Source of the DNA: Fasciola hepatica
Taxonomy: Eukaryota; Platyhelminthes; Trematoda; Plagiorchiida; Fasciolidae
Reading direction: 5' to 3'
Length of the DNA stretch: 64,000 nucleotides
Assembly (NCBI GenBank): GCA_948099385.1
Contig: CANUEZ040000203.1
Coordinates: 1,736,001 to 1,800,000, forward strand
Shown here: positions 1 to 64,000 of the stretch, one piece after another
Position numbering within the stretch: the first letter of the stretch is position 1
Layout: each line of letters opens with the position of its first letter
Notes under the pieces: model-generated
Databases searched by the model: none
What the model was told of the DNA's origin: nothing
Seen by the model: only the letters and a program-made list of their open reading frames with translations
Program-made: the position numbers and the translations under genes

Positions 1-1081
1 ACAGAGAAGTCATCCATCATAGGAGTCGATCGGTGTGCGCGAAGCTGGTTCTTACCATTCAAATTGGAAGCGAGTTTGAGAAGTTTACAATATCATGTAG
101 TGTGGATGTTGAACAATGCGTTGATAGCCATCCCGGATAGACTTGTGTTGTTACGTTTTTCGATTCACAATGGTTCACCGGTTGTTGGAGTGCCCGTGGG
201 GGCTCGGTCGATGTGCACTGCTGATGAGTCGAGTCCCTTAGATGATGAAACAGCTGTACAGTGCTTCCATGGATTTCAATGCTCAGTTGAGCGTTCAAGC
301 TGCATGATCAATCATGTTATACAAATCTAATCTGATCTGATCTAATCTCGTACTACTAATCAATTGCATGCATAGTAAGGAAGCTGTGTAGGTTGTTCAT
401 TTGGGAATGCGTTGGTTGTACTTAGGCCCCTACAGAGAAGTCATCCATCATAGGAGTCGATCGGTGTGCGCGAAGCTGGTTCTTACCATTCAAATTTGAA
501 GCGAGTTTGGGAAGGGTGCTATATCATGTAGTGTAGATGTTGAACAAAGCGTTGATAGCCATCCCGGATAGCCTTGTGTTGTTAGGTTGTTCGATTCACA
601 ATGGTTCACCGGTTGTTGGAGTGCCCGTATGGGCTCGGTCGATGTGCACTGCTGATGAGTCGAGTCCCTTAGATGATGAAACAGCTGTACAGTGCTTCCA
701 TGGATTTCAATGCTCAGTTGAGCGTTCAAGCTGCATGATCAATCATATTATACAAATCTAATCTAATCTAATCTAATCTAATCTCGTACTACTAATCAAT
801 TGCATGCATAGTAAGGAAGCTGTGTAGGTTGTTCATTTGGGAATGCGTTGGTTGTACTTAGGCCCCTACAGAGAAGTCATCCATCATAGGAGTCGATCGG
901 TGTGCGCGAAGCTGGTTCTTACCATTCAAATTTGAAGCGAGTTTGGGAAGGGTGCTATATCATGTAGTGTAGATGTTGAACAATGCGTTGAGAGCCACCC
1001 CGGATAGCCCGGTGTTGTTAAGTTGTTCGATTCACGATGGTTCACCGGTTGTTGGAGTGCCCGTGGGGGCTCGGTCGATGT

Positions 1082-1131
1082 GCACTGCTGATGAGTCGAG
1101 TCCCTTAGAGGATGAAACAGCTGTTCATTGC
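1082..1131 (+). ncRNA. Hammerhead copy with mismatched helix I
   Basis: The 3' strand reads CATTGC instead of CAGTGC and the triplet is GTT. GCACTG can then form only five of six pairs, with a C-T mismatch in the middle. The core CTGATGA and GAAA are intact. The flanking TTTAAGTGCTCAG is also unusual. Activity is probably lowered. Confidence 0.7.
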
Positions 1132-1734
1132 TTCCATGGATTTAAGTGCTCAGTTGAGCGTTCAAGCTGCATGATCAATCATATTTCACAAATCTACTCT
1201 GATCTAATCTCGTACTACCAATCAATTACATGCATAGTAAGGAAGCTGTGTAAGTTGTTCATTTGGGAATGCGTTGGTTGTACTCAGGCCCCTACAGAGA
1301 AGTCATCCATCATAGGAGTCGATCGGTGTGCGCGAAGCTGGTTCTTACCATTCAAATTTGAAGCGAGTTTGGGAAGGGTGCTATATCATGTAGTGTAGAT
1401 GTTGAACAAAGCGTTGATAGCCATCCCGGATAGCCTTGTTTTGTTAAGTTGTTCGATTCACAATGGTTCACCGGTTGTTGGAGTGCCCGTGGTTGTTCGG
1501 TCGAAGTGCACTGCTGATGAGTCGAGTCCCTTAGAGGATGAAACAGCTGTACAGTGCTTCCATGGATTTCAATGCTCACTTGAGCGTTCAAGCTGCATGA
1601 TCAATCATGTTATACAAATGTGATCTAATCTAATCTAATCTCGTACTTCTAATCAATTGCATGCATAGTAAGGAAGCTGTGTAGGTTGTTCATTTGGGAA
1701 TGCGTTGGTTGTACTTAGGCCCCTACAGAGAAGT

Positions 1735-4270
1735 CATCCATCATAGGAGTCGATCTGTGTGCGCGAAGCTGGTTCTTATCATTCAAATTTGGAGCGAGTT
1801 TGGGAAGGGTGCTATATCATGTAGTGTAGATGTTGAACAAAGCGTTGAGAGCCATCCCGGATAGCCTTGTGTTAGTAAATTGTTCGATTCACAATGGTTC
1901 ACCGGTTGTTGGAATGCCCAGGGGGGCTCGGTCGATGTGCACTGCTGATGAGTCGAGTCCCTTAGAGGATGAAACAGCTGTACAGTGCTTCCATGGATTT
2001 CAATGCTCAGTTGAGCGTTCAAGCTGCATGATCAATCATATTATACAAATCTAATCTAATCTGAACTAATCTCGTACTACTAATCAATTGCACGCATATT
2101 AAGGAAGCTGTGTAGGTTGTTCATTTGGGAATGCGTTGGTTGTACTTAGGCCCCTACAGAGAAGTCATCCATCATAGGAGTCGATCGGTGTGCGCGAAGC
2201 TGGTTCTTACCATTCAAATTTGAAGCGAGTTTGGGAAGGGTGCTATATCCTGTAGTGTAGATGTTGAACAAAGCGTTGAGAGCCATCCCGGATAGCCTTG
2301 TTTTGTTAGGTTGTTCGATTCACAATGGTTCACCGGTTGTTGGAGTGCCCGTGGTTGCTCGGTCGATGTGCACTGCTGATGAGTCGAGTCCCTTAGAGGA
2401 TGAAACAGCTGTACAGTGCTTCCATGGATTTCAATGCTCAGTTGAGCGTTCAAGCTGCATGATCAATCATATTATACAAATCTAATCTAATCTGAACTTA
2501 TCTCATACTACTAATCAATTGCATGCATAGTAAGTAAGCTGTGTAGGTTGTTCATTTGGGAATGCGTTGGTTGTACTTAGGCCCCTAAAGAGAAGTCATC
2601 CATCATACGAGTCGATCGGTGTGCGCGTAGCTGATACTTATCATTAAAATTTGAAGCGAGTTTGGGAAGGGTGCTATATCCTGTAGTGTAGATGTTGAAC
2701 AAAGCGTTGAGAGCCATCCCGGATAGCCTTGTTTTGTTAAGTTGTTCGATTCACAATGGTTCACCGGTTGTTGGAGTGCCCGTGTGGGCTCGGTCGATGT
2801 GCACTGCTGATGAGTCGAGTCCCTTAGAGGATGAAACAGCTGTACAGTGCTTCCATGGATTTCAATGCTCAGTTGAGCGTTCAAGCTGCATGATCAATCA
2901 TATTATACAAATCTAATCTAATCTGATCTAATCTCGTAATACTAATCAATTGCATGCATAGTAAGGAAGCGTTGTAGGTTGTTCATTTGGGAATGCGTTG
3001 GTTGTACTTAGGCCCCTAAAGAGAAGTCATCCATCATACGAGTCGATCGGTGTGCGCGTAGCTGATACTTATCATTAAAATTTGAAGCGAGTTTGGGAAG
3101 GGTGCTATATCATGTAGTGTAGGAGTTGAACAAAGCGTTGAGAGCCATCCCGGATAGCCTTGTATTGTTAGGTTGTTCGATTCACAATGGTTCACCGGTT
3201 GTTGGAGTGCCCGTGGGGGCTCGGTCGATGTGCACTGCTGATGAGTCGAGTCCCTTAGAGGATGAAACAGCTGTACAGTGCTTCCATGGATTTCAATGCT
3301 CAGTTGAGCGTTCAAGCTGCATGATCAATCATATTATACAAATCTAATCTAATCTAATCTAATCTCGTACTAGTAATCAATTGCATGCATAGTAGGGAAG
3401 CTGTGTAGGTTGTTCATTTGGGAATGCGTTGGTTGTACTTAGGCCCCTACAGAGAAGTCATCCATCATAGGAGTCGATCTGTGTGCGCGAAGCTGGTTCT
3501 TATCATTCAAATTTGGAGCGAGTTTGGGAACGGTGCTATATCATGTAGTGTAGATGTTGAACAAAGCGTTGAGAGCCATCCCGGATAGCCCGGTGTTGTT
3601 AAGTTGTTCGATTCACAATGGTTCACCGGTTGTTGGAATGCCCGTGGGGGCTCGGTCGATGTGCACTGCTGATGAGTCGAGTCCCTTAGAGGATGAAACA
3701 GCTGTACAGTGCTTCCATGGATTTCAATGCTCAGTTGAGCGTTCAAGCTGCATGATCAATCATATTATACAAATCTAATCTAATCTGAACTAATCTCGTA
3801 ATACTAATCAATTGCATGCATATTAAGGAAGCTGTGTAGGTTGTTCATTTGGGAATGCGTTGGTTGTACTTAGGCCCCTACAGAGAAGTCATCCATCATA
3901 GGAGTCGATCGGTGTGCGCGAAGCTGGTTCTTACCATTCAAATTTGAAGCGAGTTTGGGAAGGGTGCTATATCCTGTAGTGTAGATGTTGAACAAAGCGT
4001 TGAGAGCCATCCCGGATAGCCTTGTTTTGTTAGGTTGTTCGATTCACAATGGTTCACCGGTTGTTGGAGTGCCCGTGGTTGCTCGGTCGATGTGCACTGC
4101 TGATGAGTCGAGTCCCTTAGAGGATGAAACAGCTGTACAGTGCTTCCATGGATTTCAATGCTCAGTTGAGCGTTCAAGCTGCATGATCAATCATATTATA
4201 CAAATCTAATCTAATCTGAACTTATCTCATACTACTAATCAATTGCATGCATAGTAAGTAAGCTGTGTAG
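1735..4270 (+). repeat. Four-monomer duplication, 1724-bp period
   Basis: The monomers around 1.75-2.55 kb recur at 3.47-4.27 kb, shifted by 1724 bp. Both copies share rare variants: CGATCTGTGTGCGCG with TTATCATTC and TTTGGAGCG near 1755-1800 and 3479-3524, and the spacer TCTGAACTTATCTCATAC followed by AGTAAGTAAGC near 2490-2540 and 4214-4264. The two monomers between them (cut at 2844 and 3275) share the different variant GTGCGCGTAGCTGATAC. Confidence 0.85.
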
Positions 4271-7200
4271 GTTGTTCATTTGGGAATGCGTTGGTTGTAC
4301 TTAGGCCCCTACAGAGAAGTCATCCATCATAGGAGTCGATCGGTGTGCGCGAAGCTGGTTCTTACCATTCAAATTTGAAGCGAGTTTGGGAAGGGTGCTA
4401 TATCATGTAGTGTAGATGTTGAACAAAGCGTTGATAGCCATCCCGGATAGCCTTGTGTTGTTAAGTTGTTCGATTCACAATGGTTCACCGGTTGTTGGAG
4501 TGCCCGTGGGGGCTCGGTCGATGTGCACTGCTGATGAGTCGAGTCCCTTAGAGGATGAAACAGCTGTACAGTGCTTCCATGGATTTCAATGCTCAGTTGA
4601 GCGTTCAAGCTGCATGATCAATCATATTATACAAATCTAATCTAATCTAATCTAATCTAATCTCGTACTACTAATCAATTGCATGCATAGTAAGGAAGCT
4701 GTGTAGGTTGTTCATTTGGGAATGCGTCGGTTGTACTTAGGCCCCTACAGAGAAGTCATCCATCATAGGAGTCGATCGGTGTGCGCGAAGCTGGTTCTTA
4801 CCATTCAAATTTGAAGCCAGTTTGGGAAGGGTGCTATATCATGTAGTGTGGATGTTGAACAAAGCGTTGAGTGCCATCCCGGATAGCCTTGTGTTGTTAA
4901 GTTGTTCGATTCACAATGGTTCACCAGTTGTTAGAGTGCCCGTGGGGGCTCGGTCGATGTGCACTGCTGATGAGTCGAGTCCCTTAGAGGATGAAACAGC
5001 TGTACAGTGCTTCCATGGATTTCAATGCTCAGTTGAGCGTTCAAGCTGCATGATCAATCATGTTATACAAATCTGATCTAATCTAATCTAATCTCGTACT
5101 ACTAATCAATTGCATGCATAGTAAGGAAGCTGTGCAGGTTGTTCATTTGGGAATGCGTTGGTTGTACTTAGGCCCCTACAGAGAAGTCATCCATCATAGG
5201 AGTCGATCGGTGTGCGCGGAGCTGGTTCTTACCATTCAAATTTGAAGCCAGTTTGGGAAGGGTGCTATATCATGTAGTGTAGATGTTGAACAATGCGTTG
5301 AGAGCCATCCCGGAAAGCCTTGTGTTGTTAAGTTGTTCGATTCACAATGGTTCACCGGTTGTTGGAGTGCCCGTGTGGGCTCGGTCGATGTGCACTGCTG
5401 ATGAGTCGAGTCCCTTAGATGATGAAACAGCTGTACAGTGCTTCCATGGATTTCAATGCACAGTTCAGCGTTCAAGCTGCATGATCAATCATATTTCACA
5501 AATCTAATATGATTTAATCTCGTACTACCAATCAGTTGCATGCATAGTAAGGAAGCTGTGTAGGTTGTTCATTTGGGAATGCGTTGGTTGTACTTAGGCC
5601 CCTACAGAGAAGTCATCCATCATAGGAGTCGATCGGTGTGCGCGAAGCTGGTTCTTACCATTCAAATTTGAAGCGAGTTTGGGAATTTTGCTATATCATG
5701 TAGTTTGGATGTTGAACAAAGCGTTGATAGCCATCCCGGATAGCCTTGTTTTGTTAAGCTGTTCGATTCACAATGGTTCACCGGTTGTTGGAGTGCCCGT
5801 GGGGACTCGGTCGATGTGCACTGCTGATGAGTCGAGTCCCTTAGATGATGAAACAGCTGTACAGTGCTTCCATGGATTTCAATGCTCAGTTGAGCGTTCA
5901 AGCTGCATGATCAATCATATTTCACAAATCTAATCTAATCTAATCTAATCTAATCTCGTACTACTAATCAATTGCATGCATAGTAAGGAAGCTGTGTAGG
6001 TTGTTCATTTGGGAATGCGTTGGTTGTACATAGGCCCCTACAGAGAAGTCATCCATCATAGGAGTCAATTGGTGTGCGCGAAGCTGGTTCTTACCATTCA
6101 AATTTGAAGCGAGTTTGGGAAGGGTGCTATATCATGTAGTGTAGATGTTGAACAATGCGTTTATAGCCATCCCGGATAGCCTTGTGTTGTTAGGTTGTTC
6201 GATTCACAATGGTTCACCGGTTGTTGGAGTGCCCGTGGGGGCTCGGTCGATGTGCACTGCTGATGAGTCGAGTCCCTTAGAGGATGAAACAGCTGTACAG
6301 TGCTTCCATGGATTTCAATGCTCAGTTGAGCGTTCAAGCTGCATGATCAATCATGTTATACAAATCTGATCTAATCTAATCTAATCTCGTACTACTAATC
6401 AATTGCATGCATAGTAAGGAAGCTGTGTAGGTTGTTCATTTGGGAATGCGTTGGTTGTACTTAGGCCCCTACAGAGAAGTCATCCATCATAGGAGTCGAT
6501 CGGTGTGCGCGAAGCTGGTTCTTACCATTCAAATTTGAAGCCAGTTTGGGAAGGATGCTATATATGATGTAGTGTAGATGTTGAACAAAGCGTTGATAGC
6601 CATCCCGGATAGCCTTGTGTTGTTAAGTTGTTCGATTCACAATGGTTCACCGGTTGTTGGAGTGCCCGTGGGGGCTCGGTCGATGTGCACTGCTGATGAG
6701 TCGAGTCCTTTAGAGGATGAAACAGCTGTACAGTGCTTGCATGGATTTCAATGCTCAGTTGAGCGTTCAAGCTGCATGATCAATCATATTATACAAATCT
6801 AATCTAATCTAATCTAATCTAATCTCGTACTACTAATCAATTGCATGCATAGTAAGGAAGCTGTGTAGGTTGTTCATTTGGGAATGCGTTGGTTGTACTT
6901 AGGCCCCTACAGAGAAGTCATCCATCATAGGAGTGGATCGGTGTGCGCGAAGCTGGTTCTTACCATTCAAATTGGAAGCGAGTTTGAGAAGGTTACAATA
7001 TCATGTAGTGTGGATTTTGAACATTGCGTTGATAGCCATCCCGGATAGACTTGTGTTGTTACGTTTTTCGATTCACAATGGTTCACCGGTTGTTGGAGTG
7101 CCCGTGGGGGCTCGGTCGATGTGCACTGCTGATGAGTCGAGTCCCTTAGATGATGAAACAGCTGTACAGTGCTTCCATGGATTTCAATGCTCAGTTGAGC

Positions 7201-8860
7201 GTTCAAGCTGCATGATCAATCATGTTATACAAATCTAATCTAATCTAATCTAATCTCGTACTACTAATCAATTGCATGCATGGTAAGGAAGCTGTGTAGG
7301 TTGTTCATTTGGGAATGCGTTGGTTGTACTTAGGCCCCTACAGAGAAGTCATCCATCATAGGAGTCGATCGGTGTGCGCGAAGCTGGTTCTTACCATTCA
7401 AATTTAAAGCGAGTTTGGGAAGGGTGCTATATCATGTAGTTTAGATGTTGAACAAAGCGTTGAGAGACATCCCGGATAGCCTTGTGTTGTTAAGTTGTTC
7501 GATTCACAATGGTTCACCGGTTGTTGGAGTGCCCGTGTGTACTCGGTCGATGTGCACTGCTGATGAGTCGAGTCCCTTAGTTGATGAAACAGCTGTACAG
7601 TGCTTCCTTGGATTTCAATGCTGAATTGTGCGTTCAAGCTGCATGATCAATCATGTTATACAAATCTAATCTAATCTAATCTAATCTAATCTAATCTCGT
7701 ACTACTAATCAATTGCATGCATAGTAAGGAATCTGTGTAGGTTGTTCATTTGGGAATGCGTTGGTTGTACTTAGGCCCCTACAGAGAAGTCATCCATCAT
7801 AGGAGTCGATCGGTGTGCGCGAAGCTGGTTCTTACCATTCAAATTTGAAGCGAGTTTGGGAAGGGTGCTATATCATGTAGTGTAGATGTTGAACAAAGCG
7901 TTGATAGCCATCCCGGATAGCCTTGTTTTGTTAAGTTGTTCGATTCACAATGGTTCACCAGTTGTTAGAGTGCCCGTGGTTGCTCGGTCGATGTGCACTG
8001 CTGATGAGTCGAGTCCCTTAGAGGATGAAACAGCTGTACAGTGCTTCCATGGATTTCAATGCTCAGTTGAGCGTTCAAGCTGCATGATCAATCATATTAT
8101 ACAAGTCTAATCTAATCTAATCTAATCTCGTACTACTAATCAATTGCATGCATAGTAAGGAAGCTGTGTAGGTTGTTCATTTGGGAATGCGTTGGTTGTA
8201 CTTAGGCCCCTACAGAGAAGTCATCCATCATAGGAGTCGATCGGTGTGCGCGAAGCTGGTTCTTACCATTCAAATTGGAAGCGAGTTTGGGAAGGGTGCT
8301 ATATCATGTAGTGTAGATGTTGAACAAAGCGTTGATAGCCATCCCGGATAGCCTTGTGTTGTTAGGTTGTTCGATTCACAATGGTTCACCGGTTGTTGGA
8401 GTGCCCGTGGGGGCTCGGTCGATGTGCACTGCTGATGAGTCGAGTCCCTTAGAGGATGAAACAGCTGTTCAGTGCTTCCATGGATTTCAATGCTCAGTTG
8501 AGCGTTCAAGCTGCATGATCAATCTTATTATACAAATCAGATCTAATCTAATCTAATCTAATCTCGTACTACTAATCAATTGCATGCATAGTAAGGAAGC
8601 TGTGAAGGTTGTTCATTTGGGAATGCGTTGGTTGTACTCAGGCCCCTACAGAGAGTCATCCATCATAGGAGTCGATCGGTGTGCGCGAAGCTGGTTCTTA
8701 CCATTTAAATTTAGAGCGAGTTTTGGAAGGGTGCTATATCATGTAGTGTAGATGTTGAACAAAGCGTTGAGAGCCATCCCGGATAGCCTTGTGTTGTTAA
8801 GTTGTTCGATTCACAATGTTTCACAAGATATTGGTGGGTCCGTGGGGGCTCGGTCGATGT

Positions 8861-8910
8861 GCACTGCTGATGAGTCGAGTCCCTTAGAGGATGAAGCAGC
8901 AGTACAGTGC
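8861..8910 (+). ncRNA. Hammerhead copy with altered GAAA and helix III
   Basis: GAAGCAGCAGTACAGTGC replaces GAAACAGCTGTACAGTGC. The last A of GAAA, which pairs with the U of the cleavage triplet, is G (possible G-U wobble). The palindrome CAGCTG becomes CAGCAG, so neither the inner A-U pair nor the self-complementary dimer helix can form fully. It is the only copy with this pair of changes. Confidence 0.7.
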
Positions 8911-9291
8911 TTCCATGGATTTCAATGCTCAGTTGAGCGTTCAAGCTGCATGATCAATCATATTATACAAATCTAATCTAATCTAATCTAATCTCGTACT
9001 ACTAATCAATTGCATGCATAGTGAGGAAGCTGTGTAGGTTGTTCATTTGGGAATGCGTTGGTTGTACTGAGGCCCCTACAGAGAAGACATCCATCATAGG
9101 AGTCGATCGGTGTGCGCGAAGCTGGTTCTTACCAGTCAAATTGGAAGCCAGTTTGGGAAGGGTGCTATATCATGTAGTGTAGATGTTGAACAAAGCGTTG
9201 ATAGCCATCCCGGATAGCCTTGTGTTGTTAGGTTGTTCGATTCACAATGGTTCACCGGTTGTTGGAGTGCCCGTGTGGGCTCGGTCGATGT

Positions 9292-9341
9292 GCACTGCTG
9301 ATGAGTCGAGTCCCTTAGAGGATGAAACAGCTGTTCAGTGC
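9292..9341 (+). ncRNA. Hammerhead copies with GTT cleavage triplet
   Basis: CAGCTGTTCAGTGC replaces CAGCTGTACAGTGC here and at 8426-8475 and 9728-9777. GTT still obeys the NUH rule for hammerhead cleavage sites, so activity may persist. The three are neighbours or next neighbours, which suggests local spread of one mutation. Confidence 0.7.
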
Positions 9342-10017
9342 TTCCTTGGATTTCAATGCTGAATTGTGCGTTCAAGCTGCATGATCAATAATGTTATACA
9401 AATCTAATGTAATCTAATTTAATCTAATCTCGTACTACTAATCAATTGCATGCATAGTAAGGAAGCTGTGTAGGTTGTTCATTTGGGAATGCGTTGGTTG
9501 TACTGAGGCCCCTACAGAGAAGACATCCATCATAGGAGTCGATCGGTGTGCGCGAAGCTGGTTCTTACCATTCAAATTGGAAGCCAGTTTGGGAAGGGTG
9601 CTATATCATGTAGTGTAGATGTTGAACAAAGCGTTGATAGCCATCCCGGATAGCCTTGTGTTGTTAGGTTGTTCGATTCACAATGGTTCACCGGTTGTTG
9701 GAGTGCCCGTGTGGGCTCGGTCGATGTGCACTGCTGATGAGTCGAGTCCCTTAGAGGATGAAACAGCTGTTCAGTGCTTCCATGGATTTCAATGCTCAGT
9801 TGAGCGTTCAAGCTGCATTATCAATCATATTATACAAATCTAATCTAATCTAATCTAATCTCGTACTACTAATCAATTGCAAGCATAGTAAGGAAGCTGT
9901 GTAGGTTGTTCATTTGGGAATGCGTTGGTTGTACTTAGGCCCCTACAGAGAGTCATCCATCATAGGAGTCGATCGGTGTGCGCGAAGCTGGTTCTTACCA
10001 TTTAAATTTAGAGGGAG

Positions 10018-10026
10018 TTTTTTTTT
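10018..10026 (+). other. T9 run replacing a GGG in one monomer
   Basis: Where other monomers read GAGTTTGGGAAGGGTG, this copy reads GAGT, eight more T, then GAAGGGTG. It is the longest homopolymer I saw in the window. It lies just upstream of the A-box-like motif of the same monomer. On the + strand a run of four or more T is a Pol III termination signal, so it could stop read-through from the preceding unit. Confidence 0.8.
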
Positions 10027-10388
10027 GAAGGGTGCTATATCATGTAGCGTAGGTGTTGAACAAAGCGTTGATAGCCATCCCGGATAGCCTTGTGTTGTTA
10101 AGTTGTTCGATTCACAATGTATCACCAGATATTGGTGTGTCCGTGGGGGCTCGGTCGATGTGCACTGCTGATGAGTCGAGTCCCTTAGAGGATGAAACAG
10201 CTGTACAGTGCTTCCATGGATTTCAATGCTCAGTTGAGCGTTCAAGCTGCATGATCAATCATATTATACAAATCTAATCTAATCTAATCTAATCTCGTAC
10301 TACTCATCAATTGCATGCATAGTAGGGAAGCTGTGTAGGTTGTTCATTTGGGAATGCGTTGGTTGTACTTAGGCCCCTACAGAGAAGT

Positions 10389-13300
10389 CATCCATCATAG
10401 GAGTCGATCGGTGTGCGCGAAGCTGGTTCTTACCATTCAAATTTGAAGCGAGTTTGGGAAGGGTGCTATATCATGTAGTGTAGATGTTGAACAAAGCGTT
10501 GAGAGCCATCCCGGATAGCCTTGTGTTAGTAAATTGTTCGATTCACAATTGTTCACCGGTTGTTGGAGTGCCCGTGGGGGCTCGGTCGATGTGCACTGCT
10601 GATGAGTCGAGTCCCTTAGAGGATGAAACAGCTGTACAGTGCTTCCATGGATTTCAATGCTCAGTTGAGCGTTCAAGCTGCATGATCAATCATATTATAC
10701 AAATTTAATCTAATCTCGTACTACTAATCAATTGCATGCATAGTAAGGAAGCTGTGTAGGTTGTTCATTTGGGAATGCGTTGGTTGTACTTAGGCCCCTA
10801 CAGAGAAGTCATCCATCATAGGAGTCGATCGGTGTGCGCGAAGCTGGTTCTTACCATTCAAATTTGAAGCGAGTTTGGGAAGGGTGCTATATCATGTAGT
10901 GTAGATGTTGAACAAAGCGTTGAGAGCCATATCGGATAGCCTTGTGTTGTTAAGTTGTTCGATTCACAATGGTTCACCGGTTGTTGGAGTGCCCGTGGGG
11001 GCTCGGTCGATGTGCACTGCTGATGAGTCGAGTCCCTTAGAGGATGAAGCAGCTGTACAGTGGTTCCATGGATTTCAATGCTCAGTTGAGCGTTCAAGCT
11101 GCATGATCAATCATATTATACAAAGCTAATCTAATCTGATCTAATCTCGTACTACTAATCAATTGCATGCATAGTGAGGAAGCTGTGTAGGTTGTTCATT
11201 TGGGAATGCGTTGGTTGTACTTAGGCCCCTACAGAGAAGTCATCCATTATAGGAGTCGATCGGTGTGCGCGAAGCTGGTTCTTACCATTCAAATTTGAAG
11301 CGAGTTTGGGAAGGGTGCTATATCATGTAGTGTAGATGTTGAACGAAGCGTTGAGAGCCATCCCGGATAGCCTTGTGTTGTTAAGTTGTTCGATTCACAA
11401 TGGTTCACCGGTTGTTGGAGTGCCCGTGGGGGCTCGGTCGATGTGCACTGCTGATGAGTCGAGTCCCTTAGAGGATGAAACAGCTGTACAGTGCTTCCAT
11501 GGATTTCAATGCTCAGTTGAGCGTTCAAGCTGCATGATCAATCATATTATACAAATTTATTCTCAACTCGTCTCGCACTACTAATCAAGTGCATGCATAG
11601 TAAGGAAGCTGTGTAGGTTGTTCATTTGGGAATGCGTTGGTTGTACTTAGGCCCCTACAGAGAGTCATCCATCATAGGAGTCGATCGGTGTGCGCGAAGC
11701 TGGTTCTTACCATTCAAATTTGAAGCGAGTTTGGGAAGGGTGCTATATCATGTAGTGTAGATGTTGAACAAAGCGTTGAGAGCCATCCCGGATAGCCTTG
11801 TGTTGTTAAGTTGTTCGATTCACAATGGTTCACCGGTTGTTGGAGTGCCCGTGGGGGCTCGGTCGATGTGCACTGCTGATGAGTCGAGTCCCTTAGAGGA
11901 TGAAACAGCTGTACAGTGCTTCCATGGATTTCAATGCTCAGTTGAGCGTTCAAGCTGCATGATCAATCATATTATACAAATCTAATCTAATCTAATCTAA
12001 TCTCGTACTACTAATCAATTGCATGCATAGTGAGGAAGCTGTGTAGGTTGTTCATTTGGGAATGCGTTGGTTGTACTTAGGCCCCTACAGAGAAGTCATC
12101 CATCATAGGAGTCGATCGGTGTGCGCGAAGCTGGTTCTTACCATTCAAATTTGAAGCGAGTTTGGGAAGGGTGCTATATCATGTAGTGTAGATGTTGAAC
12201 AAAGCGTTGAGAGCCATCCCGGATAGCCTTGTGTTAGTAAATTGTTCGATTCACAATTGTTCACCGGTTGTTGGAGTGCCCGTGGGGGCTCGGTCGATGT
12301 GCACTGCTGATGAGTCGAGTCCCTTAGAGGATGAAACAGCTGTACAGTGCTTCCATGGATTTCAATGCTCAGTTGAGCGTTCAAGCTGCATGATCAATCA
12401 TATTATACAAATCTAATCTAATCTCGTACTACTAATCAATTGCATGCATAGTAAGGAAGCTGTGTAGGTTGTTCATTTGGGAATGCGTTGGTTGTACTTA
12501 GGCCCCTACAGAGAAGTCATCCATCATAGGAGTCGATCGGTGTGCGCGAAGCTGGTTCTTACCATTCAAATTGGAAGCGAGTTTGGGAAGGGTGCTATAT
12601 CATGTAGTGTAGATGTTGAACAAAGCGTTGAGAGCCATCCCGGATAGCCTTGTGTTGTTAAGTTGTTCGATTCACAATGGTTCACCGGTTGTTGGAGTGC
12701 CCGTGGGGGCTCGGTCGATGTGCACTGCTGATGAGTCGAGTCCCTTAGAGGATGAAGCAGCTGTACAGTGGTTCCATGGATTTCAATGCTCAGTTGAGCG
12801 TTCAAGCTGCATGATCAATCATATTATACAAAGCTAATCTAATCTGATCTAATCTCGTACTACTAATCAATTGCATGCATAGTAAGGAAGCTGTGTAGGT
12901 TGTTCATTTGGGAATGCGTTGGTTGTACTTAGGCCCCTACAGAGAAGTCATCCATTATAGGAGTCGATCGGTGTGCGCGAAGCTGGTTCTTACCATTCAA
13001 ATTTGAAGCGAGTGTGGGACGGGTGCTATATAATGTAGTGTAGATGTTGAACAAAGCGTTGAGAGCCATCCCGGATAGCCTTGTGTTGTTAAGTTGTTCG
13101 ATTCACAATGGTTCACCGGTTGTTGGAGTGCCCGTGGGGGCTCGGTCGATGTGCACTGCTGATGAGTCGAGTCCCTTAGAGGATGAAACAGCTGTACAGT
13201 GCTTCCATGGATTTCAATGCTCAGTTGAGCGTTCAAGCTGCATGATCAATCATATTATACAAATCTAATCTCAACTCGTCTCGCACTAATAATCAAGTGC

Positions 13301-13700
13301 ATGCATAGTAAGGAAGCTGTGTAGGTTGTTCATTTGGGAATGCGTTGGTTGTACTTAGGCCCCTACAGAGAAGTCATCCATCATAGGAGTCGATCGGTGT
13401 GCGCGAAGCTGGTTCTTACCATTCAAATTTGAAGCGAGTTTGGGAAGGGTGCTATATCATGTAGTGTAGATGTTGAACGAAGCGTTGAGAGCCATCCCGG
13501 ATAGCCTTGTGTTGTTAAGTTGTTCGATTCACAATGGTTCACCGGTTGTTGGAGTGCCCGTGGGGGCTCGGTCGATGTGCACTGCTGATGAGTCGAGTCC
13601 CTTAGAGGATGAAACAGCTGTACAGTGCTTCCATGGATTTCAATGCTCAGTTGAGCGTTCAAGCTGCATGATCAATCATATTATACAAATCTAATCTAAT
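10389..13700 (+). repeat. Block 3: four-monomer duplication, 1708-bp period (monomers 25-32)
   Basis: Predicted scission follows 10636, 11057, 11488, 11913, 12344, 12765, 13196 and 13622. Shared rare variants lie 1708 bp apart: GTTAGTAAATTGTTCG with CACAATTGTTC (near 10525 and 12233), GAAGCAGCTGTACAGTGG (near 11047 and 12755), CATCCATTATAGG (near 11244 and 12952), and TCTCAACTCGTCTCGCAC (11561 and 13269). The monomers cut at 11488 and 13622 share GAACGAAGCG but are 2134 bp apart, so a single clean duplication does not explain everything. Confidence 0.88.
11014..11063 (+). ncRNA. Hammerhead copy with GAAG and shortened helix I (duplicated at 12722)
   Basis: GAAGCAGCTGTACAGTGG: the last A of GAAA is G, and the outer C of CAGTGC is G, leaving five helix I pairs. 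An identical copy at 12722-12771 arose with the 1708-bp duplication. A related copy at 14446-14495 has GAAA but the same CAGTGG. Confidence 0.7.
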
Positions 13701-16700
13701 CTAATCTAATCTCGTACTACTAATCAATTGCATGCATAGTGAGGAAGCTGTGTAGGTTGTTCATTTGGGAATGCGTTGGTTGTTCTTAGGCCCCTACAGA
13801 GAAGTCATCCATTATAGGAGTCGATCGGTGTGCGCGAAGCTGGTTCTTACCATTCAAATTTAAAGCGAGTTTGGGAAGGGTGCTATATCATGTAGTGTAG
13901 ATGTTGAACGATGCGTTGAGAGACATCCCGGATAGCCTTGTTTTGTTAAGCTGTTCGATTCACAATGTTTCACCGATTGTTGGAGTGCCCGTGGGGGCTC
14001 GATCGATGTGCACTGCTGATGAGTCGAGTTCCTTAGATGATGAAACAGCTGTACAGTGCTTCCATGGATTTCAATGCTCAGTTGAGCGTTCAAGCTGTAT
14101 GATCAATCATATTATACAAATCTAATCTAATCTAATCTAATCTAATCTCGTACTACTAATCAATTGCATGCATAGTAAGGAAGCTGTGTAGGTTGTTCAT
14201 TTGGGAATGCGTTGGTTGTACTTAGGCCCCTACAGAGAAGTCATCCATCATAGGAGTCGATCGGTGTGCGCGAAGCTGGTTCTTACCATTCAAATTTGAA
14301 GCGAGTTTGGGAAGGGTGCTATATAATGTAGTGTAGATGTTGAACAAAGCGTTGAGAGACATCCCGGATAGCCTTGTTATGTTAAGCTGTTCGATTCACA
14401 ATGTTTCACCGGTTGTTGGAGTGCCCGTGGGGGCTCGATCGATGTGCACTGCTGATGAGTCGAGTTCCTTAGATGATGAAACAGCTGTACAGTGGTTCCA
14501 TGGATTTCAATGCTCAGTTGAGCGTTCAAGCTGCATGATCAATCATGTTATACAAATCTATTCTTATCTTATCTCATCTCGAACTACTAATCAATTGCAT
14601 GCATAGTAAGGAAGCTGTGTAGGTTGTTCATTTGGGAATGCGTTGGTTGTACTTAGGCCCCTACAGAGAAGACATCCATCATAGGAGTCGATCGGTGTGC
14701 GCGAAGCTGGTTCTTACTTTTCAAATTTGAAGCGAGTTTGGGAAGGGTGCTATATCATGTAGTGTAGATGTTGAACAAAGCGTTGATAGCAATCCCGGAT
14801 AGCCTTGTGTTGTTAAGTTGTTCGATTCACAATGGTTCACCGGTTGTTGGAGTGCCCGTGTGGGCTCGGTCGATGTGCACTGCTGATGAGTCGAGTCCCT
14901 TAGAGGATGAAACAGCTGTACAGTGCTTCCATGGATTTCAATGCTCAGTTGAGCGTTCAAGCTGCATGATCAATCATATTATACAAATCTAATCTAATCT
15001 AATCTAATCTAATCTCGTACTACTAATCAATTGCATGCATAGTAAGGAAGCTGTGTAGGTTGTTCATTTGTGAATGCGTTGGTTGTACTTAGGCCCCTAC
15101 AGAGAAGTCATCCATCATAGGAGTCGATCGGTGTTCGCGAAGCTGGTTCTTACCATTCAAATTTGAAGCGAGTTTGGGAAGGGTGCTATATATGATGTAG
15201 TGTAGATGTTGAACAAAGCGTTCAGAGCCATCCCGGATAGCCTTGTGTTGTTAAGTTGTTCGATTCACAATGGTTCACCAGTTGTTGGAGTGCCCGTGGG
15301 GGCTCGGTCGATGTGCACTGCTGATGAGTCGAGTCCCTTAGAGGATGAAACAGCTGTACAGTGCTTCCATGGATTTCAATGCTCAGTTGAGCGTTCAAGC
15401 TGCATGATCAATCATATTATACAAATCTAATCTAATCTAATCTAATCTAATCTCGTACTACTAATCAATTGCATGCATAGTGAGGAAGCTGTGTAGGTTG
15501 TTCATTTGGGAATGCGTTGGTTGTACTTAGGCCCCTACAGAGAATTCATCCATCATACGAGTCGATCGGTGTGCGCGAAGCAGGTTCTTACCATTCAAAT
15601 TTGAAGCCAGTTTGGGAAGGGTGCTATATCATGTAGTGTGGATGTTGAACAAAGCGTTGAGAGACATCCCGGATAGCCTTGTTTTGTTAAGCTGTTCGAT
15701 TCACAATGTTTCACCGGTTGTTGGAGTGCCCGTGTGGGCTCGATCGATGTGCACTGCTGATGAGTCGAGTTCCTTAGATGATGAAACAGCTGTACAGTGC
15801 TTCCATGGATTTCAATGCTCAGTTGAGCGTTCAAGCTGCATGATCAATCATGTTATACAAATCTATTCTTATCTCATCTCATCTCGAACTACTAATCAAT
15901 TGCATGCATAGTAAGGAAGCTGTGTAGGTTGTTCATTTGGGAATGCGTTGGTTGTACTTAGGCCCCTACAGAGAAGTCATCCATTATAGGAGTCGATCGG
16001 TGTGCGCGAAGCTGGTTCCTACCATTCAAATTTGAAGCGAGTTTGGGAAGGGTGCTATATCATGCAGTGTAGATGTTGAACAAAGCGTTGAGAGCCATCC
16101 CGGATAGCCTTGTGTTGTTAAGTTGTTCGATTCACAATGTTTCACCGGTTGTTGGAGTGCCCGTGGGGGCTCGATCGATGTGCACTGCTGATGAGTCGAG
16201 TTCCTTAGATGATGAAACAGCTGTACAGTGCTTCCATGGATTTCAATGCTCAGTTGAGCGTTCAAGCTGCATGATCAATCATGTTATACAAATCTATTCT
16301 TATCTTATCTCATCTCGTACTACTAATCAATTGCATGCATAGTAAGGAAGCTGTGTAGGTTGTTCATTTGGGAATGCGTTGGTTGTACTTAGGCCCCTAC
16401 AGAGAAGTCATCCATCATAGGAGTGGATCGGTGTGCGCGACGCTGGTTCTTACCATTCAAATTTGAAGCCAGTTTGGGAAGGTAGCTATATCATGTAGTG
16501 TAGATGTTGAACAAAGCGTTGAAAGCCATCCCGGATAGCCTTGTGTTGGTAAGTTGTTCGATTCACAATGGTTCACCGGTTGTTGGAGTGCCCGTGGGGG
16601 CTCGGTCGATGTGCACTGCTGATGAGTCGAGTCCCTTAGAGGATGAAACAGCTGTACAGTGCTTGCATGGATTTCAATGCTCAGTTGAGCGTTCAAGCTG

Positions 16701-18900
16701 CATGATCAATCATATTATACAAATCCAATCTAATCTAATCTAATCTCGTACTACTAATCAATTGCATGCATAGTAAGGAAGCTGTGTAGGTTGTTCATTT
16801 GGGAATGCGTTGGTTGTACTTAGGCCCCTACAGAGAAGTCATCCATCATAGGAGTCGATCAGTGTGCGCGAAGCTGGTTGTTACCATTCAAATTTGAAGC
16901 GAGTTTGGTAAGGGTGCTATATCATGTAGTGTAGATGTTGAACAAAGCGTTGAGAGCCATCCCGGATAGCCTTGTGTTGTTAAGTTGTTCGATTCACAAT
17001 GGTTCACCGGTTGTTGGAGTGCCCGTGGGGGCTCGGTCGATGTGCACTGCTGATGAGTCGAGTCCCTTAGAGGATGAAACAGCTGTACAGTGCTTCCATG
17101 GATTTCAATGCTCAGTGGAGCGTTCAAGCTGCATGATCAATCATATCATACAAATCTAATATAATCTAATCTAATCTCGTACTACTAATCAATTGCATGC
17201 ATAGTGAGGAAGCTGTGTAGGTTGTTCATTTGGGAATGCGTTGGTTGTACTTAGGCCCCTACAGAGAAGTCATCCATCATAGGAGTCGATCCGTGTGCGC
17301 GAAGCTGGTTCTTACCATTCAAGTTTGAAGCCAGTTTGGGAAGGGTGCTATATATGATGTAGTGTAGATGTTGAACAAAGCGTTGAGAGCCATCCCGGAT
17401 AGCCTTGTGTTGTTAAGTTGTTCGATTCACAATGGTTCACCGGTTGTTGGAGTGCCCGTGGTTGCTCGGTCGATGTACACTGCTGATGAGTCGAGTCCCT
17501 TAGAGGATGAAACAGCTGTACAGTGCTTCCATGGATTTCAATGCTCAGTTGAGCGTTCAAGCTGCATGATCAATCATATTATACAAATCTAATCTAATCT
17601 AATCTAATCTAATCTCGTACTACTAATCAATTGCATGCATAGTGAGGAAGCTGTGTAGGTTGTTCATTTGGGAATGCGTTGGTTGTACTTAGGCCCCTAC
17701 AGAGAAGTCATCCATCATAGGAGTCGATCGGTGTGCGCGAAGCTGGTTCTTACCATTCAAATTTAAAGCGAGTTTGGGAAGGGTGCTATATCATGTAGTG
17801 TGGATGTTGAACAAAGCGTTGAGAGACATCCCGGATAGCCTTGTTTTGTTAAGCTGTTCGATTCACAATGTTTCACCGGTTGTTGGAGTGCCCGTGGGGG
17901 CTCGATCGATGTGCACTGCTGATGAGTCGAGTTCCTTAGATGATGAAACAGCTGTACAGTGCTTCCATGGATTTCAATGCTCAGTTGAGCGTTCAAGCTG
18001 CATGATCAATCATGTTATACAAATCTATTCTTATCTCATCTCATCTCGAACTACTAATCAATTGCATGCATAGTAAGGAAGCTGTGTAAGTTGTTCATTT
18101 GGGAATGCGTTGGTTGTACTTAGGCCCCTACAGAGAAGTCATCCATCATAGGAGTCGATCCGTGTGCGCGAAGCTGGTTCTTACCATTCAAGTTTGAAGC
18201 CAGTTTGGGAAGGGTGCTATATATGATGTAGTGTAGATGTTGAACAAAGCGTTGAGAGCCATCCCGGATAGCCTTGTGTTGTTAAGTTGTTCGATTCACA
18301 ATGGTTCACCGGTTGTTGGAGTGCCCGTGGGGGCTCGATCGATGTGCACTGCTGATGAGTCGAGTTCCTTAGATGATGAAACAGCTGTACAGTGCTTCCA
18401 TGGATTTCAATGCTCAGTTGAGCGTTCAAGCTGCATGATCAATCATATTATACAAATCAGATCTAATCTAATCTAATCTAATCTCGTACTACTAATCAAT
18501 TGCAAGCATAGTAAGGAAGCTGTGTAGGTTGTTCATTTGGGAATGCGTTGGTTGTACTTAGGCCCCTACAGAGAAGTCATCCATCATAGGAGTGGATCGG
18601 TGTGCGCGAAGCTGGTTCTTACCACTCAAGTTTGAAGCGAGTTTGGGAAGGGTGCTATATATGATGTAGTGTAGATGTTGAACAAAGCGTTGAGAGCCAT
18701 CCCGGATAGCCTTGTGTTGTTAAGTTGTTCGATTCACAATGGTTCACCGGTTGTTGGAGTGCCCGTGGGGGCTCGGTCGATGTGCACTGCTGATGAGTCG
18801 AGTCCCTTAGAGGATGAAACAGCTGTACAGTGCTTCCATGGATTTCAATGCTCAGTTGAGCGTTCAAGCTGCATGATCAATCATATTATACAAATCTAAT
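13701..18900 (+). repeat. Block 4: monomers 33-44, TTCTTATCTCATC spacer subfamily
   Basis: Predicted scission follows 14053, 14489, 14920, 15358, 15794, 16225, 16656, 17087, 17520, 17956, 18389 and 18827. Copies cut at 14489, 15794, 16225 and 17956 share a linked set: CACAATGTTTC, CTCGATCGATG, GAGTTCCTTAGATGATG in helix II, and a spacer in which the TCTAA tract is replaced by TTCTTATCTCATC-like sequence. They alternate with ordinary monomers. The copies at 14489 and 17520 have damaged helix I. TATATATGATG, a 2-bp longer form of TATATCATG, appears repeatedly from here on. Confidence 0.9.
17477..17526 (+). ncRNA. Hammerhead copy with outer helix I mismatch
   Basis: The 5' strand is ACACTG instead of GCACTG while the 3' strand stays CAGTGC, giving an A-C mismatch at the outermost pair. 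Five pairs remain and the core is normal, so this copy may still be active. Confidence 0.65.
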
Positions 18901-19219
18901 CTAATATAATCTAATCTAATCTCGTACTACTAATCAATTGCATGCATAGTAAGGAAGCTGTGTAGGTTGTTCATTTGGGAATGCGTTGGTTGTACTTAGG
19001 CCCCTACAGAGAAGTCATCCATCATAGAAGTGGATCGGTGTGCGCGACGCTGGTTCTTACCATTCAAATTTGAAGCGAGTTTGGGAAGGGTACACTATCA
19101 TGTAGTTTAGATGTTGAACAAAGCGTTGATAGCCATCCCGGATAGCCTTGTGTTGTTAAGTTGTTCGATTCACAATGGTTCACCGGTTGTTGGAGTGACC
19201 GTGGGGGCTCGGTCGATGT

Positions 19220-19269
19220 GCACTGCTGATGATTCGAGTCCCTTAGAGGATGAAACAGCTGTACAGTGC
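19220..19269 (+). ncRNA. Hammerhead variant: first helix II base G to T (18 copies)
   Basis: CTGATGATTCGAG replaces CTGATGAGTCGAG, so the position after the core CTGATGA is T. Its partner is already T, so the closing pair becomes T-T and helix II keeps only two Watson-Crick pairs. The same variant occurs in copies cut at 19263, 27521, 32304, 37107, 37982, 43196, 43627, 45792, 46223, 53159, 54030, 54892, 56616, 57049, 57911, 58341, 60496 and 63513. It is absent from the first 19 kb. Known: the first helix II pair is normally G-C and important for activity. Inferred: reduced or no cleavage. Confidence 0.75.
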
Positions 19270-22200
19270 TTCCATGGATTTCAATGCTCAGTTGAGCGTT
19301 CAAGCTGCATGATCAATCATATTATACAAATCTAATCTAATCTGAACTTATCTCGTACTACTAATCAATTGCATGCATAGTAAGGAAGCTGTGTAGGTTG
19401 TTCATTTGGGAATGCGTTGGTTGTACTTAGGCCCCTACAGAGAAGTCATCCATCATAGGAGTCGATCGGTGTGCGCGAAGCTGGTTCTTACCATTCAAAT
19501 TTGAAGCGAGTTTGGGAAGGGTGCTATATCATGTAGTGTAGATGTTGAACAAAGCGTTGATAGCCATCCCGGATAGCCTTGTGTTGTTAAGTTGTTCGAT
19601 TCACAATGGTTCACCGGTTGTTGGAGTGCCCGTGGGGGCTCGGTCGATGTGCACTGCTGATGAGTCGAGTCCCTTAGAGGATGAAACAGCTGTACAGTGC
19701 TTGCATGGATTTCAATGCTCAGTTAAGCGTTCAAGCTGCATGATCAATCATATTATACAAATCTAATCTAATCTAATCTAATCTAATCTAATCTCGTACT
19801 ACTAATCAATTGCATGCATAGTAAGGAAGCTGTGTAGGTTGTTCATTTGGGAATGCGTTGGTTGTACTTAGGCCCCTACAGAGAAGTCATCCATCATAGG
19901 AGTCGATCGGTGTGCGCGAAGCTGGTTCTTACCATTCAAATTTGAAGCCAGTTTGGGAAGGGTGCTATATATGATGTAGTGTAGATGTTGAACAAAGCGT
20001 TGAGAGCCATCCCGGATAGCCTTGTGTTGTTAAGTTGTTCGATTCACAATGGTTCACCGGTTGTTGGAGTGCCCGTGGGGGCTCGGTCGATGTGCACTGC
20101 TGATGAGTCGAGTCCAGTAGAGGATGAAACAGCTGTACAGTGCTTCCATGGATTTCAATGCTCAGTTGAGCGTTCAAGCTGCATGATCAAGCATATTATA
20201 CATACCTAAATTGAACTCATCTCGTACTACTAATCAATTGCATGCATAGTAAGGAATCTGTGTAGGTTGTTCATTTGGGAATGCGTTGGTTGTACTTAGG
20301 CCCCTACAGAGAAGTCATCCATCATAGGAGTCGATCCGTGTGCGCGAATCTGGTTGTTACCATTCAACTTAAAAGCGAGTTTGGGAAGGGTGCTATATAT
20401 GATGTAGTGTAGATGTTGAACAAAGCGTTGAGAGCCATCCCGGATAGCCTTGTTTTGTTAGGTTGTTCGATTCACAATGGTTCACCGGTTGTTGGAGTGC
20501 CCGTGGGGGCTCGGTCGATGTGCACTGCTGATGAGTCGAGTCCCTTAGAGGATGAAACAGCTGTACAGTGCTTCCATGGATTTCAATGCTCAGTTGAGCG
20601 TTCAAGCTGCATGATCAATCATATTATACAAATCAGATCTAATCTAATCTAATCTAATCTCGTACTACTAATCAATTGCAAGCATAGTAAGGAAGCTGTG
20701 TAGGTTGTTCATTTGGGAATGCGTTGGTTGTACTTAGGCCCCTACAGAGAAGTCATCCATCATAGGAGTGGATCGGTGTGCGCGAAGCTGGTTCTTACCA
20801 TTCAAATTTGAAGCGAGTTTGGGAAGGGTGCTATATCATGTAGTGTAGATGTTGAACGATGCGTTGAGAGTCATCCCGGATAGCCTTGTGTTGTTGAGTT
20901 GTTCGATTCACAATGTTTCACCGGTTGTTGGAGTGCCCGTGGGGGCTCGGTCGATGTGCACTGCTGATGAGTCGAGTCCCTTAGAGGATGAAACAGCTGT
21001 ACAGTGCTTCCATGGATTTCAATGCTCAGTTGAGCGTTCAAGCTGCATGATCAAGCATATTGTACAAATCTAATCTAATCTAATCTAATCTCGTACTACT
21101 AATCAATTGCATGCATAGTAAGGAAGCTGTGTAGGTTGTTCATTTGGGAATGCGTTGGTTGTACTTAGGCCCCTACAGAGAAGTCATCCATCATAGGAGT
21201 CGATCGGTGTGCGCGACGCTGGTTCTTACCATTCAAATTTGAAGCCAGTTTGGGAAGGGTACAATATCATGTAGTGTAGATGTTGAACAAAGCGTTGAGA
21301 GCCATATCGGATAGCCTTGTGTTGTTAAGTTGTTCGATTCACAATGGTTCACCGGTTGTTGGAGTGACCGTGGGGGCTCGGTCGATGTGCACTGCTGATG
21401 AGTCGAGTCCCTTAGAGGATGAAACAGCTGTACAGTGCTTCCATGGATTTCAATGCTCAGTTGAGCGTTCAAGCTGCATGATCAATCATATTATACAAAT
21501 CTAATCTAATATAATCTAATCTAATCCCGTACTACTAATCAATTGCATGCATAGTAAGGAAGCTGTGTAGGTTGTTCATTTGGGAATGCGTTGGTTGTAC
21601 TTAGGCCCCTACAGAGAAGTCATCCATCATAGGAGTCGATCGGTGTGCGCGAAGCTGGTTCTTACCATTCAAGTTTGAAGCCAGTTTGGGAAGGGTGCTA
21701 TATATGATGTAGTGTAGATGTTGAACAAAGCTTTGAGAGCCATCCCGGATAGCCTTGTGTTGTTAAGTTGTTCGATTCACAATGGTTCACCGGTTGTTGG
21801 AGTGCCCGTGGGGGCTCGGTCGATGTGCACTGCTGATGAGTCGAGTCCCTTAGAGGATGAAACAGCTGTACAGTGCTTCCATGGATTTCAATGCTCAGTT
21901 GAGCGTTCAAGCTGCATGATCAATCATATTATACAAATCTAATCTAATATAATCTAATCTAATCTCGTACTACTAATCAATTGCATGCATAGTAAGGAAG
22001 CTGTGTAGGTTGTTCATTTGGGAATGCGTTGGTTGTACTTAGGCCCCTACAGAGACGTCATCCATCATACGAGTCGATCGGTGTGCGCGAAGCTGGTTCT
22101 TACCATTCAAATTTGAAGCGAGTTTGGGAAGGGTGCTATATCATGTAGTGTAGATGTTGAACAAAGCGTTGATAGCCATCCCGGATAGCCTTGTGTTGTT

Positions 22201-22693
22201 AAGTTGTTCGATTCACAATGGTTCACCGGTTGTTGGAGTGCCCGTGGGGGCTCGGTCGATGTGCACTGCTGATGAGTCGAGTCCCTTAGAGGATGAAACA
22301 GCTGTACAGTGCTTGCATGGATTTCAATGCTCAGTTGAGCGTTCAAGCTGCATGATCAATCATATTATACAAATCTAATCTAATCTGAACTTATCTCGTA
22401 CTACTAATCAATTGCATGCATAGTAAGGAAGCTGTGTAGGTTGTTCATTTGGGAATGCGTTGGTTGTACTTAGGCCCCTACAGAGAAGTCATCCATCATA
22501 GGAGTCGATCGGTGTGCGCGACGCTGGTATTTACCATTCAAATTTGAAGCGAGTTTGGGAAGGGTGCTATATCATGTAGTTTAGATGTTGAACAAAGCGT
22601 TGAGAGCCATCCCGGATAGCCTTGTGTTGTTAAGTTGTTCGATTCACAATGGTTCACCGGTTGTTGGAGTGCCCGTGGGGGCTCGGTCGATGT

Positions 22694-22743
22694 GCACTGC
22701 TGATGAGTCGAGTCCCTTAGAGGATGAAACAGCTGTACACTGC
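22694..22743 (+). ncRNA. Hammerhead copy with helix I mismatch
   Basis: CACTGC replaces CAGTGC, putting a C-C mismatch at the third pair of the six-pair helix I. The core is intact. No compensating change exists in the 5' strand, which is still GCACTG. Confidence 0.7.
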
Positions 22744-24082
22744 TTCCATGGATTTCAATGCTCAGTTGAGCGTTCAAGCTGCATGATCAATCATATTATA
22801 CAAATGTAATTTGAACTCGTCTCGTACTACCAATCAGCTGCATGCATAGTAAGGAAGCTGTGTAGGTTGTTCATTTGGGAATGCGTTGGTTGTACTTAGG
22901 CCCCTACAGAGAAGTCATCCATCATAGGAGTCGATCGGTGTGCGCGAAGCTGGTTCTTACCATTCAAATTTGAAGCGAGTTTGGGAAAGGTGCTATATAT
23001 GACGTAGTGTAGATGTTGAACAAAGCGTTGATAGCCATCCCGGATAGCCTTGTGTTGTTAAGTTGTTCGATTCACAATGGTTCACCGGTTGTTGGAGTGC
23101 CCGTGTGGGCTCGGTCGATGTGCACTGCTGATGAGTCGAGTCCCTTAGAGGATGAAACAGCTGTACAGTGCTTCCATGGATTTCAATGCTCAGTTGAGCG
23201 TTCAAGCTGCATGATCAATCATATTATACAAATCTAATCTAATCTAATCTAATCTAATCTCGTACTACTAATCAATTGCATGCATAGTAAGGAAGCTGTG
23301 TAGGTTGTTCATTTGGGAATGCGTTGGTTGTACTTAGGCCCCTACAGAGAAGTCATCCATCATAGGAGTGGATCGGTGTGCGCGAAGCTGGTTCTTACCA
23401 TTCAAATTTGAAGCGAGTTTGGGAAGGGTGCTATATCATGTAGTGTAGATGTTGAACGATGCGTTGAGAGTCATCCCGGATAGCCTTGTGTTGTTGAGTT
23501 GTTCGATTCACAATGTTTCACCGGTTGTTGGAGTGCCCGTGGGGGCTCGGTCGATGTGCACTGCTGATGAGTCGAGTCCCTTAGAGGATGAAACAGCTGT
23601 ACAGTGCTTCCATGGATTTCAATGCTCAGTTGAGCGTTCAAGCTGCATGATCAATCATATTATACAAATCTAATCTAATCTAATCTAATCTAATCTCGTA
23701 CTACTAATCATTTGCATGCATAGTAAGGAAGCTGTGTAGGTTGTTCATTTGGGAATGCGTTGGTTGTACTTAGGCCCCTACAGGGAAGTCATCCATCATA
23801 GGAGTGGATCGGTGTGCGCGAGGCTGGTTCTTACCATTCAAATTTGAAGCCAGTTTGGGAAGGGTACAATATCATGTAGTGTAGATGTTGAACAAAGCGT
23901 TGAGAGCCGTCCCGGATAGCCTTGTGTTGTTAAGTTGTTCGATTCACAATGGTTCACCGGTTGTTGGAGTGACCGTGGGGGCTCTGTCGATGTGCACTGC
24001 TGATGAGTCGAGTCCCTTAGAGGATGAAACAGCTGTACAGTGCTTCCATGGATTTCAATGCTCAGTTGAGCGTTCAAGCTGC

Positions 24083-27000
24083 ATGATCAAGCATATTATA
24101 CATACCTAAATTGAACTCATCTCGTACTACTAATCAATTGCATGCATAGTAAGGAAGCTGTGTAAGTTGTTCATTTGGGAATGTGTTGGTTGTACTTAGG
24201 CCCCTACAGAGAAGTCATCCATCATAGGAGTCGATCAGTGTGCGCGAAGCTGGTTGTTACCATTCAACTTAAAAGCGAGTTTGGGAAGGGTGCTATATCA
24301 TGTAGTGTAGATGTTGAACAAAGCGTTGAGAGCCATCCCGGATAGCCTTGTGTTGTTAAGTTGTTCGATTCACAATGGTTCACCGGTTGTTGGAGTGACC
24401 GTGGGGGCTCGGTCGATGTGCACTGCTGATGAGTCGAGTCCCTTAGAGGATGAAACAGCTGTACAGTGCTTCCATGGATTTCATGCTCAGTTGAGCGTTC
24501 AAGCTGCATGATCAATCATATTATACAAATCTAATCTAATATAATCTAATCTAATCTCGTACTACTAATCAATTGCATGCATAGTAAGGAAGCTGTGTAG
24601 GTTGTTCATTTGGGAATGCGTTGGTTGTACTTAGGCCCCTACAGAGAAGTCATCCATCATAGGAGTCGATCGGTGTGCGCGAAGCTGGTTCTTACCATTC
24701 AAATTTGAAGCCAGTTTGGGAAGGGTGCTATATCATGTAGTGTAGATGTTGAACAAAGCGTTGATAGCCATCCCGGATAGCCTTGTGTTGTTGAGTTGTT
24801 CGATTCACAATGTTTCACCAGCTGTTGGAGTGCCCGTGTGGGCTCGGTCGATGTGCACTGCTGATGAGTCGAGTCCCTTAGAGGATGAAACAGCTGTACA
24901 GTGCTTCCATGGATTTCAATGCTCAGTTGAGCGTTCAAGCTGCATGATCAATCATATGATACAAATCTAATCTAATCTAATCTAATCTAATCTCGTACTA
25001 CTAATCATTTGCATGCATAGTAAGGAAGCTGTGTAGGTTGTTCATTTGGGAATGCGTTGGTTGTACTTAGGCCCCTACAGAGAAGTCATCCATCATAGGA
25101 CTGGATCGGTGTGCGCGACGCTGGTTCTTACCATTCAAATTTGAAGCGAGTTTGGGAAGGGTGCTATATCATGTAGTGTAGATGTTGAACAAAGCGTTGA
25201 GAGCCATCCCGGATAGCCTTGTGTTGTTAAGTTGTTCGATTCACAATGGTTCACCGGTTGTTGGAGTGCCCGTGGGGGCTCGGTCGATGTGCACTGCTGA
25301 TGAGTCGAGTCCCTTAGAGGATGAAACAGCTGTACAGTGCTTCCATGGATTTCAATGCTCAGTTGAGCGTTCAAGCTGCACGATCAATCATATTATACAA
25401 ATCTAATCTAATATAATCTAATCTAATCTCGTACTACTAATCAATTGCATGCATTGTAAGGAAGCTGTGTAGGTTGTTCATTTGGGAATGCGTTGGTTGT
25501 ACTTAGGCCCCTACAGAGAAGTCATCCATTATAGGAGTCGATCGGTGTGCGCGACGCTGGTTCTTACCATTCAAATTTGAAGCGAGTTTGGGAAGGGTGC
25601 TATATAATGTAGTGTAGATGTTGAACAAAGCGTTGATAGCCATCCCGGATAGCCTTGTGTTGTTAGGTTGTTGTTCGATTCACAATGGTTCACCGGTTGT
25701 TGGAGTGCCCGTGTGGGCTCGGTCGATGTGCACTGCTGATGAGTCGAGTCCCTTAGAGGATGAAACAGCTGTACAGTGCTTCCATGGATTTCAATGCTCA
25801 GTTGAGCGTTCAAGCTGCATGATCAATCATATTATACAAATCTAATCTAATCTAATCTAATCTAATCTCGTACTACTAATCAATTGCATGCATAGTAAGG
25901 AAGCTGTGTAGGTTGTTCATTTGGGAATGCGTTGGTTGTACTTAGGCCCCTACAGAGAAGTCATCCATCATAGGAGTCGATCGGTGTGCGCGAAGCTGGT
26001 TCTTACCATTCAAATTTAAAGCGAGTTTGGGAATTTTGCTATATATGATGTAGTGTAGATGTTGAACAAAGCGTTGAGAGCCATATCGGATAGCCTTGTG
26101 TTGTTAAGTTGTTCGATTCACAATGGTTCACCGGTTGTTGGAGTGCCCGTGGGGGCTCGGTCGATGTGCACTGCTGATGAGTCGAGTCCCTTAGAGGATG
26201 AAACAGCTGTACAGTGCTTCCATGGATTTCAATGCTCAGTTGAGCGTTCAAGCTGCATGATCAATCATATTGTACAAATCTAATCTGATATGATCTAATC
26301 TCGTACTACTAATCAATTGCATGCATAGTAAGGAAGCTGTGTAAGTTGTTCATTTGGGAATGCGTTGGTTGTACTTAGGCCCCTACAGAGAAGTCATCCA
26401 TCATAGGAGTCGATCGGTGTGCGCGAAGCTGGTTCTTACCATTCAAATTTGAAGCCAGTTTGGGAAGGGTGCTATATAATGTAGTGTAGATGTTGAACAA
26501 TGCGTTGATAGCCATCCCGGATAGCCTTGTGTTGTTAAGTTGTTCGATTCACAATGTTTCACCAGCTGTTGGAGTGCCCGTGTGGGCTCGGTCGATGTGC
26601 ACTGCTGATGAGTCGAGTCCCTTAGAGGATGAAACAGCTGTACAGTGCTTGCATGGATTTCAATGCTCAGTTGAGCGTTCAAGCTGCACGATCAATCATA
26701 TTACACAAATCTAATCTAATCTAATCTAATCTAATCTCGTACTACTAATCAATTGCATGCATAGTAAGGAAGCTGTGTAGGTTGTTCATTTGGGAATGCG
26801 TTGGTTGTACTTAGGCCCCTACAGAGAAGTCATCCATCATAGGAATGGATCGGTGTGCGCGACGCTGGTTCTTACCATTCAAATTTGAAGCGAGTTTGGG
26901 AAGGGTGCTATATAATGTAGTGTAGATGTTGAACAAAGCGTTGATAGCCATCCCGGATAGCCTTGTGTTGTTAAGTTGTTCGATTCACAATGGTTCACCG

Positions 27001-28860
27001 GTTGTTGGAGTGCCCGTGGGGGCTCGGTCGATGTGCACTGCTGATGAGTCGAGTCCCTTAGAGGATGAAACAGCTGTACAGTGCTTCCATGGATTTCAAT
27101 GCTCAGTTGAGCGTTCAAGCTGCATGATCAATCATATTATACAAATACAATCTAATCTAATCTAATCTAATCTAATCTCGTACTACTAATCAATTGCATG
27201 CATAGTAAGGAAGCTGTGTAAGTTGTTCATTTGGGAATGCGTTGGTTGTACTGAGGCCCCTTCAGAGAAGTCATCCATCATAGGAGTCGATCGGTGTGCG
27301 CGAAGCTGGTTCTTACCATTCAAATTTAAAGCGAGTTTGGGAAGGGTGCTATATATGATGTAGTGTAGATGTTGAACAAAGCGTTGAGAGCCATATCGGA
27401 TAGCCTTGTGTTGTTAAGTTGTTCGATTCACAATGGTTCACCGGTTGTTGGAGTGCCCATGTTTGCTCGGTCGATGTGCACTGCTGATGATTCGAGTCCC
27501 TTAGAGGATGAAACAGCTGTACAGTGCTTCCATGGATTTCAATGCTCAGTTGAGCGTTCAAGCTGCATGATCAATCATATTGTACAAATCTAATCTAATC
27601 TAATCTAATCTCGTACTACTAATCAATTGCATGCATAGTAAGGAAGCTGTGTAGGTTGTTCATTTGGGAATGCGTTGGTTGTACTTAGGCCCCTACAGAG
27701 ACGTCATCCATCATACGAGTCGATCGGTGTGCGCGAAGCTGGTTCTTACCATTCAAATTTAAAGCGAGTTTGGGAAGGGTACAATATCATGTAGTGTAGA
27801 TGTTGAACAATGCGTTGATAGCCATCCCGGATAGCCTTGTGTTGTTAAGTTGTTCGATTCACAATGGTTCACCGGTTGTTGGAGTGCCCGTGGGGGCTCG
27901 GTCGATGTGCACTGCTGATGAGTCGAGTCCCTTAGAGGATGAAACAGCTGTACAGTGCTTGCATGGATTTCAATGCTCAGTTAAGCGTTCAAGCTGCATG
28001 ATCAATCATATTATACAAAGCTAATCTAATCTGATCTAATCTCGTACTACTAATCAATTGCATGCATAGTAAGGAAGCTGTGTAGGTTGTTCATTTGGGA
28101 ATGCGTTGGTTGTACTTAGGCCCCTACAGAGAAGTCATCCATCATAGGACTGGATCGGTGTGCGCGACGCTGGTTCCTACCATTCAAATTTGAAGCGAGT
28201 TTGGGAAGGGTGCTATATCATGTAGTGTAGATGTTGAACAAAGCGTTGAGAGCCATCCCGGATAGCCTTGTGTTGTTAAGTTGTTCGATTCACAATGGTT
28301 CACCGGTTGTTGGAGATTCCGTGCGGGCTCGGTCGATGTGCACTGCTGATGAGTCGAGTCCCTTAGAGGATGAAACAGCTGTACAGTGCTTCCATGGATT
28401 TCAATGCTCAGTTGAGCGTTCAAGCTGCATGATCAATCATATTATACAAATCTAATCTAATATAATCTAATCTCGTACTACTAATCAATTGCATGCATAG
28501 TAAGGAAGCTGTGTAAGTTGTTCATTTGGGAATGCGTTGGTTGTACTTAGGCCCCTACAGAGAAGTCATCCATCATAGGAGTCGATCGGTGTGCGCGAAG
28601 CTGGTTCTTACCATTCAAATTTGAAGCCAGTTTGGGAAGGGTGCTATATCATGTAGTGTAGATGTTGAACAATGCGTTGATAGCCATCCCGGATAGCCTT
28701 GTGTTGTTAAGTTGTTCGATTCACAATGTTTCACCAGCTGTTGGAGTGCCCGTGTGGGCTCGGTCGATGTGCACTGCTGATGAGTCGAGTCCCTTAGAGG
28801 ATGAAACAGCTGTACAGTGCTTCCATGGATTTCAATGCTCAGTTGAGCGTTCAAGCTGCA
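24083..28860 (+). repeat. 11-monomer higher-order unit, copy 1 (~4.78 kb)
   Basis: Predicted scission follows 24463, 24898, 25334, 25773, 26211, 26642, 27078, 27521, 27952, 28383 and 28814. The order of variants repeats in the next 4.78 kb. Markers: TGATCAAGCATATTATACAT at 24083 and 28861; a 3-bp insertion giving GGTTGTTGTTCGATTC at about 25667 and 30450; CATATCGGATAGCC; CCAGCTGTTGGAG; and the G-to-T helix II variant at 27521 and 32304. The offset drifts from 4778 to 4788 bp, partly through TCTAA unit changes. The monomer cut at 24463 has lost one A in GGATTTCATGC. Confidence 0.9.
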
Positions 28861-29159
28861 TGATCAAGCATATTATACATACCTAAATTGAACTCATCTC
28901 GTACTACTAATCAATTGCATGCATAGTAAGGAAGCTGTGTAAGTTGTTCATTTGGGAATGCGTTGGTTGTACTTGGGCCCCTACAGAGAAGTCATCCATC
29001 ATAGGAGTCGATCAGTGTGCGCGAAGCTGGTTGTTGCCATTCAACTTAAAAGCGAGTTTGGGAAGGGTGCTATATCATGTAGTGTAGATGTTGAACAAAG
29101 CGTTGAGAGCCATCCCGGATAGCCTTGTGTTGTTAAGTTGTTCGATTCACAATGGTTCA

Positions 29160-29192
29160 CTAATTGTTGGAGGGTTCGTGGGGGGTTAGTTC
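29160..29192 (+). repeat. Short divergent patch, likely gene conversion tract
   Basis: The usual CCGGTTGTTGGAGTGCCCG and following bases are replaced by TAATTGTTGGAGGGTTCG plus a G-rich run and TTAGTTCGATG, one base longer than normal. The only other place with this patch is 51343-51373. The patch stops at the ribozyme: GTGCACTGCTGATGAG just after it is normal. The partner monomer in the first 11-mer unit (near 24380-24412) lacks it, so it was acquired after that duplication. Confidence 0.8.
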
Positions 29193-32100
29193 GATGTGCA
29201 CTGCTGATGAGTCGAGTCCCTTAGAGGATGAAACAGCTGTACAGTGCTTCCATGGATTTCATGCTCAGTTGAGCGTTCAAGCTGCATGATCAATCATATT
29301 ATACAAATCTAATCTAATATAATCTAATCTAATCTCGTACTACTAATCAATTGCATGCATAGTAAGGAAGCTGTGTAGGTTGTTCATTTGGGAATGCGTT
29401 GGTTGTACTTAGGCCCCTACAGAGAAGTCATCCATCATAGGAGTCGATCGGTGTGCGCGAAGCTGGTTCTTACCATTCAAATTTGAAGCGAGTTTGGGAA
29501 GGGTGCTATATCATGTAGTGTAGATGTTGAACAAAGCGTTGATAGCCATCCCGGATAGCCTTGTGTTGTTGAGTTGTTCGATTCACAATGTTTCACCAGC
29601 TGTTGGAGTGCCCGTGTGGGCTCGGTCGATGTGCACTGCTGATGAGTCGAGTCCCTTAGAGGATGAAACAGCTGTACAGTGCTTCCATGGATTTCAATGC
29701 TCAGTTGAGCGTTCAAGCTGCATGATCAATCATATTATACAAATACAATCTAATCTAATCTAATCTAATCTCGTACTACTAATCATTTGCATGCATAGTA
29801 AGGAAGCTGTGTAGGTTGTTCATTTGGGAATGCGTTGGTTGTACTTAGGCCCCTACAGAGAAGTCATCCATCATAGGACTGGATCGGTGTGCGCGACGCT
29901 GGTTCTTACCATTCAAATTTGAAGCGAGTTTGGGAAGGGTGCTATATCATGTAGTGTAGATGTTGAACAAAGCGTTGAGAGCCATCCCGGATAGCCTTGT
30001 GTTGTTAAGTTGTTCGATTCACAATGGTTCACCGGTTGTTGGAGTGCCCGTGGGGGCTCGGTCGATGTGCACTGCTGATGAGTCGAGTCCCTTAGAGGAT
30101 GAAACAGCTGTACAGTGCTTCCATGGATTTCAATGCTCAGTTGAGCGTTCAAGCTGCACGATCAATCATATTATACAAATCTAATCTAATCTAATATAAT
30201 CTAATCTAATCTCGTACTACTAATCAATTGCATGCATTGTAAGGAAGCTGTGTAGGTTGTTCATTTGGGAATGCGTTGGTTGTACTTAGGCCCCTACAGA
30301 GAAGTCATCCATCATAGGAGTGGATCGGTGTGCGCGACGCTGGTTCTTACCATTCAAATTTGAAGCGAGTTTGGGAAGGGTGCTATATAATGTAGTGTAG
30401 ATGTTGAACAAAGCGTTGATAGCCATCCCGGATAGCCTTGTGTTGTTAGGTTGTTGTTCGATTCACAATGGTTCACCGGTTGTTGGAGTGCCCGTGTGGG
30501 CTCGGTCGATGTGCACTGCTGATGAGTCGAGTCCCTTAGAGGATGAAACAGCTGTACAGTGCTTCCATGGATTTCAATGCTCAGTTGAGCGTTCAAGCTG
30601 CATGATCAATCATATTATACAAATCTAATCTAATCTAATCTAATCTAATCTAATCTCGTACTACTAATCAATTGCATGCATAGTAAGGAAGCTGTGAAGG
30701 TTGTTCATTTGGGAATGCGTTGGTTGTACTTAGGCCCCTACAGAGAAGTCATCCATCATAGGAGTCGATCGGTGTGCGCGAAGCTGGTTCTTACCATTCA
30801 AATTTAAAGCGAGTTTGGGAATTTTGCTATATATCATGTAGTGTAGATGTTGAACAAAGCGTTGAGAGCCATATCGGATAGCCTTGTGTTGTTAAGTTGT
30901 TCGATTCACAATGGTTCACCGGTTGTTGGAGTGCCCGTGGGGGCTCGGTCGATGTGCACTGCTGATGAGTCGAGTCCCTTAGAGGATGAAACAGCTGTAC
31001 AGTGCTTCCATGGATTTCAATGCTCAGTTGAGCGTTCAAGCTGCATGATCAATCATATTATACAAATCTAATCGAATCCAATCTAATCTCGTACTACTAA
31101 TCAATTGCATGCATAGTAAGGAAGCTGTGTAGGTTGTTCATTTGGGAATGCGTTGGTTGTACTTAGGCCCCTACAGAGAAGTCATCCATCATAGGAGTCG
31201 ATCGGTGTGCGCGAAGCTGGTTCTTACCATTCAAATTTGAAGCCAGTTTGGGAAGGGTGCTATATAATGTAGTGTAGATGTTGAACAATGCGTTGATAGC
31301 CATCCCGGATAGCCTTGTGTTGTTAAGTTGTTCGATTCACAATGGTTCACCAGCTGTTGGAGTGCCCGTGTTGGCTCGGTCGATGTGCACTGCTGATGAG
31401 TCGAGTCCCTTAGAGGATGAAACAGCTGTACAGTGCTTGCATGGATTTCAATGCTCAGTTGAGCGTTCAAGCTGCACGATCAATCATATTACACAAATCT
31501 AATCTAATCTAATCTAATCTAATCTCGTACTACTAATCAATTGCATGCATAGTAAGGAAGCTGTGTAGGTTGTTCATTTGGGAATGCGTTGGTTGCACTT
31601 AGGCCCCTACAGAGAAGTCATCCATCATAGGAGTGGATCGGTGTGCGCGACGCTGGTTCTTACCATTCAAATTTGAAGCGAGTTTGGGAAGGGTGCTATA
31701 TAATGTAGTGTAGATGTTGAACAAAGCGTTGATAGCCATCCCGGATAGCCTTGTGTTGTTAAGTTGTTCGATTCACAATGGTTCACCGGTTGTTGGAGTG
31801 CCCGTGTGGGCTCGGTCGATGTGCACTGCTGATGAGTCGAGTCCCTTAGAGGATGAAACAGCTGTACAGTGCTTCCATGGATTTCAATGCTCAGTTGAGC
31901 GTTCAAGCTGCATGATCAATCATATTATACAAATACAATCTAATCTAATCTAATCTAATCTCGTACTACTAATCAATTGCATGCATAGTAAGGAAGCTGT
32001 GTAGGTTGTTCATTTGGGAATGCGTTGGTTGTACTTAGGCCCCTACAGAGAAGTCATCCATCATAGGAGTCGATCGGTGTGCGCGAAGCTGGTTATTACC

Positions 32101-33558
32101 TTTCAAATTTAAAGCGAGTTTGGGAAGGGTGCTATATATGATGTAGTGTAGATGTTGAACAAAGCGTTGAGAGCCATATCGGATAGCCTTGTGTTGTTAA
32201 GTTGTTCGATTCACAATGGTTCACCGGTTGTTGGAGTGCCCATGGTTGCTCGGTCGATGTGCACTGCTGATGATTCGAGTCCCTTAGAGGATGAAACAGC
32301 TGTACAGTGCTTCCATGGATTTCAATGCTCAGTTGAGCGTTCAAGCTGCATGATCAATCATATTGTACAAATCTAATCTAATCTAATCTAATCTCGTACT
32401 ACTAATCAATTGCATGCATAGTAAGGAAGCTGTGTAGGTTGTTCATTTGGGAATGCGTTGGTTGTACTTAGGCCCCTACAGAGACGTCATCCATCATACG
32501 AGTCGATCGGTGTGCGCGAAGCTGGTTCTTACCATTCAAATTTAAAGCGAGTTTGGGAAGGGTACAATATCATGTAGTGTAGATGTTGAACAAAGCGTTG
32601 ATAGCCATCCCGGATAGCCTTGTGTTGTTAAGTTGTTCGATTCACAATGGTTCACCGGTTGTTGGAGTGCCCGTGGGGGCTCGGTCGATGTGCACTGCTG
32701 ATGAGTCGAGTCCCTTAGAGGATGAAACAGCTGTACAGTGCTTCCATGGATTTCAATGCTCAGTTAAGCGTTCAAGCTGCATGATCAATCATATTATACA
32801 AATCTAATCTAATCTAATCTAATCTAATCTCGTACTACTAATCAATTGCATGCATAGTAAGGAAGCTGTGTAGGTTGTTCATTTGGGAATGCGTTGGTTG
32901 TACTTAGGCCCCTACAGAGAAGTCACCCATCATAGGACTGGATCGGTGTGCGCGACGCTGGTTCTTACCATTCAAATTTGAAGCGAGTTTGGGAAGGGTG
33001 CTATATCATGTAGTGTAGATGTTGAACAAAGCGTTGAGAGCCATCCCGGATAGCCTTGTGTTGTTAAGTTGTTCGATTCACAATGGTTCACCGGTTGTTG
33101 GAGTGCCCGTGGGGGCTCGGTCGATGTGCACTGCTGATGAGTCGAGTCCCTTAGAGGATGAAACAGCTGTACAGTGCTTCCATGGATTTCAATGCTCAGT
33201 TGAGCGTTCAAGCTGCATGATCAATCATATTATACAAATCTAATCTAATATAATCTAATCTCGTACTACTAATCAATTGCATGCATAGTAAGGAAGCTGT
33301 GTAGGTTGTTCATTTGGGAATGCGTTGGTTGTACTTAGGCCCCTACAGAGAAGTCATCCATCATAGGAGTCGATCGGTGTGCGCGAAGCTGGTTGTTACC
33401 ATTCAAATTTGAAGCCAGTTTGGGAAGGGTGCTATATCATGTAGTGTAGATGTTGAACAATGCGTTGATAGCCATCCCGGATAGCCTTGTGTTGTTAAGT
33501 TGTTCGATTCACAATGTTTCACCAGCTGTTGGAGTGCCCGTGTGGGCTCGGTCGATGT

Positions 33559-33608
33559 GCACTGCTGATGAGTAGAGTCCCTTAGAGGATGAAACAGCTG
33601 TACAGTGC
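33559..33608 (+). ncRNA. Hammerhead copy with helix II change GTA (sister at 34003)
   Basis: CTGATGAGTAGAG replaces CTGATGAGTCGAG, removing the only C-G pair of the three-pair helix II when paired with GAT. The copy at 34003-34052 has the same change and the two monomers also share CCAGCTGTTGGAG, so they are recent relatives. Confidence 0.65.
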
Positions 33609-33645
33609 TTCCATGGATTTCAATGCTCAGTTGAGCGTTCAAGCT

Positions 33646-36600
33646 GCACGATCAATCATATTATACAAATCTAATCTAATCTAATATAATCTAATCTAAT
33701 CTCGTACTACTAATCAATTGCATGCATTGTAAGGAAGCTGTGTAGGTTGTTCATTTGGGAATGCGTTGGTTGTACTTAGGCCCCTACAGAGAAGTCATCC
33801 ATCATAGGAGTGGATCGGTGTGCGCGACGCTGGTTCTTACCATTCAAATTTGAAGCGAGTTTGGTAAGGGTGCTATATAATGTAGTGTAGATGTTGAACA
33901 AAGCGTTGATAGCCATCCCGGATAGCCTTGTGTTGTTAGGTTGTTGTTCGATTCACAATGTTTCACCAGCTGTTGGAGTGCCCGTGTGGGCTCGGTCGAT
34001 GTGCACTGCTGATGAGTAGAGTCCCTTAGAGGATGAAACAGCTGTACAGTGCTTCCATGGATTTCAATGCTCAGTTGAGCGTTCAAGCTGCACGATCAAT
34101 CATATTATACAAATCTAATCTAATCTAATCTAATCTAATCTAATCTCGTACTACTAATCAATTGCATGCATAGTAAGGAAGCTGTGAAGGTTGTTCATTT
34201 GGGAATGCGTTGGTTGTACTTAGGCCCCTACAGAGAAGTCATCCATCATAGGAGTCGATCGGTGTGCGCGAAGCTGGTTCTTACCATTCAAATTTAAAGC
34301 GAGTTTGGGAATTTTGCTATATATCATGTAGTGTAGATGTTGAACAAACCGTTGAGAGCCATATCGGATAGCCTTGTGTTGTTAAGTTGTTCGATTCACA
34401 ATGGTTCACCGGTTGTTGGAGTGCCCGTGTGGGCTCGGTCGATGTGCACTGCTGATGAGTCGAGTCCCTTAGAGGATGAAACAGCTGTACAGTGCTTCCA
34501 TGGATTTCAATGCTCAGTTGAGCGTTCAAGCTGCATGATCAATCATTTTATACAAATCTAATCTAATCTAATCTAATCTAATCTCATACTACTAATCAAT
34601 TGCATGCATAGTAAGGAAGCTGTGTAAGTTGTTCATTTGGGAATGCGTTGGTTGTACTCAGGCCCCTACAGAGAAGTCATCCATCATAGGAGTCGATCGG
34701 TGTGCGCGAAGCTGGTTCTTACCATTCAAATTTAAAGCGAGTTTGGGAAGGGTGCTATATCATGTAGTGTAGATGTTGAACAAAGCGTTGAGTGCCATCC
34801 CGGATAGCCTTGTTTTGTTAAGTTGTTCGATTCACAATGGTTCACCGGTTGTTTGAGTGCCCGTGGGGGCTCGGTCGATGTGCACTGCTGATGAGTCGAG
34901 TCCCTTAGAGGATGAAACAGCTGTACAGTGCTTCCATGGATTTCAATGCTCAGTTGAGCGTTCAAGCTGCATGATCAATCATATTGTACAAATCTAATCT
35001 AATCTAATCTCATATCGTACTACTAATCAATTGCATGCATAGTAAGGAAGCTGTGTAGGTTGTTCATTTGGGAATGCGTTGGTTGTACATAGGCCCCTAC
35101 AGAGACGTCATCCATCATACGAGTCGATCGGTGTGCGCGAAGCTGGTTCTTACCATTCAAATTTAAAGCGAGTTTGGGAAGGGTACAATATCATGTAGTG
35201 TAGATGTTGAACAATGCGTTGATAGCCATCCCGGATAGCCTTGTGTTGTTAAGTTGTTCGATTCACAATGGTTCACCGGTTGTTGGAGTGCCCGTGGGGG
35301 CTCGGTCGATGTGCACTGCTGATGAGTCGAGTCCCTTAGAGGATGAAACAGCTGTACAGTGCTTGCATGGATTTCAATGCTCAGTTAAGCGTTCAAGCTG
35401 CATGATCAATCATATTATACAAATCTAATCTAATCTAATCTAATCTAATCTAATCTCGTACTACTAATCAATTGCATGCATAGTAAGGAAGCTGTGTAGG
35501 TTGTTCATTTGGGAATGCGTTGGTTGCACTTAGGCCCTTACAGAGAAGTCATCCATCATAGGAGTGGATCGGTGTGCGCGACGCTGGTTCTTACCATTCA
35601 AATTTGAAGCGAGTTTGGGAAGGGTGCTATATAATGTAGTGTAGATGTTGAACAAAGCGTTGAGAGCCATCCCGGATAGCCTTGTGTTGTTAAGTTGTTC
35701 GATTCACAATGGTTCACCGGTTGTTGGAGTGCCCGTGGGGGCTCGGTCGATGTGCACTGCTGATGAGTCGAGTCCCTTAGAGGATGAAACAGCTGTACAG
35801 TGCTTCCATGGATTTCAATGCTCAGTTGAGCGTTCAAGCTGCATGATCAATCATATTATACAAATCTAATCTAATCTAATCTAATCTAATCTAATCTCGT
35901 ACTACTAATCAATTGCATGCATAGTAAGGAAGCTGTGTAGGTTGTTCATTTGGGAATGCGTTGGTTGTACTCAGGCCCCTACAGAGAAGTCATCCATCAT
36001 AGGAGTCGATCGGTGTGCGCGAAGCTGGTTCTTACCATTCAAATTTAAAGCGAGTTTGGGAATTTTGCTATATATGATGTAGTGTAGATGTTGAACAATG
36101 CGTTGAGAGCCATATCGGATAGCCTTGTGTTGTTAAGTTGTTCGATTCACAATGGTTCACCGGTTGTTGGAGTGCCCATGGTTGCTCGGTCGATGTGCAC
36201 TGCTGATGAGTCGAGTCCCTTAGAGGATGAAACAGCTGTACAGTGCTTCCATGGATTTCAATGCTCAGTTGAGCGTTCAAGCTGCATGATCAATCATATT
36301 GTACAAATCTAATCTAATCTAATCTAATCTCGTACTACTAATCAATTGCATGCATAGTAAGGAAGCTGTGTAGGTTGTTCATTTGGGAATGCGTTGGTTG
36401 TACTTAGGCCCCTACAGAGAAGTCATCCATCAAACGATTCGATCGGTGTGCGCGACGCTGGTTCTTACCATTCAAATTTGAAGCCAGTTTGGGAAGGGTG
36501 CTATATCATGTAGTGTAGATGTTGAACAATGCGTTGATAGCCATCCCGGATAGCCTTGTGTTGTTAAGTTGTTCGATTCACAATGTTTCACCAGCTGTTG

Positions 36601-37250
36601 GAGTGCCCGTGTGGGCTCGGTCGATGTGCACTGCTGATGAGTCGAGTCCCTTAGAGGATGAAACAGCTGTACAGTGCTTCCATGGATTTCAATGCTCAGT
36701 TGAGCGTTCAAGCTGCACGATCAATCATATTATACAAATCTAATCTAATCTAATCTAATCTAATCTCGTACTACTAATCAATTGCATGCATAGTAAGGAA
36801 GCTGTGTAGGTTGTTCATTTGGGAATGCGTTGGTTGCACTAAGGCCCCTACAGAGAAGTCATCCATCATAGGACTGGATCGGTGTGCGCGAAGCTGGTGC
36901 TTACCATTCAAATTTGAAGCGAGTTTGGGAAGGGTGCTATATAATGTAGTGTAGATGTTGAACAAAGCGTTGATAGCCATCCCGGATAGCCTTGTGTTGT
37001 TAAGTTGTTCGATTCACAATGGTTCACCGGTTGTTGGAGTGCCCATGGTTGCTCGGTCGATGTGCACTGCTGATGATTCGAGTCCCTTAGAGGATGAAAC
37101 AGCTGTACAGTGCTTCCATGGATTTCAATGCTCAGTTGAGCGTTCAAGCTGCATGATCAATCATATTATACAAATCAGATCTAATCTAATCTAATCTAAT
37201 CTCGTACTACTAATCAATTGCATGCATAGTAAGGAAGCTGTGTAGTTTGT
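33646..37250 (+). repeat. Block 8: partial third 11-mer copy and rearranged monomers 79-86
   Basis: Predicted scission follows 34046, 34489, 34925, 35356, 35797, 36240, 36671 and 37107. The part from 33646 to about 34.55 kb repeats 30156-31.06 kb at an offset of 3490 bp, including GCATTGTAAGG and the GGTTGTTGTTCG insertion. The copies at 33602 and 34046 share GATGAGTAGAG, a helix II change. Later monomers resemble members of the 11-mer in a different order (35356 like 27952; 36240 like 32304), pointing to further unequal exchange. Confidence 0.85.
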
Positions 37251-38369
37251 TCATTTGGGAATGCGTTGGTTGTACTTAGGCCCCCAACAGAGACGTCATC
37301 CATCATACGAGTCGATCGGTGTGCGCGAAGCTGGTTCTTACCATTCAAATTAAAAGCGAGTTTGGGAAGGGTACAATATCATGTAGTGTAGATGTTGAAC
37401 AAAGCGTTGATAGCCATCCCGGATAGCCTTGTGTTGTTAAGTTGTTCGATTCACAATGGTTCACCGGTTGTTGGAGTGCCCGTGTGGGCTCGGTCGATGT
37501 GCACTGCTGATGAGTCGAGTCCCTTAGAGGATGAAACAGCTGTACAGTGCTTCCATGGATTTCAATGCTCAGTTGAGCGTTCAAGCTGCATGATCAATCA
37601 TATTATACAAATCTAATCTAATCTAATCTAATCTAATCTCGTACTACTAATCAATTGCATGCATAGTAAGGAAGCTGTGTAGGTTGTTCATTTGGGAATG
37701 CGTTGGTTGTACTGAGGCCCCTACAGAGACGTCATCCATCATACGAGTCGATCGGTGTGCGCGAAGCTGGTTCTTACCATTCAAATTTAAAGCGAGTTTG
37801 GGAAGGGTGCTATATATGATGTCGTGTAGATGTTGAACAAAGCGTTGATAGCCATCCCGGATAGCCTTGTGTTGTTAAGTTGTTCGATTCACAATGGTTC
37901 ACCGGTTGTTGGAGTGCCCATGGTTGCTCGGTCGATGTGCACTGCTGATGATTCGAGTCCCTTAGAGGATGAAACAGCTGTACAGTGCTTCCATGGATTT
38001 CAATGCTCAGTTGAGCGTTCAAGCGGCATGATCAATCATATTATACAAATCTAATCTAATCTAATCTAATCTCGTACTACTAATCAATTGCATGCATAGT
38101 AAGGAAGCTGTGTAGGTTGTTCATTTGGGAATGCGTTGGTTGTACTTAGGCCCCTACAGAGACGTCATCCGTCATACGAGTCGATCGGTGTGCGCGAAGC
38201 TGGTTCTTACCATTCAAATTTAAAGCGAGTTTGGGAAGGGTGCTATATAATGTAGTGTAGATGTTGAACAAAGCGTTGATAGCCATCCCGGATAGCCTTG
38301 TGTTGTTAAGTTGTTCGATTCACAATGGTTCACCGGTTGTTGGAGTGCCCGTGTGGGCTCGGTCGATGT

Positions 38370-38419
38370 GCACTGCTGATGAGTCGAGTCCCTTAGAGGA
38401 TGAAACAGCTAAACAGTGC
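38370..38419 (+). ncRNA. Hammerhead copy with destroyed cleavage triplet
   Basis: GAAACAGCTAAACAGTGC is present where others read GAAACAGCTGTACAGTGC. The GT of the GTA triplet is AA, removing the essential U before the cleavage base and its pairing partners in helix III. The rest of the core and helix I are intact. This copy should not cut, so it would leave a dimer-length RNA from 37983 to 38844. Confidence 0.8.
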
Positions 38420-39350
38420 TTCCATGGATTTCAATGCTCAGTTGAGCGTTCAAGCTGCATGATCAATCATATTATACAAATTTAATCGAATCCAATCTAA
38501 TCTCGTACTACTAATCAATTGCATGCATAGTAAGGAAGCTGTGTAGGTTGTTCATTTGGGAATGCGTTGGTTGTACTTAGGCCCCTACAGAGAAGTCATC
38601 CATCATAGGAGTGGATCGGTGTTCGCGACGCTGGTTCTTACCATTCAAATTTGAAGCGAGTTTGGGAAGGGTACAATATCATGTAGTGTAGATGTTGAAC
38701 AAAGCGTTGAGAGCCATCCCGGATAGCCTTGTGTTGTTAAGTTGTTCGATTCACAATGGTTCACCGGTTGTTGGAGTGCCCGTGGGGGCTCGGTCGATGT
38801 GCACTGCTGATGAGTCGAGTCCCTTAGAGGATGAAACAGCTGTACAGTGCTTCCATGGATTTCAATGCTCAGTTGAGCGTTCAAGCTGCATGATCAATCA
38901 TATTATACAAATCAGATCTAATCTAATCTAATCTAATCTCGTACTACTAATCAATTGCATGCATAGTAAGGAAGCTGTGTAGGTTGTTCATTTGGGAATG
39001 CGTTGGTTGTACTTAGGCCCCTACAGAGACGTCATCCATCATACGAGTCGATCGGTGTGCGCGAAGCTGGTTCTTACCATTCAAATTTAAAGCGAGTTTG
39101 GGAAGGGTGCTATATATGATGTCGTGTAGATGTTGAACAAAGCGTTGATAGCCATCCCGGATAGCCTTGTGTTGTTAAGTTGTTCGATTCACAATGGTTC
39201 ACCGGTTGTTGGAGTGCCCATGGTTGCTCGGTCGATGTGCACTGCTGATGAGTCGAGTCCCTTAGAGGATGAAACAGCTGTACAGTGCTTCCATGGATTT
39301 CAATGCTCAGTTGAGCGTTCAAGCGGCATGATCAATCATATTATACAAAT

Positions 39351-39385
39351 CTAATCTAATCTAATCTAATCTAATCTAATCTAAT
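39351..39385 (+). repeat. Longest TCTAA tract, n=7
   Basis: Seven pure pentanucleotide units, against four in the sister monomer at 38051-38070. The two monomers are otherwise nearly identical, so this is a recent local expansion. It is the longest uninterrupted tract I found in the window. Confidence 0.9.
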
Positions 39386-41356
39386 CTCGTACTTCTAATC
39401 AATTGCATGCATAGTAAGGAAGCTGTGTAGGTTGTTCATTTGGGAATGCGTTGGTTGTACTTAGGCCCCTACAGAGACGTCATCCATCATACGAGTCGAT
39501 CGGTGTGCGCGAAGCTGGTTCTTACCATTCAAATTTAAAGCGAGTTTGGGAAGGGTGCTATATAATGTAGTGTAGATGTTGAACAATGCGTTGATAGCCA
39601 TCCCGGATAGCCTTGTGTTGTTAAGTTGTTCGATTCACAATGGTTCACCGGTTGTTGGAGTGCCCGTGTGGGCTCGGTCGATGTGCACTGCTGATGAGTC
39701 GAGTCCCTTAGAGGATGAAACAGCTGTACAGTGCTTCCATGGATTTCAATGCTCAGTTGAGCGTTCAAGCTGCATGATCAATCATATTATACAAATCTAA
39801 TCGAATCCAATCTAATCTCGTACTACTAATCAATTGCATGCATAGTAAGGAAGCTGTGTAAGTTGTTCATTTGGGAATGTGTTGGTTGTACTGAGGCCCC
39901 TACAGAGAAGTCATCCATCATAGGAGTCGATCGGTGTGCGCGAAGCTGGTTCTTACCATTCAAATTTGAAGCGAGTTTGGGAAGGGTACAATATCATGTA
40001 GTGTAGATGTTGAACAAAGCGTTGAGAGCCATCCCGGATAGCCTTGTGTTGTTAAGTTGTTCGATTCACAATGGTTCACCGGTTGTTGGAGTGCCCGTGG
40101 GGGCTCGGTCGATGTGCACTGCTGATGAGTCGAGTCCCTTAGAGGATGAAACAGCTGTACAGTGCTTCCATGGATTTCAATGCTCAGTTGGGCGTTCAAG
40201 CTGCACGATCAATCATATTATACAAATCTAATCTAATCTAATCTAATCTAATCTAATTTCGTACTACTAATCAATTGCATGCATAGTAAGGAAGCTGTGT
40301 AGGTTGTTCATTTGGGAATGCGTTGGTTGTACTTAGGCCCCTACAGAGAAGTCATCCATCATAGGAGTCGATCGGTGTGCACGAAGCTTGTTCTTACCAT
40401 TCAAATTTGAAGCGAGTTTGGGAAGGGTGCTATATAATGTAGTGTAGATGTTGAACAAAGCGTTGAGAGCCATCCCGGATAGCCTTGTGTTGTTAAGTTG
40501 TTCGATTCACAATGGTTCACCGGTTGTTGGAGTGCCCGTGTGGGCTCGGTCGATGTGCACTGCTGATGAGTCGAGTCCCTTAGAGGATGAAACAGCTGTA
40601 CAGTGCTTCCATGGATTTCAATGCTCAGTTGAGCGTTCAAGCTGCATGATCAATCTTATTATACAAATCTAATCTAATCTAATCTAATCTCGTACTACTA
40701 ATCAATTGCATGCATAGTAAGGAAGCTGTGTAAGTTGTTCATTTGAGAATGCGTTGGTTGTACTCAGGCCCCTACAGAGAAGTCATCCATCATAGGAGTC
40801 GATCGGTGTGCGCGAAGCTGGTTCTTACCATTCAAATTTGAAGCGAGTTTGGGAAGGGTGCTATATCATGTAGTGTAGATGTTGAACAAAGCGTTGAGAG
40901 CCATCCCGGATAGCCTTGTGTTGTTAAGTTGTTCGATTCACAATGGTTCACCGGTTGTTGGAGTGCCCGTGTGGGCTCGGTCGATGTGCACTGCTGATGA
41001 GTCGAGTCCCTTAGAGGATGAAACAGCTGTACAGTGCTTCCATGGATTTCAATGCTCAGTTGAGCGTTCAAGCTGCATGATCAATCATATTGTACATATC
41101 TAATCTAATCTAATCTAATCTCGTACTACTAATCAATTGCATGCATAGTAAGGAAGCTGTGTAGGTTGTTCATTTGGGAATGGGTTGGTTGTACTTAGGC
41201 CCCTACAGAGACGTCATCCATCATAGGAGTCGATCGGTGTGCGCGAAGCTGGTTCTTACCATTCAAATTTAAAGCGAGTTTGGGAAGGGTACAATATCAT
41301 GTAGTGTAGATGTTGAACAAAGCTTTGATAGCCATCCCGGATAGCCTTGTTTTGTT

Positions 41357-43952
41357 AAGTTGTTCGATTCACAATGGTTCACCGGTTGTTGGAGTGCCCG
41401 TGGGGGCTCGGTCGATGTGCACTGCTGATGAGTCGAGTCCCTTAGAGGATGAAACAGCTGTACAGTGCTTCCATGGATTTCAATGCTCAGTTGAGCGTTC
41501 AAGCTGCATTATCAATCATATTATACAAATCTAATCTAATCTAATCTAATCTCGTACTACTAATCAATTGCATGCATAGTAAGGAAGCTGTGTAAGTTGT
41601 TCATTTGGGAATGCATTGGTTGTACTTAGGCCCCTACAGAGAAGTCATCCATCATAGGAGTCGATCGGTGTGCGCGAAGCTGGTTCTTACCATTCAAATT
41701 TGAAGCGAGTTTGGGAAGGGTACAATATCATGTAGTGTAGATGTTGAACAAAGCGTTGAGAGCCATCCCGGATAGCCTTGTGTTGTTAAGTTGTTCGATT
41801 CACAATGGTTCACCGGTTGTTGGAGTGCCCGTGGGGGCTCGGTCGATGTGCACTGCTGATGAGTCGAGTCCCTTAGAGGATGAAACAGCTGTACAGTGCT
41901 TCCATGGATTTCAATGCTCAGTTGAGCGTTCAAGCTGCATTATCAATCATATTATACAAATCTAATCTAATCTAATCTAATCTCGTACTACTAATCAATT
42001 GCATGCATAGTAAGGAAGCTGTGTAAGTTGTTCATTTGGGAATGCATTGGTTGTACTAAGGCCCCTACAGAGAAGTCATCCATCATACGAGTCGATCGGT
42101 GTGCGCGAAGCTGGTTCTTACCATTCAAATTTGAAGCGAGTTTGGGAAGGGTGCTATATCATGTAGTGTAGATGTTGAACAAAGCGTTGAGAGCCATATC
42201 GGATAGCCTTGTGTTGTTAAGTTGTTCGATTCACAATGGTTCACCGGTTGTTGGAGTGCCCATGGTTGCTCGGTCGATGTGCACTGCTGATGAGTCGAGT
42301 CCCTTAGAGGATGAAACAGCTGTACAGTGCTTCCATGGATTTCAATGCTCAGTTGAGCGTTCAAGCTGCACGATCAATCATATTATACAAATCTAATCTA
42401 ATCTAATCTAATCTAATCTAATTTCGTACTACTAATCAATTGCATGCATAGTAAGGAAGCTGTGTAGGTTGTTCATTTGGGAATGCGTTGGTTGTACTTA
42501 GGCCCCTACAGAGAAGTCATCCATCATAGGAGTGGATCGGTGTGCGCGAAGCTTGTTCTTACCATTCAAATTTGAAGCGAGTTTGGGAAGGGTGCTATAT
42601 AATGTAGTGTAGATGTTGAACAAAGCGTTGAGAGCCATCCCGGATAGCCTTGTGTTGTTAAGTTGTTCGATTCACAATGGTTCACCGGTTGTTGGAGTGC
42701 CCGTGGGGGCTCGGTCGATGTGCACTGCTGATGAGTCGAGTCCCTTAGAGGATGAAACAGCTGTACAGTGCTTCCATGGATTTCAATGCTCAGTTGAGCG
42801 TTCAAGCTGCATGATCAATCTTATTATACAAATCTAATCTAATCTAATCTAATCTCGTACTACTAATCAATTGCATGCATAGTAAGGAAGCTGTGTAAGT
42901 TGTTCATTTGGGAATGCGTTGGTTGTACTCAGGCCCCTACAGAGAAGTCATCCATCATAGGAGTCGATCGGTGTGCGCGAAGCTGGTTCTTACCATTCAA
43001 ATTTGAAGCGAGTTTGGGAAGGGTGCTATATCATGTAGTGTAGATGTTGAACAAAGCGTTGAGAGCCATCCCGGATAGCCTTGTGTTGTTAAGTTGTTCG
43101 ATTCACAATGGTTCACCGGTTGTTGGAGTGCCCGTGGGGGCTCGGTCGATGTGCACTGCTGATGATTCGAGTCCCTTAGAGGATGAAACAGCTGTACAGT
43201 GCTTCCATGGATTTCAATGCTCAGTTGAGCGTTCAAGCTGCATGATCAATCATATTGTACATATCTAATCTAATCTAATCTAATCTCGAACTACTAATCA
43301 ATTGCATGCATAGTAAGGAAGCTGTGTAGGTTGTTCATTTGGGAATGCGTTGGTTGTACTTAGGCCCCTACAGAGACGTCATCCATCATACGAGTCGATC
43401 GGTGTGCGCGAAGCTTGTACTTACCATTCAAATTTAAAGCGAGTTTGGGAAGGGTACAATATCATGTAGTGTAGATGTTGAACAAAGCTTTGATAGCCAT
43501 CCCGGATAGCCTTGTTTTGTTAAGTTGTTCGATTCACAATGGTTCACCGGTTGTTGGAGTGCCCGTGGGGGCTCGGTCGATGTGCACTGCTGATGATTCG
43601 AGTCCCTTAGAGGATGAAACAGCTGTACAGTGCTTCCATGGATTTCAATGCTCAGTTGAGCGTTCAAGCTGCATGATCAATCATATTGTACAAATCTAAT
43701 CTAATCTAATCGAATCTCGTACTACTAATCAATTGCATGCATAGTAAGGAAGCTGTGTAGGTTGTTCATTTGGGAATGCGTTGGTTGTACTTAGGCCCCT
43801 ACTGAGAAGTCATCCGTCATACGAGTCGATCGGTGTGCGCGAAGCTGGTTCTTACCATTCCAATTTGAAGCGAGTTTGGGAACGGTGCTATATCATGTAG
43901 TGTAGATGTTGAACAAAGCGTTGAGAGCCATCCCGGATAGCCTTGTGTTGTT
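41357..43952 (+). repeat. Six-monomer higher-order unit, copy 1 (2596 bp)
   Basis: Predicted scission follows 41462, 41893, 42324, 42765, 43196 and 43627. The pattern repeats at an exact 2596-bp offset for six consecutive monomers. Markers: GCATTATCAATC (41506, 41937), GAATGCATTGG, ACTAAGGCC, GATTTCGTAC-type spacer ends, GAAGCTTGTTC and GAAGCTTGTACTTACC. The left boundary lies between CTTGTTTTG (41349) and the first shared marker. The copies cut at 43196 and 43627 carry the G-to-T helix II variant. Confidence 0.92.
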
Positions 43953-46700
43953 AAGTTGTTCGATTCACAATGGTTCACCGGTTGTTGGAGTGCCCGTGGG
44001 GGCTCGGTCGATGTGCACTGCTGATGAGTCGAGTCCCTTAGAGGATGAAACAGCTGTACAGTGCTTCCATGGATTTCAATGCTCAGTTGAGCGTTCAAGC
44101 TGCATTATCAATCATATTATACAAATCTAATCTAATCTAATCTAATCTCGTACTACTAATCAATTGCATGCATAGTAAGGAAGCTGTGTAAGTTGTTCAT
44201 TTGGGAATGCATTGGTTGTACTTAGGCCCCTACAGAGAAGTCATCCATCATAGGAGTCGATCGGTGTGCGCGAAGCTGGTTCTTACCATTCAAATTTGAA
44301 GCGAGTTTGGGAAGGGTACAATATCATGTAGTGTAGATGTTGAACAAAGCGTTGAGAGCCATCCCGGATAGCCTTGTGTTGTTAAGTTGTTCGATTCACA
44401 ATGGTTCACCGGTTGTTGGAGTGCCCGTGGGGGCTCGGTCGATGTGCACTGCTGATGAGTCGAGTCCCTTAGAGGATGAAACAGCTGTACAGTGCTTCCA
44501 TGGATTTCAATGCTCAGTTGAGCGTTCAAGCTGCATTATCAATCATATTATACAAATCTAATCTAATCTAATCTAATCTCGTACTACTAATCAATTGCAT
44601 GCATAGTAAGGAAGCTGTGTAAGTTGTTCATTTGGGAATGCATTGGTTGTACTAAGGCCCCTACAGAGAAGTCATCCATCATACGAGTCGATCGGTGTGC
44701 GCGAAGCTGGTTCTTACCATTCAAATTTGAAGCGAGTTTGGGAAGGGTGCTATATCATGTAGTGTAGATGTTGAACAAAGCGTTGAGAGCCATATCGGAT
44801 AGCCTTGTGTTGTTAAGTTGTTCGATTCACAATGGTTCACCGGTTGTTGGAGTGCCCATGGTTGCTCGGTCGATGTGCACTGCTGATGAGTCGAGTCCCT
44901 TAGAGGATGAAACAGCTGTACAGTGCTTCCATGGATTTCAATGCTCAGTTGAGCGTTCAAGCTGCACGATCAATCATATTATACAAATCTAATCTAATCT
45001 AATCTAATCTAATCTAATTTCGTACTACTAATCAATTGCATGCATAGTAAGGAAGCTGTGTAGGTTGTTCATTTGGGAATGCGTTGGTTGTACTTAGGCC
45101 CCTACAGAGAAGTCATCCATCATAGGAGTGGATCGGTGTGCGCGAAGCTTGTTCTTACCATTCAAATTTGAAGCGAGTTTGGGAAGGGTGCTATATCATG
45201 TAGTGTAGATGTTGAACAAAGCGTTGAGAGCCATCCCGGATAGCCTTGTGTTGTTAAGTTGTTCGATTCACAATGGTTCACCGGTTGTTGGAGTGCCCGT
45301 GGGGGCTCGGTCGATGTGCACTGCTGATGAGTCGAGTCCCTTAGAGGATGAAACAGCTGTACAGTGCTTCCATGGATTTCAATGCTCAGTTGAGCGTTCA
45401 AGCTGCATGATCAATCTTATTATACAAATCTAATCTAATCTAATCTAATCTCGTACTACTAATCAATTGCATGCATAGTAAGGAAGCTGTGTAAGTTGTT
45501 CATTTGGGAATGCGTTGGTTGTACTCAGGCCCCTACAGAGAAGTCATCCATCATAGGAGTCGATCGGTGTGCGCGAAGCTGGTTCTTACCATTCAAATTT
45601 GAAGCGAGTTTGGGAAGGGTGCTATATCATGTAGTGTAGATGTTGAACAAAGCGTTGAGAGCCATCCCGGATAGCCTTGTGTTGTTAAGTTGTTCGATTC
45701 ACAATGGTTCACCGGTTGTTGGAGTGCCCGTGGGGGCTCGGTCGATGTGCACTGCTGATGATTCGAGTCCCTTAGAGGATGAAACAGCTGTACAGTGCTT
45801 CCATGGATTTCAATGCTCAGTTGAGCGTTCAAGCTGCATGATCAATCATATTGTACATATCTAATCTAATCTAATCTAATCTCGAACTACTAATCAATTG
45901 CATGCATAGTAAGGAAGCTGTGTAGGTTGTTCATTTGGGAATGCGTTGGTTGTACTTAGGCCCCTACAGAGACGTCATCCATCATACGAGTCGATCGGTG
46001 TGCGCGAAGCTTGTACTTACCATTCAAATTTAAAGCGAGTTTGGGAAGGGTACAATATCATGTAGTGTAGATGTTGAACAAAGCTTTGATAGCCATCCCG
46101 GATAGCCTTGTTTTGTTAAGTTGTTCGATTCACAATGGTTCACCGGTTGTTGGAGTGCCCGTGGGGGCTCGGTCGATGTGCACTGCTGATGATTCGAGTC
46201 CCTTAGAGGATGAAACAGCTGTACAGTGCTTCCATGGATTTCAATGCTCAGTTGAGCGTTCAAGCTGCATGATCAATCATATTGTACAAATCTAATCTAA
46301 TCTAATCGAATCTCGTACTACTAATCAATTGCATGCATAGTAAGGAAGCTGTGTAGGTTGTTCATTTGGGAATGCGTTGGTTGTACTTAGGCCCCTACTG
46401 AGAAGTCATCCGTCATACGAGTCGATCGGTGTGCGCGAAGCTGGTTCTTACCATTCCAATTTGAAGCGAGTTTGGGAACGGTGCTATATCATGTAGTGTA
46501 GATGTTGAACAAAGCGTTGAGAGCCATCCCGGATAGCCTTGTGTTGTTAAGTTGTTCGATTCACAATGGTTCACCGGTTGTTGGAGTGCCCGTGGGGGCT
46601 CGGTCGATGTGCACTGCTGATGAGTCGAGTCCCTTAGAGGATGAAACAGCTGTACAGTGCTTCCATGGATTTCAATGCTCAGTTGAGCGTTCAAGCTGCA
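43953..46700 (+). repeat. Six-monomer higher-order unit, copy 2 (plus one partial unit)
   Basis: Predicted scission follows 44058, 44489, 44920, 45361, 45792, 46223 and 46654. It matches copy 1 at constant offset 2596 with very few differences; one is TATATCATG at about 45193 where copy 1 has TATATAATG at about 42597. The match ends near 46700, where GCATTATC of copy 1 (44101) becomes GCATGATC. No TCTAA tract has changed length, so this is among the youngest duplications in the window. Confidence 0.92.
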
Positions 46701-49322
46701 TGATCAATCATATTATACAAATCTATTCTAATCTGAACTTATCTCGTACTACTAATCAATTGCATGCATAGTAAGGAAGCTGTGTAGGTTGTTCATTTGG
46801 GAATGCGTTGGTTGTACTTAGGCCCCTACAGAGAAGTCATCCATCATAGGAGTCGATCGGTGTGCGCGACGCTGGTATTTACCATTCAAATTTGAAGCCA
46901 GTTTGGGAAGGGTACAATATCATGTAGTGTAGATGTTGAACAAAACGTTGATAGCCATCCCGGATAGCCTTGTGTTGGTAAGTTGTTCGATTCACAATGG
47001 TTCACCGGTTGTTGGAGTGCCCGTGGGGGCTCGGTCGATGTGCACTGCTGATGAGTCGAGTCCCTTAGAGGATGAAACAGCTGTACAGTGCTTCCATGGA
47101 TTTCAATGCTCAGTTGAGCGTTCAAGCGGCATGATCAATCATATTATACAAATTTAATCTAATCTAATCTAATCTCGTACTACTAATCAATTGCATGCAT
47201 AGTAAGGAAGCTGTGTAGGTTGTTCATTTGGGAATGCGTTGGTTGTACTCAGGCCCCTACAGAGAAGTCATCCATCATAGGAGTCGATCGGTGTGCGCGA
47301 AGCTGGTTGTTACCATTCAAATTTGAAGCGAGTTTGGGAAGGGTGCTATATCATGTAGTTTGGATGTGGAACAAAGCGTTGAGAGCTATCCCGGATAGCC
47401 TTGTGTTGTTAAGTTGTTCGATTCACAATGGTTCACCGGTTGTTGGAGTGCCCGTGGGGGCTCGGTCGATGTGCACTGCTGATGAGTCGAGTCCCTTAGA
47501 GGATGAAACAGCTGTACAGTGCTTCCATGGATTTCAATGCTCAGTTGAGCGTTCAAGCTGCATGATCAATCATATTATGCAAATCTAATCTAATCTAATC
47601 TAATCTAATCTCGTACTACTAATCAATTGCATGCATAGTAAGGAAGCTGTGTAAGTTGTTCATTTGGGAATGCGTTGGTTGTACTGAGGCCCCTACAGAG
47701 AAGTCATCCATCATAGGAGTAGATCGGTGTGCGCGACGCTGGTATTTACCATTCAAATTTGAAGCCAGTTTGGGAAGGGTACAATATCATGTAGTGTAGA
47801 TGTTGAACAAAACGTTGATAGCCATCCCGGATAGCCTTGTGTTGTTAAGTTGTTCGATTCACAATGGTTCACCGGTTGTTGGAGTGCCCGTGGGGGCTCG
47901 GTCGATGTGCACTGCTGATGAGTCGAGTCCCTTAGAGGATGAAACAGCTGTACAGTGCTTGCATGGATTTCAATGCTCAGTTGAGCGTTCAAGCTGCATG
48001 ATCAATCATATTATACAAATCTAATCTAATATAATCTAATCTAATCTCGTACTACTAATCAATTGCATGCATAGTAAGGAAGCTGTGTAGTTTGTTCATT
48101 TGGGAATGCGTTGGTTGTACTGAGGCCCCTACAGAGAAGTCATCCATCATAGGAGTCGATCGGTGTGCGCGAAGCTGGTTCTTACCATTCAAATTTGAAG
48201 CGAGTTTGGGAAGGGTGCTATATCATGTAGTGTAGATGTTGAACAAAGCGTTGAGAGCCATATCGGATAGCCTTGTGTTGTTAAGTTGTTCGATTCACAA
48301 TGGTTCACCGGTTGTTGGAGTGCCCGTGTGGGCTCGGTCGATGTGCACTGCTGATGAGTCGAGTCCCTTAGAGGATGAAACAGCTGTACAGTGCTTCCAT
48401 GGATTTCAATGCTCAGTTGAGCGTTCAAGCTGCATGATCAATCATATTATACAAATCTAATCTAATCTAATCTAATCTAATCTCGTACTACTAATCAATT
48501 GCATGCATAGTAAGGAAGCTGTGTAGGTTGTTCATTTGGGAATGCGTTGGTTGTACTTAGGCCCCTACAGAGAAGTCATCCATCATAGGAGTCGAACGGT
48601 GTGCGCGAAGCTGGTTCTTACCATTCACATTTGAAGCGAGTTTGGGAAGGGTGCTATATCATGTAGTGTAGATGTTGAACAAAGCGTTGAGAGCCATCCC
48701 GGATAGCCTTGTGTTGTTAAGGTGCTCGATTCACAATGGTTCACCGGTTGTTGGAGTGCCCGTGGGGGCTCGGTCGATGTGCACTGCTGATGAGTCGAGT
48801 CCCTTAGAGGATGAAACAGCTGTACAGTGCTTGCATGGATTTCAATGCTCAGTTGAGCGTTCAAGCTGCATGATCAATCATATTATACAAATCTAATCTG
48901 ATCTGATCTAATCTCGTACTACTAATCAATTGCATGCATAGTAAGGAAGCTGTGTAGGTTGTTCATTTGGGAATGCGTTGGTTGTACTTAGGCCCCTACA
49001 GAAACGTCATCCATCATACGAGTCGATCGGTGTGCGCGAAGCTTGTTCTCATAATTCAAATTTAAAGCGAGTTTGGGAAGGGTACAATATCATGTAGTGT
49101 AGATGTTGAACAAAGCTTTGATAGCCATCCCGGATAGCCTTGTGTTGTTAAGTTGTTCGATTCACAATGGTTCACCGGTTGTTGGAGTGCCCGTGTGGGC
49201 TCGGTCGATGTGCACTGCTGATGAGTCGAGTCCCTTAGAGGATGAAACAGCTGTACAGTGCTTCCATGGATTTCAATGCTCAGTTGAGCGTTCAAGCTGC
49301 ATTATCAATCATATTATACAAA

Positions 49323-49342
49323 TCTAATCTAATCTAATCTAA
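49323..49342 (+). repeat. Internal microsatellite (TCTAA)n, representative n=4
   Basis: Four uninterrupted TCTAA units follow ACAAA and precede TCTCGTACTAC. Every monomer has this tract at the same place, about 70 bp after the ribozyme cut. Across the array n ranges from 2 (12406-12420 region) to 7 (39351-39385). Interrupted forms include TCTGATC, TCTGAACTTATC, TATAATC, AAAATC and TTCTTATCTCATC. Unit gain and loss explains most of the 5-bp ladder of monomer lengths. The reverse strand reads TTAGA repeats. Confidence 0.95.
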
Positions 49343-49525
49343 TCTCGTACTACTAATCAATTGCATGCATAGTAAGGAAGCTGTGTAAGTTGTTCATTTG
49401 GGAATGCGTTGGTTGTACTTAGGCCCCTACAGAGAAGTCATCCATCATAGGAGTCGATCGGTGTGCGCGAAGCTGGTTCTTACCATTCAAATTTGAAGCG
49501 AGTTTGGGAAGGGTGCTATATCATG

Positions 49526-49594
49526 TAGTGTAGATGTTGAACAAAGCGTTGAGAGCCATCCCGGATAGCCTTGTGTTGTTAAGTTGTTCGATTC
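49526..49594 (+). promoter_or_regulatory. Possible RNA polymerase III internal promoter (A box and B box)
   Basis: TAGTGTAGATG (49526-49536) fits the relaxed A-box pattern TRGYNNARNNG. GTTCGATTC (49586-49594) matches the B-box core GTTCRANNC exactly. The gap of 49 bp is within the range seen in tRNA genes and SINEs, and both lie upstream of the ribozyme. The pair is present in most monomers. Known: Sm-alpha, a hammerhead-bearing schistosome repeat, has SINE-like Pol III promoter elements. Against the call: the B box lacks the outer G and C of the 11-base consensus, the cloverleaf is absent, and short degenerate motifs occur by chance. Promoter activity is an inference. Confidence 0.4.
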
Positions 49595-49642
49595 ACAATG
49601 GTTCACCGGTTGTTTGAGTGCCCGTGGGGGCTCGGTCGATGT

Positions 49643-49692
49643 GCACTGCTGATGAGTCGAGTCCCTTAGAGGATGAAACAGCTGTACAGTGC
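49643..49692 (+). ncRNA. Hammerhead ribozyme, type I (representative copy)
   Basis: Seen: GCACTG at 49643-49648 is exactly complementary to CAGTGC at 49687-49692 and forms helix I. Between them lie the invariant hammerhead strings CTGATGA (49649-49655) and GAAA (49675-49678). CAGCTG, then TA (49679-49686), gives a two-base-pair helix III (C-G, A-U) and a GUA cleavage triplet; scission is expected after 49686. Helix II is short: GTC pairs with GAT through one G-U wobble at the closing position, around a 13-nt loop. Beyond a small asymmetric bulge helix I can continue, the bases upstream (TCGATG) partly pairing with CCATGGA. Known: this arrangement with a tiny helix III is typical of animal satellite and retrozyme hammerheads. 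Inferred: in cis activity, possibly needing a dimer. Every other copy has the same layout and is listed by block. Confidence 0.9.
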
Positions 49693-51342
49693 TTCCATGG
49701 ATTTCAATGCTCAGTTGAGCGTTCAAGCTGCATGATCAATCATATTATACAAATCTAATCTAATATAATCTAATCTAATCTCGTACTACTAATCAATTGC
49801 ATGCATAGTAAGGAAGCTGTGTAAGTTGTTCATTTGGGAATGTGTTGGTTGTACTGAGGCCCCTACAGAGAAGTCATCCATCATACGAGTCGATCGGTGT
49901 GCGCGAAGCTGGTTCTTACCATTCAAATTTGAAGCGAGTTTGGGAAGGGTGCTATATCATGTAGTGTAGATGTTGAACAAAGCGTTGATAGCCATCCCGG
50001 ATAGCCTTGTGTTGTTAAGTTGTTCGATTCACAATGGTTCACCGGTTGTTGGAGTGCCCGTGGGGGCTCGGTCGATGTGCACTGCTGATGAGTCGAGTCC
50101 CTTAGAGGATGAAACAGCTGTACAGTGCTTCCATGGATTTCAATGCTCAGTTGAGCGTTCAAGCTGCATGATCAATCATATTATACAAATCTAATCTAAT
50201 CTAATCTAATCTAATCTCGTACTACTAATCAATTGCATGCATAGTAAGGAAGCTGTGTAAGTTGTTCATTTGGGAATGCGTTGGTTGTACTCAGGCCCCT
50301 ACAGAGAAGTCATCCATCATAGGAGTCGATCGGTGTGCGCGAAGCTGGTTCTTACCATTCAAATTTAAAGCGAGTTTGGGAAGGGTGCTATATCATGTAG
50401 TGTAGATGTTGAACAAAGCGTTGAGAGCCATCCCGGATAGCCTTGTGTTGTTAAGTTGTTCGATTCACAATGGTTCACCGGTTGTTGGAGTGCCCGTGGG
50501 GGCTCGGTCGATGTGCACTGCTGATGAGTCGAGTCCCTTAGAGGATGAAACAGCTGTACAGTGCTTCCATGGATTTCAATGCTCAGTTGAGCGTTCAAGC
50601 TGCATGATCAATCATATTGTACAAATCTAATCTAATCTAATCTAATCTCGTACTACTAATCAATTGCATGCATAGTAAGGAAGCTGTGTAGGTTGTTCAT
50701 TTGGGAATGCGTTGGTTGTACTTAGGCCCCTACAGAGACGTCATCCATCATACGAGTCGATCGGTGTGCGCGAAGCTGGTTCTTACCATTCAAATTTGAA
50801 GCGAGTTTGGGAAGGGTGCTATATCATGCAGTGTCGATGTTGAACGATGCGTTGAGAGCCATCCCGGATAGCCTTGTGTTGTTAAGTTGTTCGATTCACA
50901 ATGGTTCACCGGTTGTTGGAGTGCCCGTGTGGGATCGGTCGATGTGCACTGCTGATGAGTCGAGTCCCTTAGAAGATGAAACAGCTGTACAGTGCTTCCA
51001 TGGATTTCAATGCTCAGTTGAGCGTTCAAGCTGCATGATCAATCATATTATACAAATCTAATCTAATCTAATCTAATCTCGTACTACTAATCAATTGCAT
51101 GCATAGTAAGGAAGCTGTGTAAGTTGTTCATTTGGGAATGTGTTGGTTGTACTGAGGCCCCTACAGAGAAGTCATCCATCATAGGAGTCGATCGGTGTGC
51201 GCGAAGCTGGTTCTTACCATTCAAATTTGAAGCGAGTTTGGGAAGGGTGCTATATCATGTAGTGTAGATGTTGAACAAAGCGTTGATAGCCATCCCGGAT
51301 AGCCTTGTGTTGTTAAGTTGTTCGATTCACAATGGTTCACCA

Positions 51343-51373
51343 ATTGTTGGAGGGTTCGTGGGGGGTTAGTTCG
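51343..51373 (+). repeat. Second site of the rare divergent patch
   Basis: CAATTGTTGGAGGGTTCG followed by a G run and TTAGTTCGATG, nearly identical to the patch at about 29.16 kb, 22 kb away. The same monomer also reads CTATGGATTTCAATGCTAAG downstream of the ribozyme and GTTCGAGCTG in place of GTTCAAGCTG, changes not seen in the 29.16-kb monomer. The shared part is therefore limited to a few tens of bases. Confidence 0.8.
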
Positions 51374-53230
51374 ATGTGCACTGCTGATGAGTCGAGTCCC
51401 TTAGAGGATGAAACAGCTGTACAGTGCTTCTATGGATTTCAATGCTAAGTTGAGCGTTCGAGCTGCATGATCAATCATATTATACAAATCTAATCTAATC
51501 TAATCTAATCTAATCTCGTACTACTAATCAATTGCATGCATAGTAAGGAAGCTGTGTAAGTTGTTCATTTGGGAATGCGTTGGTTGTACTGAGGCCCCTA
51601 CAGAGAAGTCATCCATCATAGGAGTCGATCGGTGTGCGCGAAGCTGGTTCTTACCATTCAAATTTAAAGCGAGTTTGGGAATTTTGCTATATATGATGTA
51701 GTGTAGATGTTGAACAAAGCGTTGAGAGCCATCCCGGATAGCCTTGTGTTGTTAAGTTGTTCGATTCACAATGGTTCACCGGTTGTTGGAGTGCCCGTGG
51801 GGGCTCGGTCGATGTGCACTGCTGATGAGTCGAGTCCCTTAGAGGATGAAACAGCTGTACAGTGCTTCCATGGATTTCAATGCTCAGTTAAGCGTTCAAG
51901 CTGCATGATCAATCATATTATACAAATCTAATCTAATCTAATCTAATCTAATCTCGTACTACTAATCAATTGCATGCATAGTAAGGAAGCTGTGTAGGTT
52001 GTTCATTTGGGAATGTGTTGGTTGTACTTAGGCCCCTACAGAGAAGTCATCCATCATAGGAGTCGATCGGTGTGCGCGAAGCTGGTTCTTACCATTCAAA
52101 TTTAAAGCGAGTTTGGGAAGGGTGCTATATATGATGTCGTGTAGATGTTGAACAAAGCGTTGATAGCCATCCCGGATAGCCTTGTGTTGTTAAGTTGTTC
52201 GATTCACAATGGTTCACCGGTTGTTGGAGTGCCCATGGTTGCTCGGTCGATGTGCACTGCTGATGAGTCGAGTCCCTTAGAGGATGAAACAGCTGTACAG
52301 TGCTTCCATGGATTTCAATGCTCAGTTGAGCGTTCAAGCTGCATGATCAATCATATTGTACAAATCTAATCTAATCTAATCTAATCTCGTACTACTAATC
52401 AATTGCATGCATAGTAAGGAAGCTGTGTAGGTTGTTCATTTGGGAATGCGTTGGTTGTACTTAGGCCCCTTCAGAGAAGTCATCCATCATACGAGTCGAT
52501 CGGTGTGCGCGAAGCTGGTTCTTACCATTCAAATTTAAAGCGAGTTTGGGAAGGGTGCTATATAATGTAGTGTAGATGTTGAACAAAGCGTTGATAGCCA
52601 TCCCGGATAGCCTTGTGTTGTTAAGTTGTTCGATTCACAATGGTTTATCGGTTGTTGGAGTGCCCGTGTGGGCTCGGTCGATGTGCACTGCTGATGAGTC
52701 GAGTCCCTTAGAGGATGAAACAGCTGTACAGTGCTTCCATGGATTTCAATGCTCAGTTGAGCGTTCAAGCTGCATGATCAATCATATTATACAAATCTAA
52801 TCTAATCTGAACTTATCTCGTACTACTAATCAATTGCATGCATAGTAAGGAAGCTGTGTAGGTTGTTCATTTGGGAATGCGTTGGTTGTACTTAGGCCCC
52901 TACAGAGAAGTCATCCATCATAGGAGTCGATCGGTGTGCGCGACGCTGGTTCTTACCATTCAAATTTGAAGCCAGTTTGGGAAGGGTACAATATCATGTA
53001 GTGTAGATGTTGAACAAAGCGTTGATAGCCATCCCGGATAGCCTTGTGTTGTTAAGTTGTTCGATTCACAATGGTTCACCGGTTGTTGGAGTGCCCGTGG
53101 TTGCTCGGTCGATGTGCACTGCTGATGATTCGAGTCCCTTAGAGGATGAAACAGCTGTACAGTGCTTCCATGGATTCAATGCTCAGTTGAGCGTTCAAGC
53201 TGCATGATCAATCATATTATACAAATCTAA

Positions 53231-55100
53231 TCTAATCTAATCTAATCTAATCTTATCTCGTACTACTAATCAATTGCATGCATAGTAAGGAAGCTGTGTA
53301 GGTTGTTCATTTGGGAATGCGTTGGTTGCACTTAGGCCCCTACAGAGAAGTCATCCATCATAGGAGTCGATCGGTGTGCACGAAGCTGGTTCTTACCATT
53401 CGAATTTAAAGCGAGTTTGGGAAGGGTGCTATATCATGTAGTGTAGATGTTGAACAAAGCGTTGAGAGCCATCCCGGATAGCCTTGTGTTGTTAAGTTGT
53501 TCGATTCACAATGGTTCACCGGTTGTTGGAGTGCCCGTGGGGGCTCGGTCGATGTGCACTGCTGATGAGTCGAGTCCCTTAGAGGATGAAACAGCTGTAC
53601 AGTGCTTCCATGGATTTCAATGCTCAGTTGAACGTTCAAGCTGCATGATCAATCATATTATACAAATCTAATCTAATAAAATCTAATCTCGTACTACTAA
53701 TCAATTGCATGCATAGTAAGGAAGCTGTGTAAGTTGTTCATTTGGGAATGTGTTGGTTGTACTGAGGCCCCTACAGAGAAGTCATCCATCATAGGAGTCG
53801 ATCGGTGTGCGCGAAGCTGGTTCTTACCATTCAAATTTGAAGCGAGTTTGGGAAGGGTGCTATATCATGTAGTGTAGATGTTGAACAAAGCGTTGAGAGC
53901 CATCCCGGATAGCCTTGTGTTGTTAAGTTGTTCGATTCACAATGGTTCACCGGTTGTTGGAGTGCCCGTGGGGGCTCGGTCGATGTGCACTGCTGATGAT
54001 TCGAGTCCCTTAGAGGATGAAACAGCTGTATAGTGCTTCCCTGGATTTCAATGCTCAGTTGAGCGTTCAAGCTGCATGATCAATCATATTGAACAAATCT
54101 AATCTAATCTGATCTAATCTCGTACTACTAATCAATTGCATGCATAGTAAGGAAGCTGTGTAGGTTGTTCATTTGGGAATGCGTTGGTTGTACTTAGGCC
54201 CCTACAGAGAAGTCATCCATCATAGGAGTCGGTCGGTGTGCGCGAAGCTGGTTCTTACCATTCAAATTTAAAGCGAGTTTGGGAAGGGTGCTATATCATG
54301 TATTGTAGATGTTGAACAAAGCGTTGATAGCCATCCCGGATAGCCTTGTGTTGTTAAGTTGTTCGATTCACAATGGTTCACCGGTTGTTGGAGTGCCCGT
54401 GGGGGCTCGGTCGATGTGCACTGCTGATGAGTCGAGTCCCTTAGAGGATGAAACAGCTGTACAGTGCTTCCATGGATTTCAATGCTCAGTTGAACGTTCA
54501 AGCTGCATGATCAATCATATTATACAAATCTAATCTAATAAAATCTAATCTCGTACTACTAATCAATTGCATGCATAGTAAGGAAGCTGTGTAAGTTGTT
54601 CATTTGGGAATGTGTTGGTTGTACTGAGGCCCCTACAGAGAAGTCATCCATCATAGGAGTCGATCGGTGTGCGCGAAGCTGGTTCTTACCATTCAAATTT
54701 GAAGCGAGTTTGGGAAGGGTGCTATATCATGTAGTGTAGATGTTGAACAAAGCGTTGAGAGCCATCCCGGATAGCCTTGTGTTGTTAAGTTGTTCGATTC
54801 ACAATGGTTCACCGTTTGTTGGAGTGCCCGTGGGGGCTCGGTCGATGTGCACTGCTGATGATTCGAGTCCCTTAGAGGATGAAACAGCTGTATAGTGCTT
54901 CCCTGGATTTCAATGCTCAGTTGAGCGTTCAAGCTGCATGATCAATCATATTGAACAAATCTAATCTAATCTGATCTAATCTCGTACTACTAATCAATTG
55001 CATGCATAGTAAGGAAGCTGTGTAGGTTGTTCATTTGGGAATGCGTTGGTTGTACTTAGGCCCCTACAGAGAAGTCATCCATCATAGGAGTCGGTCGGTG
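53231..55100 (+). repeat. Dimer duplication (862-bp period), monomers 124-127
   Basis: Predicted scission follows 53599, 54030, 54461 and 54892. Two alternating types recur at 862 bp. One has TTGAACGTTC and the spacer TCTAATAAAATC. The other has GATGATTCGAG, CTGTATAGTGCTTCCCTGG and CATATTGAACAAATC. GAGTCGGTCGGTG appears in the first type from 54227. The second type's ribozyme combines two changes and is probably weak. Confidence 0.88.
53987..54036 (+). ncRNA. Hammerhead copies with cut-site C to T (three sisters)
   Basis: CTGTATAGTGC replaces CTGTACAGTGC, so the first base after the cut is T and its pair with G becomes a wobble. The copy also has the GATGATTCGAG helix II change. Sisters are at 54849-54898 and 58298-58347. 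All three also read CCCTGGATTTC just downstream. Confidence 0.7.
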
Positions 55101-58100
55101 TGCGCGAAGCTGGTTCTTACCATTCAAATTTAAAGCGAGTTTGGGAAGGGTGCTATATCATGTATTGTAGATGTTGAACAAAGCGTTGATAGCCATCCCG
55201 GATAGCCTTGTGTTGTTAAGTTGTTCGATTCACAATGGTTCACCGGTTGTTGGAGTGCCCGTGGGGGCTCGGTCGATGTGCACTGCTGATGAGTCGAGTC
55301 CCTTAGAGGATGAAACAGCTGTACAGTGCTTCCATGGATTTCAATGCTCAGTTGAGCGTTCAAGCGGCATGATCAATCATATTGTACAAATCTAATCTAA
55401 TCTAATCTCATATCGTACTACTAATCAATTGCATGCATAGTAAGGAAGCTGTGTAGGTTGTTCATTTGGGAATGTGTTGGTTGTACTTAGGCCCCTTCAG
55501 AGAAGTCATCCATCATACGAGTCGATCGGTGTGCGCGAAGCTGGTTCTTACCATTCAAATTTGAAGCGAGTTTGGGAAGGGTACAATATCATGTAGTGTA
55601 GATGTTGAACAAAGCGTTGATAGCCATCCCGGATAGCCTTGTGTTGTTAAGTTGTTCGATTCACAATGGTTCACCGGTAGTTGGAGTGCCCGTGGGGACT
55701 CGGTCGATGTGCACTGCTGATGAGTCGAGTCCCTTAGAGGATGAAACAGCTGTACAGTGCTTCCATGGATTTCAATGCTCAGTTGAGCGTTCAAGCTGCA
55801 TGATCAATCATATTATACAAATCTAATCTAATCTGAACTTATCTCGTACTACTAATCAATTGCATGCATAGTAAGGAAGCTGTGTAGGTTGTTCATTTGG
55901 GAATGCGTTGGTTGTACTTAGGCCCCTACAGAGAAGTCATCCATCATAGGAGTCGATCGGTGTGCACGAAGCTGGTTCTTACCATTCAAATATAAAGCGA
56001 GTTTGGGAATGGTGCTATATCATGTAGTGTAGATGTTGAACAAAGCGTTGATAGCCATCCCGGATAGCCTTGTGTTGTTAAGTTGTTCGATTCACAATGG
56101 TTCACCGGTTGTTGGAGTGCCCGTGGGGGCTCGGTCGATGTGCACTGCTGATGAGTCGAGTCCCTTAGAGGATGAAACAGCTGTACAGTGCTTCCATGGA
56201 TTTCAATGCTCAGTTGAGCGTTCAAGCTGCATGATCAATCATATTATACAAATCTAATCTAATCTGATCTAATCTCGTACTACTAATCAATTGCATGCAT
56301 AGTAAGGAAGCTGTGTAGGTTGTTCATTTGGGAATGTGTTGGTTGTACTGAGGCCCCTACAGAGAAGTCATCCATCATAGGAGTCGATCGGTGTGCGCGA
56401 AGCTGGTTCTTACCATTCAAATTTGAAGCGAGTTTGGGAAGGGTGCTATATCATGTAGTGTAGATGTTGAACAAAGCGTTGAGAGCCATCCCGGATAGCC
56501 TTGTGTTGTTAAGTTGTTCGATTCACAATGGTTCACCGGTTGTTGGAGTGCCCGTGGGGGCTCGGTCGATGTGCACTGCTGATGATTCGAGTCCCTTAGA
56601 GGATGAAACAGCTGTACAGTGCTTCCCTGGATTTCAATGCTCAGTTGAGCGTTCAAGCTGCATGATCAATCATATTGTACAAATCTAATCTAATGTGATC
56701 TAATCTCGTACTACTAATCAATTGCATGCATAGTAAGGAAGCTGTGTAGGTTGTTCATTTGGGAATGCGTTGGTTGTACTTAGGCCCCTACAGAGAAGTC
56801 ATCCATCATAGGAGTCGATCGGTGTGCGCGAAGCTGGTTCTTACCATTCAAATTTAAAGCGAGTTTGGGAATTTTGCTATATATCATGTAGTGTAGATGT
56901 TGAACAAAGCGTTGAGAGCCATCCCGGATAGCCTTGTGTTGTTAAGTTGTTCGATTCACAATGGTTCACCGGTTGTTGGAGTGCCCATGGTTGCTCGGTC
57001 GATGTGCACTGCTGATGATTCGAGTCCCTTAGAGGATGAAACAGCTGTACAGTGCTTCCATGGATTTCAATGCTCAGTTGAGCGTTCAAGCTGCATGATC
57101 AATCATATTGTACAAATCTAATCTAATCTAATCTAATCTCGTACTACTAATCAATTGCATGCTTAGTAAGGAAGCTGTGTAGGTTGTTCATTTGGGAATG
57201 CGTTGGTTGTACTTAGGCCCCTACAGAGAAGTCATCCATCATAGGAGTCGATCGGTGTGCGCGAAGCTGGTTCTTACCATTCAAATTTGAAGCGAGTTTG
57301 GGAAGGGTGCTATATCATGTAGTGTAGATGTTGAACAAAGCGTTGATAGCCATCCCGGATAGCCTTGTGTTGTTAAGTTGTTCGATTCACAATGGTTCAC
57401 CGGTTGTTGGAGTGCCCGTGTGGGCTCGGTCGATGTGCACTGCTGATGAGTCGAGTCCCTTAGAGGATGAAACAGCTGTACAGTGCTTGCATGGATTTCA
57501 ATGCTCAGTTGAGCGTTCAAGCTGCATGATCAATCATATTATACAAATCTAATCTAATCTGAACTTATCTCGTACTACTAATCAATTGCATGCATAGTAA
57601 GGAAGCTGTGTAGGTTGTTCATTTGGGAATGCGTTGGTTGTACTTAGGCCCCTACAGAGAAGTCATCCATCATAGGAGTCGATCGGTGTGCGCGACGCTG
57701 GTTCTTACCATTCAAATTTGAAGCCAGTTTGGGAAGGGTACAATATCATGTAGTGTAGATGTTGAACAAAGCGTTGATAGCCATCCCGGATAGCCTTGTG
57801 TTGTTAAGTTGTTCGATTCACAATGGTTCACCGGTTGTTGGAGTGCCCGTGGGGACTCGGTCGATGTGCACTGCTGATGATTCGAGTCCCTTAGACGATG
57901 AAACAGCTGTACAGTGCTTCCATGGATTCAATGCTCAGTTGAGCGTTCAAGCTGCATGATCAATCATATTATACAAATCTAATCTAATCTAATCTAATCT
58001 CGTACTACTAATCAATTGCATGCATAGTAAGGAAGCTGTGTAAGTTGTTCATTTGGGAATGTGTTGGTTGTACTGAGGCCCCTACAGAGAAGTCATCCAT

Positions 58101-61100
58101 CATAGGAGTCGATCGGTGTGCGCGAAGCTGGTTCTTACCATTCAAATTTGAAGCGAGTTTGGGAAGGGTACAATATCATGTAGTGTAGATGTTGAACAAA
58201 GCCTTGAGAGCCATCCCGGATAGCCTTGTGTTGTTAAGTTGTTCGATTCACAATGGTTCACCGGTTGTTGGAGTGCCCGTGGGGGCTCGGTCGATGTGCA
58301 CTGCTGATGATTCGAGTCCCTTAGAGGATGAAACAGCTGTATAGTGCTTCCCTGGATTTCAATGCTCAGTTGAGCGTTCAAGCTGCATGATCAATCATAT
58401 TGAACAAATCTAATCTAATCTAATCTAATCTCGTACTACTAATCAATTGCATGCATAGTAAGGAAGCTGTGTAGGTTGTTCATTTGGGAATGCGTTGGTT
58501 GTACTTAGGCCCCCACAGAGAAGTCATCCATCATAGGAGTCGGTCGGTGTGCGCGAAGCTGGTTCTTACCATTCAAATTTAAAGCGAGTTTGGGAAGGGT
58601 GCTATATCATGTATTGTAGATGTTGAACAAAGCGTTGAGAGCCATCCCGGATAGCCTTGTGTTGTTAAGTTGTTCGATTCACAATGGTTCACCGGTTGTT
58701 GGAGTGCCCGTGGGGGCTCGGTCGATGTGCACTGCTGATGAGTCGAGTCCCTTAGAGGATGAAACAGCTGTACAGTGCTTCCATGGATTTCAATGCTCAG
58801 TTGAGCGTTCAAGCTGCATGATCAATCATATTGTACAAATCTAATCTAATCTAATCTAATCTCGTACTACTAATCAATTGCATGCATAGTAAGGAAGCTG
58901 TGTAGGTTGTTCATTTGGGAATGTGTTGGTTGTACTTAGGCCCCTACAGAGACGTCATCCATCATAGGAGTCGATCGGTGTGCGCGAAGCTGGTACTTAC
59001 CATTCAAATTTGAAGCGAGTTTGGGAAGGGTACAATATCATGTAGTGTAGATGTTGAACAAAGCGTTGATAGCCATCCCGGATAGCCTTGTGTTGTTAAG
59101 TTGTTCGATTCACAATGGTTCACCGGTTGTTGGAGTGCCCGTGGGGACTCGGTCGATGTGCACTGCTGATGAGTCGAGTCCCTTAGAGGATGAAACAGCT
59201 GTACAGTGCTTCCATGGATTTCAATGCTCAGTTGAGCGTTCAAGCTGCATGATCAATCATATTATACAAATCTAATCTAATCTAATCTAATCTCGTACTA
59301 CTAATCAATTGCATGCATAGTAAGGAAGCTGTGTAGGTTGTTCATTTGGGAATGCGTTGGTTGCACTTAGGCCCCTACAGAGAAGTCATCCATCATAGGA
59401 GTCGATCGGTGTGCACGAAGCTGGTTCTTACCATTCAAATATAAAGCGAGTTTGGGAACGGTGCTATATCATGTAGTGTAGATGTTGAACAAAGCGTTGA
59501 TAGCCATCCCGGATAGCCTTGTGTTGTTAAGTTGTTCGATTCACAATGGTTCACCGGTTGTTGGAGTGCCCGTGGGGGCTCGGTCGATGTGCACTGCTGA
59601 TGAGTCGAGTCCCTTAGAGGATGAAACAGCTGTACAGTGCTTCCATGGATTTCAATGCTCAGTTGAGCGTTCAAGCTGCATGATCAATCATATTATACAA
59701 ATCTAATCTAATCTGAACTTATCTCGTACTACTAATCAATTGCATGCATAGTAAGGAAGCTGTGTAGGTTGTTCATTTGGGAATGCGTTGGTTGCACTTA
59801 GGCCCCTCCAGAGAAGTCATCCATCATACGAGTCGATCGGTGGGCGCGAAGCTGGTTCTTACCATTCAAATATAAAGCGAGTTTGGGAACGGTGCTATAT
59901 CATGTAGTGTAGATGTTGAACAAAGCGTTGATAGCCATCCCGGATAGCCTTGTGTTGTTAAGTTGTTCGATTCACAATGGTTCACCGGTTGTTGGAGTGC
60001 CCGTGGGGGCTCGGTCGATGTGCACTGCTGATGAGTCGAGTCCCTTAGAGGATGAAACAGCTGTACAGTGCTTCCATGGATTTCAATGCTCAGTTGAGCG
60101 TTCAAGCTGCATGATCAATCATATTATACAAATCTAATCTAATAAAATCTAATCTCGTACTACTAATCAATTGCATGCATAGTAAGGAAGCTGTGTAAGT
60201 TGTTCATTTGGGAATGCGTTGGTTGTACTTAGGCCCCTACAGAGAAGTCATCCATCATAGGAGTCGATCGGTGTGCGCGAAGCTGGTTCTTACCATTCAA
60301 ATTTGAAGCGAGTTTGGGAAGGGTGCTATATCATGTAGTGTAGATGTTGAACAAAGCGTTGAGAGCCATCCCGGATAGCCTTGTGTTGTTAAGTTGTTCG
60401 ATTCACAATGGTTCACCGGTTGTTGGAGTGCCCGTGGGGGCTCGGTCGATGTGCACTGCTGATGATTCGAGTCCCTTAGAGGATGAAACAGCTGTACAGT
60501 GCTTCCCTGGATTTCAATGCTCAGTTGAGCGTTCAAGCTGCATGATCAATCATATTGTACAAATCTAATCTAATGTGATCTAATCTCGTACTACTAATCA
60601 ATTGCATGCATAGTAAGGAAGCTGTGTAGGTTGTTCATTTGGGAATGCGTTGGTTGTACTTAGGCCCCTACAGAGAAGTCATCCATCATAGGAGTCGATC
60701 GGTGTGCGCGAAGCTGGTTCTTACCATTCAAATTTAAAGCGAGTTTGGGAAGGGTGCTATATCATGTAGTGTAGATGTTGAACAATGCGTTGAGAGCCAT
60801 CCCGGATAGCCTTGTGTTGTTAAGTTGTTCCATTCACAATGGTTCACCGGTTGTTGGAGTGCCCGTGGGGTCTCGGTCGATGTGCACTGCTGATGAGTCG
60901 AGTCCCTTAGAGGATGAAACAGCTGTACAGTGCTTGCATGGATTTCAATGCTCAGTTGAGCGTTCAAGCTGCATGATCAATCATATTATACAAATCTAAT
61001 CTAATAAAATCTAATCTCGTACTACTAATCAATTGCATGCATAGTAAGGAAGCTGTGTAAGTTGTTCATTTGGGAATGCGTTGGTTGTACTTAGGCCCCT

Positions 61101-64000
61101 ACAGAGAAGTCATCCATTATAGGAGTCGATCGGTGTGCGCGAAGCTGGTTGTTACCATTCAAATTTGAAGCCAGTTTGGGAAGGGTACAATATCATGTAG
61201 TGTAGATGTTGAACAAAGCGTTGAGAGCCATCCCGGATAGCCTTGTGTTGTTAAGTTGTTCGATTCACAATGGTTCACCGGTTGTTGGAGTGCCCGTGGG
61301 GGCTCGGTCGATGTGCACTGCTGATGAGTCGAGTCCCTTAGAGGATGAAACAGCTGTACAGTGCTTCCATGGATTTCAATGCTCAGTTGAGCGTTCAAGC
61401 TGCATGATCAATCATATTATACAAATCTAATCTAATCTGAACTTATCTCGTACTACTAATCAATTGCATGCATAGTAAGGAAGCTGTGTAAGTTGTTCAT
61501 TTGGGAATGCGTTGGTTGTACTTAGGCCCCTACAGAGAAGTCATCCATCATAGGAGTCGATCGGTGTTCGCGACGCTGGTATTTACCATTCAAATTTGAA
61601 GCCAGTTTGGGAAGGGTACAATATCATGTAGTGTAGATGTTGAACAAAGCCTTGAGAGCCATCCCGGATAGCCTTGTGTTGTTAAGTTGTTCGATTCACA
61701 ATGGTTCACCGGTTGTTGGAGTGCCCATGGTTGATCGGTCGATGTGCACTGCTGATGAGTCGAGTCCCTTAGAGGATGAAACAGCTGTACAGTGCTTCCA
61801 TGGATTTCAATGCTCAGTTGAGCGTTCAAGCTGCATGATCAATCATATTGTACAAATCTAATCTAATCTAATCTAATCTCGTACTACTAATCAATTGCAT
61901 GCATAGTAAGGAAGCTGTGTAGGTTGTTCATTTGGGAATGCGTTGGTTGTACTTAGGCCCCTACAGAGAAATCATCCATCATACGAGCCGATCAGTGTGC
62001 GCGAAGCTGGTTCTTACCATTCAAATTTGAAGCGAGTTTGGGAAGGGTGCTATATCATGTAGTGTAGATGTTGAACAAAGCGTTGAGAGCCATCCCGGAT
62101 AGCCTTGTGTTGTTAAGTTGTTCGATTCACAATGGTTCACCGGTTGTTGGAGTGCCCGTGGGGGCTCGGTCGATGTGCACTGCTGATGAGTCGAGTCCCT
62201 TAGAGGATGAAACAGCTGTACAGTGCTTCCATGGATTTCAATGCTCAGTTGAGCGTTCAAGCTGCATGATCAATCATATTATACAAATCTAATCTAATCT
62301 AATCTAATCTCGTACTACTAATCAATTGCATGCATAGTAAGGAAGCTGTGTAAGTTGTTCATTTGGGAATGTGTTGGTTGTACTGAGGCCCCTACAGAGA
62401 AGTCATCCATCATAGGAGTCGATCGGTGTGCGCGAAGCCGGTTCTTATCATTCAAATTTGAAGCGAGTTTGGGAAGGGTACAATATCATGTAGTGTAGAT
62501 GTTGAACAAAGCGTTGATAGCCATCCCGGATAGCCTTGTGTTGTTAAGTTGTTCGATTCACAATGGTTCACCGGTTGTTGGAGTGCCCGTGGGGACTCGG
62601 TCGATGTGCACTGCTGATGAGTCGAGTCCCTTAGAGGATGAAACAGCTGTACAGTGCTTCCATGGATTTCAATGCTCAGTTGAGCGTTCAAGCTGCATGA
62701 TCAATCAAATTATACAAATCTAATCTAATCTGAACTTATCTCGTACTACTAATCAATTGCATGCATAGTAAGGAAGCTGTGTAGGTTGTTCATTTGGGAA
62801 TGCGTTGGTTGCACTTAGGCCCCTACAGAGAAGTCATCCATCATAGGAGTCGATCGGTGTGCACGAAGCTGGTTCTTACCATTCAAATATAAAGCGAGTT
62901 TGGGAACGGTGCTATATCATGTAGTGTAGATGTTGAACAAAGCGTTGATAGCCATCCCGGATAGCCTTGTGTTGTTAAGTTGTTCGATTCACAATGGTTC
63001 ACCGGTTGTTGGAGTGCCCGTGGGGGCTCGGTCGATGTGCACTGCTGATGAGTCGAGTCCCTTAGAGGATGAAACAGCTGTACAGTGCTTCCATGGATTT
63101 CAATGCTCAGTTGAGCGTTCAAGCTGCATGATCAATCATATTATACAAATCTAATCTAATAAAATCTAATCTCGTACTACTAATCAATTGCATGCATAGT
63201 AAGGAAGCTGTGTAAGTTGTTCATTTGGGAATGCGTTGGTTGTACTTAGGCCCCTACAGAGAAGTCATCCATCATAGGAGTCGATCGGTGTGCGCGAAGC
63301 TGGTTCTTACCATTCAAATTTAAAGCGAGTTTGGGAAGGGTGCTATATCATGTAGTGTAGATGTTGAACAATGCGTTGAGAGCCATCCCGGATAGCCTTG
63401 TGTTGTTAAGTTGTTCGATTCACAATGGTTCACCGGTTGTTGGAGTGCCCATGGTTGCTCGGTCGATGTGCACTGCTGATGATTCGAGTCCCTTAGAGGA
63501 TGAAACAGCTGTACAGTGCTTCCATGGATTTCAATGCTCAGTTGAGCGTTCAAGCTGCATGATCAATCATATTGTACAAATCTAATCTAATCTAATCTAA
63601 TCTCGTACTACTAATCAATTGCATGCATAGTAAGGAAGCTGTGTAGGTTGTTCATTTGGGAATGCGTTGGTTGTACTTAGGCCCCTACAGAGAAGTCATC
63701 CATCATACGAGTCGATCGGTGTGCGCGAAGCTGGTTCTTACCATTCAAATTTGAAGCGAGTTTGGGAAGGGTACAATATCATGTAGTGTAGATGTTGAAC
63801 AAAGCGTTGAGAGCCATCCCGGATAGCCTTGTGTTGTTAAGTTGTTCCATTCACAATGGTTCACCGGTTGTTGGAGTGCCCGTGGGGGCTCGGTCGATGT
63901 GCACTGCTGATGAGTCGAGTCCCTTAGAGGATGAAACAGCTGTACAGTGCTTCCATGGATTTCAATGCTCAGTTGAGCGTTCAAGCTGCATGATCAATCA
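54600..64000 (+). repeat. Eight-monomer periodicity (~3449 bp), including monomers 128-148
   Basis: Predicted scission from 55.1 kb on follows 55323, 55754, 56185, 56616, 57049, 57480, 57911, 58341, 58772, 59203, 59634, 60065, 60496, 60927, 61358, 61789, 62220, 62651, 63082, 63513 and 63944. The series starting at 54.69 kb recurs at 58.14 kb (offset 3449). The type with GGGGACTCGG recurs at 55.6, 59.1 and 62.6 kb, followed each time by the type with CAAATATAAAGCG (55.99, 59.44, 62.89 kb). One additional CAAATATAAAGCG monomer at 59.87 kb is an insertion that lengthens the next offset to 3880. Confidence 0.87.

What the first reader, a model, noticed from the sequence alone, without database searches (positions are those of the whole stretch)
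1..64000. Satellite array in which every unit encodes a hammerhead ribozyme
Seen: all 148 units contain CTGATGA and GAAA in the right order, flanked by GCACTG and CAGTGC, with a GTA, GTT or rarely altered cut site between. Known: hammerhead satellites have been described in newts, schistosomes and Dolichopoda cave crickets, and related circular RNAs (retrozymes) in many animals. Inference: the array is transcribed and self-processed into 431-nt RNAs. No annotation based on proteins would reveal this.
Basis: partly seen in the sequence, partly recalled or inferred. Interest (0 to 1): 0.92.

Follow-up and report, generated by a model that had tools for sequence, protein, structure and literature searches.

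The report
Fluke satellite with damaged hammerhead ribozymes
A liver-fluke relative carries a very long stretch of repeated DNA that descends from a mobile element joining a tRNA-like head to a self-cutting RNA; here the self-cutting part is still recognisable in the copies but altered in a way that should weaken it.

Summary
The array is real: one 431-bp satellite (147.7 copies), on a 3.05-Mb contig that is satellite in all 36 stretches sampled (240 kb). Every unit keeps a type I hammerhead core, but none reaches Rfam's cut-off (listed hits 19.3-27 bits against 34). The main visible defect is five extra bases before stem II (GAGTC duplicated), in 148 of 148 units. COX1 places the genome in or near the fasciolid flukes.

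Relatives in the same genome: a 400-bp form (C) with a tRNA-Val-like head 10 nt before a hammerhead without the duplication (28.8-33.4 bits), and dispersed partial copies (36.5-40 bits). A 423-bp satellite form (B) has lost G5 and G12 in 337 of 337 units. Three of eight bounded insertions tested have 10-14-bp target duplications; one of these holds 2.08 tandem units. So the family moved by reverse transcription, at least once as a multimer, and arrays grew to megabases with or without a usable ribozyme.

Closest known: schistosome Sm-alpha (tRNA-Gln SINE with hammerhead) and metazoan retrozymes; this is a new member of that kind.

The parts
1..64000 (+). Satellite array, form A, 431-bp unit, 147.7 copies; runs past both ends of the window
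   Evidence: tandem repeats; flanks on both sides are the same satellite, L012 and L022
2370..2419 (+). Hammerhead motif of one unit with the commonest sequence; like it 147 others, about 431 bp apart
   Evidence: 24.5 bits, RF00163, below the cut-off of 34; motif variants; letters checked
2376..2382 (+). Catalytic core, first strand, CTGATGA (C3 to A9)
   Evidence: 148 of 148 units
2381..2390 (+). GAGTC GAGTC: five extra bases at the foot of stem II, absent from forms B and C
   Evidence: Alignment of A, B and C; extra bases in 148 of 148 window units, counting one-base variants
2402..2405 (+). Catalytic core, second strand, GAAA (G12 to A15.1)
   Evidence: 145 of 148 units; 3 have GAAG
2405..2412 (+). 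ACAGCTGT, 8-base palindrome of stem and loop III, could pair between two units
   Evidence: 144 of 148 units; dimer energies
2413..2414 (+). Predicted cleavage point, after the A of GTA and before CAGTGC
   Evidence: GTA 143, GTT 4, AAA 1 of 148; by homology, not tested
2286..2359 (+). Decayed tRNA-like head, aligned with the tRNA-Val-like head of form C
   Evidence: Alignment; no tRNA reported in the window by Rfam at its cut-off nor by ARAGORN in 1-5000
41646..46406 (+). Recent duplication of a block of six units (units 97-101 and 103-107 are 4 identical pairs and 1 nearly identical pair)

Best explanation
The window is an old, megabase-scale satellite made of a degenerate form (A) of a tRNA-headed hammerhead retroelement of a fasciolid fluke. 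Shown: the family has a 400-bp form (C) with a tRNA-Val-like head 10 nt before a type I hammerhead that lacks the five extra bases; it exists as tandem arrays, as partial dispersed copies, and as a bounded insertion of two tandem units, and some insertions have target duplications. Inferred: the head drives Pol III transcription, the hammerhead cuts multimeric RNA into units, units may be closed into circles by a host ligase, and a LINE or Penelope-type reverse transcriptase copies multimeric or circular RNA into new sites. Shown: arrays reach megabases and include a form (B) whose ribozyme is dead. Inferred: this last growth was by recombination at the DNA level. In form A the head is decayed and stem II is damaged, while core, stem I and the palindromic stem III are kept; I expect weak cleavage by single units, perhaps more as double hammerheads, and no strong 431-nt RNA in vivo.
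For: Five extra bases in 148 of 148 units and low scores. Forms A, B, C 80-88% identical. In C (L047, 25 units with a hammerhead core) Rfam finds a tRNA at or above its cut-off in 22 places and ARAGORN 19 tRNA-Val, with a hammerhead 10 nt on. Genome search: 38 hammerheads listed, 37 over the cut-off, none on C203, but only 74 of 288,504 candidates were scored; of the eight read, 7 match C at 78-95% identity. Target duplications: L006 12 bp with 1 mismatch and L007 10 bp (each 0 of 400 controls as good); L051, holding 2.08 units, 14 bp with 1 mismatch (0 of 500 controls). 36 of 36 sampled stretches of the contig are satellite, 20 of them B. B: 0 of 337 units have CTGATGA or GAAA.
Against: No RNA evidence at all. 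Form C itself scores 28.8 (5 units) or 33.4 bits (1 unit), just under Rfam's cut-off. Of eight bounded insertions tested, five show no convincing target duplication. The duplication of L051 partly overlaps bases that could belong to the element, and its controls do not allow for that. L009 has G at the cut site. Insertions do not end at the cleavage point, so they do not show that cleaved units are the template. Circular RNAs of A, B and C are 60-63% paired, below the 70% quoted for metazoan retrozymes (PMC4918200).
Confidence: 0.65

Rival explanations
1. One reading: the 431-bp array is transcribed and self-processed into 431-nt RNAs, perhaps mainly as double hammerheads that pair through the 8-base palindrome, and selection keeps the core.
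For: Core invariant in 148 of 148 units; hammerhead diversity 0.0086 against 0.0255 outside, rank 15 of 431 as a 50-base stretch, Mann-Whitney p = 1.6e-4. In the dead form B the same region has no special protection (rank 143 of 404 against 14 of 404 for A; site resampling p = 0.023). Palindrome in 144 of 148; as a dimer the hammerhead fold is -24.7 kcal/mol against 2 x -11.5 for two single MFE folds. Natural hammerheads with two-pair stem II or a U10.1-U11.1 mismatch are reported (PMC3088659, passages); axolotl motifs with weak stems act as dimers (PMC7229834).
Against: No transcript data. Five extra bases in stem II. Another dimer fold is lower, -32.1. In 350-nt contexts stem I has mean probability 0.01 in the 25 units tested. 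The A-to-B diversity ratio ranks only 53 of 404. No compensatory change in the window. Site tests treat linked sites as independent, and units of one array are homogenised together.
Confidence: 0.22
2. Tandem units arise only at the DNA level. The two-unit insertion L051 is an excised and reinserted array fragment or a copy of read-through RNA from an existing array, and no circular or self-cut RNA is involved.
For: Insertions do not begin or end at the cleavage point. Forms B and A grew to large arrays although B has a dead and A a damaged ribozyme. A six-unit block duplication in the window is a DNA-level event.
Against: Two L-loci and L051 have target duplications typical of target-primed insertion. 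Form C RNA is far more stable than its shuffles, z -5.3. The hammerhead is kept in C and in most dispersed copies read.
Confidence: 0.3
3. The motif is a chance match repeated 148 times because the units are copies of one sequence.
For: The 148 units are one event in descent; all score below Rfam's cut-off.
Against: Chance is 4 in 20,000 for a relaxed motif. Homologous dispersed copies score 36.5-40 bits, over the cut-off.
Confidence: 0.01

Closest known systems
Sm-alpha and Sj-alpha SINE-like elements, and hammerhead-bearing W-elements, of Schistosoma
   Same: Flukes; type I hammerhead; tRNA-derived SINE (tRNA-Gln in S. mansoni: PMC2770079, passages; a full tRNA in the schistosome repeats: PMC4918200 section 10); tandem and dispersed copies; some W-element hammerheads with very short stem III cleave in vitro (PMC8490949, passages)
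   Different: Here the head is tRNA-Val-like (ARAGORN), and the window's form has a damaged stem II and decayed head. Sequence descent from Sm-alpha was not tested, as I had no Sm-alpha sequence.
Metazoan (non-LTR) retrozymes
   Same: Type I hammerhead in tandem units of 150-450 bp with less than 50% G+C, short insertions and arrays, target duplications, palindromic or weak stem III that may work as a dimer (PMC7229834 sections 12 parts 1-2 of 3 and 17)
   Different: Circular RNA not shown here; pairing 60-63% instead of above 70%; arrays far longer than the 62-mers quoted for Acropora; a tRNA head, which the authors report only for schistosome repeats
pDo500 satellite of Dolichopoda cave crickets
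   Same: Long-lived satellite with one hammerhead per unit, more conserved than the rest of the unit (PMC2837043, abstract and Results)
   Different: pDo500 shows compensatory changes; none in this window. Here relatives are mobile and tRNA-headed, and one sister satellite has a dead ribozyme.
SINE-derived satellites of squamate reptiles
   Same: Satellite grown from SINE sequence (PMC10702118, abstract and outline only)
   Different: The abstract mentions no ribozyme and says that those repeats have not amplified like typical satellites; here one contig alone is 3.05 Mb.

Membership tests
Hammerhead ribozyme, type I | Core C3-U4-G5-A6-N7-G8-A9 and G12-A13-A14 in the right order | tested here: met
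   148 of 148 units; A15.1 changed in 3 of 148
Hammerhead ribozyme, type I | Stems I, II and III around the core, cut site NUH | tested here: inconclusive
   Stem I and III present, NUH in 147 of 148; stem II weak, with five extra bases
Hammerhead ribozyme, type I | Score at or above Rfam's gathering score for RF00163 | tested here: not met
   Window: 0 hits. Form C: 28.8-33.4 bits, also not met. Dispersed copies: met, 36.5-40 bits
Hammerhead ribozyme, type I | Self-cleavage | not testable with these tools
   No experiment or RNA data
Metazoan retrozyme | Tandem units of 150-450 bp, below 50% G+C, one type I hammerhead each | tested here: met
   431 bp, 44%; form C 400 bp, 47%; hammerhead with the reservations above
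Metazoan retrozyme | Unit RNA highly self-paired (above 70% in PMC4918200) | tested here: not met
   A 62.6%, z -0.1; B 63.4%, z -0.6; C 60.0%, but z -5.3
Metazoan retrozyme | Mobile, with target duplications | tested here: inconclusive
   For the family, not the window: 3 of 8 bounded insertions (L006, L007, L051)
Metazoan retrozyme | Circular RNA | not testable with these tools
   No RNA data
Sm-alpha-type SINE (tRNA head plus hammerhead) | tRNA-derived head before the hammerhead | tested here: met
   Form C: 22 Rfam tRNAs and 19 ARAGORN tRNA-Val in L047. In the window's form A it is decayed and not recognised
Sm-alpha-type SINE (tRNA head plus hammerhead) | Common descent with Sm-alpha | not tested
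   No Sm-alpha sequence at hand; the head here is Val-like, there Gln

The most novel reading that the evidence does not exclude
Fasciolid flukes carry a tRNA-hammerhead retrozyme, possibly still active, whose circular or multimeric RNA is reverse-transcribed into short tandem insertions. Copying tends to start at two points, about 60 and 93-98 nt after the ribozyme's cut, and can start from both strands of the target, which gives head-to-head inverted insertions. The same element seeded megabase satellites in which the ribozyme was later damaged (A) or lost (B): a complete series from mobile ribozyme to chromosome-scale satellite within one genome.
Probability: 0.35. Interest if true: 0.75.

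Novelty: new member of a known kind. Interest (0 to 1): 0.5.

Why it matters
How hammerhead satellites arise, and whether the ribozyme matters for their spread, is unsettled. This genome holds better-preserved, damaged and dead versions of one element side by side, so the part played by cleavage can be tested by comparison. The dead form fills 20 of the 36 stretches sampled on this contig, which argues that array growth does not need cleavage. It also shows that megabases of such DNA escape RNA annotation at standard cut-offs as well as protein annotation.

Tried and rejected
Chance motif: rejected by shuffles and by relatives over the cut-off. GTTCGATTC as a Pol III B box: dropped, because alignment with form C shows that the tRNA's B box lies further on and is decayed in A. 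Pseudoknot between loop II and the stem I side: five or more pairs also in 51% of shuffles, so no evidence. Coding: 19 ORFs of 60 aa or more in the first 4 kb on both strands, recurring with the unit, not pursued. Minus-strand hammerhead: none found. Viral and prokaryote collections: one pattern without a viral hit, one prokaryote contig and two viral contigs that share a 19-21-base stretch with the unit and no long similarity beyond it, no match in plasmids or phages. Growth by runs of identical neighbours: adjacent units differ by 0.0378 on average, all pairs by 0.0389, apart from one six-unit block. Form C units inside the A array of C203 (about 1.36 kb, L053) do not begin or end at the ends of the dispersed copies, so I do not count them as an insertion. 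A count of all copies in the genome was not possible: the tool scored 74 of 288,504 candidates, 39 of 2,942 and 22 of 2,139.
Full report
What is in the window. Positions 1-64000 are one head-to-tail array of a 431-bp unit, 147.7 copies, 95% matches, 44% G+C. CTGATGA occurs 148 times on + and never on -, at spacings of 421-446. Of 147 complete units 143 are distinct.

The hammerhead. The reading is GCACUG-CUGAUGA-stem II-GAAA-C-AGCU-GUA/CAGUGC, type I. Among 148 units the core strand is intact in 148, GAAA in 145, NUH in 147 (GTA 143, GTT 4; AAA 1), stem I 5' side in 147 and 3' side in 140, palindrome ACAGCTGT in 144; 140 pass a strict rule. A relaxed descriptor hits 4 of 20,000 dinucleotide shuffles, 1 of 20,000 with a 6-bp stem I. 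Rfam gives 0 hits at its cut-off. At E <= 10, 76 of 148 units are listed with 19.3-27 bits, all RF00163, all on +.

Why it scores low. Aligned with its relatives the window's form has five extra bases, GAGTC GAGTC, at the foot of stem II, in 148 of 148 units if one-base variants are counted. Stem II then begins with G.U in 130 units (2 of them with a broken third pair) or U.U in 18, followed by U-A and C-G. The hammerhead fold of the commonest 50-mer is -4.4 kcal/mol against an MFE of -11.5; in 350-nt contexts stem I forms with mean probability 0.01 in the 25 units tested. As a dimer through the palindrome the hammerhead fold is -24.7, but another dimer fold reaches -32.1. A yardstick, the Rfam consensus with a filler loop, gives -8.3 for the hammerhead fold and -13.3 for its MFE, so an MFE that is not the hammerhead is no proof of inactivity. 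Perreault et al. report two-pair stems II and a tolerated U10.1-U11.1 mismatch (PMC3088659, passages). Activity is weakened in prediction, not excluded.

Conservation. In the window the hammerhead's mean diversity is 0.0086 against 0.0255 outside; as a 50-base stretch it ranks 15 of 431, the ten lowest stretches all overlap it, and Mann-Whitney gives p = 1.6e-4. The 10 core sites are invariant (P = 2.8e-4 if sites were independent). No compensatory change is seen in the 19 distinct window variants.

The genome. The window is C203:1736001-1800000 of an assembly of 1.50 Gb in 656 contigs. COX1, read with the flatworm code, is 94% identical to Fasciola gigantica (484 of 513); the next named relatives stand at 83-84% (Fasciolopsis buskii, Tracheophilus; query read with code 5). 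So the host is a fasciolid or close to it; I do not name the species. All 36 stretches sampled along the 3.05-Mb contig (240 kb) are at least 97% satellite: 12 A, 3 mixed, 20 B, 1 C, in both orientations. Form A is also on C194, C196, C197 and C208 (where 39 of 2,942 candidates were scored).

Three forms. A (431 bp), B (423 bp) and C (400 bp) are 80-88% identical to each other. B has lost both catalytic guanines: of 337 units, from 15 stretches, 0 have CTGATGA or GAAA. In aligned coordinates the hammerhead region ranks 14 of 404 in A and 143 of 404 in B; site resampling of the ratio gives p = 0.023, but the ratio ranks only 53 of 404. With 47 A units from outside the window the rank is 10 of 431; in C (24 units, very uniform) it is 93 of 400, p = 0.13. 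So protection where the core is alive is suggested, not proved. Form C in L047 (25 hammerhead cores) has a tRNA at or above Rfam's cut-off in 22 places, and ARAGORN tRNA-Val; 10 nt on follows the hammerhead, 28.8 bits in 5 units and 33.4 bits in 1 unit of the first 2.5 kb, again just under the cut-off. C RNA is far more stable than its shuffles as a circle (z -5.3), unlike A (z -0.1) and B (z -0.6); all three are 60-63% paired.

Mobility. The genome search lists 38 hammerheads, 37 over the cut-off, none on C203, with 74 of 288,504 candidates scored. Eight loci were read: 7 match form C at 78-95% identity, and L005 is a different element. In the alignment of ten hammerheads two stem I pairs show changes on both sides, both in L005 alone. 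Target duplications: L006 (12 bp, 1 mismatch) and L007 (10 bp), none convincing in the 5 other loci tested. Form C also lies in tandem on C163, C24 and C193 (L049, L050, L052) and, by listed matches only, on C252 and C30. On C107 a bounded insertion (L051) holds 2.08 units plus an inverted 58-nt piece; its flanks share 14 bp with 1 mismatch (0 of 500 controls as good), partly overlapping bases that could belong to the element. BLAST 3' ends, counted from the cleavage point, cluster at 59-63 (L004, L006, L008, L011, L051) and 97-98 (L006, L007, L008, L049, L051), the latter perhaps 93 because the last bases are ambiguous; four fall elsewhere (L009 88, L010 84 and 53, second arm of L004 148). 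Copies do not end at the cleavage point.

Reading. Shown: one family with better-preserved, damaged and dead hammerheads; a tRNA head; target duplications in 3 of 8 bounded insertions; two tandem units inside one insertion; megabase arrays. Inferred: Pol III transcription, cleavage, circles, and the reverse transcriptase used. The dead form B fills 20 of 36 stretches, so array growth does not need cleavage. The window's form A is best read as a degenerate satellite stage with a conserved core that may still work weakly.

Relation to the known. Schistosome Sm-alpha is a tRNA-Gln-derived SINE with a hammerhead (PMC2770079, passages; PMC4918200 section 10), and hammerheads of some schistosome W-elements cleave in vitro (PMC8490949, passages). 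Metazoan retrozymes are tandem units of 150-450 bp with type I hammerheads and circular RNA (PMC7229834, sections read). The fluke element works like both in its anatomy; descent from Sm-alpha was not tested. That Penelope-type elements might mobilise such units is those authors' proposal. The giant squid genome paper reports both a tRNA-Val excess and 235 type I hammerheads (PMC6962438, passages), a possible parallel that I did not test.

Noticed in passing
L004 1445-1845, L006 1410-1909, L008 1448-1864, L010 1086-1592, L051 663-1556: Head-to-head inverted pairs of the element, tails outward; in L006 and L051 target duplications lie outside the pair, so the pair seems to have inserted as one. 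In L006, L008 and L051 one arm ends near 60 and the other near 97-98.
   Followed up: partly
L005 1350-1700: A second, unrelated element: GGTTCAAATCC (tRNA B box-like) shortly before a type I hammerhead of 39.5 bits with other stem I letters; ARAGORN finds no tRNA there.
   Followed up: no
C203 at about 1.4695-1.471 Mb, L053: About 1.36 kb of form C units inside the A array, in the same orientation as their A neighbours; ends do not match those of the dispersed copies.
   Followed up: partly
C203, about 1.35, 1.69, 1.72-1.73, 2.15-2.30 and 2.75-2.90 Mb: The satellite changes form (A/B) or orientation several times along the contig; at 1.35 and 1.69 Mb form and orientation change together.
   Followed up: no
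window 41646-46406: Tandem duplication of a six-unit block, the only such block found with three or more units at 0.3% difference or less.
   Followed up: yes
window, about 320 in each consensus unit: AATCT microsatellite of 5 to 8 copies per unit, a main source of the unit-length differences in steps of 5.
   Followed up: no
G000 contigs C429, C468, C471 and others: COX1 occurs in 33 matches, several per contig at about 14-15 kb spacing, which looks like concatenated mitochondrial genomes left in the assembly; one short match with stops on C46 may be a nuclear copy.
   Followed up: no
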